From NCBI GenBank assembly GCA_964017185.1, contig OZ024880.1, positions 39,522,329 through 39,586,328 of the forward strand: a stretch of 64,000 nt of DNA, in the 5' to 3' direction. The notes under the pieces are model-generated. The model was not told the DNA's origin. It did no database searches and saw only the letters and a list, made by a program, of their open reading frames with translations. Of the stretch, positions 1 through 64,000 are shown in pieces. Position numbers and translations under genes: made by a program. The stretch is from Rugalucina vietnamica. Taxonomy: Eukaryota > Mollusca > Bivalvia > Lucinida > Lucinidae. The first letter of the stretch is position 1. Every line of letters begins with the position of its first letter.

Positions 1-91
1 TTAACTTTGAAAATTTAAGTAAGAATTCAGCCATGCCGGGAAGGAGTCACAGCTTCTACAGTCTTAACCTGTACTACTGGGTCAATATGAC

Positions 92-310
92 TGAGCCTGT
101 GCATGAGAAAACCAGCAATTTGGGTTTCCGACCAACACAAACCAGGCTGTACACTGACAGCATAAATCTAGATGCTTGAAACTTTGGATACAGGTAGAAG
201 AGGAGTAGTACTATCCGTATGGCAAAAACAAAGGCGCTGATCAGCTGTGCAGTTACTGCACAGCTGATCTGTGTCTTTGTTTTGGCATATGCAAATCGTT
301 AGTTTTCTCT
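92..310 (-). mobile_element. Family A foldback MITE, copy A1
   Basis: Non-autonomous palindromic element, about 220 bp, of the most abundant family in this window. The left end is a diverged TGAGCC terminus followed by AGAAAACC. The right part has the family hairpin at about 222-285, whose arms match around GATCAGCTGTGCAG and CTGCACAGCTGATC. In this orientation the hairpin lies near the right end. The right terminus is eroded and merges into a SINE fragment. No coding capacity. Confidence 0.85.
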
Positions 311-408
311 GTGTCTTCCTCAAGGACACAACACAGCACATGTGTGGTTCAAACCCAGAACCTCTCGATTCAGAGTTTGCGGCTCTTCCAACTCGTCGCC
401 GCATTCAA
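310..408 (-). mobile_element. tRNA-derived SINE fragment (family S1)
   Basis: Read on the minus strand, this carries a degraded tRNA-like head with a B-box-like stretch (GGTTCTGGGTTTGAACC) followed by GTGTTGTGTCCTTG. The same order of blocks is much better preserved at 47906-48079. The 3' half is missing. It is a relic and not a functional tRNA gene. Confidence 0.7.
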
Positions 409-502
409 TCAATGTGGATGTTTGTAAAACCAAAGACATGCTTTTTTTGTGATGCAGAAAAAATCATTAGAGTTGGGAAATTATCAGAGCATCAGCTGAA
501 AA

Positions 503-738
503 TGAGCCGCCTCGTGGGAAAACCAACAATGTGGTTTCCGACCAGGTCTGACACAAACCGACCTGTACAGTCACAGAAAAGAGCTAGAAGCTTGAAATTT
601 CGTATTTAAGTAGAAGAGGAACTGTACTATCCGAGTAGTGAAAACAAAGACGCAGATCAGCTTCGCGGTTACCGCGAAGCTGATCTGCGTCTTTGTTTTC
701 GCATATGCAGATTGTTGGTTTTCCCATGAGGCGGCTCA
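503..738 (-). mobile_element. Family A foldback MITE, copy A2
   Basis: Complete copy with both termini. TGAGCCGCCTCGTGGG is at the left and its near-complement ends in GGCGGCTCA at the right. The hairpin core near 645-705 is AGCTTCGCGGTTACCGCGAAGCT with long flanking arms (AAACAAAGACGCAGATC and complement). Useful reference copy for the reverse orientation. Confidence 0.92.
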
Positions 739-883
739 AATGTGTTTCCAGAAGAATATTGTGACATTTCTCTCAAGTTGACGACGACCTAATTTAGAAC
801 GGAATCCAGAATCAATTTTCAGATTGATTACAGTTGCTGATGCTATGTCATGACTTCAACAGGTTTCCTGGGTTGACAATAAT

Positions 884-1118
884 TGAGCCGCCGCATGCGA
901 AAACCAACAATTTGCATAGGCGAAAACAAAGGTGCAGATCAGCTTCGCAGTAACTGCGAAGCTGATCAGCGCCTTTGTTTTCGCTACACGGATAGTACAA
1001 TTCCTCTTCTTTCTAAATCCAAGATTTCCCGCCTCTAACCATTTTCTGTGACTGCACAGGCTGGTTTGTGTAGGACCTGGTCGGAACCCAAATTGTTGGT
1101 TTTCTCATGCACAGGCTA
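884..1118 (+). mobile_element. Family A foldback MITE, copy A3
   Basis: Starts TGAGCCGCCGCATGCG. The hairpin lies near the left end (about 920-985) with the arm variant GCTTCGCAG/CTGCGAAGC. The right end, TCATGCACAGGCTA, is diverged. Its orientation is opposite to A1 and A2, which lie within the preceding 800 bp. Confidence 0.9.
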
Positions 1119-1201
1119 AATTATTTTCCAGCAATGGATTCTGTGAGGACAATAGTGTTAAAGCAGCTCTAACTAGTATAGAATTTTGGTTTAACAACCC
1201 A

Positions 1202-1362
1202 GTCAACAATTTTTCAGTCATATTTGGACAGAGTCACCTTTCCCTGTTATTAACCAGTACTTTGGGTGATCAAATGTGTTTTGCTCAAGGATACAAACCC
1301 AGCACCAGTAGGATTTGAACCTTCAACCTCTCCATTGGGAGTCTGACTCACTAGCCAACTTG
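1202..1362 (-). mobile_element. Degraded SINE of family S1
   Basis: Contains the S1 3' block AGTCAACAATTTTTCAGTCAT, a middle block GTTTTGCTCAAGGATACAA, and a tRNA-like head at the right (minus strand GGTTCAAATCC, B-box like). Block order matches 47906-48079. Many substitutions suggest an old insertion. Confidence 0.7.
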
Positions 1363-2033
1363 TAAAGATGTATATTTGCTGTACTACAGTGTACAGAGCG
1401 TTTTAAAGGCACCGCAATGTACTTCACACAGACATCAAATGCAACTTTGAAAGGCAATCATGCAATAGAACTCGCAAAATTATTCATATGAACATTCACA
1501 ATAGCTTGCCAAATACAGCAGTTCAGTCACACTTGCAAAGCCGCAGATATGCACATATTATTACTGATAATTACGATAATATTTGCATTTTTCTCTTGAT
1601 CTTTAGTCACACCCTAACACCAGACAGGCACCACCAGACATTGGGGCCAATTTTCTAATTATCTACATCAATGCACATTGCCCATGATAAAGAACAGCTG
1701 TAGAATATGATATAATTATGACTATTTCATATTTCATAATTTGCATAACACATTAGTGAGAAATTGAGAATATGACAATTTTCACAACTTTTGAGCTGGG
1801 CCATATTGCCATCAAAGGATAACAAGTTGTAAAGAGGTTTCTATGCTGGTGTTAAATTCAGGTAGTCTTATACCACTTTGTCACACTTTTACTCTGGTCA
1901 TAAAAATGTAGGAACTTCAGTATGACAAAGTATTACAGATAGACATCACAAAAAGAATTGTCTCAGTCTGTAGATACATGCCTATACTGGGCGTTAATTT
2001 ATCTTAGGTCTGTCAAGAAAAAGCAATACTATA
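1363..2033. other. AT-rich non-coding stretch
   Basis: No ORF of note and no repeat family recognised. Probably downstream intron of the Robo gene (3' of the Ig1 exon in gene orientation). Confidence 0.6.
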
Positions 2034-2287
2034 CGAGCCGCATCATGAGAAAAACAGATTTTGGTCTATGCGAAAACAAAGATGCAGATCAGCTGTGCTG
2101 TGCAGTTACTTTAACTGCACAGCTGATCAGCACCTTTGTTTTTGCTCCTCGGATAGTACTGTTACAATTCCTCTTCTACTTAAATCCAAAATTTCAAGAT
2201 TCTAGCTTTCTTCTGTGACTGTACAGGCCGACTTGTGTCAGACCTGGTCGGAAACCCTGAAGACTGCCTGTCTTGTGTCATGGCTCA
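2034..2287 (+). mobile_element. Family A foldback MITE, copy A4
   Basis: Left end is CGAGCCGCATCATGAG and right end is TGTGTCATGGCTCA. The hairpin (about 2085-2145) uses the AGCTGTGC/GCACAGCT variant, but the left arm has a small internal duplication (CTGTGCTGTGCAG) that breaks perfect pairing. Lies about 720 bp from the Robo exon. Confidence 0.87.
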
Positions 2288-2486
2288 TATAATCTAGATT
2301 TTATCAAGTTTTTCACAGTAAATGACCCATTTCATCCCAAAAAGATGAATATCATAATATTTATCATAACTGACAATCAAAATATTAACATGTTTTATAC
2401 CAACCATCTGATAACACTTGTCTCATCAAATACTGGGATCATGACCCAACAATTCTGGTTGCAGGTTACCAGTATTAAATTCAACT

Positions 2487-2808
2487 AATGCACTAGTCAT
2501 TTGTAACCACGGCGCCCCCAGGCCCGGGGGAGGGCGGGGGAAAGCCGTGGAAATGAGCGGGGCTTTAACCAAAGTATTGCCACAGCAGTGCGGGGGAAAT
2601 ACCCGGGGTTTGCTTTATATAAGCAAAAAGGGCAGTGAAATGAAAAGATAGCCTAAGCTGCAGGCTGTGGGGGAAAACAGCAGTGGTTTTACCAACGAGC
2701 AGTCCTCGCAGGGTGGGGCTTTTAGCAGGGATTTGCTGGACCAAAAGTCAAAGTCCCCTATATTCCTCGGGCCTGGGGGGGGCCGTGGTTACAAATGACT
2801 GGTGCATA
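2487..2808. mobile_element. GC-rich TIR element, family E, copy E1
   Basis: Terminal inverted repeats begin TGCACTAGTCATTTGTAACC (left) and end GGTTACAAATGACTGGTGCA (right), followed inward by G/C runs such as CCCCCAGGCCCGGGGG. The G/C runs contrast sharply with the AT-rich surroundings. The same termini flank 46407-46869, and a decayed copy starts at 19747. Superfamily not assignable by eye. The element ends less than 200 bp from the Robo exon's donor site. Confidence 0.8.
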
Positions 2809-2998
2809 ACTGACAGATGCTTTATGAAAAAGACTGTCCCTAGAAATATTTTCACCACCACATTTCCATGAACAAAAATGTGCCACACAAGGATCAATAG
2901 CGCGTCAGCTTCTATACAAATCAGACCTGCTACCAATTGAAAACTACATGTATCATGTCCAATCATGTTTTTTGTGATTCATGAAAATCATGATAGTA

Positions 2999-3004
2999 GC
3001 TTAC
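2999..3004 (-). other. Splice donor of Robo Ig1 exon
   Basis: On the minus strand the exon ends ...ATAGCAG and the intron starts GTAAGC, a strong GT donor consensus. It leaves one base of a split codon in the exon (phase 1), as is typical for immunoglobulin-domain exons. Confidence 0.85.
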
Positions 3005-3439
3005 CTGCTATTTGTATGTTGGCTACTCTGCTGATGGCGGTACCATGTTTGTTTGTGGCGTTACAGTAATATTCTCCGATATCAGGATGATTATTCTTGG
3101 AGTGAATCACACGTAGGAAGAACAACTGTCCGTTATCCAGTAACATACGATGTGAGAGGGGGTCGTCACGGTTTGTCTCGACAGGGCGGCCATCTTTGTA
3201 CCAGGTTATCTTTGGTCGAGGATCACCCTCTGCCTTACAGTTCAAGGTCGCTGGGTTATTTTTAGCAAAGAAGTCGTCCTGAGGATGTTCTGTTATATGG
3301 GGAAATCCATACGGGAAACTGGGGTTACTGTCGTCTGAAATGTAGGGAAAACTGGGGTTACTGTCATCTGAGATGTAGGGGAAACTGCGGTTACCGTCAT
3401 CTGAAACGTAGGGGATTAACTGGGGTTTAATATCATCAG
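3005..3439 (-). CDS. robo: Roundabout (Robo) receptor, exon encoding Ig domain 1
   Basis: This exon encodes about 145 residues of a Roundabout guidance receptor, a single-pass membrane protein whose first Ig domain binds Slit. In the frame starting at 3449, the I-set Ig domain runs from about residue 50 to 148. Visible landmarks are HITEHPQD at the start, first Cys 71 in LNCKAEG, Trp 83 in ITWYKDG, then SHRMLLDNGQLFFLRVIH, and the D-x-G-x-Y-x-C motif ending in Cys 129. The VET-x-x-DDP-x-SHRMLL-x-x-G-x-LFFLR signature is characteristic of Robo Ig1 and separates it from other Ig receptors. The splice acceptor (TTTTAG) and donor (GTAAGC) give phase 1 at both ends and a length of 435 nt. Three tandem 11-residue units precede the Ig fold. 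No signal-peptide exon or Ig2 exon is visible, so this is one exon of a larger gene. The family call is strong; the paralogue is unknown. Confidence 0.92.
3312..3410 (-). repeat. Three 33-nt tandem units inside the Robo exon
   Basis: Three in-frame copies of an 11-residue unit: YVSDDGNRSFP, YISDDSNPSFP, YISDDSNPSFP, followed by a partial YGFP. The last two are identical in protein and nearly identical in DNA, pointing to recent duplication. The segment lies between the predicted exon start and the first Ig strand. Confidence 0.93.
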
Positions 3440-3450
3440 CTAAAATCAAG
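3440..3450 (-). other. Splice acceptor of Robo Ig1 exon
   Basis: Minus strand reads CTTGATTTTAG just before the coding frame, a short T-rich tract ending in AG. The resulting phase (1) matches the donor phase. A second AG about 17 nt inside the frame (CCCCAG) is a possible alternative acceptor. Confidence 0.7.
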
Positions 3451-3524
3451 TTGCCTCAGTTTGGACTAGTAATACACTTGCATGATTGTATCTTACTAGC
3501 AGTGGTTTTTATTTCAGAAAATAT

Positions 3525-3570
3525 TTTTGTTTGTTTGTTTGTTTGTTTGTTTGTTTGTTTGTTTGTTTTA
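3525..3570. repeat. (GTTT)n microsatellite
   Basis: About ten consecutive GTTT units, some 80 bp upstream (gene sense) of the Robo acceptor. Confidence 0.97.
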
Positions 3571-3770
3571 CTCCATTTACTGACTTGTTCTCTTTTTCTT
3601 CTATAGGATAGCATGCAGACATACAATTTATTCTATAAACTCATTATATGTTGTTACAAAGACATGCTATTGTATAAGCACATATTGGGAATAATAATTC
3701 CAATACTGTATTGTGTTGTTGCATGTAAAAGAACAGTAAAACCACAAAATAAATCTTCATAGATATAACA

Positions 3771-3996
3771 ATTGGGAAAACCAACAATCTGCATAGGCGA
3801 AAACAAAGACGCAGATCAGCTTCGCGGTAACCGCGAAGCTGATCAGCGCCTTTGTTTTCGCTACTCGGATAGTACAACTCCTCTTCTACTTAACTCCAAA
3901 ATTTCAAGCTTCTAGCTCTTTTTCTGTGCTTGTGCAGGCCGGTTTGTGTCAGACCTGTTTGGAAACCACATTGTTGGTTTTCCCACGAGGCGGCTA
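3771..3996 (+). mobile_element. Family A foldback MITE, copy A5
   Basis: The left terminus has lost GAGCCGC and starts at TTGGGAAAACCAACAATC. The hairpin near 3800-3858 has the GCTTCGCGG/CCGCGAAGC variant, and the right end CCCACGAGGCGGCTA is intact. Confidence 0.9.
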
Positions 3997-4124
3997 AAAA
4001 TTATTATGATTGAGCTGCATCATGAGGAACCAGTGTATTGTAGTACATTTTTTCAAGAGGGGAAATAACTCCTCAGAGCTTGTTGTCACTGGACAATCTA
4101 TAGTGTCATTCACTACAAATAAAA

Positions 4125-4360
4125 GGAGCCACCTCGTTGGAAAACCAACAATGTGGTTTCCGACCAGGTCTGACATAAACCGGCCTGTTTAAGCACAGAA
4201 AAGAGCTAGAAGCTTGAAATTTCGGATTTAAGTAGAAGAGGAATTGTACTATCCGAATAGCGAAAACAAAGGCGCTGATCAGCTTCGCGGTAACCGCGAA
4301 GCTGATCTGCGCCTTTGTTTTCGCCTATGCAGATTGTTGTTTTTTCCATGAGGCGGCTCA
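4125..4360 (-). mobile_element. Family A foldback MITE, copy A6
   Basis: Left GGAGCCACCTCGTTGG, right CATGAGGCGGCTCA. The hairpin near 4260-4325 is an almost perfect palindrome centred on GCGGTAACCGC. Opposite orientation to A5, only 130 bp away. Confidence 0.92.
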
Positions 4361-4733
4361 AATGTCTCCTACCTGCAGAGTAAGAAAGTGGAAGTATTAA
4401 ACTCCAGGTGAACAAATTTAGTAAATATATCCATGTAAATCCACATTTTGAGCACATTTTGAATAATAAATAATCCAGGAATGAATGAACACACTCTTAT
4501 TCCATGTCATGTCACTTTAATTTCACAAGTTTCTGGTAAAGTCGCCACCTCATTATTTGCTGTGTAGGAATCTGTGAAGTTAGAGCACCTTGTTGTACCA
4601 ATCAGAGAAGTTTACAGCCCGCAAAGTCCTTGCTCATAATCTGAAAATATGAAAATTAAACTATAATTACAAGATATTGCATTTAATGTTTTATTTCTTA
4701 AGTGACAAGATGCTTAATGTTACAAACTTACAG

Positions 4734-4850
4734 TGAATAATTTTTCAGTCATGTCTGGACAGAGCAGCCACTGCCTAGGTATTTAACCACTACTTTGTAG
4801 TTAATTTGTATGGGAAAGTGTCTTGATCGAGGATAAATCATGGTGGGGCT
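4734..4850 (-). mobile_element. SINE S1 relic
   Basis: Keeps the S1 blocks AATTTTTCAGTCATGTCTGG and GTGTCTTGATCGAGGATAAA. A tRNA-head-like remnant (CTACCGCTGAGCCATCATGC on plus) occurs separately at about 5042-5062, so the element appears split by about 190 bp of inserted or diverged sequence. Confidence 0.6.
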
Positions 4851-5068
4851 AGTTTAGCTAAATGATCAGTTTCTTAATCATTGCAGCTTTTTACTTTTGT
4901 TATTCTACTTATGTTTGTCGGAAAATAGCTCTACGAGCTAATGTTACTTGTTATTCAAAACCTTGGATTAATATTTTTCGAAAACTGATCATGGATGTTA
5001 AATAAAATTTCTTGTATTCTTATATTTTGTACCTAGACACACTACCGCTGAGCCATCATGCCCCTTTA

Positions 5069-6912
5069 ATGTATCAAAACATTATTCTAGGCACATGTTG
5101 AGTTATAAGCACAGAAAATAATACAAAAATTAAAGAGAACAGGAAAACTATAAATGATGATCAAATGTCAAAATAAAGCAAAAACTTTGGCAGTATTTAT
5201 GAGGGGGATTCTAGCTGCTGCTAAAAAGCCAAGATTTCAATCAAATATGTCAATAAGCAATTAGCGAATGCAAAATAGAGACAAGAAAAATGAGAACCCA
5301 GGGAATAAGCTGCTATGAGCTTTATTTATGTAATCCATCACAATTCTAGTTTCAGCCAAAAGTACAATCATTGCATATTCAGCTCTATGTCACTTGCCAA
5401 AATATTTTGCTGCAAAGAAAAAAAAATGCTCATTTTGCCTCGGCAGGAATTTAAAAACAGTTAATGCAAACAGTACAGAAAGTTTTCCGGCTTATGGTAA
5501 AACTTTTATCGTTACTGCATACAACAGGACAATAAAAAGTCTCTTAATGCCTTTTCTGTAATTGTTCGATGAAGACCCTTTCAAGACCCTTTTGCTGCCA
5601 TGAGACCTCCATAAATTCTGGTTTTATTGTAACTGAATCATCATTTAACTACATGAGCATTATTGCCAAAGTCTCCCCATAGAATCCAACAATGTCAAAG
5701 TTAAAATGGTTGTCAGACAACAAGACAGTAAAAGGATCTTATTTTTAATAGCATTTACAGTTCCTTGATGGTGTTTAGAAAGAACTGTCATGAAATTGAC
5801 ATAAAACTTGCTTTTAACTGATTGCATGCACAAAATACAATACTATTAATTATCTGGAACCTTCTGTTCTTGATGTTTTGGACTTTTATTAAAAATTAAA
5901 AAATCACTTTCTTGAATCAAAATGTTTCATAAAATGCTGAATAAGCTAAAATGGTAAGAAAAGAAAAGGCTGAAATTACAAGTATGACATGTTCAAAGTG
6001 GAAAGTTTCTGAATCATTCTTCAGATACTAATTTTGAATCAAAACAATCTTTGTTATTATAGGATCTAAGTGACAGAAAAAAAACTAAATCACAGAAAAA
6101 AATCTGAAAAATGACCTCCATCAGACTAGTACTCATGAGAAATCAAAGTTGTTACAACAATAACCACTCTAGTCATTAGTTCCGATATTTTCCCCAATTT
6201 CCACATCACAAGTAACCTGTCAAGCATGATTCTAGACAACCAGCAAATCCATTACCGAGAATTGTTCTGAGAACTCTATTCCGTAAGAGTACACAACAAC
6301 TTTGAAAATTTCCAATGACAACAGAGAATTAATCCTTTACAGGCGCTCATTTTGCTCTTTACTCAGTTACTGCAAAGCTATCCAGTTATCTCATGACGCG
6401 GCTCATATCATGGTCCTGGCATATTTCTCATTAGAGTTCAAATAGCTGTCAGACTCTTGTTGCTTAACAACCAGTCGCTAAACTTGTCCATTTCCGCTTG
6501 CAAGTGACTTTTCCCTTACACTAACAACAATCAAGTAACAGCAACCCTTAATTCAGTCTAATTTGATCTTTTTTCTCCATTCCTAAGTATCACAATCACG
6601 GCTTTAAGAGACTTTGACAGCCTGTCTGTGACAAAAACCTTGACACCGCTCCAGCCATTAAACAGATAATGACACCACGTAATTTGTTTCAATTCGATAT
6701 GTTTTCTCTCAGCCAGTGAAATCACATGATCTCTCTTCCGTCACATGACAATTTTATTTCGGGCATTATCCCTGAGTGATATTAGACACACAAACAGAGG
6801 AAACACTATCTAAAAGCCAGGGACTTGGTAAAATGGAAATGTCTTCAAGACTGTCACTTTTCGAACATTTAAAAACTTGAACAAGTGGCTGTACATATCT
6901 TTGAAACAAAAT
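5069..6912. other. AT-rich intronic stretch with one MITE terminus
   Basis: No gene or tandem array seen. A solitary family A terminus (CTCATGACGCGGCTCA, about 6390-6405) marks a decayed copy whose body is unrecognisable. Confidence 0.6.
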
Positions 6913-7042
6913 TTAGCCGCGACACGAGAAAACCAGTCTGGGGTTTCTGACAGAAGATGGCTAGAAGCTGGAAATTTTGGATTCATGGAAAAAAAGGAAT
7001 TGTACTAACCGTGTAGCAAAAACAAAGGCACTGATGAGCTCA
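6913..7042 (-). mobile_element. Truncated family A MITE, copy A8
   Basis: Left half only: TTAGCCGCGACACGAG, then GAAATTTTGGATT and AACAAAGGCACTGATGAGC, ending abruptly at GCTCA. The whole second hairpin arm is missing, as if the copy snapped at the hairpin. Confidence 0.8.
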
Positions 7043-7570
7043 AATAATAATAGCGATCATAATAAAAGATATTCTGTCAGTATAGAGGCTGGAGGGCCTG
7101 GTGAGATTCATAGCTTCAGCATCGGTGTACCACCTATTACACACATGCTAAATTACATGTAAAGCGTTGCATATAGCTTTTCTTGTCATTCCAAGATACC
7201 AATTTTGCCATTTTTGCTCTCTGCATGAGAATCGTTTGAGCATATAACTTAAAAAATTATTCAGGTTACCCCTGTGTTAGCCTCTTAAAGATAGAATGAA
7301 CTGTATGTCTAGACAGATTTCACTAAGGACAACTTGGCTACCTATGTGTACCTATTTCCAAAGTATCATTACTGTTCAAAAAATAATCTTCAGTTTTGTT
7401 ATTTTACTTAATTGCTATTTAAACCTCAGGCCACCAGGGTAAAATGAAATTACTTGTTTTATTGTATTTTGTAATTTTTCACGGACATTTGACTCAAGAT
7501 GAAGTCATTTTAAGGTGAATTTCCTCAAAATCTATACCAAAGTTTGAAAAAAAACAATAACCAATACTAA

Positions 7571-7790
7571 GGAGCCCCCACATGGGAAAACCAACAACCT
7601 GCATAGGTGAAAACAAAGGCGCAGATCAGCTTCGCAGTAACTGCGAAACTGATCAGTGCCTTGTTTTCGCTACACGGATAGTACAATGCCTCTACTTTCT
7701 AAATCCAAAATTTCCAGCCTCTAACCATCTTCTGGTTTGTCTTGGACCTGGTCGAGATCCAAATTGTTGGTTTTCTCATGCACAGGCTCA
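7571..7790 (+). mobile_element. Family A foldback MITE, copy A9
   Basis: Starts GGAGCCCCCACATGGG and ends TCATGCACAGGCTCA. The hairpin near 7612-7670 has the GCAGTAACTGC centre. The left arm GCTTCGCAG is matched by CTGCGAAAC, with one mispair. About 530 bp without recognisable features separates it from A8. Confidence 0.88.
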
Positions 7791-7892
7791 AAGATGTAGG
7801 TACTTCAGACAGATACCTTATTGTGATACCTTATTGTGGCACTCCCTTGACCCTCCTGTGTTACAGAATGCATTATAAATGATTTAATATTT

Positions 7893-8133
7893 CAGCCGTC
7901 TCGTGAGAAAACAAACAATGTGGCTTCTCAATAGGTCCGACACAAATCAGGCTACCCAGTCAAAGAAGATGGCGAGAGACTGGAAATTTTGGATTTAGAA
8001 GGTAGAGGAATTGTACTATCTGTGTAGCAAAAACTAAGGCGGTGATCAGATCAGCTTCGCGGTTTTACTGCGAAGCTGTGTGCGTCTTTGTTTACGCATA
8101 TGCAGATTGTTGGTTTTCTCATGAGGCGGATCA
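7893..8133 (-). mobile_element. Family A foldback MITE, copy A10
   Basis: Left CAGCCGTCTCGTGAG, right CTCATGAGGCGGATCA. The hairpin arm contains a short duplication (GATCAGATCAGC), and the loop is expanded by T residues. The second arm is shortened (GAAGCTGTGTGCG). Confidence 0.85.
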
Positions 8134-11100
8134 TATTTAATCAGCTCAAGTTTCTAACATGTGAACCTGCAAGTCACTGAGTTGGTAATTTGAGTTTTGC
8201 ATGATAGTAATATTTTGTATATTAAACGAGTTGTGAGTTGCGTGACAAAAACTTGACCCTGCTCATGAGCAACGGACAATGTATATAATACCAATTTCAA
8301 AAGAGAAAAGGGAATATCAATGAACTATATAATGATGTTTTCCCCCGCATTTTTCTATCCTGTTACATCAGCACTGTAACTGATCGGTCAAGGTACAATG
8401 ACATCTCATCCTCTCAGGATAGCAGCATGACGCTTTCCATTTTGTTTTATTCAATATTTTTTACACTATTTCACACTTAACAAGCTAGTGAAAATAGCAA
8501 ATAGAGGAATGCATTTCAATGTATCCATAATTGTATATAGTGTCAACTACTTATCAAAAATAACCACAAAATAGACATCTATAATGGTATTTATATCTAA
8601 ATGCCGCCAGATGACGAGGATTATCCTCCTAGAGGACACTGATCTGTCCATTTAGTAACAATTTTCCAATTTAATAATACAATTGGGGACATCCCTTCAC
8701 TAAACAACTTAATTTCATATATAATTCATGTTGACTACAGTCTTTGACAGATCTGCAGGAGCAGCACTTGCTCGAAATGAACTGCCCTGTAATCAGCTGT
8801 TTTTACAAGTTTCATCTTTATATAAAACAAGGAACTCAGTAAACTGCATCAGTGACTAAAAAATTACACAATGGTTTCAAATGACAACAAAATAATACTA
8901 AACTATGATGAAACTTCATCTGTATAAAACAAATGTTTTGGGTTGAAAAAACATCTTATTCCTACAGATAATTAATTTTGACATTTAAAGTAAGACTGTT
9001 TTTCATGCCCCAGGTTGCATGTATTAAATGCAGTACAACATACTGTATGTACCATACTCAAATTCATACTACATCCATTTACAATCTACTACAATTCTAT
9101 GATGCAGAAATTCCTCAAATTATGGAAGTAACACCCCAATAACAGAAGCATCTGTGTTGTGCAGAAAAAGTAATTGTTTTCTTGCATAACAAAAATACCT
9201 AAAAGTTATGGTATTGAGCAAGATGTACCGATGATTTGCAGACTGCCAGTGCATTTGTTGTCTAAGAAACAAAAGCACCTAACTGTACTCCCAGCTGCAA
9301 CCGGGGCTGCAACATTTTGTAATATCCCCGGCTTTCAAAAATAAAATGGTCACCTGCCAAATAATTGTTTGTAGCTTTGACATTTGAGAACAGGAAAAAC
9401 ATGACTCTACATTCCAAACAAATTGTAACAAATTCACCAGAAATATGATACCATGAACAAATGTGAATTTTCCACCACTATGGTCATAAACCATTTTGAT
9501 ATGATCAATTTCAGTAACACATTTTTCAGACATTGTTTTAATGTGTGTAACAGTTTAATGGCCTATAATCTGTTGATCAATTTGTTATAAGATCATATCT
9601 ACAGGATCTTGAACCATTGGGCATGTCATCTACAAGATCTTGGACCACTGGGCATGTCATGCCAGGATCTTATCACATTAAATAGGGATAAAATATCTTC
9701 TTGTCTTAAATGGCTTCAGTCTTTCTTGACCTAAGGAAATGATAAGAAATTGACACTTTCATACTAATAAGACTACACTGGGGTGAGAAGTATTGAGTAC
9801 ATGTATAAAGTTTTAAGCCAAAAATGATTATAAACTCTAGTCCTCTCTGAATTACCATTTGATTGTAAAACTAAGTTTAAACTTAAATCAAGCAGCACTT
9901 TAAATAATCACCTAAAATGTCTTTTATCGCCTGCTCAGCAATTTCGTTCAAGAAAAATCTAAATTAATTTTGTCACATCTATTAGTTCATAAAATGCTTG
10001 GAGGAATCTTTTTTTTTTCTCTCTGTTGCATGTTGGCATTTTACAGGATGCTATTCTCCTTTTGATTTCCAGTCTAACTAGTTGAACAATCTCTCAAACC
10101 TTGTATTTTGGAAGTTTTATTAAAGATGATGTATTGATATCTCCTTTACTACAAACTAAACCTCATTACCATTTTTATGTACTCTCAATGTTGGGAATGT
10201 TGGGAAAATCTTCTGTTTTATGATTTATATATCTTCTACTGGGTCTTTCTGACTTTTTATTTCAATCATAAAGAAGCATACTGACCTTATAAAAGCTCAA
10301 ATCATGATCAATTAACACAAAAAATCTCAAATAAACCTTAATTACTACCAGAAGAAATTCTTCAATGAATTTTATGGCCAATATATAGAACCCAAAGATG
10401 ATGTGGTAGTTTTAAATAAATGCATTCCCTGCTACCAAAAGAAACTGCACAAAGATCCAACACTATGTAAGACCATCAGTCCCCTTTTTGAGATAACACT
10501 GGGTTACCTCCCTTACACCAAATCCCTAAGCATTGAATAGCCTTTTTCAAAAACCAAATTTTACTTCAACCTTGAAAATGCTCAAAGGTTAAAGCTTTTC
10601 TCAGTCCATTTTCAGTCCTGTCCATTAACAACCATTAGTTTTGTGTTAATTAATAATCCATGATCAACAATATTATCTTTGCCTGGAAAGTCACTTTGTA
10701 CTTTTTCTTTGAACTTTTATGGTGCCCAGTAAATAACTCCAGCCTCAAAATCAATTACTGACTGACAATTACATGTATATAGAATATTTCCATGAATGTT
10801 CCCTCACTCAGATCTTTGCCTAGAATTTACTCTTCACAACAGATACTGATCAGACAACATGTAATTTTCATCTTTTAAAATAAATACACATGTACATGTA
10901 TTACCTATCAGAATATTTACTCCTGTCCTTGTGGAAATTCTGAACTGGTTATACAGAAGGACACAATGTCCCGAAGGACCTGAAATTACTGAAAATTATA
11001 GCACTGATCTAAACAATTTTATCTTGGGTCTAAGTACACTAAATCAATGGCCGGCTATTATGTATCATTTCAAATAATCCATAACAACAATGAATTTCTT

Positions 11101-13022
11101 CTACATCTTTCTTATGCAAGTCTTAACCCAAGAAAATCAGGATTGAATCCAACTGCCTTGAACCTCAGAAACATGGATTTTGATGTACAAACCAGAGACA
11201 AATTACTGTAGACAGGGCTAACAACAAAGGTTAGCAGAGGCAATGAACATTCAAACTGGATATATGTGCTGCCTTATCCATCTCATGTATAAAGCCATTT
11301 TTCTCCTGCTCAGGATTAATATTATTCCAAGGAAGCTGACAGAAGACAGAGAATTCCAAAGAGATGAGGATACATATCCCAATACAATCAAGATCATTTC
11401 TTAGAAAGTTTTCCTGGAACAATATTCAGATTCTAAGAGGGAGGTCAATATTGCTGTTATTTCAATCAATGTTCAAGAATCTATGGTTGAATCAAACTGA
11501 CTTGGAAGTTAATTGAGCAAAGCAGTTCATATGTCTGTAAGAATCTTGAAAGCTCATCTTCAGCACCACTAGGGTGTTTCTAAGAAAAATCCTGCAACAT
11601 TTGACACAGACCAAGTAGCTTATGAGGGGCCAGACTTTTAACATGATAAAGAAATGGCAACATTAAAACATTTTTCTCAACATTTATTTAAAAAAAAACA
11701 AGTTACATACTTTATAACCAAGAGATGAGCTTATTCAACCACAGAAAAGGTTTGTTCTGATATACACATACAAATTGATATCCATGACAGTGCTATAGCT
11801 CATATTGTGAGATAACATCTTTCAGCACTATACATTAGCTTACATTATATTCTGTACAAAAATAATCACATAAATCATATTTTTTGCTATAGGCCTAATA
11901 ATTTCTTATTTTCATATTTTGTTAATCCAACAAGCATCTACATACAACCAATAAGCTCTTGTTCCGGCTATACAAGAACTATACTTTAATCCATTTTTTG
12001 TCTATCTTAATATAAAATTTTGCAACTTAAATCCCAATGGAATACCATAATTTTACCAATTTAATTCCATAATTTTATCAATCCACAACACTAAGAAAAC
12101 CACTGAGGAAAAATATTTTCTTTAATTTCACATTCTATTCACATAAAATTGGCTTACAAACATAATCCTGTGTAAGTGATATAAATGCAAAACTAAGCTT
12201 GAAATGACAGATTTAATCAATAGCAGAAATTATTCCTAAACCATTTATTTCTGTTTCCTAGGGTTAGAATGATCCACTTTAATTCCACAAGAATCTAACC
12301 TCCTAGGGTAGGATAATGCTATCTCTCACCTATAGTGTGTGATACAATGTGCTATCAAACTGTTTTCTGTATGAATGACAGTTGTAAATTTCTACTATAG
12401 CTCAGTCAGTAACCAATCAATGAGCTTCATAAGCTACAGTCCAGTTCATACTAACAGAGCAATACTTATCACAGAAATATGAGAATAAATTCTTGATGTA
12501 ATGAAAGTTAACTGTGAAAATGTACCAAATAAATGTTTTATGTCATAACGAATTAACTGCTTTTCCTCAGATAATTACAAAAATTTAGCACAACTGGGGG
12601 TGAAACATTTTCATATAAAAAAAAAAGAGTAAAGACTTCTCCCAAATTATTTTATAAACAGCATAAAATATCTATTCATCATTAAAATCCTGTGAAGCAT
12701 TAACCATCCATAGTTCCAAAGTACATCACATGTGTAAGATGTACCCTATTTCATAGTCATTCCTAAACTCTTGCAATAATGACCCTCCATTTGCTACACA
12801 AGAGAAACATATTTGCTAGTATTCTATGATGCCAATTATTGTTGTTGGGTAATAAAACTACATTATATTTTCATGTAAACCAGCCTGGCCATTATTAATT
12901 CATATTTTTATGGCAGAGCATGTAATAAAACAGGCATGCATACATCCTTTGGTCTGCTGTCTGGTGTATGAAATTTGCCTTAGTACAGAATCTGCTTGAT
13001 TATGTATAACGAAAATGCTTCC
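8134..13022. other. Long AT-rich stretch, nearly repeat-free
   Basis: About 4.9 kb of AT-rich sequence with only short ORFs of biased composition and none resembling a known family. This is the longest interval in the window without a recognisable mobile element. Probable intron. Confidence 0.6.
9593..9667. repeat. Two-copy ~44-bp tandem repeat
   Basis: CTACAGGATCTTGAACCATTGGGCATGTCAT is followed by a near-copy with CTACAAGATCTTGGACCACTGGGCATGTCAT. Local duplication. Confidence 0.85.
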
Positions 13023-13303
13023 TCATCATAAAAACATGTCCGTGTAATATATACCCCCTTGAACCCCACATTTATATAGAAAAACTGGGGTATGCAGGGG
13101 TATACCTTTTTTTCTTATTTTTGCTCCAAAACATAGATTGTGGGTACTCGTTAGAACCGCCTCGGCGAGGCAGTTCTAACGTGTACCCACAATCTATGTT
13201 TTGAGTAAAAATAAGAAAAATATTGAAAAATTTCTACTGAAAATTTTCATTTTTTTACAACTTTAAAAATCTCTGTATATTGCATGGGCATGATTTCGTA
13301 ATG
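13023..13303 (+). mobile_element. Family B foldback MITE, copy B1
   Basis: About 280 bp. Left end CATCATAAAAACATGTCCGT, right end GGGCATGATTTCGTAATG, which are imperfect inverted repeats. The centre is a long palindrome at about 13106-13222. Its arms contain CATAGATTGTGGGTAC and complement around AGAACCGCCTCGGCGAGGC. A second AT-rich arm (CTTATTTTTGCTC) extends the stem. Confidence 0.9.
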
Positions 13304-14211
13304 TAAAATGAATTTATTTATCAGCACATGTAATATCTCCATTCAAAAGACATCACAGGGTAACTGACATTTCAAAATGTCTCATGTGGTTTGTTCTGAT
13401 AGCTAGATTTATGCAAATAAAATTGCAACAAAGATGCAAAACTGCAACAAAAATGCCAAACGAAAACATAAAATGTCCAAGGACAAACTTCATGCTCAGC
13501 AAGATCATGACACTGTCCTATCTAAACTGATGGTCTAAAGATGCTCTAAGCTTTAAATTGAAAGACATTTGAAAGCTTTTAAATATTCATGTTGTATAAA
13601 GTTTATCTAGATTTAATGCAATACAGATTATCTTGTCATTCAATACAAGTCTAAGGTCTTCTCTAAAATCCTACTTGGCATATATAAAATGCACAGCAAA
13701 CAAAATTTTGTGATTATTTTGATTCAATCTTAATTCAATCATTTACAGACATGCATTTTGTATTTTGGATGTGTGTTTTATGAGGGCCTGCATTTTGTTA
13801 TCTCTGTTAAGTAGCTGATAGGCAGATTTCAAGATGGATAAATGCTATTTAACACAGTTTTATCTAAATATTGAATGATTTTATCATAAACATTGTTTAA
13901 CAGGCAGACCTGTTTAACAGGCAGACTTCTTGTGCATACAGACACAACAGTTGTGGATTTAAATCCTTTTCATTCTAAATGTTTGTATAAACTCAACAGT
14001 TTGGTCACCATTTTTATCAAACTTCAAAAACATTGCATCTATTGATGGTTTTATCATGATAAGTTTTTAAAATTCAGATTATTGGATTAAAGATAAACCT
14101 GTCTTTAAAGATGGATTAGTCTTTGTTTAACCATCAACAAGGCTATACTGTATAAACTCTACAATCTGATAGTAAATATTTAATTCAAAACTAAATGTTT
14201 GAATTTATAGA
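13304..14211. other. AT-rich non-coding stretch
   Basis: Nothing recognised except a 16-bp doublet (TGTTTAACAGGCAGAC) near 13895-13925. Confidence 0.55.
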
Positions 14212-14448
14212 TGTGCCGTTGCGTGACAAAACCAACAATCTGGGTTTCCGACCAGGTCCGACACAAACCGGCCTGTACAGTCATAGAAGCAGGCTAGAGA
14301 CTTGAAATTTCGGATTTATAAAGAAGAGGGATTGTACTACCCATGTAGCAAAAAAAAAGGCACTGATCAGCTTCACGGTAGCCGCGAAGCTGGTCTGCGC
14401 CTTTGTTTTTGCATATGCAAATTGTTGGTTTTCTCACGTGGTGGCTCA
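14212..14448 (-). mobile_element. Family A foldback MITE, copy A11
   Basis: Left TGTGCCGTTGCGTGAC, right CTCACGTGGTGGCTCA. The hairpin near 14355-14410 reads AGCTTCACGGTAGCCGCGAAGCT, with one unpaired arm difference (CACGG versus CCGCG). Confidence 0.9.
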
Positions 14449-15061
14449 GATAATCTTGACATAAATCATTCATTGAGTTCTTATAATTCATGGACAGGCT
14501 AAATGAATGTTCCAAACTAAAAACAATGAAAGAGGCACAATAAATTGTCAACAAGACACTTAGACTATTAAAGTCCAATTCGCATCTGCAAAAAATACAC
14601 ACTGTAAATATACTCCGGTGTGTATTTATACTCCGGTGTGCAAATCAACCTGAGAGTAAATTTAAATTGCGTTCGCATGGGTTTTATCGCCAGGAGTATT
14701 TTTGTAGGTAAATTTATCATTTCTGGATTAAAACCTGTTCATTTAAGTTTTCTGTATTTGCAAAACAAGAAGAGGCTGCTTCAAGGTGTTCATGTAGACT
14801 TTGGCAGCAGAGGGGAATCATGTAATGGTCAGGCATAACCTTAGCAGTTATACAGTTCCCTTTTTTCATCCTTTCACAAGGAATTACTGTTAAAATGCCC
14901 CAAAAATCCTAACCAAGAATGATGAAGAAATAGTGTGGCTGTTTGCACTCCATATGATCTAAAATGTTATGAATGGCAATAAACTCTTATTTAGCAACAA
15001 TGTCCACAGTTTCAGCAACTGTCATATAAGCAGAATATTGACTTGAAATAAAAGGGTGCAG

Positions 15062-15230
15062 GACATTTCGTCTAAAACCATTTCGTCTAAAAGCCATTTC
15101 GTCTATAGGACATTTCGTCTAAAAGCCATTTCGTCTAAAGGACATTTCGTCTAAAGGACATTTCGTCTAATGGACATTTCGTCTAAAGAACATTTCGTCT
15201 AATGGACAATTTGTCTAAAAAATCTAGTGG
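15062..15230 (+). repeat. Minisatellite of GGACATTTCGTCTAAA units, left arm
   Basis: Ten or more 14-18 bp units built on ACATTTCGTCTAA run head to tail, ending in a small palindrome at about 15228-15296 (GTGCGACATTTGGTCTAAAA and complement). This is the left arm of an inverted pair; the right arm is 15630-15853. Confidence 0.93.
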
Positions 15231-15629
15231 GTGCGACATTTGGTCTAAAAAAAAGTTAAGAAAAAATAAGAATTTTTAGACCAAATGTCGCACCTTACTG
15301 GAAATCAATTTCAGATGTGTGACTTGAAATATTTATTTATCATTTCTGCAAGTTTATGGTGACAATACATGTATATTGATCTATCTTAACTGGTCATTAG
15401 AAGCAGTTATCAAACGGGTAGATATAATGCAGTGTTTAGGATTAGTTTTGGTCCATTGTTGTCTGTTGCAGTTGTTGATTGGTAAATAATAAAAGCATTA
15501 TATATTTTTTAAATAAAAGATGCTGCTGCAACAGCGCTGGAGAGATTGGCTACTATTTGTCATATTAAATGATGAAATTGATATCCAATGAAATATTGTT
15601 CAAAAATATTTTCCTTATCATTTATGTTT

Positions 15630-15853
15630 TAGACGAGTTTTAGACGAATTTTAGACGAATTTAGACATTTTTAGACGAATTTTAGACGAAATGTCGTATT
15701 CGACGAAATGTCTATTAGACGAAATGTCAATTAGACGAAATGTCCTTTAGACGAAATGTCATTTAGACCAAATGTCTTTTAGACGAAATGTCCTTTAGAC
15801 GAAATGTCCTTTAGACGAAATGGCTTTTAGACGAAATGGTTTTAGACGAAATG
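15630..15853 (-). repeat. Minisatellite of TTTAGACGAAATGTCC units, right arm
   Basis: Inverted counterpart of the left array. The outer three units (with ACCATTTCGTC and AGCCATTTCGTC when read on minus) match the outer units of the left arm in the same order. So the two arrays are true terminal inverted arms of one foldback element of about 790 bp nested in the 14572-16105 element. The inner units are shorter (TTTTAGACGAA). Confidence 0.9.
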
Positions 15854-16192
15854 TCATGGATCCGAAATAAAAATACTCATGGGTAAATTTTACTTTGCAT
15901 TCGCATGGGACATAATAGTAAATTTACATGTGTGTATTTGTAAAAATAAAATTTGCATCTGGTCAGACCCAGGAGTAAATTTACCCATATGTAAATATAC
16001 TCTGGTGTGTATTTGCGTTCGCATGCGCCATTTACTTACCCCGAGTAAAATTTGCACACCGGAGTATATTTACACGTGTGTATTTTTGGCGCATGCGAAT
16101 TGGACTTAACTCAACATTTGTAGCATGACCCAAATACCAGCACTAACGCAAGCAGTTTACTGGAATTCCACTTTGTTGGCAAAATTCAAGTC

Positions 16193-16610
16193 CACTTGAC
16201 AGACCTAATGTTAAAGCTTTTCTCCATTACTAGAAAGACACAGACTTCTCAAACTAGAATGAATTTTAAGAAGCAACAGCCACCAACTTACTACAAAAAT
16301 CCTAGAATTACTAGTCACCCCCCCCCCCCCCCCCTGCCCCCCACTTGACAGACCTAATGTTAAAGCTTTTCTCCATTACTAGAAAGACACAGACTTCTCA
16401 AACTAGAATGAATTTTAAGAAGCAACAGCCACCAACTTACTACAAAAATCCTAGAATTACTAGTCACCCCCCCCCCTGCCCCCCACTTCACAGACCTAAT
16501 GTTAAAGCTTTTCTCCATTACTAGAAAGACACAGACTTCTCAAACTAGAATGAATTTTAAGAAGCAACAGCCACCAAATTACTACAAAAATCCTAGAATT
16601 ACTAGCCAAC
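16193..16610. repeat. Three-copy ~145-bp tandem repeat with poly-C joints
   Basis: Unit starts CACTTGACAGACCTAATGTT and ends at AATTACTAGTCACC, followed by poly-C (about 19 C at 16317-16335, shorter at the second joint). Starts at 16193, 16342 and 16484. The copies are almost identical, so amplification is recent. Spacing differences come from the C-tract length. Confidence 0.95.
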
Positions 16611-17066
16611 AGACCCCCCACCCACCCACCAACCATGCAACATTTCACTAGACAAGTACACCCAGACCAGACAGATCAATGTCCAGTTTGTTGGTATGTT
16701 CAACTCGTTGACCTTTGATGGACACTATCTCCCCCATCCCCACCACTCCCCATGACATTCCACTTGCAAAATACACTCAGATCAGACAGATCGATGTCCA
16801 GTCTTTTGAACCCTTTGAACTTTGATGGACACTATCTTTGTAGCTTACAAATTAAATTGTCTGAACCATAAAATAATATCAGTGAATATTGAGAAACAAT
16901 AAAAGTCGGAATCTTAACAATGATGAGTGATCAGGAGGGGAATAATAAATTGTCTGAAGATGAACATTTCTGTGACTTCTATGACTTCACTATCCTATCT
17001 ATTGGAGAATATACTTCCATACTGGGACATTATCAAACAATGTGAAGATTGTGGCACTAAAGTAAA

Positions 17067-17602
17067 TGCCCTTGTCTGGTAACCTCCTACCCACCTATGC
17101 AGGTTCTGCTTTCAACTTCTAGAGTGACACTGAGTGCTGTATCTCTTGACACTGTGGTGACCCGCTGTTACCCAGACCTACCATCAGGAAAACATATCCA
17201 TGAAATGTATACCCCCTCATACCCCACTTTTATATAGCAAAAATGGGGTATGCAGGGGTATACCTATTTTTCTAAATTTTGCTCCAAAACATAGATTGTG
17301 GGTACTCATTAGAACCGCCTCACCGAGGCGGTTCTAACGTGTACCCACAATCTATGTTTTGAGCAAAAATAAGAAAAATATAAAAAAAATTCCGACAAAA
17401 TTTTCAATTTTTACAGCTGAAAAAATTCTCTGTATATTGCATGGGCAAGTTTTCGTAATGACTAATGTCCCTCGCCTTGGAACCTCCTACCCACCTATGC
17501 AGTTTCTGCTTTCAACTTCCACACAGTGACACTGAGAGCTGAACATCAGTTGCTGTATCTCATGACACTGTGGTGACCCACTGTAACCTAGACCTACTAA
17601 TG
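17067..17602. repeat. Duplicated ~120-bp segment flanking a MITE
   Basis: ACCTCCTACCCACCTATGCAG ... GACACTGTGGTGACCC occurs at about 17081-17182 and again at 17485-17602. Family B copy B2 sits exactly between them. Either the segment duplicated and a MITE landed at the joint, or an exchange copied the flank. Confidence 0.88.
17182..17460 (+). mobile_element. Family B foldback MITE, copy B2
   Basis: Left CATCAGGAAAACATATCC, right GGGCAAGTTTTCGTAATG. The palindrome near 17263-17375 is centred on GCCTCACCGAGGC and includes GTATACCC and its complement. Confidence 0.92.
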
Positions 17603-19746
17603 TACAAATTAGAACAAATTAGAACATTGTAGATACTGACAGAATACATCAACAAAGTTCACAGTGAAAACAAGATTCACATACCACTGGCCGATCCTAT
17701 GTTACTAGAAGGCATAATTTGCACTCCAACTGCCAAAAGGGTTACAATATTTTGTTGTTGGGACAGGTGAAACATTGGAGAAATATTTCAACAATAATGT
17801 TTTTCACAAAAATATAAATATTATTTTTCTTGTATCATATTGTGTATTAAGTGTTGAACCCTTATAACAGCAATTATCAGGATAGGTGAGCAGTGTTACA
17901 ATGTTTGTGCCAAAGTTATATCAACATATGTAATAATACAACAGTTTGTGTAAGTTTGTTTGTCCAAAGTTTATAAGCAATATTCCCACAATAACCCCCA
18001 TATTTCACAGCTGGATTATTAACACAACTGGCCCATTCAGGTAGATAATGTTCTTGACCACTGGTTTAAATACATGCTTCAGCTGGATAAGATGTCTGGA
18101 TAGTTATTTACTGTGATGCAATGTAACTAATTTGGTGCAAGAAAAGCTGTTAGCGGTGTTTATACTGTATACATTGTGGCATGTACAAGTGTTTTGGCTT
18201 CGGTCAACTGGTACAACTGTGTGTCCCAGGTATAAGCATTGCCAACACTCTTTGTCTGCAGGTGGCACTACAACACAATTATCATGCAAATATCCTCTTT
18301 GCTTTACTTGAATGTTACTATGGAATGGAACAAACAGCTACGATAAATAACATGAAACATGTTGTTGAAGATGAGTCTCATCTTTGCTTTACATGTTCAA
18401 TTGTTGCGAGATGTTTTTGACAATGCTGAAAACATGAGTGGGCAGAGGGAGGAGATATCTGAATTTTCAGCTGAATAGGATGAGTAGACCCTAAAGACCA
18501 TATTCACCTCATAAGCTAGTTGGTAGACCCTATGAATCTCAGGCCACAAAATAATTAATAATTAACCCCATAAATGACCCACAAAGTACTCAGCTAATTA
18601 CCCTAACTTCATGTCTCCTGAAGGGTCACTCCATCATCACATCCCATCTCACATTCCCTTCCCATGATCCACTTGGCTTCAGATCTGAAGAGAGAAAAGT
18701 AGGTATAATTAACAGGAAATCTTTTCATAACACAACTTCTGGATATACTAAGGAATTACAGACAGTTTTGTATTTGGTAACCAAAATTTCAAGGTTGCTG
18801 CCACATTAAGTAGCCCAATGTTAGACCAGATATTGATGTAACCCATCCTAATTAACTCTGCATGTTGTTTTAATGGAAAAGACAGAGCCATCAATTTCCT
18901 GACCATACTCTGTAATAACAAATATCATGCCTCTAGTTTGCAAATCTGGAAAAGTTTGGACTGGGCTGGATTTAATTTCATGGTATGTGGCAAAGCAAAC
19001 AGAAACTGTCAGAGTGGCCTCATCTGTTATGAAACCAACAGCTCACCAACAGCTGATTTACTGTGGTGCTGAAATCAAAACATCATAATGTTAATTGCTC
19101 AGCATTCATCACTTCCCCAGTAGGTGACAGTGGAAACAGAAATAATTCAGACATTTATTCAAATCATTATTCATTGATTTTTTTTTTTATTGACAATATC
19201 TACAATAAAATTCACCTCATAACCAAGATTTTTGGCACTCAAAAACAAGATTCTTTACAAATAAGGACAAAATGAAATTCATCCTCCATCAAAAACATTG
19301 CACAGTAGCTGAATAAAGATTGAAAGATCCGCATCACCATGCTAATTTGATGCAAATATATGCAGCTATTTTCTGTCACTTCCACATGAGTGATTCTGCT
19401 TACTTGGCCTACCTATCTCTCACTATCTACCCTAGCAGCCAATTAGGGCTCCTGAGGAAGGGGCCACTTGTTTTGCCACTTGTCACCTTATCTTCTGGTT
19501 TATTAATTACACTTATGCAAATATTGTATAACCTCCAACCACTGCCACCAACCATGTTCTCTTTAATAATCCCATTATCAGAAGACAGATTAGGAGAGAT
19601 AAGATCTCCCTAATGTGGCCCCTAACGGAGCGGCCTGGTGGCTGATTAAAGACTTGATGTGGTTCCCTGCTGCTTGATGCACTCAGGCTGCTATGTGTGT
19701 GGTCAATGTTGGGCCTGCAATTGCATTGTACTTAATCATGTTAACA
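17603..19746. other. AT-rich non-coding stretch
   Basis: No credible exon or repeat family. It contains a small cluster of octamer-like sites, listed separately. Confidence 0.55.
19339..19522 (+). promoter_or_regulatory. Cluster of three octamer-like (POU) motifs
   Basis: ATGCTAAT at 19339, ATGCAAAT at 19350 and ATGCAAAT at 19515 fall within 184 bp of non-repetitive sequence. POU/Oct factors bind ATGCAAAT. In AT-rich DNA such octamers occur by chance, so an intronic enhancer is only a possibility. Confidence 0.25.
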
Positions 19747-19985
19747 TGCACTAGTTAGTTGAAACCACTAAGCCCGCCCCCCTTTAAGCACGCTGGGTTT
19801 CAGGCAGGAAACCTAACTTCAGTCCCTGCAGTGCTGACAATAACTGTGGGTTACCTGCCATGGTTTTACGAATCTACCACCAGTCTGGGCTACTGAGCAG
19901 GAAGTTGTCAAAAGTCAAAGTACATATACCTGCTATATTCTTCAGGTCTGGAGTGGGGGGGAGGGGCGACTTTTAGACTAGAAAT
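19747..19985. mobile_element. Decayed family E element, copy E3
   Basis: Starts TGCACTAGTTAGTTGAAACC, matching the E1 left terminus with a few changes. It continues with CTGGGTTTCAGGC and near the right CAAAAGTCAAAGTACATATA, paralleling CAAAAGTCAAAGTCCCCTAT in E1, then a G run. The right terminus is lost. Confidence 0.6.
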
Positions 19986-20906
19986 GGCTTAGACAGATAT
20001 AATGTATTACAACAGTTTGTAAAGCAGTGTTTCTCTGATCTTGGGACAGTTTCCAGAGATAGGAATTCATCATCCATTGGTTAATAATAGCATGTCACAA
20101 TGAAAACAGCTAAAATTTGACATAACTTTTCAGACTTTCAGGCTAGAATTTTCAAGAGGAATCAATATGAACATCAATATTAAAACATTATTTATTGAGC
20201 ACTTAATTGTGGCTTCTTTTGTCATTTTAATTACAATTCAATATGAACATTATGGACAGAATAAGAACTAATCTAATATTTTTCTAACTCATAAACCCTA
20301 ATTGATTATCCCATAATTTACCATTTTTCTGAAACAATGCTAAATCAAAGAATAAAATCTTAATTATCCTAAAAATTTAGAAAAATTGCTGGCTTCATAG
20401 AAAGTCATCAACCCCTGGCAATTTATGAAAAAAAAGCAAGACCAAAAGAAGCACAGAATACAGAATATTTTATCCAGCATTAAACATCATACAATGTTTA
20501 TAGCATACAACAGTTCATTCTGCTGACATGCAGAAGCTCAAAGGCAATCAATTTGTTGTTAATTCAATACAAAATTATTCCATGTGACATTTCTTATCTC
20601 TGAGGCAGCAGAATTTCACTGATACAATCTGCCATCTTTTAACTTTAATTTGTCTTCCTGCATTCCCTAGATATCTGACATACACAAGAAACATAAGAGT
20701 ACTGTTAAGTTCCTAAGACTTTCCTGGAAATGTAGCCTTGTATGGTATCATTCAAGTTGTCGGAACATGTTTGAGGTTCAATAAACTAGATACCATCAAC
20801 CCTGACAGTTGAGCTCCCAAGCCCTTTCAGAAAGGTTTTTCCTATCTTAAAAAGGGGTAGTCATTACAGGGACATATTCTCTTAACTGACCTTTATTTTA
20901 AATAAT
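19986..20906. other. AT-rich non-coding stretch
   Basis: I see no gene, repeat family or structured element here. Confidence 0.55.
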
Positions 20907-21142
20907 TGAGCCGCCTCATGGGAAAACCAACAATCTGCATATGCGAAAACAAAGACGCAGATCAGCTTCGCGGTAACCGCGAAGCTGATCAGCGCCTTTG
21001 TTTTCGCTACACGGATAGTACAGTTCATCTTCTACTTAAATCCGAAATTTCAAGCTTCTAGCGCTCTTCTGTGCTTGTAAAGGCCGGTTTGTGTCGGACC
21101 TGTTCGGAAACCACATTGTTAGTTTTCCCACGAGGCGGCTCA
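20907..21142 (+). mobile_element. Family A foldback MITE, copy A12 (reference quality)
   Basis: Near-consensus copy. TGAGCCGCCTCATGGG is at the left, CCCACGAGGCGGCTCA at the right, and about 30 bp of TIR includes AAAACCAACAAT and its near-complement. The hairpin (about 20945-21005) is a near-perfect palindrome centred on GCGGTAACCGC. The unpaired remainder contains TAAATCCGAAATTTCAAGC and GGCCGGTTTGTGTC, which are conserved in all full copies. Confidence 0.95.
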
Positions 21143-21317
21143 ATTATAATGTTAGCCATCAATGTTGCTGCCTCAAGATCTTGAAGATGATAATTTGACA
21201 TTTCCAAAGCCTTCAAAATTAATTTGACATTGTTGTTGGGTAAAATGATTGACAGGTCACATGGTATGAATGACAAGGACATTATTAATATGAAATTAGG
21301 GGTATGAAGAATATTAA

Positions 21318-22084
21318 TACAGTTGAACCTGCTGAATCAGCCACCTGCATAAGAGAGCCAGTCTGAAACATTCCCAATCATTTTCACTATATTTTATCTC
21401 TGCATAAGACAGCCACCTCCACAAGACAACCAGCAGCCAGTAAAATCAATCCCAAAACAGACAGGCGACTTTCTCCAATTTGACTTATCTAGAGCTCGAC
21501 ACTTCTCTGCAAGAGTGTTTTGATAAACTGGTCATATATCATGAAATCTGCAGTGATTTGTTTATATGTAACTACATGATAGTAAAATGGTGATGTTAAA
21601 AGCAGCAGACTGGGTCTTATAAGTAGATTTAAACTGAAGGTAATTAAACTGCAAGAGCTGTTGAGATAAAACAAAATCAGAGAGATTTGAGAACCCCAAA
21701 ATTGGAGGAGATTGGTGGAGAAAGTCGCCAGTGTGAAAATGCTTATAACTCTCTATAAGACAGCCACATCATACTTGCCTAAAGTCAAATTTCCCATTTA
21801 CAAGCATTATTGTATTTAATTAAAACAGTTAATTAGCAGAAAAAATCAATTAAGTTAATACACATGAGGCTTTGTATATATTTTTGTGTAACGAAGCATG
21901 AAATGATGTCAACTTATGAAACACATACAGGTAGTCCTTCCTTAGAGAGGATTTTTCTTGTGACAGTAAGAATATTTTCTACATGACAACTGCTCTGACT
22001 GAACCTTGATAAGACAGCCACCTGTGTATAACAGCCAGCTTAGCTCACTCCCAAAGGTGGCGCTTTTATAGAGGTTTGACTGTA
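21318..22084. mobile_element. pogo/Tigger-like non-autonomous element
   Basis: Bounded by TA-CAGTTGAACCTGC at the left and AGAGGTTTGACTG-TA at the right, imperfect inverted repeats flanked by TA. Subterminal motifs (ATAAGACAGCCACCT) recur near 21405, 21755 and 22010. A TA target with CAGT..AACCTCTATA ends is the pattern of pogo/Tigger (Tc1/mariner) elements. The assignment is by motif only; there is no transposase. Confidence 0.6.
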
Positions 22085-23168
22085 TATGTATGAGCCTTCT
22101 CATAGGAAAAGGTGTGCTAAAATTTACTAGCTAGGTGTACAACTGGCCTTGGCAGTCAGAGAACTGCTTCGTTACTGCGGGAAAAGCTTGTTACATATTG
22201 AACAAAAAAGAATCTTACTGGACAGAGGAATTCTCGGTCAAGCCACAAGACAAGTTCTCTCATTATGCAGGTCACATGACAACTGTTCCTCTTTAAAGTC
22301 AATATATCAGTATGACTGCAGTTTAAAGATTTTCCTGGTGGAAAAAGACAAAGAAAGAAAACAATTTCTTAGTAACAGCTGTTCAAATGAATTATACATG
22401 TTTTAGTGTCAAGCTAAATTGCATTATAGAGCAGTTAGAAGTACAATTGATAAGGCTTTCAGAAGGTAATGCAAAGAACAGCAAAACATCACTGTGACCT
22501 TGAATATTCAACGGTCAAGGTCAACTACATATGAACAATGGCTTCCAGTAGAATGGTTCTCAATAATGATCACTAGCAAGAGCATATAATCTCTGAGAGA
22601 TTATAGGCTCCTGCCACTAGCTATTGACTATTTGAATATTAACATGACTTGTGTACGCTTGCTTGTTTGAGGGTGAGGGTGGGTGGAGGTGTTTGGTGGG
22701 GGTGGAACCGGACAGTGAGTAAGCCTCACAAATATCTGCAAGATGACAGTCGATGAAAATCTCATATTACACCAAATAATGTAGGTTATAGTAATACCTC
22801 TAACAGGTTGGTAAACATCATCAGTATAATAATTCATAACATCTTATGTTTTCATCTGGACCTGATCATATCTCTGTAACTACACAGTTTCTTTAATTAG
22901 TTCTCTCACACCTACTGATCATAGGTCAGACTCAAACAAAAGAAACAATCAGTTTTTCTTGTAGTCCAGTATAGTTCACCTTTTTGAGGTTTCTTTCTAT
23001 CTTGTTTTATAATGAAAGACAAATTTGTATCAATCCTCTGCGTCAATGTTGTCCATGTCTAAAGCAGGTTTTCAATGTGTATTCCATTTCCTACTCTCAA
23101 TCAGAACTGTTACAATATGTGGTAATGTATCCATTAGTGAGAATTGTTCTAGAGTCAGTAGACTCAGC
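22085..23168. other. Non-coding stretch with a G-rich patch
   Basis: No gene seen. At 22669-22710 runs of GGG occur (GGTGGGTGGAGGTG, GGTGGGGGTGG) that could form a G-quadruplex on the plus strand. Confidence 0.5.
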
Positions 23169-23446
23169 CATCACGAAAACATGTCCGTGTAATATATACC
23201 CCCTTGAACCCCACTTTCATATAGCAAAACTGGTGTTTGCAGGGGTATACCTATTTTTCTTATTTTTGCTCAAAAACATAGATTGTGGGTACTCGTTAGA
23301 ACCGCCTCGCCGAGGCGGTTCTAACGTGTACCCACAATCTATGTTTTGAGCAAAAATAAGAAAAATATCAAACTTTTTCTGATGAAATTTTCAACTTTTA
23401 AAGGTGAAAAAATCTCTGTATATTGCATGGACATGTTTTCATAATG
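23169..23446 (+). mobile_element. Family B foldback MITE, copy B3
   Basis: Left CATCACGAAAACATGTCCGT, right GGACATGTTTTCATAATG. The palindrome near 23252-23366 has a perfect centre GAACCGCCTCGCCGAGGCGG. An open frame of 121 codons runs into it by chance. Confidence 0.93.
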
Positions 23447-24432
23447 GCAATAATATAGATATGATGTAGAACTGGTAATGAACTAATGATGTATACTGTG
23501 TTGGGGGCTTCCTGGAAAATGGCTTTCTGATGGCTTTAAATATTGTCATTCTGCAAAATGTATGTTTGATGGAAACCTCCTAACTACATGTATTTGTTTC
23601 CTTCAAGTATGGGTCTCATTCTCAGGTAAACTAAATAAATGCACAGCTTCATGAAGTCCGATGGGTACCAAATGAAACCTTCCAACTATGAAATTGATTC
23701 ATAATACCACGGTTTTGGCCTTATATGACTGAAAACTTAGGATGTTTATGGTTTGCTGCTACAAACAGGAATTGTACCCCATTAAACATGCATGTTGTCT
23801 ACAAAATGCAAGGAAGATTTATTGCAAATCGCTCCATGTTTTTCTATAGCAACAACTATTGCAAAATTAACAATGCCACAGACAATATTGATGAATAAAA
23901 TATGGAATAATTCATCAGACCTCCATGGAGCGCATTTGCGACAAAAATGTAAATAATTTCCTGTCCATTTAAGGTAAACTGTATTCCCAGGGCTCCAACA
24001 TGGCGTGAATTGTGTGATTTGTATCGAAACTGCTGATATCATCAAAACGTAACAGGAAGGTTGCGATGGTGTAATAAATCATTCTGTTCTAGGGCTGTTT
24101 TACAAATCAATATAATACACAATAAGAGAAACAGTTTTGCAAAGGGAAGTAATTTTGTAACACAGCTATTTCATCGTGACAGTATGATGAAGCCTATATA
24201 TTTCCATGTTCCATATTAAATTTTCAAGAAAAGCAGCCTGATCCTGAAATGTTCATCCTTGGAATCCTCCACATTGTGCAATCACATGCATGAATCCTTC
24301 TTGAAATTGTAGGTGGTTAATATAGCAGCAAAGGTTAAAGACATTTAAATAATCTAGATATATGTATCTGTAACATTATATAAGTTAATAAATCCTTACA
24401 TCTCAATCCAGGGAGAGTCTAGGACTTTTTGA
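23447..24432. other. AT-rich non-coding stretch
   Basis: I see no gene, repeat family or structured element here. Confidence 0.5.
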
Positions 24433-25097
24433 GTCATGGTATTTGATATCAAAATTTAAACTTGAAACCATTATTGGGATGGCACATTTCATTTTGATAA
24501 AGTTCTTCAAAAAGCTTGTGTACATAGAGGTATCACAATCCATCAGGATAACATTTCCATGTACCCCCTTATACCCCTGACTTGTATATAGCAAAACAGT
24601 CATGATATTTGATATCAAAATTTAAACTTGAATCCATTTTTGGGATAGTACATTTTCCTTTTGATAAAGTTCTTCAAAAAGCTTGTGTACATAGAGGTAT
24701 CACAATCCATCAGGATAACATTTCCATGTACCCCCTTATACCCCTGACTTGTATATAGCAAAACAGTCATGATATTTGATATCAAAATTTAAACTTGAAT
24801 CCATTTTTGGGATAGTACATTTTCCTTTTGATAAAGTTCTTCAAAAAGCTTGTGTACATAGAGGTATCACAATCCATCAGGATAACATTTCCATGTACCC
24901 CCTTATACCCCTGACTTGTATATAGCAAAACAGTCATGATATTTGATATCAAAATTTAAACTTGAATCCATTTTTGGGATAGTACATTTTCCTTTTGATA
25001 AAGTTCTTCAAAAAGCTTGTGTACATAGAGGTATCACAATCCATCAGGATAACATTTCCATGTACCCCCTTATACCCCTGACTTGTATATAGCAAAA
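24433..25097. repeat. Four-copy 167-bp tandem array that includes a MITE end
   Basis: The marker TACATAGAGG recurs at 24521, 24688, 24855 and 25022, exactly 167 bp apart. Each unit joins about 110 bp of local sequence (GATATTTGATATCAAAATTT ... AAAAGCTTGTG) to the left ~57 bp of a family B MITE (CATCAGGATAACATTTCC ... TATATAGCAAAAC). Units 2-4 are practically identical; unit 1 differs at several sites. Confidence 0.96.
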
Positions 25098-25292
25098 CTG
25101 GTGTATGCAGGGGTATACTTATTTTTGCTCCAACACATAGATTGTGGGTACTCGTTAGAACCACCTCCGCAAGGCTTTTCTAACGTGTACCTTCAATATA
25201 TGTTTCGAGCAAAAATAAGAAAAATATGAAATATTTTCCGATGAAATTTTCAATTTCTTCAGCTGAATAAAATATCAGAAGTTTTTGTAATG
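25043..25292 (+). mobile_element. Family B MITE, copy B4, remainder after the array
   Basis: The last tandem unit runs into the rest of a family B element: GGGGTATAC, CATAGATTGTGGGTACTCG, a damaged palindrome (ACCACCTCCGCAAGGCTTTT) and an eroded right end near TTTTTGTAATGG. This shows where the array was seeded. Confidence 0.85.
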
Positions 25293-27000
25293 GTATGAGC
25301 AGGCATTTCAAAATGACAGGGCCTGCATTATTATGCAGCATTTTACGTCCACATTAGTTCAGTTTGAGTTAACATTATCAGCTGCAGCCTCCCAAAGGCA
25401 AGTTAAAACTACACAGTGCACATTTTTCACCAATAACTGCCAAATGCCCTTCTTGACTCAGGAGAAGAAGAAAATGGATGTAGAAATACTTCACAACTAA
25501 ACCCTCATGAAAAATGAGCCTGACATGAGGATTATGAGTGACTGCTTGGTTAGGAATGAACAACCTACAGATTGCCAGGTGACTCAGGTTTCATTTTAGG
25601 AATACCAATCCTCTCCGGGATAAACAAGAGAGAAAATTTAAGACACCTACATCAATTTTAGAAGGCATTCATATCCATGCCCCTTTGGGAATTGTATCTA
25701 ATACAATCTTCTGTAAATATGATAGATTATGACCTGCCCCAGTCATCCATTTTACATGGAAACCATCATAGAAGTCATCCATTTTACATGGGAACCATCA
25801 TAGATTTGTCCTGAAGTTGACCCAAATGTTGCAAAAACATCCAATTATAGCCGGAAATGGATTGATAGTACAAGCATATACAGTTGTCATTATCGACTAC
25901 CATGTTAGTCAAACTTGTGAGAAACAAATTCAATTCATACCAAACAAGTAATGGGTTATTGGTACAAAGAGTGCTAGTTAGCCCCATAAAATTGATCAGT
26001 TAATAATTCAAATTGCAGAATTGATATAACAAAATCTAATTGCATGATGGAGAATTTCGCTTGCTTGCACAAAAATATCAGAATATTGATCAAGTAGTTT
26101 TCTATTCAATTTGATACCCATTTCTTTCCATTTCCTGACAGTATTTTGATTAGGCCTGCTTCAGCATAAGCATTTTTAAGATTTCAGATGAAACAAAATG
26201 TTGTATAATGAATTCCATATCACGTCATTTCACCAGATAATTACATGTATGAGGATGACACAGAATTGCTATGGCAGCAGGTTTTCAGAGAAACTCAGAA
26301 CGTGATATTTGGATGAAGCAAAGAATTGTAGTCTCTTTGCTATGACAAAATAATTGTTCTTTGTGGAAGTAAAGCTTTCTGGGTTTTTTTTTTTAAGCTT
26401 TTATCAACTTTATGGTATAGAGAAAACACTTGTAATACTTATTCTGGGTTAATCCCATTACTGTGTTTTTCTTAAGGATAAAGGGTGGTTTATGATTTAG
26501 TTCAAGTTTTTGGCAATAACAGTTAGTTTAGAAAGCTCTAAGCTTCTTTGAGTATACAATTAGTATTAGTTGACTAATCTTACTTTTTATTCTGTACTTT
26601 TGAAAAACAGACTTTGATACAGTTTCAAAAGACTTGACATTAGTCCATAAGAAAACATTCAAGTTTGTTTGATAAATCTTCTAAGGTCACTGAAAAGATT
26701 TGTATAGCTTTAAGGTTCAAACTTTTAGTGGAATCCTATGTGAAGTATAATGAATCTAAGCAGTCTCACAAGCTATTATAATAGCTAGTACACTGACACC
26801 AAATTCAAGCAGTCTAAAAATAGATCATACCCTAGAGTCTCCTCTACAAGCTGCACTCAATCTTCTGTGCTTACTATGCATGCACTTCACTGAAACACAC
26901 AAAATAGTTCAATATTGATGGGAAAAAAAACATGAATAGAATACATCATACTCAGGTGTGAGAGAACCCATGTTTTTTTTTGTTGTTGTTGTTTTTTTTT
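25293..27000. other. AT-rich non-coding stretch
   Basis: No gene. A 32-bp direct doublet (GTCATCCATTTTACATGG.AACCATCATAGA) is at about 25743-25803, and T-rich microsatellite DNA at 26973-27000. Confidence 0.55.
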
Positions 27001-27185
27001 AATTCAGTTTTACGTCCCTTTCAAGACTATTTCAGCTCATATGAGATGGGCCAATCAGTAGGTGGGCGAAAACGGGAGAACCCCGAGAAAAACCACCTGG
27101 TACACCCGCAAGCAGAACTTGGCTTGTCTCACATATGGCCAGTGTGGCCATGTGGTTTTGCAACAAAGACCAATAGTGTAGGGTA
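27001..27185 (-). mobile_element. SINE fragment (family S2)
   Basis: Contains AATTCAGTTTTACGTCCCTT, AGCTCATATGAGATGGGCCA, CGAGAAAAACCACCTGG and AGCAGAACTTGGCTTGTCTC in the same order as the fuller copy at 61461-61689. The tRNA-like head expected on the right is missing here. Confidence 0.75.
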
Positions 27186-28063
27186 GACCCTCATCAAGAC
27201 CACTAAACCATCATCACCAAAAACAAGTTGTTCAAAACAGAAGAACTATGATGTCAGCCTGAGGTACCATTTTCTACCATATTAAGTATCCAATGGTCTG
27301 AAACCTAACTACAGCAGTAAAATCTGGCCTCCAGCAAAGTTATATTAGCTGATCTACATCTCTAACTGTGCTAAACAAACAGTTTTGTAAGAAATAAATT
27401 GAGAAAATAGATATCTCCCTGTCAAAGTAGGTAATCATTTATCTAACAGCCAGGAAAATGTCCAGAATCCATTCATGCAAATGTAGCAACTTATCCATGC
27501 GGAAACTTTCATAGCTGGACAAGCACATGATTATCAACAATTGATATTATTATCTGCGCTAAGCAAGCACAGCCTCTATCTGATTGGAGTGGCGCTTGAT
27601 TAGTTTAGAAGTTACAAATTGTGAATCTGTCGATATCTGTCGCCTGTAATAGATGCTGATAGGAAAACGAGCGAAGCTGAAAATAGCAATGGATTTTTCG
27701 ATAACTTTTATCAAATTATTTCGGTTTTATAGGTTTTCAAGAAGAAAGTTCAAACTCCTTAATTGGCATCTTTTCCTTGTAGAAATTGTGTTACCTAAGA
27801 AATAATGGGCTTTTACAGACTTTCGAAAACTAAAGTAAACCAATCAGACAATATAGCTCTTCCTGAAACTCAATCTGCTAGAATGGTCTGGGACTAAAAT
27901 ATTATTTCTCAGGCAAATTGAATATTATCTATATCCTCAGCCAGGGTTGGGAACTAAAATCTTGTAAGCACACATCAGTTTTATTCTAGAGATCTCGCGA
28001 AAGCTGTCAACTTGTAGTTTCCCCACCCCATCATGATTATTACTGTCAAATACCCTTATATGA
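27186..28063. other. Non-coding stretch
   Basis: I see no gene, repeat family or structured element here. Confidence 0.5.
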
Positions 28064-30875
28064 TACAGTTTACTCGACAATGGCGAATCACTAAGCGATC
28101 TAACGCTATTATTTTAAACATGATCATGGGAATGTTATTCTATTTGATACTAAGAACGTCTAACATATCTCAGCTTTACAGGAAAATAATAATTTTAATT
28201 TATTCTATTTCTTAATGGGAGATAACTCTGTTGATATGATACCTCCTGCATTAGACAATGGCGAACCAAACTCGACAATGGCGAATCAAATAGCCCATAG
28301 CCCAAAAGAAACCATTTTAGAAGAGTATTTTTGCATACAAATGTTGCCATCATCATTCGAAACTAAATGGTGTTCGATAATATTGTGTAAATTTGCTTTT
28401 AACCTTTACGTTAACTGTCAACAGCAAATGCCATATCGGAAAGGTCAATTTTACCGATTTAAGCATGTCTTATTGCTTTAATGAATCAATGTAAGCCTAA
28501 AAGCAAGATGGTTAAACCACGACTTGCACCAATATTAGTTACGCCATTGACCAAACCAAATGGTTCCAGGGCAGGCCTTCAAAAGGCAGATTATCAGTAC
28601 TTGGTGCACATTCTTTTCACCACACAAAGTATGATTCGCTATTGTCGAATTTACATGTACATATTTCCCCACTTATATCTACATTAAATGTCAAAACTTT
28701 TATCAACTAGAAATGCGTGTTTGTAAAACACTATGCCCCCAACTGTATGCTTGTCCCTAAACTGGCAGCTTGTATGATTCATTATTTCATTCGAATTAAG
28801 TGAAATTTAATTTCCTAAAAAAGCTGTTCGGTTGCCTTTTTTGCCTCCATCCAGAAACAGAATGTAAGCCTTTGCATACAAGTTAGAAATGGAGTAAAAA
28901 TTTCAAAATTGAGTTATTTTGTCAAAATTTGATGGAAAGTCCTCAAAAAGTAATCAGGTGATCTTCTTCTCAGCCCCAACCAGTATACCAAATATGAAGG
29001 CTCTAACTTAAATACTTTTTCAGATATCTTGCACACAAGATTTTCAAATTTTATTTTAAAAGGGCCATAACTCCAAAAAATGCATACCTTGAACATGAAA
29101 AAAAATGCCTGTCAACTATTTTTTCATGAGGAATTTGTATATGAAATTTCAAAACCCTAACATTCACTGTTCAAAAGTTTCAAATTTCACCGATAAGTGG
29201 AAAAATCAATCAAAATTTCAAAATTCTGTATTTTTGTAAAAATTTGACGGAAAATTCTCAAAAGTTAATCAGGTCATCTACTCCTCAGCCCCAACAAGTG
29301 TACCAAATATGAAGGCTCTAGCTTAAATACTTTTTGAGATATCTTGCACACAAGATTTTCAAATTTTGTTTTCAAAGGGACATAACTCAAAAAAGGGGCA
29401 TAACTTGGCCATACAAAAAATACGGGTCAACTATTTTATCATGAGGAATGTGTATATGAAATTTCAAAACCCTAGCATTCACCATTCAAACGTTTCAAAT
29501 TTTACCAAAAAGTGGAAAAATCAATCAAAATTTCAAAATTCCGTATTTTTGTAAAAATTTGACAAAAAATTCTCAAAAGTTAATCAGGTCATCTACTTCT
29601 CAGCCCCAACAAGTGTGCCAAATATGAAGGCTCTAGCTCAAATACTTTTTGAGATATCTTGCACACAATATTTTCAAATTTTGTTTTCAAAGGGACATTA
29701 CTCAGAAAAGGGGCATAACTTGGCCATACAAAAAAATACGGGTCAACTATTTTATCATGAGGAATGTGTATATGAAATTTCAAAACCCTAGCATTCACCT
29801 TTCAAAAGTTTCAAATTTCACCGAAAAGTGGAAAAATCAATCAAAATTTCAAAATTCCGTATTTTTGTCAAAATTTGACGGAAAGTTCACAAAAGTTGAT
29901 CAGGTCATCTACTTCTCAGCCCCAACAAGTGTACTAAATATGAAGGCTCTAGCTCAAATACTTTTTGAGATATCTTGCACACAATATTTTCAAATTTTGT
30001 TTTCAAAGGGACATAACTCAGAAAAGGGGCATAACTTGGCCATACAAAAAAATACGGGTCAACTATTTTATCATGAGGAATGTGTATATGAAATTTCAAA
30101 ACCCTAGCATTCACCTTTCAAAAGTTTCAAATTTCACCGAAAAGTGGAAAAATCAATCAAAATTTCAAAATTCCGTATTTTTGTCAAAAGTTGACGGAAA
30201 GTTCTCAAAAGTTGATCAGGTAATCTACTCATCATCCCCAACCAGTATACCAAATATGAAGGCTCTAGCTCAAATACTTTTGGAGATATCTTGCACACAA
30301 GATTTTCAAATTTTGTTTTCAAAGGGAAATAACTCAGAAAAGGGGCATAACTCGGACAAGAAAAAAAATACGGGTCAACTATTTTTTCATGAGGAATACA
30401 CATATGAAATTTCAAATCCCTAACATTCACCATTCAAAAACAAGGCGTTACACACGCACACACAGACAGACAGACAGACAAGCCCAAACCAATATGCCCT
30501 TCCAACTTTTTCAAAGTTGGGGGCATAAAAACAGGGATTTTATCATAACTAGGGATATTAGGCATTAAAGTAATGCAAAAGTGGCCATCATCAAATGCTT
30601 AGAAACGAGGTATGAAACCAATTTTATCTGAACGTTACTTTTTGTGGAACAATAAACTAGGCATCTTAGTTAAGGGGTCAAGCGTTTCAGCAACCCTGAT
30701 TTTATTGTCTGGTGGAATTTTGACTCCATTCTTTTACCAAACCCCAAGGCATATATGAAAGTAAATGACTGGGTTATATAATAAATAATATCATGTCTAA
30801 GTTTCAAGAAATTCTGCAATATCTTTACGAGTGGTTCGCCATTGTCGATGATTCTCTATTGTCAAGTTCACTGTA
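28064..30875. mobile_element. Putative 2.8-kb TIR element hosting a nested insertion
   Basis: The left end TACAGTTTACTCGACAATGG is mirrored by the right end GTCAAGTTCACTGTA. The motif CGACAATGGCGAA recurs near both ends: plus at 28074, 28254 and 28274, minus near 28632 and 30834. Subterminal repeats of this kind are typical of transposase binding regions. The element is interrupted by the 28706-30530 insertion. No recognisable protein. Confidence 0.55.
28706..30530 (+). mobile_element. Tandem-core element, family C, copy C1 (5 units)
   Basis: Starts ACTAGAAATGCGTGTTTG, followed by ACACTATGCCCCCAACT, and ends with a hairpin (CCAACTTTTTCAAAGTTGG) then GGGCATAAAA. The core is five tandem units of about 316 bp (CAGCCCCAAC marker at 28971, 29285, 29601 and 29917; altered at 30233). 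A short ACAC/CAGA microsatellite (30449-30480) follows. The order of 5' end, tandem core, microsatellite and 3' hairpin recalls bivalve pearl/HINE (Helitron-related) elements. That assignment is an inference. ORFs on both strands here are repeat shadows. Confidence 0.85.
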
Positions 30876-33161
30876 CTTGGCATTGCAGCTTCTCTTAGCA
30901 AAATTAATGCTTTGGGTCAAAGCAACCTCATAAATCACCTTTCGCTTTAATATTTACACATTTACATTAGTAGTAATGGTTGCAATGACATTAATTGTTG
31001 GACAAGGTCCCTTATTTGACAGGAAGATGTGTATTTCTTTTATATGCTATTATGACAATTACAAAATTGCAGCAAACTTGTCTAAAGTGACCCTAGCCAA
31101 GACAAACTGTCCACCTTTCTTCTTAAATGTATGATATACATGAAAATTACTGGAGAAATCACCACCTCTGTACCACATTAATAGCAGGGCAGGGCACTGT
31201 ACTCTGCCAAATAGAGGTGCTTGATTGACGGCCAATCATAACTCCTGTTGTGACACTAATTGGACCAATTATCTCCCCTGCCTAGGAGATATAGCTTGCC
31301 CAGGGGGAGGTAATGATATATATTACAGATTTTTATGTCAGAATTATTTGTGCTTTTGTTTTGTTTATTATAGATATCATACACAGCTCCAGGTTTTGTA
31401 ACATCTATCCACTCATATCTATCTCAAGGAGATACTTTAAACCCCTTTTCTTACATCACATATAACCATGTGACACTGTGAGGAACAGAAATGAAAGGAG
31501 TGAAGTTTAAAGAGATGTGTGTAGAAGTTTTCCAGGTATGGTATTTTATTATTATTTTTTCAGAAGACATACAAATCAGGACACACAACTGTAAGACTAC
31601 TTCAAACAACCCCAGTCTGACATTCATAGCTGAGTCCATAATCTTTTACGACCACCCAAATACTACTGGTGGTAAAATGCCAGAACATCTATCATGCAAT
31701 AAGCATATTAAAATACTGCATGTTTTCATGCATCCATTGAAATGATGTTAAAATTCTAACAAACATTACATTTGAGACTAAAGCACCAGAAGTCAAAATG
31801 GAACCATCAGAAATCCAGTAAAAGCATTTTATTCATGCCGATGCTGTGAACCTAAGATTTGGGAGGATCTGCAAATTCTCTGTTCTCAGCTAAATCACAA
31901 CAATTATTTGAACCAAACACAATTATTGCCTGAAACATTCAAAGATAAATCAGTTCTTGGCTACTGAAGAAGTCAAATACTTTGGCATCAACACAGGAAT
32001 GCATGCAACAAAGAAACAAACAGCAATCATAAAAGGTTCTTTCTCCACTGAAATATGACCAAACATAATCATAAAGACATGAATTATGAGAAATGTAGTT
32101 TACACTAATGACTATAATGTTTTACAGTATGGTCTGACTGGTCATTGAGAATATTGATGGGGAGCACAAACTGCATTATTAAGGTCAAACTTGTGGTCAG
32201 GCAAGGTGACATACTTTTACCCATTTTGTTCATACTATTCACTTGCAAAACATGGGATTTAGATCATTTTTAACTTTTCTTTGATTATAATCTTGACAAT
32301 ATCATTTTTTTGCATTTTTTTCTTCGGGCAGAAGGTCAGCAATTATTGTTGTCACCCCAATAATCAGGTGACATGCACCATTTTCATCAGAAATTTTCAT
32401 ACATCAAGCTACCATATCAACAGCCCCCTTCAATTAACATATTTTTGCTACAATTGTTGGATAAATTTGTCAGTATCAGTTAAACAAATTTAGCCCAACA
32501 AAAGAACCAGAAGGAACACAATAAAACTGCAGTAAAGCCTCTTAAATAGTCTATTGAAATCACAGTCAACTTTCTGTAACTTGATAACTTTCATGACTTT
32601 TGAAGTAGTTCATCCAAATTGCAATTATTTTTCAAGATTTTTATACTCTTTCCTGTGATTGTAATAACACTAAACACTTATCAATCTAAACACAGATTCT
32701 CACAGATTTATTGGGTGCTTCTTGTCTTTTTCAAGCAATTCAAATTCAATTTTATAGACCACCAATGTTGTTAAATTCAAATGGACATATAAAACTTAAC
32801 TCAATTTGATCAGCCTCAAGATGAGTAAGATGGTCTTTATACCCCTGGACCACAGAGGGATGGTGGGTTTTATACCTTTTACACCAGACTGGTATTATCA
32901 AAGTACAGGTAATAAAACTTAATCAGGCCATAAAAGGATGAACCTGAGATTTTTATCACAATTTCTGTCATTTAGTATTACAACAAATTGCAAAGACTGA
33001 CATGATCTTATCTAAATATAACACCCTATCCACTTCTTCAGGAGACCAGTATTAAAGAGGAAAGAAAAAGAAAATTGCACTTCATTGCATTTTTCAAGAG
33101 TTTCAGATAAAGGTACAGCTAGGGTGCTAAAAATAACTATAACAGTATGTAACGGATATTA
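30876..33161. other. AT-rich non-coding stretch
   Basis: No credible gene. A weak inverted motif (CTCCCCTGCC..GGGGGAGG) at about 31276-31310 is the only structure noticed. Confidence 0.55.
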
Positions 33162-33408
33162 CATCAGGAAAACGTGTACGTGAAATGTATACCCCCTTAA
33201 ACCCCACATTTATACAGTAAAACTGGGGTATTGTATACAGGGGTTTACCTATTTTTCTTATTTTTGTTCCAAAACAAGATTGTGGGTTCTCGTTAAATAA
33301 AAAAAAAAAAAAAATAAAAAAAAATTCCAATGAATTTCCAATGAAATTTTCAATTTTTATAGCTAGAAAATATCTCCATACACATATTGTATGGGCAATT
33401 TTTCGTAA
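33162..33408 (+). mobile_element. Family B MITE lacking its palindrome, copy B5
   Basis: Left CATCAGGAAAACGTGTACGT and the AT-rich right part (TTTTCAATTTTTATAGCTAG, GGGCAATTTTTCGTAA) are present. The left arm ends at GTGGGTTCTCGTTA and is followed by poly-A (33297-33328), so the hairpin tip and right arm have been deleted. Confidence 0.88.
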
Positions 33409-33922
33409 CTACCCCTCCTAAGGGCTTGTGGCTTGTAGTGTATTGTATACATAGACAACTATACTTGAAATTTGAAGTTAAAAGAAAAATCTGGCCAGGT
33501 GGCAGGGGCAGGTGACAATTAAAAACTGTTATGAAATTTCCAAGTAGATTTCTGAGGCAACCTGGAATAAAACAAGGATCAAGTGTACCACCTCAAGAGC
33601 ACAATGACCACCTTGATATCTCAAAAGAGATCAAAACCATACCCAAGAGCACTTTATATCACACAGAGAAATTGAAGAAGAAGATACAATTCAAATTATC
33701 CAAGTGTTTGATGTGGATTGACATCTTGAAGCAAAGTTTAATGAAGATATCATGTTACTCTGGTGGTATAGCTGATAACTTTGATAGAAATCAGTAAACT
33801 ATCATTGCTGATAAAATCATCACTCTAGGTAACAGAGGTAACAGTCTAGGTGATATACCTGCCATGGGGGAGGTTCAGGTCTAGGGACAAATACAGGTCA
33901 CAACATCTTTAAAGGAACACAA
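33409..33922. other. Non-coding stretch
   Basis: An 88-codon open frame at 33531-33797 lacks any family resemblance. I do not call it a gene. Confidence 0.5.
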
Positions 33923-35130
33923 ACTAGAAATGCGTGTTTGTAAAACACTATGCCCCCAACTGTATGTTTGTCCCTAAACTGGCAGTTTGTATGATCATTT
34001 ATTTCATTCGAATGAAGTGAAATTCAATTTTCTGAAGTAGCTGTTCGGTTGCCTCTGTTTTGACCTCAATCAAGAAACAGAATGCAAGTGTGTTTTTTGC
34101 AGGCAAGAAATGGAGTAAAAATTTCAAAATGAAGTAATTTTGTCAAATTTGACGGAAAATGCTCAAAAGTTAATCAGGTGATCTCCTTCTCAGCCCCAAC
34201 CACTTTAACAGATGAAGGCTCTAGCTAAAATACTTTTTGAGATATCTTGCACACAAAATTTTCAAATTTTGTTTTCGAAGGGACATAACTCCAAAAAGGG
34301 GCATAACTTGGACGTGACAAAAATACGGGTCAATCATTTTTTTCATGTCAGGGGAATTGGTATATGAAATTTCAAATCCCTAGCATTCACCGTTCATAAG
34401 TTTCAATTTTCGCCGAAAAGTGGAAAAAATCGATCAAAATTCAAAATTACGTAATTTTGTCAAAATTTGACGGAAAACTCTCAAAAGTTAATCAGGTCAT
34501 CTACTCCTCAGCTCCAACCAGTATACCAAATATGAAGGCTCCAGCTCAAATAGTTTTTGAGATATCTTGCACACAAGATTTTCAAATTTTGTTTTCAAAG
34601 GGACATAACTCAGAAAAGGGGCATAACTTGGACATGAAAAAAAATACGGGTCAACTATTTTTTCATGAGGAATCTGTCTATGAAATTTCAAAACCCTAGC
34701 TTTCACCGTTCAAAAGTTTCAAATTTCACCGAACAGTGGAAAAGTCAATAAAAATTCAAAATTCTGTATTTTTGTCAAAATTTGACGGAAAGTTCTCAAA
34801 AGTTAATCAGTTCATCTACTCCTCAGCCCCAACATTTATACCAAATTTGAAGGCTCTAGCTCAAATACTTTTTGAGATATTTTGCACACAAGATTTTCGA
34901 GTTTTGTTTTCAAAGGGACATAACTCAGAAAAGGGGCATAACTCAGACATGAGAAAAAATATGGGTCAAATATTTTTTCATGAGGAATACACATATGAAA
35001 TTTCAAATCCCTAACATGCACCATTCAGAAGTTAACGGACGCACACACACACAGACAGACAGACAGACAGACACACAGACAAGCCGAAAGCAATATGCCC
35101 TTCCAACTTTTTCAAAGTTGGGGGCATAAA
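33923..35130 (+). mobile_element. Tandem-core element, family C, copy C2 (3 units)
   Basis: Same 5' end (ACTAGAAATGCGTGTTTG), core and 3' end (GGGCATAAAA) as C1, but only three core units (markers at 34191, 34508, 34823). The CAGA microsatellite is longer (35041-35085). Copy-number difference with conserved ends shows these are one family and that the core expands and contracts. Confidence 0.88.
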
Positions 35131-35177
35131 AATATGAGGTACACAATTGCCAAGATATCTTTAAGAAAGAGCTTCAG

Positions 35178-36397
35178 CACGGCTAACAAACCTTTAAATG
35201 CGTAACCGCGGCTAAGAAAAGAAATCCGATTCATGTCCTTCCGGTTTCGCATCAGATGACCAACAAAAGGTAAACAAACTTTTGCAGCTCGTGTTTCCGA
35301 GTAAAATATTTCGATTCAAAGACAAATATTATAATTCTCTGAATGCTATTTTATTAGTTAGACATTGCTATATTTGGACCCCAAAGGATTTCCAGAAATT
35401 TTTCTTTATAATCATGATTTTTATTCCCTACCCCAAAACACATGTTGGGATTGCATTGTACACGACGAAAATGTGGGTCAGTCGCAGGGATATTTTTAGA
35501 TTTCCGCTCATTACGCCCATATTTAACGGAAAGCAATACAGTGCGCAGATGATTTTAACATTGTGTGAGGTCTGGTGACAGTTTCGTTGCCTCTGGCCAA
35601 TGCATTCTATGCATATGTGGTTAAAAGCTGTGTTAACATTTCGGTTACGAATTTAATCATTAGAATGATAGCAATATATAGTCATTATAGAACATGTATT
35701 AAAGGTTTTGTTTTGTTAATTGTTTTACGCTGAAGATTATTGTCACATTCTCTCGTCCTTTCTTAATAGTTGCTTACTCAAATTTGGTGTGTTTGTGATA
35801 TTTGCAGTGAAAATGTTTGATATAAAATAATACAAACTGTCTATGAAATACATGTAATAAAATCGTTCACATGCATGATATTCCTGTTCATGAAGACGAT
35901 TTTACACCATTCTGTATACTTTAATTTGTTTTTTCTTGGTTTTATGTCTTTCAAAACGCTTTACAGGGAAATAAATACCATAACTTGAACAGGTTGAGGT
36001 TTTCAAACGTATCTTGAAATATATCCTTCATATTTTAATGATTAAATGCGTACCCATCTTTTCCTTCCCTTCAAATCGATAATGACAGGCACTAACACAA
36101 CGAAATACTGGCACAGACATCAGATGCAATTTAGTTAATACATATCTGTAAATTTGTCGTGAAAACAATCACTAAAATTTGATATCCACCAGCAAATTGT
36201 CCAATTTTTAGTTGTATTTCACCGACTTTGGCCTTGTTGGAATACCAGGTTCGAAGAAGGGAATAAATAACTCAATCGATCCTAGTAGTGTATGTTTTGT
36301 TTACCTTTTCTTGGTCTTCATATGCGGAACCGGAAGGGCGTGAATCGGATTTTCTTTCTTAACCGGCGGTTACGCATTTAAAGGTTTGTTAGCCGTG
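35178..36397. mobile_element. 1.2-kb DNA transposon relic with ~105-bp TIRs
   Basis: The left end CACGGCTAACAAACCTTTAA continues through AATGCGTAACCG, AATCCGATTCATG and AAAGGTAAACAAAC (to about 35282). The right end from about 36294 is the near-perfect inverted copy, ending TTTGTTAGCCGTG. Both ends are flanked by TTCAG (35173-35177 and 36398-36402), a 5-bp target duplication. The interior is AT-rich with a 98-codon frame (35282-35578) matching no family I know, so the element is non-autonomous. A CAC terminus plus 5-bp duplication resembles Transib, but the rest of the terminus does not match the Transib consensus. Confidence 0.9.
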
Positions 36398-36519
36398 TTC
36401 AGAGTGGAATCAGAGAATCAGCTATAGACTATAGACACTGAGTGTGAAAAAACTGCACCAGTTCAACCAGTCAATGGACTTAAAGTTCGTCACAAATGGG
36501 TTGTTTTGGTGTAAGGCTA

Positions 36520-36810
36520 CAAATTGCTACAAAACTGGACAAATTGCCAACCTCATATCCATGCTGAACTGTCAATATCACTTCTGTATAATATGGCAGT
36601 TTCTGGTTTTGACAAGGAAAAGTGTTACCTGTGGCCATTTAGACAAACAAATTGCCACCCCTCTTACAATGAATACAGAAGCAACAAAACTAGACAAATT
36701 GCCAACCTCAGTGAACACGCTACAACTGTCAATACCACTTCATGGTAACATGACAGATTCTGTTTTAGACATGGTTACAGTGTTAGTAGTGGCCAGTAAT
36801 TAGACAAATA
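36520..36810. repeat. Two-copy ~155-bp tandem duplication
   Basis: AAAACTGGACAAATTGCCAACC at 36531 recurs as AAAACTAGACAAATTGCCAACC at 36686. Downstream blocks (ACTGTCAATA.CACTTC; TAGACAAA) follow in the same order with moderate divergence. Confidence 0.85.
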
Positions 36811-37242
36811 TCTCTATCTTATCTGTTAGCAAAATGCAAGTACATATAACAAAAGATGTACAACAAGAAAGCATTGTTTTACATGAGTTCATGATAGTTC
36901 AAGGTTGAAAGCACTGAGGTTCAGGGTCTTAAACGCCAGGCTTCATGTGCATACCGGAAAGTTAGAGGGAGACAATTTTACCATAGAGACTCAAGCCAAG
37001 AGTTTGCAAAAGTGGGCAGGATTTCCCCTATACTTCATGTTGTATTTTTACTAGATGCTAGTAACTGATGAAGGTAAATTTGTTAAATGGGTCTTCAAAC
37101 TGAATTGAATTGAGCTGAAATGGATCTACTGATCAAAAAGCAAAGCTATGTCCAGATTAATGGTATGGCATAAAGCAGTCCTTCCGACGCATCACTTGAC
37201 AGCCATTAATTGAATTTTTCTTGAAATGCAAGCTTTTCTCAA

Positions 37243-37525
37243 CATCAAGAAAACATGGCCGTGCATTGAATACCCCACTAAACCCCACTTTCATATAGTA
37301 AAACTGGGGTTTGCAGAGGTAATAATACCTAATTTGCTTATCTTTTATCCAAAACATACATTGTGGGTGCTCGTTAGAACCACCTTGCCGAGGCGGTTCT
37401 AATGTGTACCCACAATCTATGTTTTGAGCAAAAATAAGAAAAATATTAATAATTTTCTACTGAAATTTTTTATTTTTTACAACTTAGGAAAAATCTGTAT
37501 ATTACATGGGCATGTTTTCATAATG
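37243..37525 (+). mobile_element. Family B foldback MITE, copy B6
   Basis: Left CATCAAGAAAACATGGCCGT, right GGGCATGTTTTCATAATG. The palindrome near 37330-37445 has centre ACCACCTTGCCGAGGCGG, with two unpaired changes in the left arm. Confidence 0.92.
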
Positions 37526-38318
37526 AAAATGCTTCTTGCCCACCTATACAAACAAGCTATTTGTTGTAACTTGTTATACCTATTAACATTTACTTTTTGA
37601 TTTTGGAAAGATATCCCATGCCACAATTTATCAAAACTGAATATCTAGCAGCAATAGAAAATAAATTGTTACCTCAAAATTAATTATCACCCAACTATCA
37701 AAAGGTAACAAGGTGGTTGACCTTCAAAGAAAACAAATCTCTTCAACAAAGACTTATTCAAACATTATTCTGGTCTATGATATGAAGTATGGGCCATTTA
37801 TATCACCAACATTGTTATGATAAATTGGTGCCAAGTTATCCTTCCATTCTTGATTTACTGTTAGTATACCAAATTCAATTGTAGTTTATAAACATACACC
37901 AAGAAAGTGTTTAGAATTATGGAAAGTCTGCCAACATGTTTGCTACAGACAAAACCTTTAGTCTTTACTCCTACAATGAATATCTGTGACACACAGTCAC
38001 ACATACATATGTACACATAGTTCATCGGTCTGGCTCTGTCTTCTCATGTTTTCCATCATTATTCATCTTTGCAATAATGTTTAGCTTGCTTACTTGTACA
38101 AAAGTGGGAATATAGTGAGTTAGTGACACATGTATGGTGACAAACATGAAGCTACTTCAAATTATCTAACACTGTCCTAGGATTTATGCATCCCTCAAGA
38201 GCTGTGATTTTTTAAATAAATAATGACAGCAGACAAATTTAATCAGGTAATTATCAAATGCAAGTACTTAAGTGCATAAAAAAAAAAATATTGTTATGTG
38301 AACATATTGCTTACCATT
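37526..38318. other. AT-rich non-coding stretch
   Basis: I see no gene, repeat family or structured element here. Confidence 0.5.
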
Positions 38319-38524
38319 TGTGCCGTGACGCGAGAAAACCGGTCTTCGGGGTTTCCGACAAGGTCTGACACAAACTGATTGGTACAGTCACTGAAGCAGG
38401 CTAGAAGCTTGAAATTTCGGATTTAAGAAGAGACACTGTACTATCTGTGTAGTGTAACTGCGAAGCTGATCCGCGCCTTTGTTTTCGCATAGGCAAAAAA
38501 CTGGTTTTCTCACAATGCGGTTCA
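38319..38524 (-). mobile_element. Family A MITE with one hairpin arm deleted, copy A13
   Basis: Left TGTGCCGTGACGCGAG with the CCGGTCTTCGGGGTTTCC subtype terminus, right CACAATGCGGTTCA. Between TCTGTGTAG and TGTAACTGCGAAGC the whole left hairpin arm (about 35 bp) is missing, while the right arm GCGAAGCTGATCCGCGCC remains. Confidence 0.9.
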
Positions 38525-39710
38525 TTTAATGTGAGAAACTACAAATTGAGATGAGTAAAATAATCTTGAAAAGGTCATAAAAATAAACGAAATAGACAAA
38601 AAGGTGCAGATTTATTATGACAATCTAAAAGTCAAAAATTTGTTTATCTGTTATGTTCATGGAGTGCCTGTTAAGTTGTATTATTCATTCAACATACATT
38701 TTTAAGATACATGCAAATCCAATTAGCATTTGAAATTTATTGCAACCATGCTTCTAGCTTTGAAAAGGACTGTTAGAACCCTTAATTCTGACACTTATTT
38801 CCTGGAAAGTATGCTAGGCGTGTGTCAAACTCATTGCTGAAGCAATCATATACAGCTAGGTATGTCAAGTATTCTCAGATGTAATTTAAGAAATTAAATC
38901 CTTCATGCCAAAATTCATTAATAACAGGCAGCAACTGGCTGATGAATCTGTAAAACTCATTAAATATGCACAAAGGGCAATCTGACATTCTTTCCTTGCC
39001 TTATCTCACATTTAAATTCTCTGCATCCATTTAATGCCCTGCTAATTTAGGAAGCATTGATGTATACAAAGAAGAACAACAGAGATAAATGACCTCCCTG
39101 ACTAACACCAACATCCTGAGTTAATTAATGATGGCACAGAGGGTAGATAATGACTATCACAGACTGAGGCCATCTTAACCTCCTGACACCTTTAAACTTT
39201 TCAAGCACATTCATATCTTTTTTACAGAAATTATGGACATGTTAAAATGGAGACAAACTAAGAAAAAATACATTCAAAAGCTTTTTTCAGACCTCAATTT
39301 AAGTAAATATAGGAAATGTTTTTAGAAAAAACAATTTTGTGTCCAACGAAGATTCTCATTGAATTAACATTGGTAATGCAATATAGGAGAATATACACAT
39401 GGATTCCAGAAATCAGTGAACAAGACGAACATGCTCCAGCAACACCATTCAGTCTGATCATGAACTTCTAACTTTGCCAAAAACTTAACATCAAAGAAAT
39501 GTAGTCAATATAAATGGCAAGTGTTTACAGTTATTTCAATGTTTACAGGTTTGGCTTATAATCTACATACAGCACCTACATGAAAAAGCAGAAGGATGGA
39601 ATGATACTTCATTAACAGATGCATTAATTTAGTCCAATACTTTTCTAGAATTTATTACTACATGTAATTTCATTTGAGTGAGCATACTATAAATCTTGAC
39701 CAATCACAGT
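38525..39710. other. AT-rich non-coding stretch
   Basis: I see no gene, repeat family or structured element here. Confidence 0.5.
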
Positions 39711-40531
39711 GACCCTTCCCTATAAGCAGCATTTGTCCTTCCCTATAAGCAGTGGTTGCCCCTCCCTATAAGCAGCATTTGTCCTTCCCTATAAGCAGTG
39801 GTTGCCCCTCCCTATAAGCAGCATTTGTCCTTCCCTATAAGCAGTGGTTGCCCCTCCCTATAAGCAGCATTTGTCCTTCCCTATAAGCAGTGGTTGCCCC
39901 TCCCTATAAGCAGCATTTGTCCTTCCCAATAAGCAGTGGTTGCCCCTCCCTATAAGCAGCATTTGTCCTTCCCTATAATCAGTGGTTGCCCCTCCCTATA
40001 AGCAGCATTTGTCCTTCCCTATAATCAGTGGTTGCCCCTCCCTATAAGCAGCATTTGTCCTTCCCTATAAGCAGCAATTGCCCCGCCCATTGCTAAAGCA
40101 ATCATATATAGCATAAGCAGCAGCTGTCTCTCTCTATAAACAGCAGCTGCCCCTCCCTATATGCAACAATTGTCTTTCCCTATAAGCAACAATTTGTCCC
40201 TCCCTATAAGCAGCAGTTACCCCACCCTATAAGCAGCAGTTGCCACTCCCTAAAAACAGCAGTTGCCCCTCCCTGTAAACAGCACCTGTCTCTTGCTATA
40301 AGCAACAATTGTCACTCCCTATAAGCAACAATTGTCCCTCCCTATAAACAGCAGTTGGCCCACCATATAAGCAGCAGTTGCCTAACCCTATAAGCAGCAG
40401 CTGCCCCTCCCTATAAGCAGCATTTATTGCCCCTCTATAAGCAGCACATGCCCCTCCCTATAAGCAGCATTTATTGCCCCTCCCTATAAGCAGCTGTTGG
40501 CCCTCCCTATAAGCAGCAGTTGCCCCTCCCT
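39711..40531. repeat. Minisatellite of CCCTCCCTATAAGCAGC units with dimeric order
   Basis: About 35 units of roughly 23 bp. The first third is a higher-order array: a 46-bp dimer (AGCAGCATTTGTCCTTCCC plus AGCAGTGGTTGCCCC types) repeats seven times, with TGGTTG at 39753, 39799, 39845, 39891, 39937, 39983 and 40029. The remainder is irregular monomers (AGCAGCAGTTGCC, AGCAACAATTGTC), with one break at 40085-40118. Confidence 0.97.
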
Positions 40532-40591
40532 TTTGTTATGTTCGATCCATTGACAACTGAGGAGCAAATGGAAGAGATAAATATATACATT

Positions 40592-40806
40592 ATGAACCGC
40601 ATCAGGAGAAAACCAACAATGTGGTTTCTGACCAGGTCTGACACAAACCAGCCTGTACAGTCACAGAATCAAGCTAGAAAGAAGAGGGATTGTACTATCT
40701 GTGTATCGAAAACAAAGGCACTGATCAGCTTTGTGTTTAACCCAAAGCTGGTCTGCACCTTTGTTTTCACATATACAAGATGTTGGTTTATTGATGCATC
40801 GGCTCA
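40592..40806 (-). mobile_element. Family A foldback MITE, copy A14
   Basis: Left ATGAACCGCATCAGGAG, right TTGATGCATCGGCTCA. The hairpin near 40710-40765 has the unusual core AGCTTTGTGTTTAACCCAAAGCT, in which both arms have departed from the GCTTCGC consensus. Confidence 0.88.
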
Positions 40807-40855
40807 TATTTTATCAATATTGACAAAGTTTTGACAAGTAAGATGCCACACTATA

Positions 40856-41075
40856 TGGGCCGCTTCGTGATAAAACCGGATTTTTGCCTTTGCGTAAACA
40901 AAGGTGCAGATCAGCTTCACAAGCTGATCAGTGCCTTTGTTCTACACGGATAGTACAATTTCTCTTCTTAAATCCGAAATTTCAAGCTTCTAGCCTGTTT
41001 CTGTGACTGTACAGGTCGGTTTGTGTCAGACCTGGTCGGAAACCGCCAAGACTGGTTTTCTCGCATTGCGGCTCA
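40856..41075 (+). mobile_element. Family A foldback MITE, copy A15
   Basis: Left TGGGCCGCTTCGTGAT with the CGGATTTTTGCC subtype, right CTCGCATTGCGGCTCA. The hairpin is shortened to AGATCAGCTTCACAAGCTGATC (40905-40930), a perfect short palindrome missing the GCGGTAACCGC tip. Opposite orientation to A14, 50 bp away. Confidence 0.9.
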
Positions 41076-41395
41076 AATAATAACTTTTTCTTCCTTTTTC
41101 TTCTTTTAATTCTTTCAATTTAGAACAAACACATTACTCAAGCAAGTACATCCAAGCACAGGAGACTGCACTCTGTTAGGAGTACACATGTAAAGCAGAT
41201 GTAAAAGCCCTCCCCATCCAAAACTTTATGAGGCAACCTTTCAAGACACAACATAAAACAAAGTAATAACTTAAATGGTTCATATTAAAGAAACATAAAC
41301 TGAATAATAAACTGAATAATAAAATGATTAACATTTCTCACAAAACTTTGACTAAATGGCATACCATCTCAAAACTGATTCAGCATGTAAATCTA

Positions 41396-41612
41396 TACTG
41401 TAAATTTGGAAATTTTCACGTGACTTTTATTTCGCAAATTTTCTATATCTGAATTATTAGCGAATTCTTTTAAAAATTCGCGAGTGAGTGTCCATGTATT
41501 CTATAAAGTTTATAGTGACTCTTTATTAGCAAGAACTTGGAATTTGAGAGGCAATCACCTCGCGAATATTAGCCAAAATTAAGTTCTCGTGAATATTTCC
41601 AGATCTGCAGTA
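41396..41612. mobile_element. 217-bp MITE, family F
   Basis: Terminal inverted repeats: TACTGTAAATTTGGAAATTT at left, and AATATTTCCAGATCTGCAGTA at right. CGCGAAT motifs are near both ends (TTCGCAAATT, TCGCGAATATT). Single copy in this window. Confidence 0.78.
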
Positions 41613-41814
41613 TTTCGTAGAAAATGTCATTTATATTTTAATGCTCAGTGAGTTTTTGGAATGAGACATGAACCATGTGGAAAACAGATTTTGGTAATTA
41701 TTTATGTAAATCCAAAAGAAACAATTAGAAAGCAATTAATGAAGCATTTCCAGAAATTCCAGCATGTGCAGCCAGGAACAGTTGCTTCATGCATAATATT
41801 GACACAACAATCAA

Positions 41815-42044
41815 TTAAGCCGCGATGCGAGAATTCAGGGTTTCTGACCAGGTTTGACACAAACCAGCCTGAACAGCCACAGAAGATTGCTAGAAGCTTA
41901 ACATTTCGGATTGAGGAACAAGAGAGATTGTACTCTCCGAGTAGCGAAAATAAAGACACTGATCAACTGTGCAGTTACTGCACAGCTGATCTGCATCTTT
42001 GTTTTCGCATAGGCGAAAATCTGGTTTTCTCACTATGCGGCTCA
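41815..42044 (-). mobile_element. Family A foldback MITE, copy A16
   Basis: Left TTAAGCCGCGATGCGAG, right CTCACTATGCGGCTCA. The hairpin near 41945-42008 uses CTGTGCAGTTACTGCACAG; the flank AAATAAAGACACTGATC pairs with GATCTGCATCTTTGTTT only partly. Confidence 0.9.
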
Positions 42045-42097
42045 ATTAAGGTGTTGCAACAATCTCATTAATTTCTGTCAGGAATTCCTTTGGCATA

Positions 42098-42321
42098 TGA
42101 GCCTCGACCCAGAAAACCGTCCAACTAGGTCCGACATAAACCGGTCTGTGCAGTCAGAGAAGAGAGCTAGGATCTTGAAATTTTGGGTATAGGTAAAGGA
42201 GGAATTGTCCCATCCGTGTAGCGAAAACAAAGGTGCTGATCAGCTTCGCATTTACTGCGAAGCTGATCTGCGTCTTTGTTTTCACATAGGCAAAAATCCG
42301 GTTTTCTCATGACGTGGCTCA
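42098..42321 (-). mobile_element. Family A foldback MITE, copy A17
   Basis: Left TGAGCCTCGACCCAG, right CTCATGACGTGGCTCA. Hairpin near 42225-42288 with arms AGCTTCGCATTTACTGCGAAGCT. Same orientation as A16, 53 bp apart. Confidence 0.9.
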
Positions 42322-42904
42322 TATCATCCAAAAGCAAAGTTCTACTTGATCCTGTCCTCTAAATATTGGTATGAAAGAACCCCCTGACTTTCATGCTAAT
42401 CCCTACCCTGTGCCTTTGATCTCTGTGAAGTGATATAGTTCTTTTTCATGCACAAAAGACATGCATCTCCAATTCTTCAAATTAGGGATGATCCCATACT
42501 TACAACAAATCTGCAACAAATTGTTGGTATTCAGACTCATTAGCAAGAAAAGATATTTCATAATTTTCAAATGTCAGAATAAGTCTGAGAGTAACAAATT
42601 GATGCAAACATTCTGACAGCTGCACACAAATATATTTTGGATCCATCATATATTTTAGACAGATTCTTAGGCAAACTCAGCAATTCCCCAAAGAACTTTC
42701 TGGCAGTTTTACTAAAACGAACATTACAAAGACTTTATTACACTCAGGTCATATAAAATGACATATGAGGTTCACATGACTGTATTTACTTAAGGAATGA
42801 TCATGATAATGGATGTAGTGGATGTAGTGGATGTACCGCAAGATGCAAACATGTAAGCATTTGGTGTCCATCCAAGAGCTACCTGATGGGCGGTTTGCCT
42901 TTAT

Positions 42905-43080
42905 TAAGTCAGAGTGAACAGACAGGCATTGCCCCCAGTGTTAGGCTTATAATGCTGAGTGCCAAGCAAGGTAGCCACTGGTGCCATGGTATCTTTGGTA
43001 TGACCCGGCTTGGGATCTAACCCATGACATTCCGCTCTGGAAGCAGACACTCTAACCATTACGCTAACGGAACCAGTACC
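42905..43080 (-). mobile_element. tRNA-derived SINE (family S3)
   Basis: On the minus strand the head reads GTTAGCGTAATGGTTAGAGTG (A-box like), then a B box in GGGTTAGATCCCA. It is followed by GGTCATACCAAAGATACCATG and ends with GGGGGCAATGCC. Promoter spacing is tRNA-like, but the rest is SINE body, so not a tRNA gene. Confidence 0.75.
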
Positions 43081-44913
43081 AACAAAAACTTGGGATTTGC
43101 AATAAACATAGACATCCAATATGACGTAAATGTCAGCATTTCAAGGAGAAAGCGGATAATTAATCTAATTAGTGATATATACACCAAATATACCCTTACT
43201 GTACCGATTGCCATGCTTACAAGTGGCAAGTGCCAACTCCCACGAGGAATCACTGAACACAAGTTGTCATTATGTTAAAAGCTTTTCCTAAACACAATAT
43301 TCTACACTGATTCCTAATGGCTTTTACTTATCCCAATAATGTTTTATATGTTCCCAGAAAATGGACATGACTTGTTAGAGTCATGGAGCAACAATGGAGC
43401 AATCAGTGGCATTCTTAGGGAACCTTGTCAAGTTCAAAATATTGCATGAAAATTTGCAGACTCAATGAAGCACTCTTTGGCTTACAATACTGTGGTATGA
43501 ATGATAACTCAAGACATGGAGCAAAAGATGAGGGGCAGATACAGGATTTCTGGTGAGGGGGTTCAAATTTTCCATATTAATGGTGTTCATGTTTTCTTAT
43601 TTTTACTTAGCTTCTCTTAAAGACAGGGTTTCTGTGCCGGGGGGGGGGGGGGGGGGGGGTCAAAATACAGGTAAACACAGGTAATCAATTATTGATTTTT
43701 TGGTGACAGGAATAAGCCAATCACATTACTGTATTTAGGACTATATATCATCTATTGGCTGAAATTTGATGTGAATGGTCTGAAGTCTACTAGTAGTGAG
43801 AAAATGACAACTGAATGCTAATCCCCTTTATATAGTCCAGCCCTGTCTTTAAATGTCCCCATGAAAAGTGAGATAATTTGGTACCAGAGAGGGTTTGAGC
43901 AAACCCCCTTAACTACTACTTGAGCATCAACATGAACATAACTTTATAAACTCAGGCTATACATGGATGGCGTAAGACAGCATGGTACATACATGACAAA
44001 CATACAAATACATAATTATGATAAGCAAAGTATAAGAGCTATATTGTGACAAAACAGTAGGACTCTTGCAATCTAATGACTCAAACAGATCTGGCAATCA
44101 CCTTACTGATCCGACTCATGACTTAACTGAATGATGGACCATCACTGGAGATCTATGTACAAAAGCAATTCTGCAACTCTAGTTTCATAACATATTGTTC
44201 CACAGTCCTCAGTGTAGATCAGATATTTCACCAAATTACATCAAGAAATGGTTTCTAGTCTTGAGTGGCACCAAATCTGATTTTCTCATAGAGCTCTTGT
44301 ACCATTCTTGCCAATAATGTTATACAATAATAAAATTGTGTCCATAACCACCAGTTCTGTCTGAGGTAATTTGTTAATATATCACGGCCATTCTCAGACA
44401 CAATAAAATACAGAAAACTGGCTATAAAAGATGATCATGAATATGGAAGACTAAATCTATCACTCAAACATTATGCAGATCCACTTCATAACAAAATATA
44501 CTACAGATACATGAAAAATAAATGCCAGCAATCAGAAAGAAATTCCCACTCCAAAAGCTGCGGAGGGAAAAAAAACAAAATTGACAATCAGGTACAGAAC
44601 ATATCGTAAGCCACGTGAACAACTATTTCCCAAAAGGCAGCCACTTGGTTACATGAACTTAACTAAATGTAATGAAAACGTACATACTGGTTAGGTGCAA
44701 ACAGCACAAAAATAGTAAAGTTTGCACCTAAAGAAGCCATCTCCAAATAATTTTAAATTGTAATTCATTTGCAAGACATGGATGTGGTTAACAATAGAGT
44801 GTGGACATTATATACAGTTTCTGAGCAAAACAGAAACATAAATGGAACTACTGGCATGTACCATGATTCAAATACATGTAGTAATATTTCAATCCCCTGA
44901 TGACATAGTTTAA
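43081..44913. other. Non-coding stretch with a G tract
   Basis: No credible gene. A run of 21 consecutive G occurs at 43639-43659, the longest homopolymer in the window and a candidate G-quadruplex or assembly-error site. Confidence 0.6.
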
Positions 44914-46091
44914 GGCCGTCTCACACAGAACACGGTTGGGCACACGGTTCCAATACAGTTTACTCGGTTATACACGGATTGACTGGTACGAGTATTGAGC
45001 TCCAACCGTGCCTGAGGATGAGTTGGTAGCAAATGACTCAAATGTAGCAAATGTGAGCACGGATATACTCGATCAAGCAATGTTTGTCACGGTTTGAACA
45101 CGATTTGCAAACGATTTTCATACGGTTGTTTTACGGTTCCAAGTACGGTCTAGTTCGGTCTGTTACGGCCTAGTTCGATTAAACACGACGTTTACACGAT
45201 TTACTGGACATTTACAGGGTTTATATACGGTCCCATCGACTTTTGTTCGAGTTATGCTTGAATTATTACACATTCGTGTATGGTTTGATATAAATTGACT
45301 CGTTTTGATGGCTTGGCTTCATAAATTAGAGTCTGAATCTCTGGATGTCTCGTCAGGTGGTATCAGCGCGTCCCCGAGCTCATCAGGGCCGATAGGGTCA
45401 GCAGGTTGAAGTGGTTGGAGGGCTTTGGAGGCCCTTTTTGTATTCTCGCTGGTGGCTATTCTTTTAGGGACCTTCTTTTTCCTTGGAGGCATTATGGGAT
45501 TTCTTTCACTGTGGCAGCAGGTAGTGTTGTCTGTTGTGCTCCAGGACTGTATGACCATACACAAGCTTTGTACAGACGTAGAGACCGTGTCTGGTCGTAC
45601 TTGACCATGTATAATTCGTACTTGAACCGTATTGATCGTATGACAATCGTATGAAACCGTACTGGTCTTATGGTGATCGTATAAAACCGTGTGTCCACTC
45701 ATGTGACTCGTACGGTGATCGTGTGACATTCGAGTGTCAATCCGGGTGTTGGATGTAGGACTTGAGGACGGTTTCACACGATTCCATACGATTTATATAC
45801 GATTTTGACACGGTTGAGCTTACTCGTGCTTTGTGATTCATGTGCGGTTGTATATACGGTCTCGTACGGGCTCACACGGTCTTTCACGGTCTTGTACGAT
45901 CGCTTATACGATTATACACGGACATCGCACCCGTGCCAGTTTTTAAAAAGTTTTAAAAATCATACACGGCTTACACGGATACACAGTATGGCCCGAGTGT
46001 AAGTCGGATAATGCCACGGTTTATTCGGTTGTATGTACGGTTTACACGGGTGGCCAACCGTGTAAACCGTGTGTTCTGTGTGAGACGGGCT
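44914..46091. mobile_element. TTAA-flanked element dense in ACCGT/ACGGT motifs
   Basis: Left GGCCGTCTCACACAGAACAC and right GTGTTCTGTGTGAGACGGGC form inverted repeats of about 25-30 bp, continuing into ACACGGTT motifs. TTTAA abuts both ends (44909-44913, 46091-46095), which fits a TTAA target site as used by piggyBac-like elements. Dozens of ACGGT/ACCGT pentamers lie in both orientations, concentrated in the outer ~350 bp and near 45600-46060. A 57-codon relic ORF sits in the middle. Confidence 0.85.
45319..45492 (-). CDS. 57-aa ORF inside the ACGGT element; unrecognised
   Basis: Starting at the ATG at 45490-45492, the product is 57 residues. It has a basic start (MPPRKKKVPKR, nuclear-signal-like), then Ser/Lys-rich and Pro/Asp/Glu-rich segments ending in SRDSDSNL and a TGA stop. 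The same frame is open another 95 codons upstream through the motif-rich repeat, but that part reads as translated repeat. Composition differs from the surrounding shadow ORFs, so this may be the first exon or a relic of a transposase N-terminus. I recognise no domain, and it may not be expressed. Confidence 0.35.
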   Translation of the reverse strand: MPPRKKKVPKRIATSENTKRASKALQPLQPADPIGPDELGDALIPPDETSRDSDSNL

Positions 46092-46406
46092 TTAAGTGCA
46101 GTTCTACAAAACAATTAATCTAAATGCCAGCACAATTCTAAGTGAAAATTTCATGTCTTAGTTCAATCTCATTAGAAGCAAGAGCTTAAAAAGTGCTTAT
46201 CAATGCCTCTAATAACCAGCAAGAAAACTTATATAAACTGAAATGATGACGTGCTGTCAATCGGTGAAGATTGAGTCCAAAAATGTTTCAGTCAAAAATA
46301 TGTAAGACAATTCTGATCTACAGTTTCAATTTCAAACAATGCTCCTTTCCTTACAATGCATTATCTCAGATTTGATCATTGTTTTTATTTCAAATCCTAC
46401 GGGTAA

Positions 46407-46869
46407 TGCACCAGTCATTTGTATCCCCGGCTCCCCCGGGGCCGGGGATAGCGGGGACATAGCGGGGCTAAAGTGCCTGGCTTTAACCTCTGATGTGTCC
46501 CGGCAGTGCCGGGGATTTGCCGGGGTTATGATTTCCCGCCAATACACTGTCACATTAATTCAAATTAGATTTTAATGATATTTTTAACATTTAATTATCT
46601 TTATGGTACTTATTTAATTTCCAAATGCACCTAAACATTTACATGCATAAAATGAGGCCCTTCTCCCATGTTTCAGTTTCATCAGAACAACTTCCAGCTG
46701 TTGTTCCACGTTATTGTCAGCCCCTGGGGAGCCGGGGCTTTTAGCAGGGGTTTTACCAAAACTCTTGCCCGGCAGTGCTGGGCTTTTAGCCGGGCTTTAA
46801 AAATTGAAAAGTTAAAAGCCCCGCTATTCCCCGGCCCCGGGGGAGCCGGGGATGCAAATGACTGGTGCA
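46407..46869. mobile_element. GC-rich TIR element, family E, copy E2
   Basis: Left TGCACCAGTCATTTGTATCC then CCGGCTCCCCCGGGGCCGGG; right GGCCCCGGGGGAGCCGGGG then GCAAATGACTGGTGCA. Inner blocks (GCGGGGCTAAAGTGCCTGGC; GCCGGGCTTT) are also imperfectly inverted. Less decayed than E1. Flanked by TA on both sides. Confidence 0.88.
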
Positions 46870-47313
46870 TAATGAGTATTTTGGACATCATGCCTTTAAT
46901 CACCAAATGCATCATCAATTCTTCAGAGTTAACAAGTACATTGCCATGGTATTGTCAGATCTTTAATTCCACCAAGTGCATAATTTTCATGACTTGACAT
47001 TATCACCACCCTTTTGTTACAGAAAAATAGTTTCATTTCACCCTATCAGTCTGTCTCACTTCTTTGATGCACTTGAAGAACCCTGTCAAGACTTCTAGCA
47101 TTTAATTAGTTCAGGTCCTTTGATTTGATATTTGGATTGTAATCATGTTCCTAAAATTGAACCAATTAGATAGATTGAGTTGAAATTATTTGAACATTTG
47201 CTGAAATGATGAAAAAATTCTCTTGAACCTGATGAATTTACCTCTTAAAGAAAAATTGAAGAGATTAGAGAGAGATTAATGCAGAATGCAGACAGGAGAT
47301 TCAAGAAATAAAA
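46870..47313. other. AT-rich non-coding stretch
   Basis: I see no gene, repeat family or structured element here. Confidence 0.5.
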
Positions 47314-47610
47314 TGAGCTGCGCCATGAGGAAACCAACAATGTGGTTTCCGAACAGGTTCAACACAAACTGAGCTGTACAAGCACAGAAGATGGCTATAG
47401 GCTGGAAATTTTGAATTTAGAAAGTAGAGAAATTGTACTGAACAGAACAGAACAGAACATACCTTTATTAACTCTCAGATTGTACAATACAACATATGAG
47501 ATAATGTACACTGATCATGGACAAAAAGACAATACTAAAGGTGTAGTGAAAACAAAGGTGCTGATCAGCCTTTGTTTTCACAAATGCCAAATGTTTGTTT
47601 GTTCAGCTCA
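47314..47610 (-). mobile_element. Family A MITE split by a LINE tail, copy A18
   Basis: Left TGAGCTGCGCCATGAGG, right TTTGTTTGTTCAGCTCA. The body is interrupted after AATTGTACT by a 93-bp insertion and resumes at GTGTAGTGAAAACAAAGG. The hairpin is reduced to GGTGCTGATCAGCC, so its tip has been lost. Confidence 0.85.
47440..47532 (-). mobile_element. 5'-truncated LINE 3' tail with (GTTCT)n end
   Basis: On the minus strand the insert reads from TGTCTTTTTGTCCATGATCA to TTAATAAAGGTATGTTCTG and ends in about four GTTCT units. Tandem pentamer tails like this are typical of CR1/L2-type LINE 3' ends. Target duplication TACT flanks it (47436-47439 and 47533-47536). It postdates the MITE. Confidence 0.7.
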
Positions 47611-47758
47611 AATGATGCTCAATATTTGATTTTGGTGCCTGGCAAAATGTTTGTTTGTTCAGCTCAAATGATGCTCAATATTTAATTTCAGTGCCTGGGG
47701 AAATGTTTGTTTGTTCAGCTAAAATGATGCTCAATATTTAATTTCGGTGCCTGGCTTG
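47589..47758. repeat. Three-copy ~57-bp tandem repeat derived from a MITE end
   Basis: Unit AAATGTTTGTTTGTTCAGCT ... TTTCGGTGCCTGGC starts near 47589, 47646 and 47702. The first 22 bp are the right terminus of MITE copy A18, so the duplication involves the element end plus about 35 bp of flank. Confidence 0.93.
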
Positions 47759-47905
47759 AGCAGTGCTAAACTTAACATATCGGGATGTGACATCACAAAG
47801 AAAACTCGGGAAACTGTTAAATGTATTTGATGGGACATGGTGCATTTTTAAAGGACAGCGTAATTCAATGTTTTATCACATCTTTTGTTTTAGATTTTTA
47901 TTTTA

Positions 47906-48079
47906 GTCAACAATTTTTCAGTCATGTCTGGATGGAGCCAACGCTTCCTGAGTTTAACTAGTACTGTAGGGAGTTAATGTGTCTTGCGCAAGGACACAAC
48001 ACGATGACGCCTGTGGGGATCGAATCCAGAACCTCTCGATTCGGAGTCCGACGCTCTACCACTACGCCACCGCCCTCCC
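47906..48079 (-). mobile_element. tRNA-derived SINE, family S1 (best copy)
   Basis: Minus-strand head: GGCGGTGGCGTAGTGGTAGA (A box), GTCGGACTCCGAATCGAGAGG, then B-box region GGATTCGATCCCCACAG. The body follows with CGTGTTGTGTCCTTGCGC and CAGACATGACTGAAAAATTG. Organisation is tRNA head, short body, conserved 3' block. Related fragments are at 310, 1202 and 4734. Confidence 0.85.
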
Positions 48080-48857
48080 TTAAGATTAATTTGTTATCTT
48101 CAAGAATTAATGCTACTGTCAATATCAATTCATAATGTGTGTAGTCTATTAAAGAGATAATTGCAGGAAGCATGTTCTTGATGAATATTTGCTCTATTGC
48201 CATTTTCTATTTCAACTTTCTCTGCTGTAACATATGGCTAATGTCTGAAAATCATCACTTTCTCTTTGTGCCAAAAAAGAAATTTGTTATCATGTTTGAC
48301 TTTATTAAATTATGTCAGGAAAGTTTATGATTCTGTTGGTGTTATAGGATGACAAAAATTGTGAAGAAGAATAGTTTTATGAGCTCCATTAAATACCAGC
48401 ATTAAATCAGTAAGGTGATCAATGATCTGCGGTTATAATGAAAAAATATGGAATTTCCTCACATCACAAGCATGTTTTCACAACTCAGAATATTAATAAT
48501 CATAAAGGCTGAACAAAGCAACTATTCTATCAAAGACAAGGCATTTAAAGGGCCTTTTGTCAGCAGTAGTGCGGACAGTTTGTTTTAAAATAGCCACAGT
48601 TTTCCTGGAAAGACCACTCAGAATATTTATGTAAGTTCAGCACTCAACCCCACTACTGTATCATGATTAGATGACATGTTTATACAGCAGTTTTATGATG
48701 CAGCTAATGACCACAATCAACAACAGGACCTAACTAGTTCCAGCTCTCAGTCATTAAACTGTGATTTATAGCTGTAACAACATGCTCATCAACATTCACA
48801 ATGTCTTATACTTCTATGTCAGCTGCTGGTGTCAGTCCATCATGTCCAGTCCAAGAA
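48080..48857. other. AT-rich non-coding stretch
   Basis: I see no gene, repeat family or structured element here. Confidence 0.5.
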
Positions 48858-49680
48858 CTGAATCTGAATCTGAATAGTTTACTGGTGACACGCCAAATGA
48901 CATTATTTCACCAGGGAGTTCGGATGGGGGAGAAATTAGTCCCTTGAACGCACGAGTGAAGCGAACTTGGACACACAGTCATCAGACATTTCAGCAGAGG
49001 AGATAAGTGAATCAGGGAGGTCATTCCAGTCCCTGATAGTCTGTGGAAAGAAACTACTTTTGTAAGGTTCTTTGCTAGCTGAAGGTATCTGAAAAGCCAA
49101 AGAGTGTTGATTTCTACTACGCCTATTCTTTGGGATAAGGTCATCTGTGGGTATTCAGACCTTTGTATAGCAATATAAGTCTACTATCCTTCTTCCTTTT
49201 TAAGAGATTCCCATTTCAGTTGACCTAAAATGCCAGTCATGCTCCCAGTTTCAAAAACATAATTTCCCGTCACAAACCTTGCAGCACGATTTTGGACCTT
49301 TTCCCGTTCTTCCTGGAGGCCATGAGTGTGAGGGTCCCAAACTGAGCTTCCATATTCCAAGACCGGCTGCACCAGTCCTTTATAAGCTGCTTCTTTCACA
49401 TCTGGGGGACAAGAATACAAATTTCTCCTCAAGAATCCGAGAGTTCTGTTGGCCTTGGTATAAACATTGGAAATATGAGTATTCCATTTCAAATCATTTG
49501 TGATAGTTACACCCAGGTATTTTATGCTTTCAACGTTTTCCAGTACAGTGCCCTCAAGGGTGTAGTTAGCCTGTATTTTACTAGTGGAGTTTGTTAAAAT
49601 GTTTTGGAGACTTTCACCAAACTGTATGAGTTTCATGGAGCTCAGAGAGTACCTACCTATGTTGACCACTTAAACCAGCA
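48858..49680 (-). pseudogene. 5'-truncated CR1/Jockey-like LINE, reverse transcriptase C-terminus
   Basis: Reading right to left, a 161-codon frame (49669-49184) encodes the C-terminal part of a non-LTR reverse transcriptase: SIKYLGVTITNDLKWNTHI, KANRTLGFLRRNLYSC, VLEYGSSVWDPHT and VQNRAARFVTG. After LKKEEG the frame stops (TAG at about 49181). A shift of frame then continues the family's tail: RRIVDLY, an in-frame TGA, DDLIPKNRRSR, HSLAFQIPSA, SFFPQTIRDWNDLPDSL, ending at a TAA at 48936. So there is one frameshift and one extra stop. The 3' end carries a short (ATTCAG)n tail (48858-48875). Polymerase, endonuclease and ORF1 parts are absent. Inactive. Confidence 0.93.
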
Positions 49681-49984
49681 GCCCATTAACTGAGTAATCT
49701 GTCCTAGTGAGTGAACTGATAAGCCACTGTGCTTCTAATCACAAGATAATTGCTGTCTACAGGAGTTTATTATCTACACTGCTGGACCTCCCACCTTAAT
49801 TGCTATAAATCCTCAACACTAATTGCTCATATGTCCATCATGGAAAATTGGAACAAGAATTGTTTAAAGGGGAGATAATTTAAACAATCTGTAAAATTGT
49901 ATTCTCAACATCCCAGAAAACAATTTATGGAGCTAAATAAAGCTCAATCTTGGGAAGTATCAGTACCATGGGGAATCAAGAACA
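49681..49984. other. Non-coding stretch
   Basis: No element recognised between the LINE and the minisatellite. Confidence 0.5.
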
Positions 49985-50620
49985 CAATACAGCAGAGGCG
50001 AACAGTACAGCACTGTACACATACAGCAGAGGTTAAGAGTACAGCACTGTACACAATACAGCAGAGGTGAAGAGCACGGTACACAATACAGCAGAGGTAA
50101 CTAGTATATCACTGTACACAATACAGCAGAGGTGAAGAGTACATCACTGTACACAATATAGCAGAGGTGAAGAGTACATCACTGTACACAATACAGCAGA
50201 GGTGAAGAGCACTGTACAGGATACAGCGGAGGTAAAGAGTACAGCACTGTACACAATACAGCAGAGGTGAAGTGTACATCACTGTACACAATACAGCAGA
50301 GGTGAAGAGCACTGTACACAATACAGCAGAGGAAAAATGTGCAGCACTGTACACAATACAGCAGAGGTGAAGAGCACTGTACACAATACAGCAGAGGTGA
50401 AGAGTACAGCACTGTACACAATACAGCAGAGGTGAAGAGCACTGTACACAATACAGCAGAGGTAAAATGTGCAGCACTGTACACAATACAGCAGAGGTGA
50501 AGAGCACTGTACACAATACAGCAGAGGTAAAATGTGCAGCACTGTACACAATACAGCAGAGGTGAAGTGCACTGTACACAATACAGCAGAGTACAGCACC
50601 TCACAATACAGCAGAGTATA
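49985..50620. repeat. Minisatellite of TACACAATACAGCAGAGG units
   Basis: About 20 units alternating between ~30 bp (…GTGAAGAGCACTG) and ~35 bp (…AGAGTACAGCACTG), with a higher-order ~65-bp pair repeated in the right half (AAAATGTGCAGCACTG near 50333, 50464 and 50529). Because the unit lacks minus-strand stops in three frames, long repetitive ORFs appear; they are not genes. Confidence 0.97.
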
Positions 50621-50623
50621 GCA

Positions 50624-50688
50624 ACCCCCTGGTGAAGTATTGTCAATTTGATGTGTTACTAGTAAACCATTCAGATTCAGATTCAGAG
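50624..50688 (+). mobile_element. LINE 3' end, opposite orientation
   Basis: CCCCCTGGTGAAGTATTGTC, GTGTTACTAGTAAACC and (ATTCAG)n match, in order, the 3' terminus of the LINE at 48858-49680, but on the plus strand. Only the last 65 bp are present, so this is a separate short insertion. Confidence 0.8.
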
Positions 50689-51692
50689 GTAGGTTTCAAG
50701 TCCTACACTCTACCACTGGGGAATCATGTTCCCCCAAATAATCTGATTTCATCCATTGGACAACACTTTTGCCAACATTTTATCTATGACCATTGAAGCT
50801 AAAGAAATCCATTGTGGAAAATAGCAATAGAATTTATTCCAGGGAACATTTACAAGTCAGATTTGTGTCTACAAAGCTTTCTTTTTCTACAAGATCAAAA
50901 GACCAGATCAGTCATATCTGGCAGCTGGCTATCTATTCTCTGCCAGATAGGATATATATTAACAAGGCCTTACACCAAAAACAAGTTTTTGTCTTTTAAA
51001 GAGTTTGTGTTCATCCCTCTACCACAATAAAGGTTGGTGGGTTGGTTGAATTGGGGTTCTAACGTCCCACTCACAATAAAGGGGAGGATAACTCTACTAT
51101 ACTAGGTTTGGACAAGAATAATGACAGCATATAAACCACCAATCACTAAGGTTGCATATCTTTATGCAGCTCTAAGCTTATGAATAAAAGACAAATCAAT
51201 CAACCGTCTTGCTGCTTTGGAAATACTGCTGTAATTGGCACTTTTCTCAATTCCACAAAAGCAACACTAAATCTCCTCTTAAAATTCAAGTCATATAAAG
51301 TGTAATGATTTCATTAGAGCTAAAACTAATGAATACCAAAAACCTACAGATGTGAAAGAAAAGGAACAAAGCACTAATTGAACAAAACAAAAGATGCCAA
51401 AAAGCAGCAATTTTGCAGAAAAGTGGTATAATAGACTTTTGACAAACAATGGAGTGGTTTAAAAATGAGGTTCTAGAAAATGTAATTGACCATTTAAGGA
51501 GTTAAGTGTCTCACTGGGCTAAAATTGTAAAAGAACAAAATCAATGTTGTCACTGAACTAACGGCACAAATAAAGGACAGGAGGTACTGCATCATGCAGT
51601 ATGTTTCATAGAATTGATTTCTCCCAGTGTTGATTTATTGAGAGGGTGTACAAGGGGGCTGGCAGCCATTAACTGCCTCAGTGGTCTTTCTT
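50689..51692. other. Non-coding stretch with a SINE tail
   Basis: At 51035-51084 the sequence GGTTGGTTGAATTGGGGTTC then TAACGTCCCACT is, on minus, the GGGACGTTA-AACCC-type tail of the SINE family seen at 54123 (family S4). No gene found. Confidence 0.5.
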
Positions 51693-51775
51693 CTGGTTAG
51701 TTGGTCACAGAGCCTCCGGTTAGTTGGTCAAACAGCCTCCCATCAGTTAGTCACAGAGCCTCCGGTCAGTCATCC
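51693..51775. repeat. Short minisatellite, ~28-bp units
   Basis: GGTTAGTTGGTCACAGAGCCTCC repeats about three times with variations (GGTCAAACAGCCTCC, AGTCACAGAGCCTCC). Confidence 0.85.
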
Positions 51776-51804
51776 TGGCAGCTGACTGAGATCAATCATA
51801 CAAA

Positions 51805-52041
51805 TGAGCCGCGCCATGAGAAAAACGGATTTTTGCCTATGCGAAAACAAAGGCGCAGATCAGCTTCGCAGTAACTGTGAAGCTGATCAGCGCCTTTGTT
51901 TTCGCTACATGGATAGTACAACTCCTCCTCTACTTATATCCAAAATTTCAAGATTCTAGCTTTCTTCTGAGAATGTACAGGCCAGTTTGTGTCAGACCAG
52001 GTCGAAAACCCCGAAGACCGGTTTTCTCGCGTCGCGGCTCA
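51805..52041 (+). mobile_element. Family A foldback MITE, copy A19
   Basis: Left TGAGCCGCGCCATGAG with the ACGGATTTTTGCC subtype; right CCGGTTTTCTCGCGTCGCGGCTCA type. Hairpin near 51843-51907 centred on GCAGTAACTGTGAAGC, with one G-U-type mispair. Confidence 0.92.
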
Positions 52042-52231
52042 AATCATAATTCAAATACAAATTACATTACAAGAATATTGCAGTTCCACTGTGATAATGC
52101 ATTAATCACTATACTGCAAATATGGATTGGGATAGGAAGATGGAAGACTCCAAGATGGAACTCAACTGATGATGAGTATTAATCATTTCTGTTATAGCAA
52201 CAGTATGCATGTGTGGAACAGCATGAGTTTA

Positions 52232-52511
52232 CATCAGGAAAACATGTCCGTGTAATGTATACCCCCTTTTACCCCACTTTTACATAGCAATGCAGGGGTA
52301 TACATATTTTTCTTGTTTTTGCTCCAAAACATAGATTGTGGGTGCTCGTTAGAACCGCCTCGGCAAGGCGGTTCTAACGTGTACCCACAATCTATCTTTT
52401 GAGCAAAAATAAGAAAAATATCAAAAATTTTCAGATGAAAATTTTCTGAAAATTTTAAATTTTTACAACACAAGAAAAATATGTATATTACATGGGCATG
52501 TTTTCGTAATG
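52232..52511 (+). mobile_element. Family B foldback MITE, copy B7
   Basis: Left CATCAGGAAAACATGTCCGT, right GGGCATGTTTTCGTAATG. Palindrome near 52299-52418 with centre GAACCGCCTCGGCAAGGCGG. The GGGGTATAC inverted block is kept, but the segment before it is shorter than in B1. Confidence 0.93.
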
Positions 52512-53357
52512 GTTGCCTCCAGATATTATCTAAAAGCTTAAACTTCAGTTTACATGACTCCAAGAAACATATAAGCAGAATATTTTGATAAATTTTCTGT
52601 AGCCAAAATTATACAACAATTAATTAATAGTACAAAATGTTATTTTGGAAACATATAATAAAACTGTCAATTTCAACTAATGCCATCCTTTGTATCTTAA
52701 CTAGGTTTTGTTTCTAAAATCCAGAAGTCATTAAAATCCAGTTATCTAATCTCACCTGATTACACAACATGGAACTATAGCTAGCTGTTTCACAAATCCT
52801 GTTTTATTTGATTTCTACTGTTTTTCAAATAATTCCCCAATCACAACTCTACAGACCAATAGATAACACAGACCACAAATCTTCTGTATACAGCTTGTTA
52901 CAAGTCAGACAGCTTAGGTTCCCTCTCAGATTGTATCACATCATGAAATTGCAGCATCAAAACCAGGTTTAACAGAATTCCAGTTTGCTTTTCTGAAGGC
53001 AAGATCAGAGTGGAAGCCAGTGTTCTCTTAAACAGTCTCAGCAAAGTCTTCAGTTTCCAGAATGGCATCAAAATATTGTGTTTTTTTTCTGTGCACCACC
53101 AGAAAACATGACAAAAGTAAACTGTTTCTGGCTAGCAAAGACTAGTATCAGTTGTGGCAACTCACAGTCTATTTGTTGCAGTTCACCCACAATCACTGAG
53201 GTTCATTGATAGTAACATTTGTTTTGAGACTGGTAGAAGTATATTTGAATGCTCGACTGTTGAAGACCACCCCTGTATGCACAAGAAAATTGTTGGTGTT
53301 ACCATGCACCAGAATCATAAACCAGCTTCTGTTTTATCAATTGCTTGTCTTTTATCT
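52512..53357. other. AT-rich non-coding stretch
   Basis: I see no gene, repeat family or structured element here. Confidence 0.5.
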
Positions 53358-53775
53358 CAGTTCTGTAATGGTCCATAATAATCTGAGAGATAATCTTGTC
53401 AGCAAGTCTTGCAATGGAGCCACTCAATGGAACTGGAATGCTTTATTCTTTATAGCCATGTTATATTCCACTAAAACATGTCTCTGGTGGTCTCTACTCC
53501 CCCACCCCTCCCCTCAGTTCTCTAATGGCCCATAATATCTGAGAGATAATCTTGTCAGCAAGTCTTACAATGAAGCCACTCAATGGAACTGGAATGCTTT
53601 CTTCTTTATAGCTGATGTTATACTCCATTATAACATGTCTATGGTGGCCTCTACTCCCCCACCTCTCCCCTCAGTTCTGATAGGGTCCATTATAAATGCA
53701 ATCACAGAGAAAAGCTTGTCAGTAATTCTTCCAATGTAGCCAAAGAACTGAAAAATTTTGTTCTTCATACATGTA
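53358..53775. repeat. Tandem repeat, ~157-bp unit, about 2.6 copies
   Basis: CAGTTCTNTAATGG recurs at 53358 and 53515 and, diverged, at 53672. Shared internal blocks include GAGATAATCTTGTCAGCAAG and CACTCAATGGAACTGGAATG. The third copy is truncated and more diverged. Confidence 0.92.
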
Positions 53776-54120
53776 CATTAAGAAGCCTTTGGTGGTCTCC
53801 AACATCAAGACCACACGTGACAAATGAATTGATAGAGGCAGACATTCCAAACCTTTCATCACAGTCAGGTGCCATGCTCCCAACAGAATTCATTAAGACC
53901 ATGATGACAGCATTATCATTACTATCATCAACATCAGTGACATTGTGATGATCTAACTCACCCTTTCACCCAGCTAATTACTGTCTCCAAACAAATGTAA
54001 CCATCTCCTTACTCATATCTATGAATGTGCCAAAACAAATGTCAGATAGCACCTGAGTCACTGAACAATGATTGTGACATTACCTAGACACTGACTTTAG
54101 TTCCATAGAATAATCCATAG
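53776..54120. other. Non-coding stretch
   Basis: I see no gene, repeat family or structured element here. Confidence 0.5.
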
Positions 54121-54290
54121 AAGCCTCTGTGGCGCAGTGGTTATGTCACTCGCCTTGTGATCCAGGGGTTGCAGGTTCGATCCCAGGCTTCTCCAATTCT
54201 TCGGATTGAGACTGTAAACCGAAGTCCCATCTCCATATAACCTTAGCTGTTGATGGGACATTAAACCCTAAATCAATCAATCAATATTTA
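54121..54290 (+). mobile_element. tRNA-derived SINE, family S4 (complete)
   Basis: Head GCCTCTGTGGCGCAGTGGTT contains the A box and GCAGGTTCGATCCCAGGC the B box, at tRNA-like spacing (54123-54197). The body follows with GATTGAGACTGTAAACCGAA, the tail GATGGGACATTAAACCC and a terminal (AATC)n run. Intact internal Pol III promoter by eye, so it could still be transcribed. Confidence 0.88.
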
Positions 54291-55438
54291 ATCAATAATA
54301 CAAAATATGGTCTGCATCATCAATTTAGTGTCTGCAAGTTAGAAACTTTCTTTGAAATGCCACCTGCTGAATATTTTTCAAGCTTTCAACAAGCTGCCAT
54401 TTGTCAACATTAAATTGTTTTTGTTGCATTTCTGACATACCTTGCTGCAGATTCTTACAGTGCCTTTCACTGCTAATCATTGGCAAGCAAAGCTATAAAA
54501 TTTAACAGCCAATTAACAAACAGAAAGTTGAATATCCATCATCATTTGTTCTTGCTGCAAATGGCTAATTTTTATCATAGAAATGAAAACACTGGCATAA
54601 ATGCCTTAAACATTTTTAAATGGTACAAATTACAAAACATGATCAAAGAAGGCAATGTAAATCAATTTTCTATGGTGGTGTATCAAAAACTGAAAACCTT
54701 TACATTTTAACAACTTAAAAGGCTTTTTACCAAATTATTTATTACAAAAAAGTAGTATAATCATAAACAAATTAAATATTATCACAAAAAGAAAACCATC
54801 AAAGCATTTTCATTATGACATTAATTTAAAAATTAAAAAATGCAATCTAGATAATCATAGGTAAAAATGTACATGAAATTTTGAATAGCAACTAACAGCC
54901 CTTTATTATATGCAATATTTTAGTCTTCCCACCCCCGCTGTTCATGAACCTCAAACCCACATTTTTTTTATCTTTTTTTTTTTGTTTTCTTTCTTTCTTT
55001 GAAAATCTTGAAGCCAGGAATGATTTTTATTCACAATGGTGAAAATTCCCCAAATCTTCATGTCAAAAAGTCAATTTTTCAAAACAAATATTATCCCCAT
55101 TGATCTCAGCTGGCCTGTTCTGTTGTGGATCAGTTGGGCTTACTTGGTATTTCTCTAACCTTATTAACCTCCCAGTTTCTCAGCCTATCATATGGTATCA
55201 AGTTGTCCCCCTATCGGTCAAACCCTGAGGGGCGTCCTAACCTCTTTGTACATTATGACAGTGAAGGATTACTCTACCACATGGTCCAAGATATCTGATA
55301 CATCAATACAACAAAAACTTGACAGAAATTACTGTAGCTACTGCATATATATTGGAAATCAAAACCACTTTTTAGTTTTCACTAATACTTTGGTTTCTAA
55401 ATATGACAAGAAGTCAAACTTTCCATCATGCTGATATA
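54291..55438. other. AT-rich non-coding stretch
   Basis: No gene recognised. T-rich tract at 54962-55002. Confidence 0.5.
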
Positions 55439-55675
55439 TGAGCCGCGACGCGAGAAAACCGGTCTTTGGGGTTTCCGACCAGGTCTGACACAAATCGGCC
55501 TGTACAGTCACAGAAGCAGGCTAGAAGCTTGAAATTTCGGATTTAAGAAGAAGAGAAATTGTACTATCCGTGTAGCGAAAACAAAGGCGCTGATCAGCTT
55601 CGCGGTTACCGCGAAGCTGATCTGCGTCTTTGTTTTCGCCTATGCAGATTGTTGGTTTTCCCATGAGGCTGCTCA
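55439..55675 (-). mobile_element. Family A foldback MITE with two TIR subtypes, copy A20
   Basis: The left terminus is the TGAGCCGCGACGCGAG / CCGGTCTTTGGGG subtype. The right terminus is the AGATTGTTGGTTTTCCC / CATGAGG subtype. The two ends therefore come from different subfamilies. The hairpin near 55575-55638 is intact (GCGGTTACCGC centre). Confidence 0.93.
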
Positions 55676-56454
55676 TATCTATATAGACTACAATATTGAG
55701 ACAAAGCAGGACCATCTCCCCCTCTAAATCCTCCACTATGACTTCAGGCCTTTAATGGGTTATTCGGATGATATTTCCCATAACTATATATGTATCAGGT
55801 ACAATTGTCATTTCAAGTTTCTGGTCAGCAGAAAATATGACAGGCTCAGCAATTCTTAGAAATTTTAAGACCATTTATAGAAATAAAATTCTCAGCAATT
55901 TCAGACAAAATGATTTCTCCTTATTTCACACCCTACTGATTGAAACTGATGAGCCCGCAAAGTGAAGAAATATGCCTAACCGTATACATTTATGAAGTTG
56001 CAACTAGCTCTATCCATGCCTTTGGCTATCTTCTCAGAATTCTTGTGGCCATTTCTTATGTCTAATTATAGTTTCTGTATCCGCTATATGTAGTAAATTT
56101 GTGGTTAGTGAGGGCTAGCTGAGGCGTCTAGATTTGCTGGGCTTAGTCGAGCACTGTGACTCGATAGACAGGCTTACTCCTGTCCAGCCTGAAATAACCA
56201 GTTTTCCAAATGATAATGACAATCAGCAAATTTTCTCTATTTTCTCCAGTCTTACAACAAGCCATTTAAGAAGTGCTGATTTTCTTTCATTTCACCCTCT
56301 GCTGAAGCCAACAGTTTTTGATTAGTGAGAATCCATAATTTCATCCTTACAGTAAATAGCAGCAGTATTGCCCTCGACAATCAATCAAGTCTGTCTCATT
56401 TATAACCAGGACACTGATGCTTCCAATCTGAGAATAGGAGCCTGTTTAAACACA
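55676..56454. other. Non-coding stretch
   Basis: I see no gene, repeat family or structured element here. Confidence 0.5.
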
Positions 56455-57345
56455 CTCTGGCAGTATTATCAATCAAAGTGACCCTTGGAGGACTGATGAC
56501 CTTCACTGGCTGGATTTACAGAAAGAAGCAGTTTTGCAAGATTTGGTACTTCTTCCAAGCCCATACAAGCACACTCCTGCAGCACTACCAAAGTCACTCT
56601 GGCAACATTATCAATCAGTGACCCTTAGAGGACTGATGACCTTCACTGGCAGGATTTATTGAAAGAAGCAGTTTTGCAAGATTGGGTACCTCTTCCAAGC
56701 CCATACAAGCACACTCCTGCAGCACTACCAAAGTCACTTTGGCAGTATTATCAATCATGGTGACCCTTAGAGGACTGATGACCTTCACTGGCAGGATTTA
56801 TAGAAAGAGGCAGTTTTACAAGATTAGGTACTTCTTCCAAGCCCATACAAGCACACTCCTGCAGCACTACCAAAGTCACTCTGGCAGTATTATCAATCAA
56901 AGTGACCCTTAGAGGACTGATGACCTTCACTGGCTGGATTTATAGAAAGAAGCAGTTTTACAAGATTTGGTACTTCTTCCAAGCCCATACAAGCACACTC
57001 CTGCAGCACTATCAAAGTCACTCTGGCAGTATTATCAATCATGGTGACCCTTAGAGGACTGATGACCCTCACTGGCAGGATTTATAGAAAGAAGCAGTTT
57101 TGCAAGATTAGGTACTTCTTCCAAGCCCTTACAAGCACACTCCTGCAGCACTACCAAAGTCACTCTGGCAGTATTATCAATCAAAGTGACCCTTAGAGGA
57201 CTGATGACCTTCACTGGCAGGATTTATGGAAAGAAGCAGTTTCGAAACATCAGCCATACTTCATCCAAGCTATCAAAACACACTCTAGATGTGCCAACAG
57301 TCAAGGTGACCCTCAGAGGACTGATGACCTAGCTGGATTTGGAAG
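56455..57345. repeat. Seven-unit 142-bp tandem array
   Basis: The marker GACTGATGACC starts at 56491, 56631, 56773, 56915, 57057, 57199 and 57319, giving steps of 140, 142, 142, 142, 142 and 120. Internal blocks are TTCACTGGCAGGATTTATAG, AAGCCCATACAAGCACACTC and GCAGTATTATCAATCA. Outer units are more diverged than inner ones, a sign of unequal exchange. Confidence 0.97.
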
Positions 57346-58330
57346 AAAGAAGCAGTTTTCTACAAGCCCAATTAAATCACACACAGCCAACACCATCAAT
57401 CAAAGTGACCTCACCCCAAGCACTGACTTAATGTTCTCATTCATGTAATGACCATGATCATTATTATTATCATTATTATTACCTACATCATAATTTCTTA
57501 TCTATTGCTTGTTTGTGGTCAGTAGTAACACCTGATAAAATCATTACCAGGTAATAATAAACACAGCAGAATTCTTGTAGAAGTTGTTAGTTCCAGAACT
57601 AACAGTGTAACTAATACCTATCACCTGGCCAATGGTGCCACGATGCAGTTGATCAGCTCTTGTTGTTTTCATAAGAAGCAGCTATTTTCAAATTAAGAAA
57701 TCAATTACAGCTGAAATTGTGTTTAGAACTGCCTACTGGTGTGAATTCACGGACAGGATTGCTTGATCCGGGACATCTATTGCTACATTCATTTGAGCGA
57801 GAATATTATATATATAATTAATGATTGTCAACTTTTGCTCCTGTGGCTGAAGAACTCATTCAATCTCCATAATGAAAAGAAATGGCAATGTAGTTTATAT
57901 AATGCACAATAATGTTATAATATCAAGTATCTTATAATATGCTCTTGATAATATAAAATAAACCATCAAATTCCAGTAATCAGAGATTTGCAAGAAAATG
58001 CTTCCCTTAAAACAACATGTGACACCAAAGGTATAGTAAACTGAATTACTTAATGCACTGGACCTAACCATAAATTTTGAAAAGATGTCTCCTTAATTAG
58101 ATCACGGCTTCATTCTGATACATCCCACTGGCTACAATGAAACATTTGGACAATGCTGAGACCAGAAAATAAACACAGCCAACACAGTTAGCCTGAGAAA
58201 AACTAGAAAGTCATGGTGAAATGAAGATAATGATGTGAGAAGGTCAGAGAAGATAGAAGGATAATGGTCTCTTCAGAGGACAGTGAAACTATCAAGTGGA
58301 TACACACATCACAGGCCATACACTCAAGTG
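57346..58330. other. AT-rich non-coding stretch
   Basis: Includes a short (ATT)n-like run at 57460-57480. No gene. Confidence 0.5.
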
Positions 58331-58552
58331 GTCCCCCTGTACATTAGATGGTAGTCTCAAGTGGTACTAGAATCAAAGGGCATGAGGTACTGACAGGTCT
58401 TAAAGACACAATTAATTGGGGGATATGTCCTAAGGCAACACATGTGGTTATGTGAGGTCATTTTGGACAGCAGAGCAAGGTGACAAAAGTGGTCCCCCTG
58501 TACATTATATTGCAGTCTCAAGTGGTACTAGAATCAAAGGGTGTGAGGGACA
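58331..58552. repeat. Direct duplication, ~161-bp spacing
   Basis: GTCCCCCTGTACATTA...AGTCTCAAGTGGTACTAGAATCAAAGGG occurs at 58331-58381 and again at 58492-58541. The intervening 110 bp is not clearly duplicated. Confidence 0.9.
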
Positions 58553-58705
58553 GTTCATTGGGAAGCACTGTTGATGTGGTAAGGTGACCACGACCAGGGT
58601 CAGCTTGGAGGCAGAATATGGTAAATATAGGGGATACTATGGACTCATTCCATTGCAGATGCCTGACTATAAGAGTACTTACTAATTGCAATTTAATATA
58701 TTTAC

Positions 58706-58982
58706 CATTACGAAAACATTCCCATGCAATAAACAGAGATTTTTGAGCTTTAAAAATTGAAAACTTTTCAGCTGAAAAATTTTGTTATTTTTCTTATTTT
58801 TCCTCAAAACATAGATTGTGGGTACTCGTTAGAACCGCCTTGGTGAGGTGTCTAATGAGTACCCACAATCTATGTTTTGGAGCAAAAATAAGAAAAATAG
58901 GTATACCCCTGCATACCCCAGTTTTGCTATATAAGAGTGGGGTTTAAGGGGGTACACAATTCACGGACATGTTTTCCTGATG
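58706..58982 (-). mobile_element. Family B foldback MITE, copy B8
   Basis: The only reversed family B copy: left CATTACGAAAACATTCCC, right GGACATGTTTTCCTGATG. The palindrome near 58785-58905 is damaged in one arm (GGTGAGGTGTCTAATGAG). Confidence 0.92.
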
Positions 58983-59421
58983 CATAGTGAAAACAGTAAA
59001 AGCCTAAGTTGTGTGTTCCAGGTTTTAGGAATCTTAGTGCACTAAGTGGCATTTTCTTTTGCCAGAATTTTTCAGCTGATGAATTCTCATCAATTATTTT
59101 GTTTTCAGATGATGTGCCAGAAAATTAACTTTTTTTTTCTTTTCCAAATTCTTTGTCTAATTATGACTTATTATCACTCTATTATTTTTACATTTTCAAA
59201 AATGAACAACTAGCTGTATTTTAAACGTTATTCAGTTGCCATTGGTTCTAGCTAATGTGGTTACATTTCTTTTGAGTTTGGTACACCTCTGAAAATAGTT
59301 CATAGTGCTCTGTGAATTTAATAATATCAGACTCTGTTTTAAAGAGTTCTACAAATCTGCAAGCCTTGCATTTTCAATTTTAACTCATTTAAGCCTCAGG
59401 CGTCCCTTTTGTGGGACATAG
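58983..59421. other. AT-rich non-coding stretch
   Basis: I see no gene, repeat family or structured element here. Confidence 0.5.
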
Positions 59422-59487
59422 GCAAACAGAATAGCCCCAGATGTGACGCCGCAGAACGCGGCGTCCCATCTGGGGCTATTCTATTTG
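59422..59487. repeat. GC-rich perfect-arm hairpin
   Basis: Arms GCAAACAGAATAGCCCCAGA and TCTGGGGCTATTCTATTTGC enclose GACGCCGCAGAACGCGGCGTC, itself a hairpin with a 5-nt loop. Probably the tip of an old MITE; termini not identified. Confidence 0.85.
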
Positions 59488-60219
59488 CACAGAGAAATTT
59501 CATTGAAAAATGAGATAAAAAATAAAAATCACTCCTAACGCCCCTAAAAATGAAAGTGGACTCATCCAATTGATAGGAATGGGAAAATCCATTCGTCAAA
59601 TGTGGGTTAATTTAACATTAATTGGGCAAAAGCACATGTTCCATGTCAGATATAATTTTCAAATTTATTTATTGGCTGAAATGTTTGTCTGGCAGTTCAA
59701 TGCTGTTATAGTAAATTTTATCTTGAAATAGTTGGACACCCACCAGTATTTAACAAGTACATGTTTTATCACTAATTTCATACAACTGAGAAAATTATGA
59801 AACAGACACATAGAATATACAATGTTCAAAATTGAAATGAAATGAAATTCTAATGATACTGGGAAACTCATTCAATCAAAGAACACTCTATCTAAATTTG
59901 TTTATACTCCACCAGTTAAATCAATTTGTTTATGGTCAACTTGATTTTTGAAAATAAATTGAAAACATTTTATGCCAACTTCAATCCTTAGATTACCATA
60001 AATTTTTCATGTATCATTTATTCGTAACAGAACATATGCCTAAAATGGCATTTCATCCAAAGAGAACACTTTTAAAAGAACTTAAAAGCTCTGAATTTCT
60101 AAATAACAGAAAAGCAACAAATCATCCTTTTTTTCAATCATTAAAATGCTCCCATTTACATTCAAATTCATAACTATCTTCAATAAAAGAAAAATAAGCT
60201 TTAAAGCCATTCCTATATA
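59488..60219. other. AT-rich non-coding stretch
   Basis: I see no gene, repeat family or structured element here. Confidence 0.5.
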
Positions 60220-60691
60220 TGAGCCGCGTCATGAAAAAAAACAGGATTTTGCCCATCCAAAAACATAGACACAGATCAGCTGTGCAGTCACTGCACAGCT
60301 GATCAGCACCTTTGTTTTCGCTACTTGGATAGTACAATAGTACAATTCCAATTTCAATATTCTCACTTTCTTCTGAGACTGTACAGGCCAGTTTGTGTCA
60401 GACCTGGCCTCGAGGTTATAAAACTTTTTTCATGCTCAGCTCAGCTGAGACTAAAATTTATCCTGCTCAAAAATGTTAAAATGCCAACAATTGTTGGCAT
60501 TTTAACATTTATTAGCAGGATAAATTACAGGCTTTGGAGTTCTAAACCTTCAATTTCAATATATTTTGGCTATTTCAGTACTTATGAGCAATTGAAATTT
60601 CAAGCTCAGCTGAGTTGAGCATGAAAAAAGTTTTATAACCTCGGGGCCAGGTCGGAAACCCCGAAGACCGATTTTCTCACGTCGTGGCTCA
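60220..60691 (+). mobile_element. Family A MITE hosting a nested MITE, copy A21
   Basis: Left TGAGCCGCGTCATGAA, right CTCACGTCGTGGCTCA. Hairpin near 60260-60320 with AGCTGTGCAGTCACTGCACAGCT. The body is interrupted inside GACCTGG/GGTCGG by family D (60409-60643). Confidence 0.92.
60409..60643. mobile_element. Nested palindromic MITE, family D
   Basis: Inverted ends CGAGGTTATAAAACTTTTTT then CATGCTCAGCTCAGCTGAG, and the complement ending TTTTATAACCTCG. A second internal palindrome (about 60454-60527, centred on CCAACAATTGTTGG) has arms of about 35 bp. Inserted into A21, hence younger. Single copy in this window. Confidence 0.9.
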
Positions 60692-61123
60692 AATGATCTA
60701 CATGTTTTAGTGTTTTCTTATTAAGAAAATGCCAAGCGTCCTTCCCTTAAAATAAGCAAACACATACAAAGATGATGGGGTTACTTTAGATGCCACTGGC
60801 TTTTCAAGACAAAGCCTTTGGGTATCCCTGTATCATTACAGTTGGACATTGTAACAAAACATCCTCCCACAAGAAATATTAGCTAAACTTCTAGACAAGA
60901 TAACATTAATTCAGTTTGTCATATTTGCAATTGCACTCATTTAGAGAAGCCCCCATATACTTACAGACATCAATCCCCTAATGTGTTTTTGACAAAGAGA
61001 TATTGGCATTTGGTGACAAGTAATTCCAGCTCTGGAGAGATAGACTAGTATGTTGAGCCACAACAAATATTGGAGCAATTTTTCAGGCGTGACCTCCGTC
61101 ACCCTCATTTATCTCCCAGGATC
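60692..61123. other. Non-coding stretch
   Basis: I see no gene, repeat family or structured element here. Confidence 0.5.
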
Positions 61124-61318
61124 TACGCATCAAAATATTATCCTGTTGATACGAGAGCTTTGACAACACACGCACAGAAATCAACTGTGCCCAAAGACTA
61201 AAGATAATAGTGGGTACCTACACATCAAAATATTATCCTGTTGATACTAGAGCTTTGACAACAAACGCACAGAAATCAACTGTGCCCAAAGACTAATAAT
61301 AGTGGGTACAACAGAAAA
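61124..61318. repeat. Two-copy 95-bp tandem duplication
   Basis: CATCAAAATATTATCCTGTTG at 61128 recurs at 61223 and matches through AATAGTGGGTAC with few differences. Confidence 0.95.
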
Positions 61319-61460
61319 TTATAACATGCAGCTTTCAAAATTCTGAAAATTTCAATCAGAATAGGTCAAGTACTGGCTATATAAACTGTTTGTCATTGGC
61401 AAAATATGAAAAAAAGCCAACTTTATGTCAGCAGCTGCAAATTTAAGATAACATTTTTTT

Positions 61461-61689
61461 TCAATTCAGTTTTTCGTCCCTTTCAACATTGTTTCAGCTC
61501 ATATGAGATGGGCCATGCAATCAGTAGGTGGGTGAAAACGGAGAATCCCGAGAAAAACCACCTGGCACACCTGCAAGCAGAACTTGGCTTGTCTCACGTG
61601 GCCAGTGCAGGGCTCAAACCCGCACAAGTCAAAGTGGTGAGATGATCGAGTCATTAAGAAACAGCGCTCTTTACCACTCGAAATGGGGG
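61461..61689 (-). mobile_element. tRNA-derived SINE, family S2
   Basis: On minus, a head with GAGTGGTAAAGAGCGCTG and B-box-like GCGGGTTTGAGCCC, then AAGCCAAGTTCTGCTTGC, CCAGGTGGTTTTTCTCGGG, and the tail AAAGGGACGAAAAACTGAA. Fuller than the copy at 27001. Confidence 0.8.
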
Positions 61690-61867
61690 GCTGCTGATTA
61701 CATCATTTGATTTTAATAATCTATAAAATGAACAAACCTCCAAGTTTACTTGTTGACCCACAAGCTGTTTCACTGTCTTGTAGTTCTGTGCACTGACTGT
61801 AACCCTACTATCTCGCAGCACAATATCTCACATGACATTAGTAACACAGCAATCTGAACTGAAATAA

Positions 61868-63041
61868 ATTTCCTTGTTAAAAGGAACGCTTGGCTAGTCT
61901 GTATATACCAATTTGTGGTTAGTAGGTTTGTGGAGTTTTTCGGTAACTCGATGGATCGTACGGTAATGAAAACTTCATCGCTGCTTTCGTACTTGGTCGG
62001 ACCTAAGAAAAAAGTTCCGGGTTTTAGCAGTATCTGTCCCACATATACCATGCAAAATTAGACTGGTTCAAATGAAATTATTAATTAGTCTTGATCATCA
62101 AGACGCTCTATGGGATATGAGCAGAGATCTGAATCGGCCAGAGGCTTGTTGATCAAGTCTAATTATTAATACGTTCCTCATAACAGATAATGCTAAAACC
62201 CGGAACTAGTCCAAGGTCCGACCAAGTACGATTGTATCCACCGAGGAAGTCTTTTGGCTGCTCCACTGCATTTTCCCCGGAGTAGCGTCTGCTAGAGGAT
62301 CTAAAATTAACATATTGTTGTTACCTAACATGCCTAAAGTAGCTTCTGAACTTAATAACACAATGCTAATAGCAGCACTTAGTAATAAATCTATTGAGCC
62401 AACGCATTGTAGTACCAACAGAAATAAATGTTTACATTGTTTATAATGTAACAGCCACATTTAAACAGTGCCTAAGTTGTCTGCATGAAGCATAGCAAAA
62501 GCAAATTTTCTCATTAGTCATATTTTGGTCCACGCTTGCACATGGGATTAATGGTATTTTGTGGGCTTCTCTGCACATTTAATACTTGGGACTTGAAGTA
62601 TTTGAATTTTCGTTATCAGAGCGAGTTTACAGCAGCTCTATAAACAGAACAGGAAACTTGCAGACGCTCAGATACCACAAGAATGAGCCAGTAAAAACCC
62701 AGAGCTGGCGGGTTAAGCAAAGTTCAACATTGGTTTGTGATATGGAATGGTCTAGGAAGTCTTCTGCTAGTAGGAGCAAAACCCGGGACCCAAAATCCAG
62801 GACCATTTTTTGCGGTCATCAAAAAGGCACTATCATATGCGTGTGTAGTTTATAAGGTCATTTCAATGAAGTAAATCATCGTTTATCCAAAGACTTCGAA
62901 TATTTGAAATGAAATTTTGATCAAGATATTAGACCCTATATGGGAACCCATCCAAGAATTTAGATCCGGGACCAGTTTTGCAGTATAGACGAAATAATGT
63001 TTTATGCAGACTAGCCAAGCATTCCTTTTAACAAGGAACTT
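61868..63041. mobile_element. Putative TIR element or inverted-repeat complex
   Basis: TTCCTTGTTAAAAGGAACGC then TTGGCTAGTCTG at 61869-61900 is mirrored by CAGACTAGCCAAGC then ATTCCTTTTAACAAGGAA at 63008-63038. This is about 33 bp with one mismatch, 1.1 kb apart. Between them lies a second inverted pair (61988-62231) and sequence with more CpG than the flanks. No transposase recognised; frames here are short. Confidence 0.6.
61988..62231. repeat. Imperfect ~100-bp inverted repeat
   Basis: TCGTACTTGGTCGGACCT and GTTCCGGGTTTTAGCA in the left arm pair with TGCTAAAACCCGGAAC and AGGTCCGACCAAGTACGA in the right. Closer in, TTAATTAGTCTTGATCATCA pairs with TTGATCAAGTCTAATTATTAA. The loop is about 42 bp (62103-62145). 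Confidence 0.88.
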
Positions 63042-63250
63042 ATTGGAAAAGGTCCCTCAGGACCTTTTCCACAGTGTTTACTTTGAATATGAAGAAAATT
63101 TTACCTATGATCGACTGCTCTCTCTCAATTACGCGTTTTGTCACATAAAGCGCATAATAAAAACTAGTGAACCCGTCTATACTGACTAGACAGTTAACCG
63201 CAATCAATTAAATTTATCCATTGTTGACACACCCCGTCAAAAAGCGGTAA
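63042..63250. repeat. Direct repeat R, first copy
   Basis: Starts with the palindrome GGAAAAGGTCC-CTCA-GGACCTTTTCC and continues through AAATTACGCG-like and CTAGTGAACCCGTCTATA blocks to CCCCGTCAAA. About 95 percent identical by eye to the copy at 63797. It abuts the right inverted repeat ending at 63041. Confidence 0.93.
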
Positions 63251-63796
63251 AATCTAGCGAGCAGTCTCGATCGTGGTGACTGCTTATCATAGCGCATCTA
63301 GGTTTAGATCGTAGATACCCTGACGAGGGGTACAGAAATTATAGGAACTCTATATGACTGACTTTTAGTCCATCACATCGGTCCCATGGGTCTGTTTCTG
63401 GTAGTGTGGCTGCAGGTCAAAATTCAGAACTCTGTCACAAATTGACTGCACCTGCAATATTGATTGTAATCGTGTTCCCTTTAGTATTGGCTTTGATTCC
63501 ATAACATCAGACATTTTGGCCAATGCCTTGAGTGACAGATACACACACTGGTCACTCAGTCAAGCGTTCATAACAAGAAACGACATTCATGTATAGGAAA
63601 CGAAACTGAAACGTACGGGAATCGAAATTAATGACAAACCAGAGAATCAACAGCACTGAAATCTAGAGCAAAAGGAATCTCTTATAACAAACGGCTGCTG
63701 ACCTTTTCATTGGTTTCTTTTTAAAGAAGCCAACTTGTACAATTAGCCTTCATTTATTTTTAGACCGTGACCGATATTCTATTTTAACCTTCATTT
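63251..63796. other. Non-coding stretch between direct repeats
   Basis: Richer in CpG than the rest of the window. Contains TTAGCCTTCATTTATT / TTAACCTTCATTTATT doublets (about 63744 and 63784). No gene recognised. Confidence 0.45.
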
Positions 63797-64000
63797 ATTG
63801 GAAAAGGTCCCTCAGGACCTTTTCCACAGTGTTTACTTTGAATATGAAGAAAATTGTACCCATGATCGACTGCTCTCCCTCAATTACGCGTTTTGTCACA
63901 TAAAGCGCTTACTAAAAACTAGTGAACCCGTCTATAGGGACTAGACAGTTCACCACAATCAATTTAATTTATCAATTGTTGGCACTCCCCGTCAAATAGC
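63797..64000. repeat. Direct repeat R, second copy (cut by window end)
   Basis: Begins 755 bp after the first copy with the same GGAAAAGGTCC palindrome and runs to the end of the window with scattered substitutions. Could be one of a pair of long terminal repeats or a long-period tandem repeat; the window is too short to decide. Confidence 0.93.

Follow-up and report, generated by a model that had tools for sequence, protein, structure and literature searches.

Paired variation in the hairpin arms of a Rugalucina vietnamica MITE probably reflects mainly three inherited hairpin versions

The paired differences between the hairpin arms of family A, a transposable element of Rugalucina vietnamica, are mainly three hairpin versions that were inherited and multiplied with the element. 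The window, i.e. the whole stretch of 64,000 nucleotides analysed, holds 22 matches to this family (Table 1). According to the preliminary description the two arms of the palindrome change together in about 20 copies. Pairing was indeed above chance, but these copies fall into three haplotypes and do not represent many separate paired changes. Compensation, which had been concluded from the paired variation, does not follow from it, as the pattern mostly consists of these haplotypes multiplied by transposition.

The element and its copies in the window

MITEs are short elements with terminal inverted repeats (TIRs), a target duplication and a very high copy number. Family A shares all of these properties and has, in addition, an internal hairpin of 65 nt that is separate from its TIRs. 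It is about 234 bp long, this being the commonest length among the copies with both ends and flanks recognised (34 of 92). Alignment of the copies showed the termini GAGCC...GGCTC to be terminal inverted repeats. The target duplication of 4 bp, mostly AWWT, is exact in 20 of 34 copies and matches at each position in 28–30 of the 34. The density is ≈ 0.22 matches per kb in sampled sequence of the 1.09-Gb genome, with 60 matches including fragments in 270 kb, and a genome-wide count of the GG palindrome pattern gave 32,554 matches. Its TIRs, target duplication and high copy number place family A among the MITEs, which are non-autonomous DNA transposons. In 358 kb of sequence examined, every stem match at E 0.01 lay within a family A copy.

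Table 1. Family A copies and fragments in the window.
Position	Strand	Hairpin	Description	Detected by
86..309	+	222-286	TG haplotype	nhmmer, inverted repeat, stem
497..745	+	640-700	GG haplotype	nhmmer, inverted repeat, stem
878..1128	-	920-984	AG haplotype	nhmmer, inverted repeat, stem
2028..2294	-	2070-2145	TG, pair 30 changed one-sidedly	nhmmer, inverted repeat, stem
3771..4004	-	3797-3861	GG haplotype	nhmmer, inverted repeat, stem
4117..4367	+	4260-4324	GG, centre base A not T	nhmmer, inverted repeat
6906..7040	+		Fragment, stem cut	nhmmer, stem
7566..7799	-		AG inner stem, decayed	nhmmer, stem
7882..8139	+		Mixed inner stem: left GG, right AG; left pair-17 base A	nhmmer, stem
14201..14454	+		GG-type, left inner arm with one-sided CpG change	nhmmer, stem
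20900..21152	-	20943-21007	GG haplotype	nhmmer, inverted repeat, stem
38309..38529	+		Left arm deleted	nhmmer, stem
40587..40812	+	40708-40768	Decayed inner stem (CTTTGTG/CCCAAAG copy)	nhmmer, inverted repeat, stem
40851..41084	-		Hairpin tip deleted	nhmmer, stem
41809..42049	+	41944-42008	TG haplotype	nhmmer, inverted repeat, stem
42090..42326	+	42223-42283	AG-type, one-sided change	nhmmer, inverted repeat, stem
47309..47439	+		Fragment, left part; may form one copy with 47533-47609	nhmmer
47533..47609	+		Fragment, right part	nhmmer
51799..52051	-	51841-51905	AG, one-sided CpG change	nhmmer, inverted repeat, stem
55431..55682	+	55575-55639	GG haplotype	nhmmer, inverted repeat, stem
60215..60407	-	60260-60318	TG haplotype	nhmmer, inverted repeat, stem
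60595..60699	-		Fragment, left part alone	nhmmer

Three inner-stem haplotypes and their spread

The inner stem occurs as three haplotypes, GG, AG and TG, each of which is paired at the variable positions. The arm pairs described earlier were recovered, namely GCTTCGCGG/CCGCGAAGC in the window copies at 497, 4004, 4117, 21152 and 55431, GCTTCGCAG/CTGCGAAGC at 1128, and CTGTGCAG/CTGCACAG at 86, 41809 and 60407. The pair CTTTGTG/CCCAAAG (40587), cited as a further paired variant, comes from an element that has decayed and is mismatched at pair 29; it is no clean paired variant.

The shuffled-copy null proposed with the preliminary description was applied to 46 gapless copies from the window and the genome samples. 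The inner nine pairs were 94.7% Watson-Crick, compared to 81.2% with arms shuffled between copies (2000 shuffles, sd 1.6, maximum 88.4%). Without the loci that had been selected for carrying an exact GG palindrome, the values were 93.3% versus 79.1% (40 copies). Chance pairing of the arms is rejected by both comparisons.

At the diagnostic pairs, 46 of 50 gapless stems represent one of the three haplotypes (27 GG, 10 AG, 9 TG), and the fourth combination is absent from these 50. Over all readable arms (69 left and 67 right of 92) it is represented by a single relic (L029, 8360-8479), which is diverged, bears three neighbouring paired changes and has the combination missing elsewhere. This relic is evidence against the inherited-haplotype explanation. 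Pairs 26, 27 and 30 hold 40 of the 47 two-sided standard-pair cells in the gapless stems. This concentration and the absence of the fourth combination make it probable that each paired change originated about once, after which transposition multiplied it. Divergence to the class consensus rises from GG through AG to TG (body medians 0.100, 0.134 and 0.156).

Paired and unpaired changes were counted, as suggested with the preliminary description. In 66 copies, departures from the copy's own haplotype were mostly one-sided (158 cells, 75 left-only and 83 right-only) versus 18 two-sided. At least five of the 14 gapless window stems carry one-sided changes in or adjoining the inner stem (14201, 42090, 52051, 2294, 41809); the preliminary description does not mention these. 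Even with the haplotypes removed, the two-sided departures exceed the shuffle mean (18 vs 7.1, sd 2.7), and 13 of the 18 are Watson-Crick.

A few master copies followed by unpaired changes only had been named as the pattern that would speak for shared ancestry. The small number of haplotypes agrees with this, but AG and TG, expected as clades on a tree of the element outside the hairpin (49 copies), were not found as such. On this tree, in which only 7 of 46 inner branches are well supported, pair 30 requires 10 changes and pairs 26/27 require 8. Plain master copies without exchange therefore fail. When TIRs were typed against three references picked by eye, GG, AG and TG all occurred with left types 2 and 3, and GG and AG with type 1. 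Since AG and TG do not follow the flank tree and the haplotypes do not keep to one TIR type, exchange between copies is needed, which suggests that the hairpin moved as a block among elements of differing TIR type; we infer this from the distribution and not from breakpoints. Block exchange or recurrence could each produce the scatter of AG and TG; we favour exchange, given that no more than three combinations are frequent.

We therefore regard as the likely explanation that inherited haplotypes were multiplied by transposition, exchanged as a block and, rarely, rewritten in one arm. The paired changes (pairs 26 and 27 together, and pair 30) would each have been fixed about once in propagating lineages, with TG, AG, GG as the likely order of haplotypes. 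Transposition would then have multiplied these versions, and exchange between copies would have carried the hairpin as one block among TIR types. Changes after insertion mostly hit one arm at a time. The mutation bias described below suggests that one arm may also, at a low rate, serve as the template for rewriting the other, in the manner of quasi-palindrome template switching, and such rewriting in a master copy would be the most economical origin of the original paired changes.

Selection on the fold and recurrent compensation

Selection on the folded hairpin, either as DNA cruciform or as RNA, is rather improbable as the explanation. Well-paired elements would amplify better, and paired forms would replace unpaired intermediates in master lineages. 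This would fit the lower variation of the outer stem, which in 56 copies has fewer non-major states per cell than the body (0.060 versus 0.133) and more near-invariant columns (39 of 50 versus 48 of 101; Fisher p 0.0004). Low stem variation is, however, also expected from a stem that is spread by block exchange. The outer stem (0.012), the body (0.0143) and the TIRs (0.0122 and 0.0136) are alike in singleton states per cell. In favour of selection, GG, AG and TG fold about equally well as DNA (−40.6, −39.4 and −39.3 kcal/mol). Against it, pair 17 is a T:T mismatch in 48 and pair 13 is G/T in 19 of the 50 gapless stems, so that perfect pairing is not required, and no Rfam family matches the window at gathering score. 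Such selection is compatible with inherited haplotypes exchanged as a block. When the arms of a transposon hairpin vary in pairs, this alone is no evidence that its structure is selected: compensation is mimicked by inherited haplotypes, by exchange of the block and by CpG change in both arms.

Recurrent compensation in single copies, in which a change after insertion would commonly be followed by the matching one in the opposite arm, is far less probable. The excess of two-sided departures given above would be in its favour, as would CpG doubles at partner sites (8 of 408 versus 31 of 2418 at non-partner sites; 66 copies) and, genome-wide, 82 partner doubles versus 107 non-partner doubles, the latter spanning two configurations. 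Single-arm states nevertheless dominate, with 1341 places showing one change at this CpG compared to the 82 partner doubles. CpG change on both arms itself yields a Watson-Crick pair, and doubles of every kind become more numerous when copies differ in age. The partner excess is ≈ 1.5-fold if both CpG sites change alike and 1.8-fold if the second changes 1.2 times as fast, and vanishes if it changes at 0.65 of the rate. Strong recurrent compensation is thus thought unlikely, though not disproved.

An origin of the paired variants from unrelated hairpins or chance matches, for which only the partial pairing of copy 40587 could be cited, is practically out of the question, because the stems align, have their outer arms in common and occupy one and the same site within the element.

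The mismatch at pair 17 and possible copying between arms

In the sample of 66 copies, T/T occurs at pair 17 in 61, A/T in 4 and a gap in 1; at pair 13 the right arm has a C/T polymorphism. Among the genome-wide matches listed, the left-arm base at pair 17 is A:C:G = 40:17:3 (60 distinct places) and the right-arm base 40:15:6 (61 places), some of these places being close together and possibly duplicates. The excess of A over G among these matches has p = 3e-9 (left) and p = 3e-7 (right). The C count is lowered because C at this position creates a CpG. Templating of one arm on the other, which the preliminary description had offered as one possibility, is supported directly though incompletely, and as a rare process, by this predominance of T-to-A over T-to-G in both arms. 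The pairing-restoring bias resembles quasi-palindrome template switching; correction of this kind would concern about 1% of GG stems, extrapolated from the matches listed. The bias might instead be old polymorphism and not recurrent correction. Part of it may not concern pairing at all, since the centre base also favours A (27 A vs 12 G). As a neutral control for the mutation spectrum the centre base is poor: it has 2062 variants, and extrapolation from the listed shares gives pair 17 ≈ 315 left-arm and ≈ 170 right-arm variants, with A in the left arm of ≈ 210 copies. Being far more numerous, the centre variants were probably multiplied in subfamilies.

Arm-from-arm copying is known from other systems. 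For template-switch compensatory mutations in RNA genes, Monttinen and Loytynoja (2022; PMC8794818) describe stems kept or made paired in this way and name multi-site paired changes and loop inversion as footprints. The likeness to family A would be that copying one arm from the other keeps or makes pairing, while the family A hairpin sits in a DNA transposon with thousands of copies, so that a standing mismatch can act as a test site. Loop inversion is weakly indicated here by the bias at the centre base. Quasi-palindrome mutations in yeast and E. coli (PMC3820800, PMC7202029) reportedly extend identity between imperfect inverted-repeat arms; they are experimental, whereas for family A the evidence is the base spectrum of a single mismatch. 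For the foldback-like Galileo, PMC4168063 names abortive gap repair, template switching and ectopic exchange among copies as the origin of structural variants, and such exchange we propose for family A as well. Galileo differs in its long TIRs and is classed in the P superfamily. On MITE hairpin compensation, template switching or chimeric copies, nothing on point was found among the literature matches listed.

Tentatively, and with more doubt than for the inherited haplotypes, we propose to read the hairpin as an assay of arm-templated repair that nature has replicated across the genome: one arm would now and then be rewritten from the other, paired changes would arise in single steps, and the successive masters TG, AG and GG would have been born in this manner near the hairpin tip. 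Because it exists in tens of thousands of copies and has a standing mismatch, such a hairpin offers a ready-made place to test this, and the count of T-to-A versus T-to-G at the mismatch would measure the germ-line rate of arm-from-arm DNA copying.

One copy, 497-745, is a clear candidate for correction of neighbouring mismatches in one tract. Its 30-nt arms are 100% complementary, pairs 13 and 17 are both paired, and at both the left arm has the right-arm sequence. The flank tree separates two copies with a corrected pair: a clade supported at 95/87 includes the window copy at 497 and excludes a sampled copy (L025, 1582).

Family A and its hairpin haplotypes

Family A is a MITE of known kind. 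It is interspersed, most often 234 bp long, and bounded by GAGCC and GGCTC. Its 4-bp target duplication, mostly AWWT, is exact in 20 of the 34 copies usable for duplication and length counts (in the remaining 58 of 92 copies an end or flank was unrecognised). There were 22 matches in the window and 60 in 27 sampled 10-kb stretches, whose positions were chosen randomly within the leading 39 Mb of contigs 1 to 12. This density of about 0.22 per kb, fragments counted, would extrapolate to some 240,000 in the 1.09-Gb, 47-contig genome.

Intact copies contain a 65-nt near-palindrome of 32 pairs and one central base, predicted to fold in isolation at about −40 kcal/mol (z −12.8 to −14.5). Three inner-stem haplotypes, told apart at pairs 26, 27 and 30, make up most of the 50 gapless stems found in 92 copies (GG 27, AG 10, TG 9, other 4; loci chosen by the exact GG palindrome contributed 10 of them to the total). 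These three pairs hold 40 of the 47 cells with a two-sided change to a standard pair, and pairs 26 and 27 were altered jointly in 10 of 11 copies. A T:T mismatch stands at pair 17 in 48 of the 50 stems, and at pair 13 a G faces C or T in 46. Inner pairing reached 94.7% in 46 copies, compared with 81.2% once arms were shuffled between copies, and 93.3% versus 79.1% in the 40 copies remaining without the loci picked by the GG palindrome. The preliminary description, according to which the hairpin arms vary in pairs, therefore holds for the three haplotypes; in the window, the copy at 40587 is decayed and several others carry one-sided changes.

Descent and probable exchange between copies

Simple descent does not account for the distribution of the haplotypes on a tree of 49 copies built from non-stem columns. 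AG required 10 changes and TG 8 (shuffled means 9.4 and 8.5), and GG was clustered, with 9 changes versus 16.4. When TIR types were assigned by likeness to three references picked by eye, left types 2 and 3 were each found with all three haplotypes; right type 3 occurred with GG (3) and AG (2), and with TG in none of the typed copies. None of the 50 gapless stems has the fourth combination of states at pairs 26/27 and 30; when every arm that could be read is considered, it appeared only in a relic at 8360-8479 of L029, a stretch sampled outside the window. Given so few hairpin combinations, with AG and TG scattered over the tree and TIR types shared between haplotypes, the hairpin variants, each of which arose about once, behave like a single block that was reshuffled relative to the remainder of the element, presumably by exchange between copies.

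The relic is a diverged family A copy showing TG with G-C at pair 30, matched changes on both arms at pairs 28 and 29, and a central A. Compared with the TG haplotype, its inner stem, CTGTATGGT/ACCATACAG, thus has three adjacent pairs changed on both arms as well as another central base, possibly the outcome of a single template-switch event; no second instance was seen in 358 kb with up to three substitutions allowed.

In 56 copies, those of L001-L008 excluded, singleton states per cell were similar across stem, body and TIRs, and the outer stem had fewer non-major states than the body and a larger share of near-invariant columns (p 0.0004). This low variation is compatible both with selection acting on the hairpin in lineages that amplified and with block-like spread of the hairpin.

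As a separate observation, left and right TIRs matched by type in 45 of 51 typed copies (type 1 in 22, type 2 in 21, type 3 in 2; mixed in 6), so that paired variation extends beyond the hairpin.

One-sided change, CpG doubles and possible arm templating

Within their own haplotype, copies change mainly on a single arm: 66 copies showed 75 left-only and 83 right-only changes and 18 on both arms (13 Watson-Crick), the last compared with a shuffle mean of 7.1 (sd 2.7). Some of these doubles are CpG changes in which both arms are altered and a standard pair results. Partner CpG doubles numbered 8 of 408 in the sample, versus 31 of 2418 for non-partner sites. Genome-wide, where counts of repeats may be lower bounds, the GG stem was found 1341 times with a single change at one CpG, 82 times with the partner double and 107 times with a non-partner double (two configurations pooled). 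Simple independence predicts about 14 partner doubles; doubles are therefore inflated by differing copy ages. Whether partner doubles exceed the non-partner control depends on the change count of the second CpG site: the excess could be nil, about 1.5-fold or slightly larger.

The T:T mismatch at pair 17 bears on arm templating, the rewriting of one arm from the other. Tallies were read by eye from matches in the first contigs only. Among the matches listed (100 of 526), the left-arm T had been replaced at 60 distinct places, by A at 40, by C at 17 and by G at 3; each place was counted once, since left-arm A places, being palindromes, appear twice. The right-arm base was A in 40, C in 15 and G in 6 of 61 places among the matches listed (279 in all). 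With equal transversion rates assumed, A versus G gave p = 3e-9 (left) and 3e-7 (right). At the centre base (A 27, C 61, G 12 among the matches listed, 100 of 2062) the A excess was weaker (p 0.02), and in A versus G pair 17 differs from the centre (p 0.008). The pairing base, A, is thus favoured over G on each arm although the two arms differ in sequence context; occasional copying of one arm from the other would have this effect. The A excess may possibly be an old polymorphism. Taken as arm templating, it is good but incomplete evidence of a rare process in the family A hairpin: by extrapolation some 210 copies would be corrected on the left arm and 110 on the right, a low rate when set against 32,554 GG palindrome matches (rather than T:T stems).

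We consider it likely, by a shade less because the fourth combination was found once, that three hairpin haplotypes were inherited and that the paired pattern is mainly history and exchange, with rare arm templating in addition.

Other repeats and an ORF in the window

A second foldback MITE-like family occurs six times, with some mismatches between its arms. TTTTAGACGAAATGTC is nearly the reverse complement of AGGACATTTCGTCTAA; the two arrays lie in opposite orientation with about 460 bp between them. The 316- and 315-bp units look alike. The immunoglobulin-domain ORF makes it likely that the genome belongs to an animal.

Repeats and open reading frame in the window
Feature	Position	Strand
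Foldback MITE-like family, long palindrome around AAAACATAGATTGTGGGTACTCGTTAGAACCGCCTCG	13110-13220	
Same foldback family	17276-17370	
Same foldback family	23252-23367	
Same foldback family	37343-37433	
Same foldback family	52304-52421	
Same foldback family	58788-58896	
Tandem array, 16-bp unit AGGACATTTCGTCTAA	15060-15219	
Tandem array, 16-bp unit TTTTAGACGAAATGTC	15680-15855	
Tandem array, 316-bp unit, 4.9 copies	28897-30439	
Tandem array, 315-bp unit, 2.9 copies	34116-35033	
ORF with immunoglobulin I-set domain	2988-3449	-
33-bp tandem repeat contained in the I-set ORF	3316-3427
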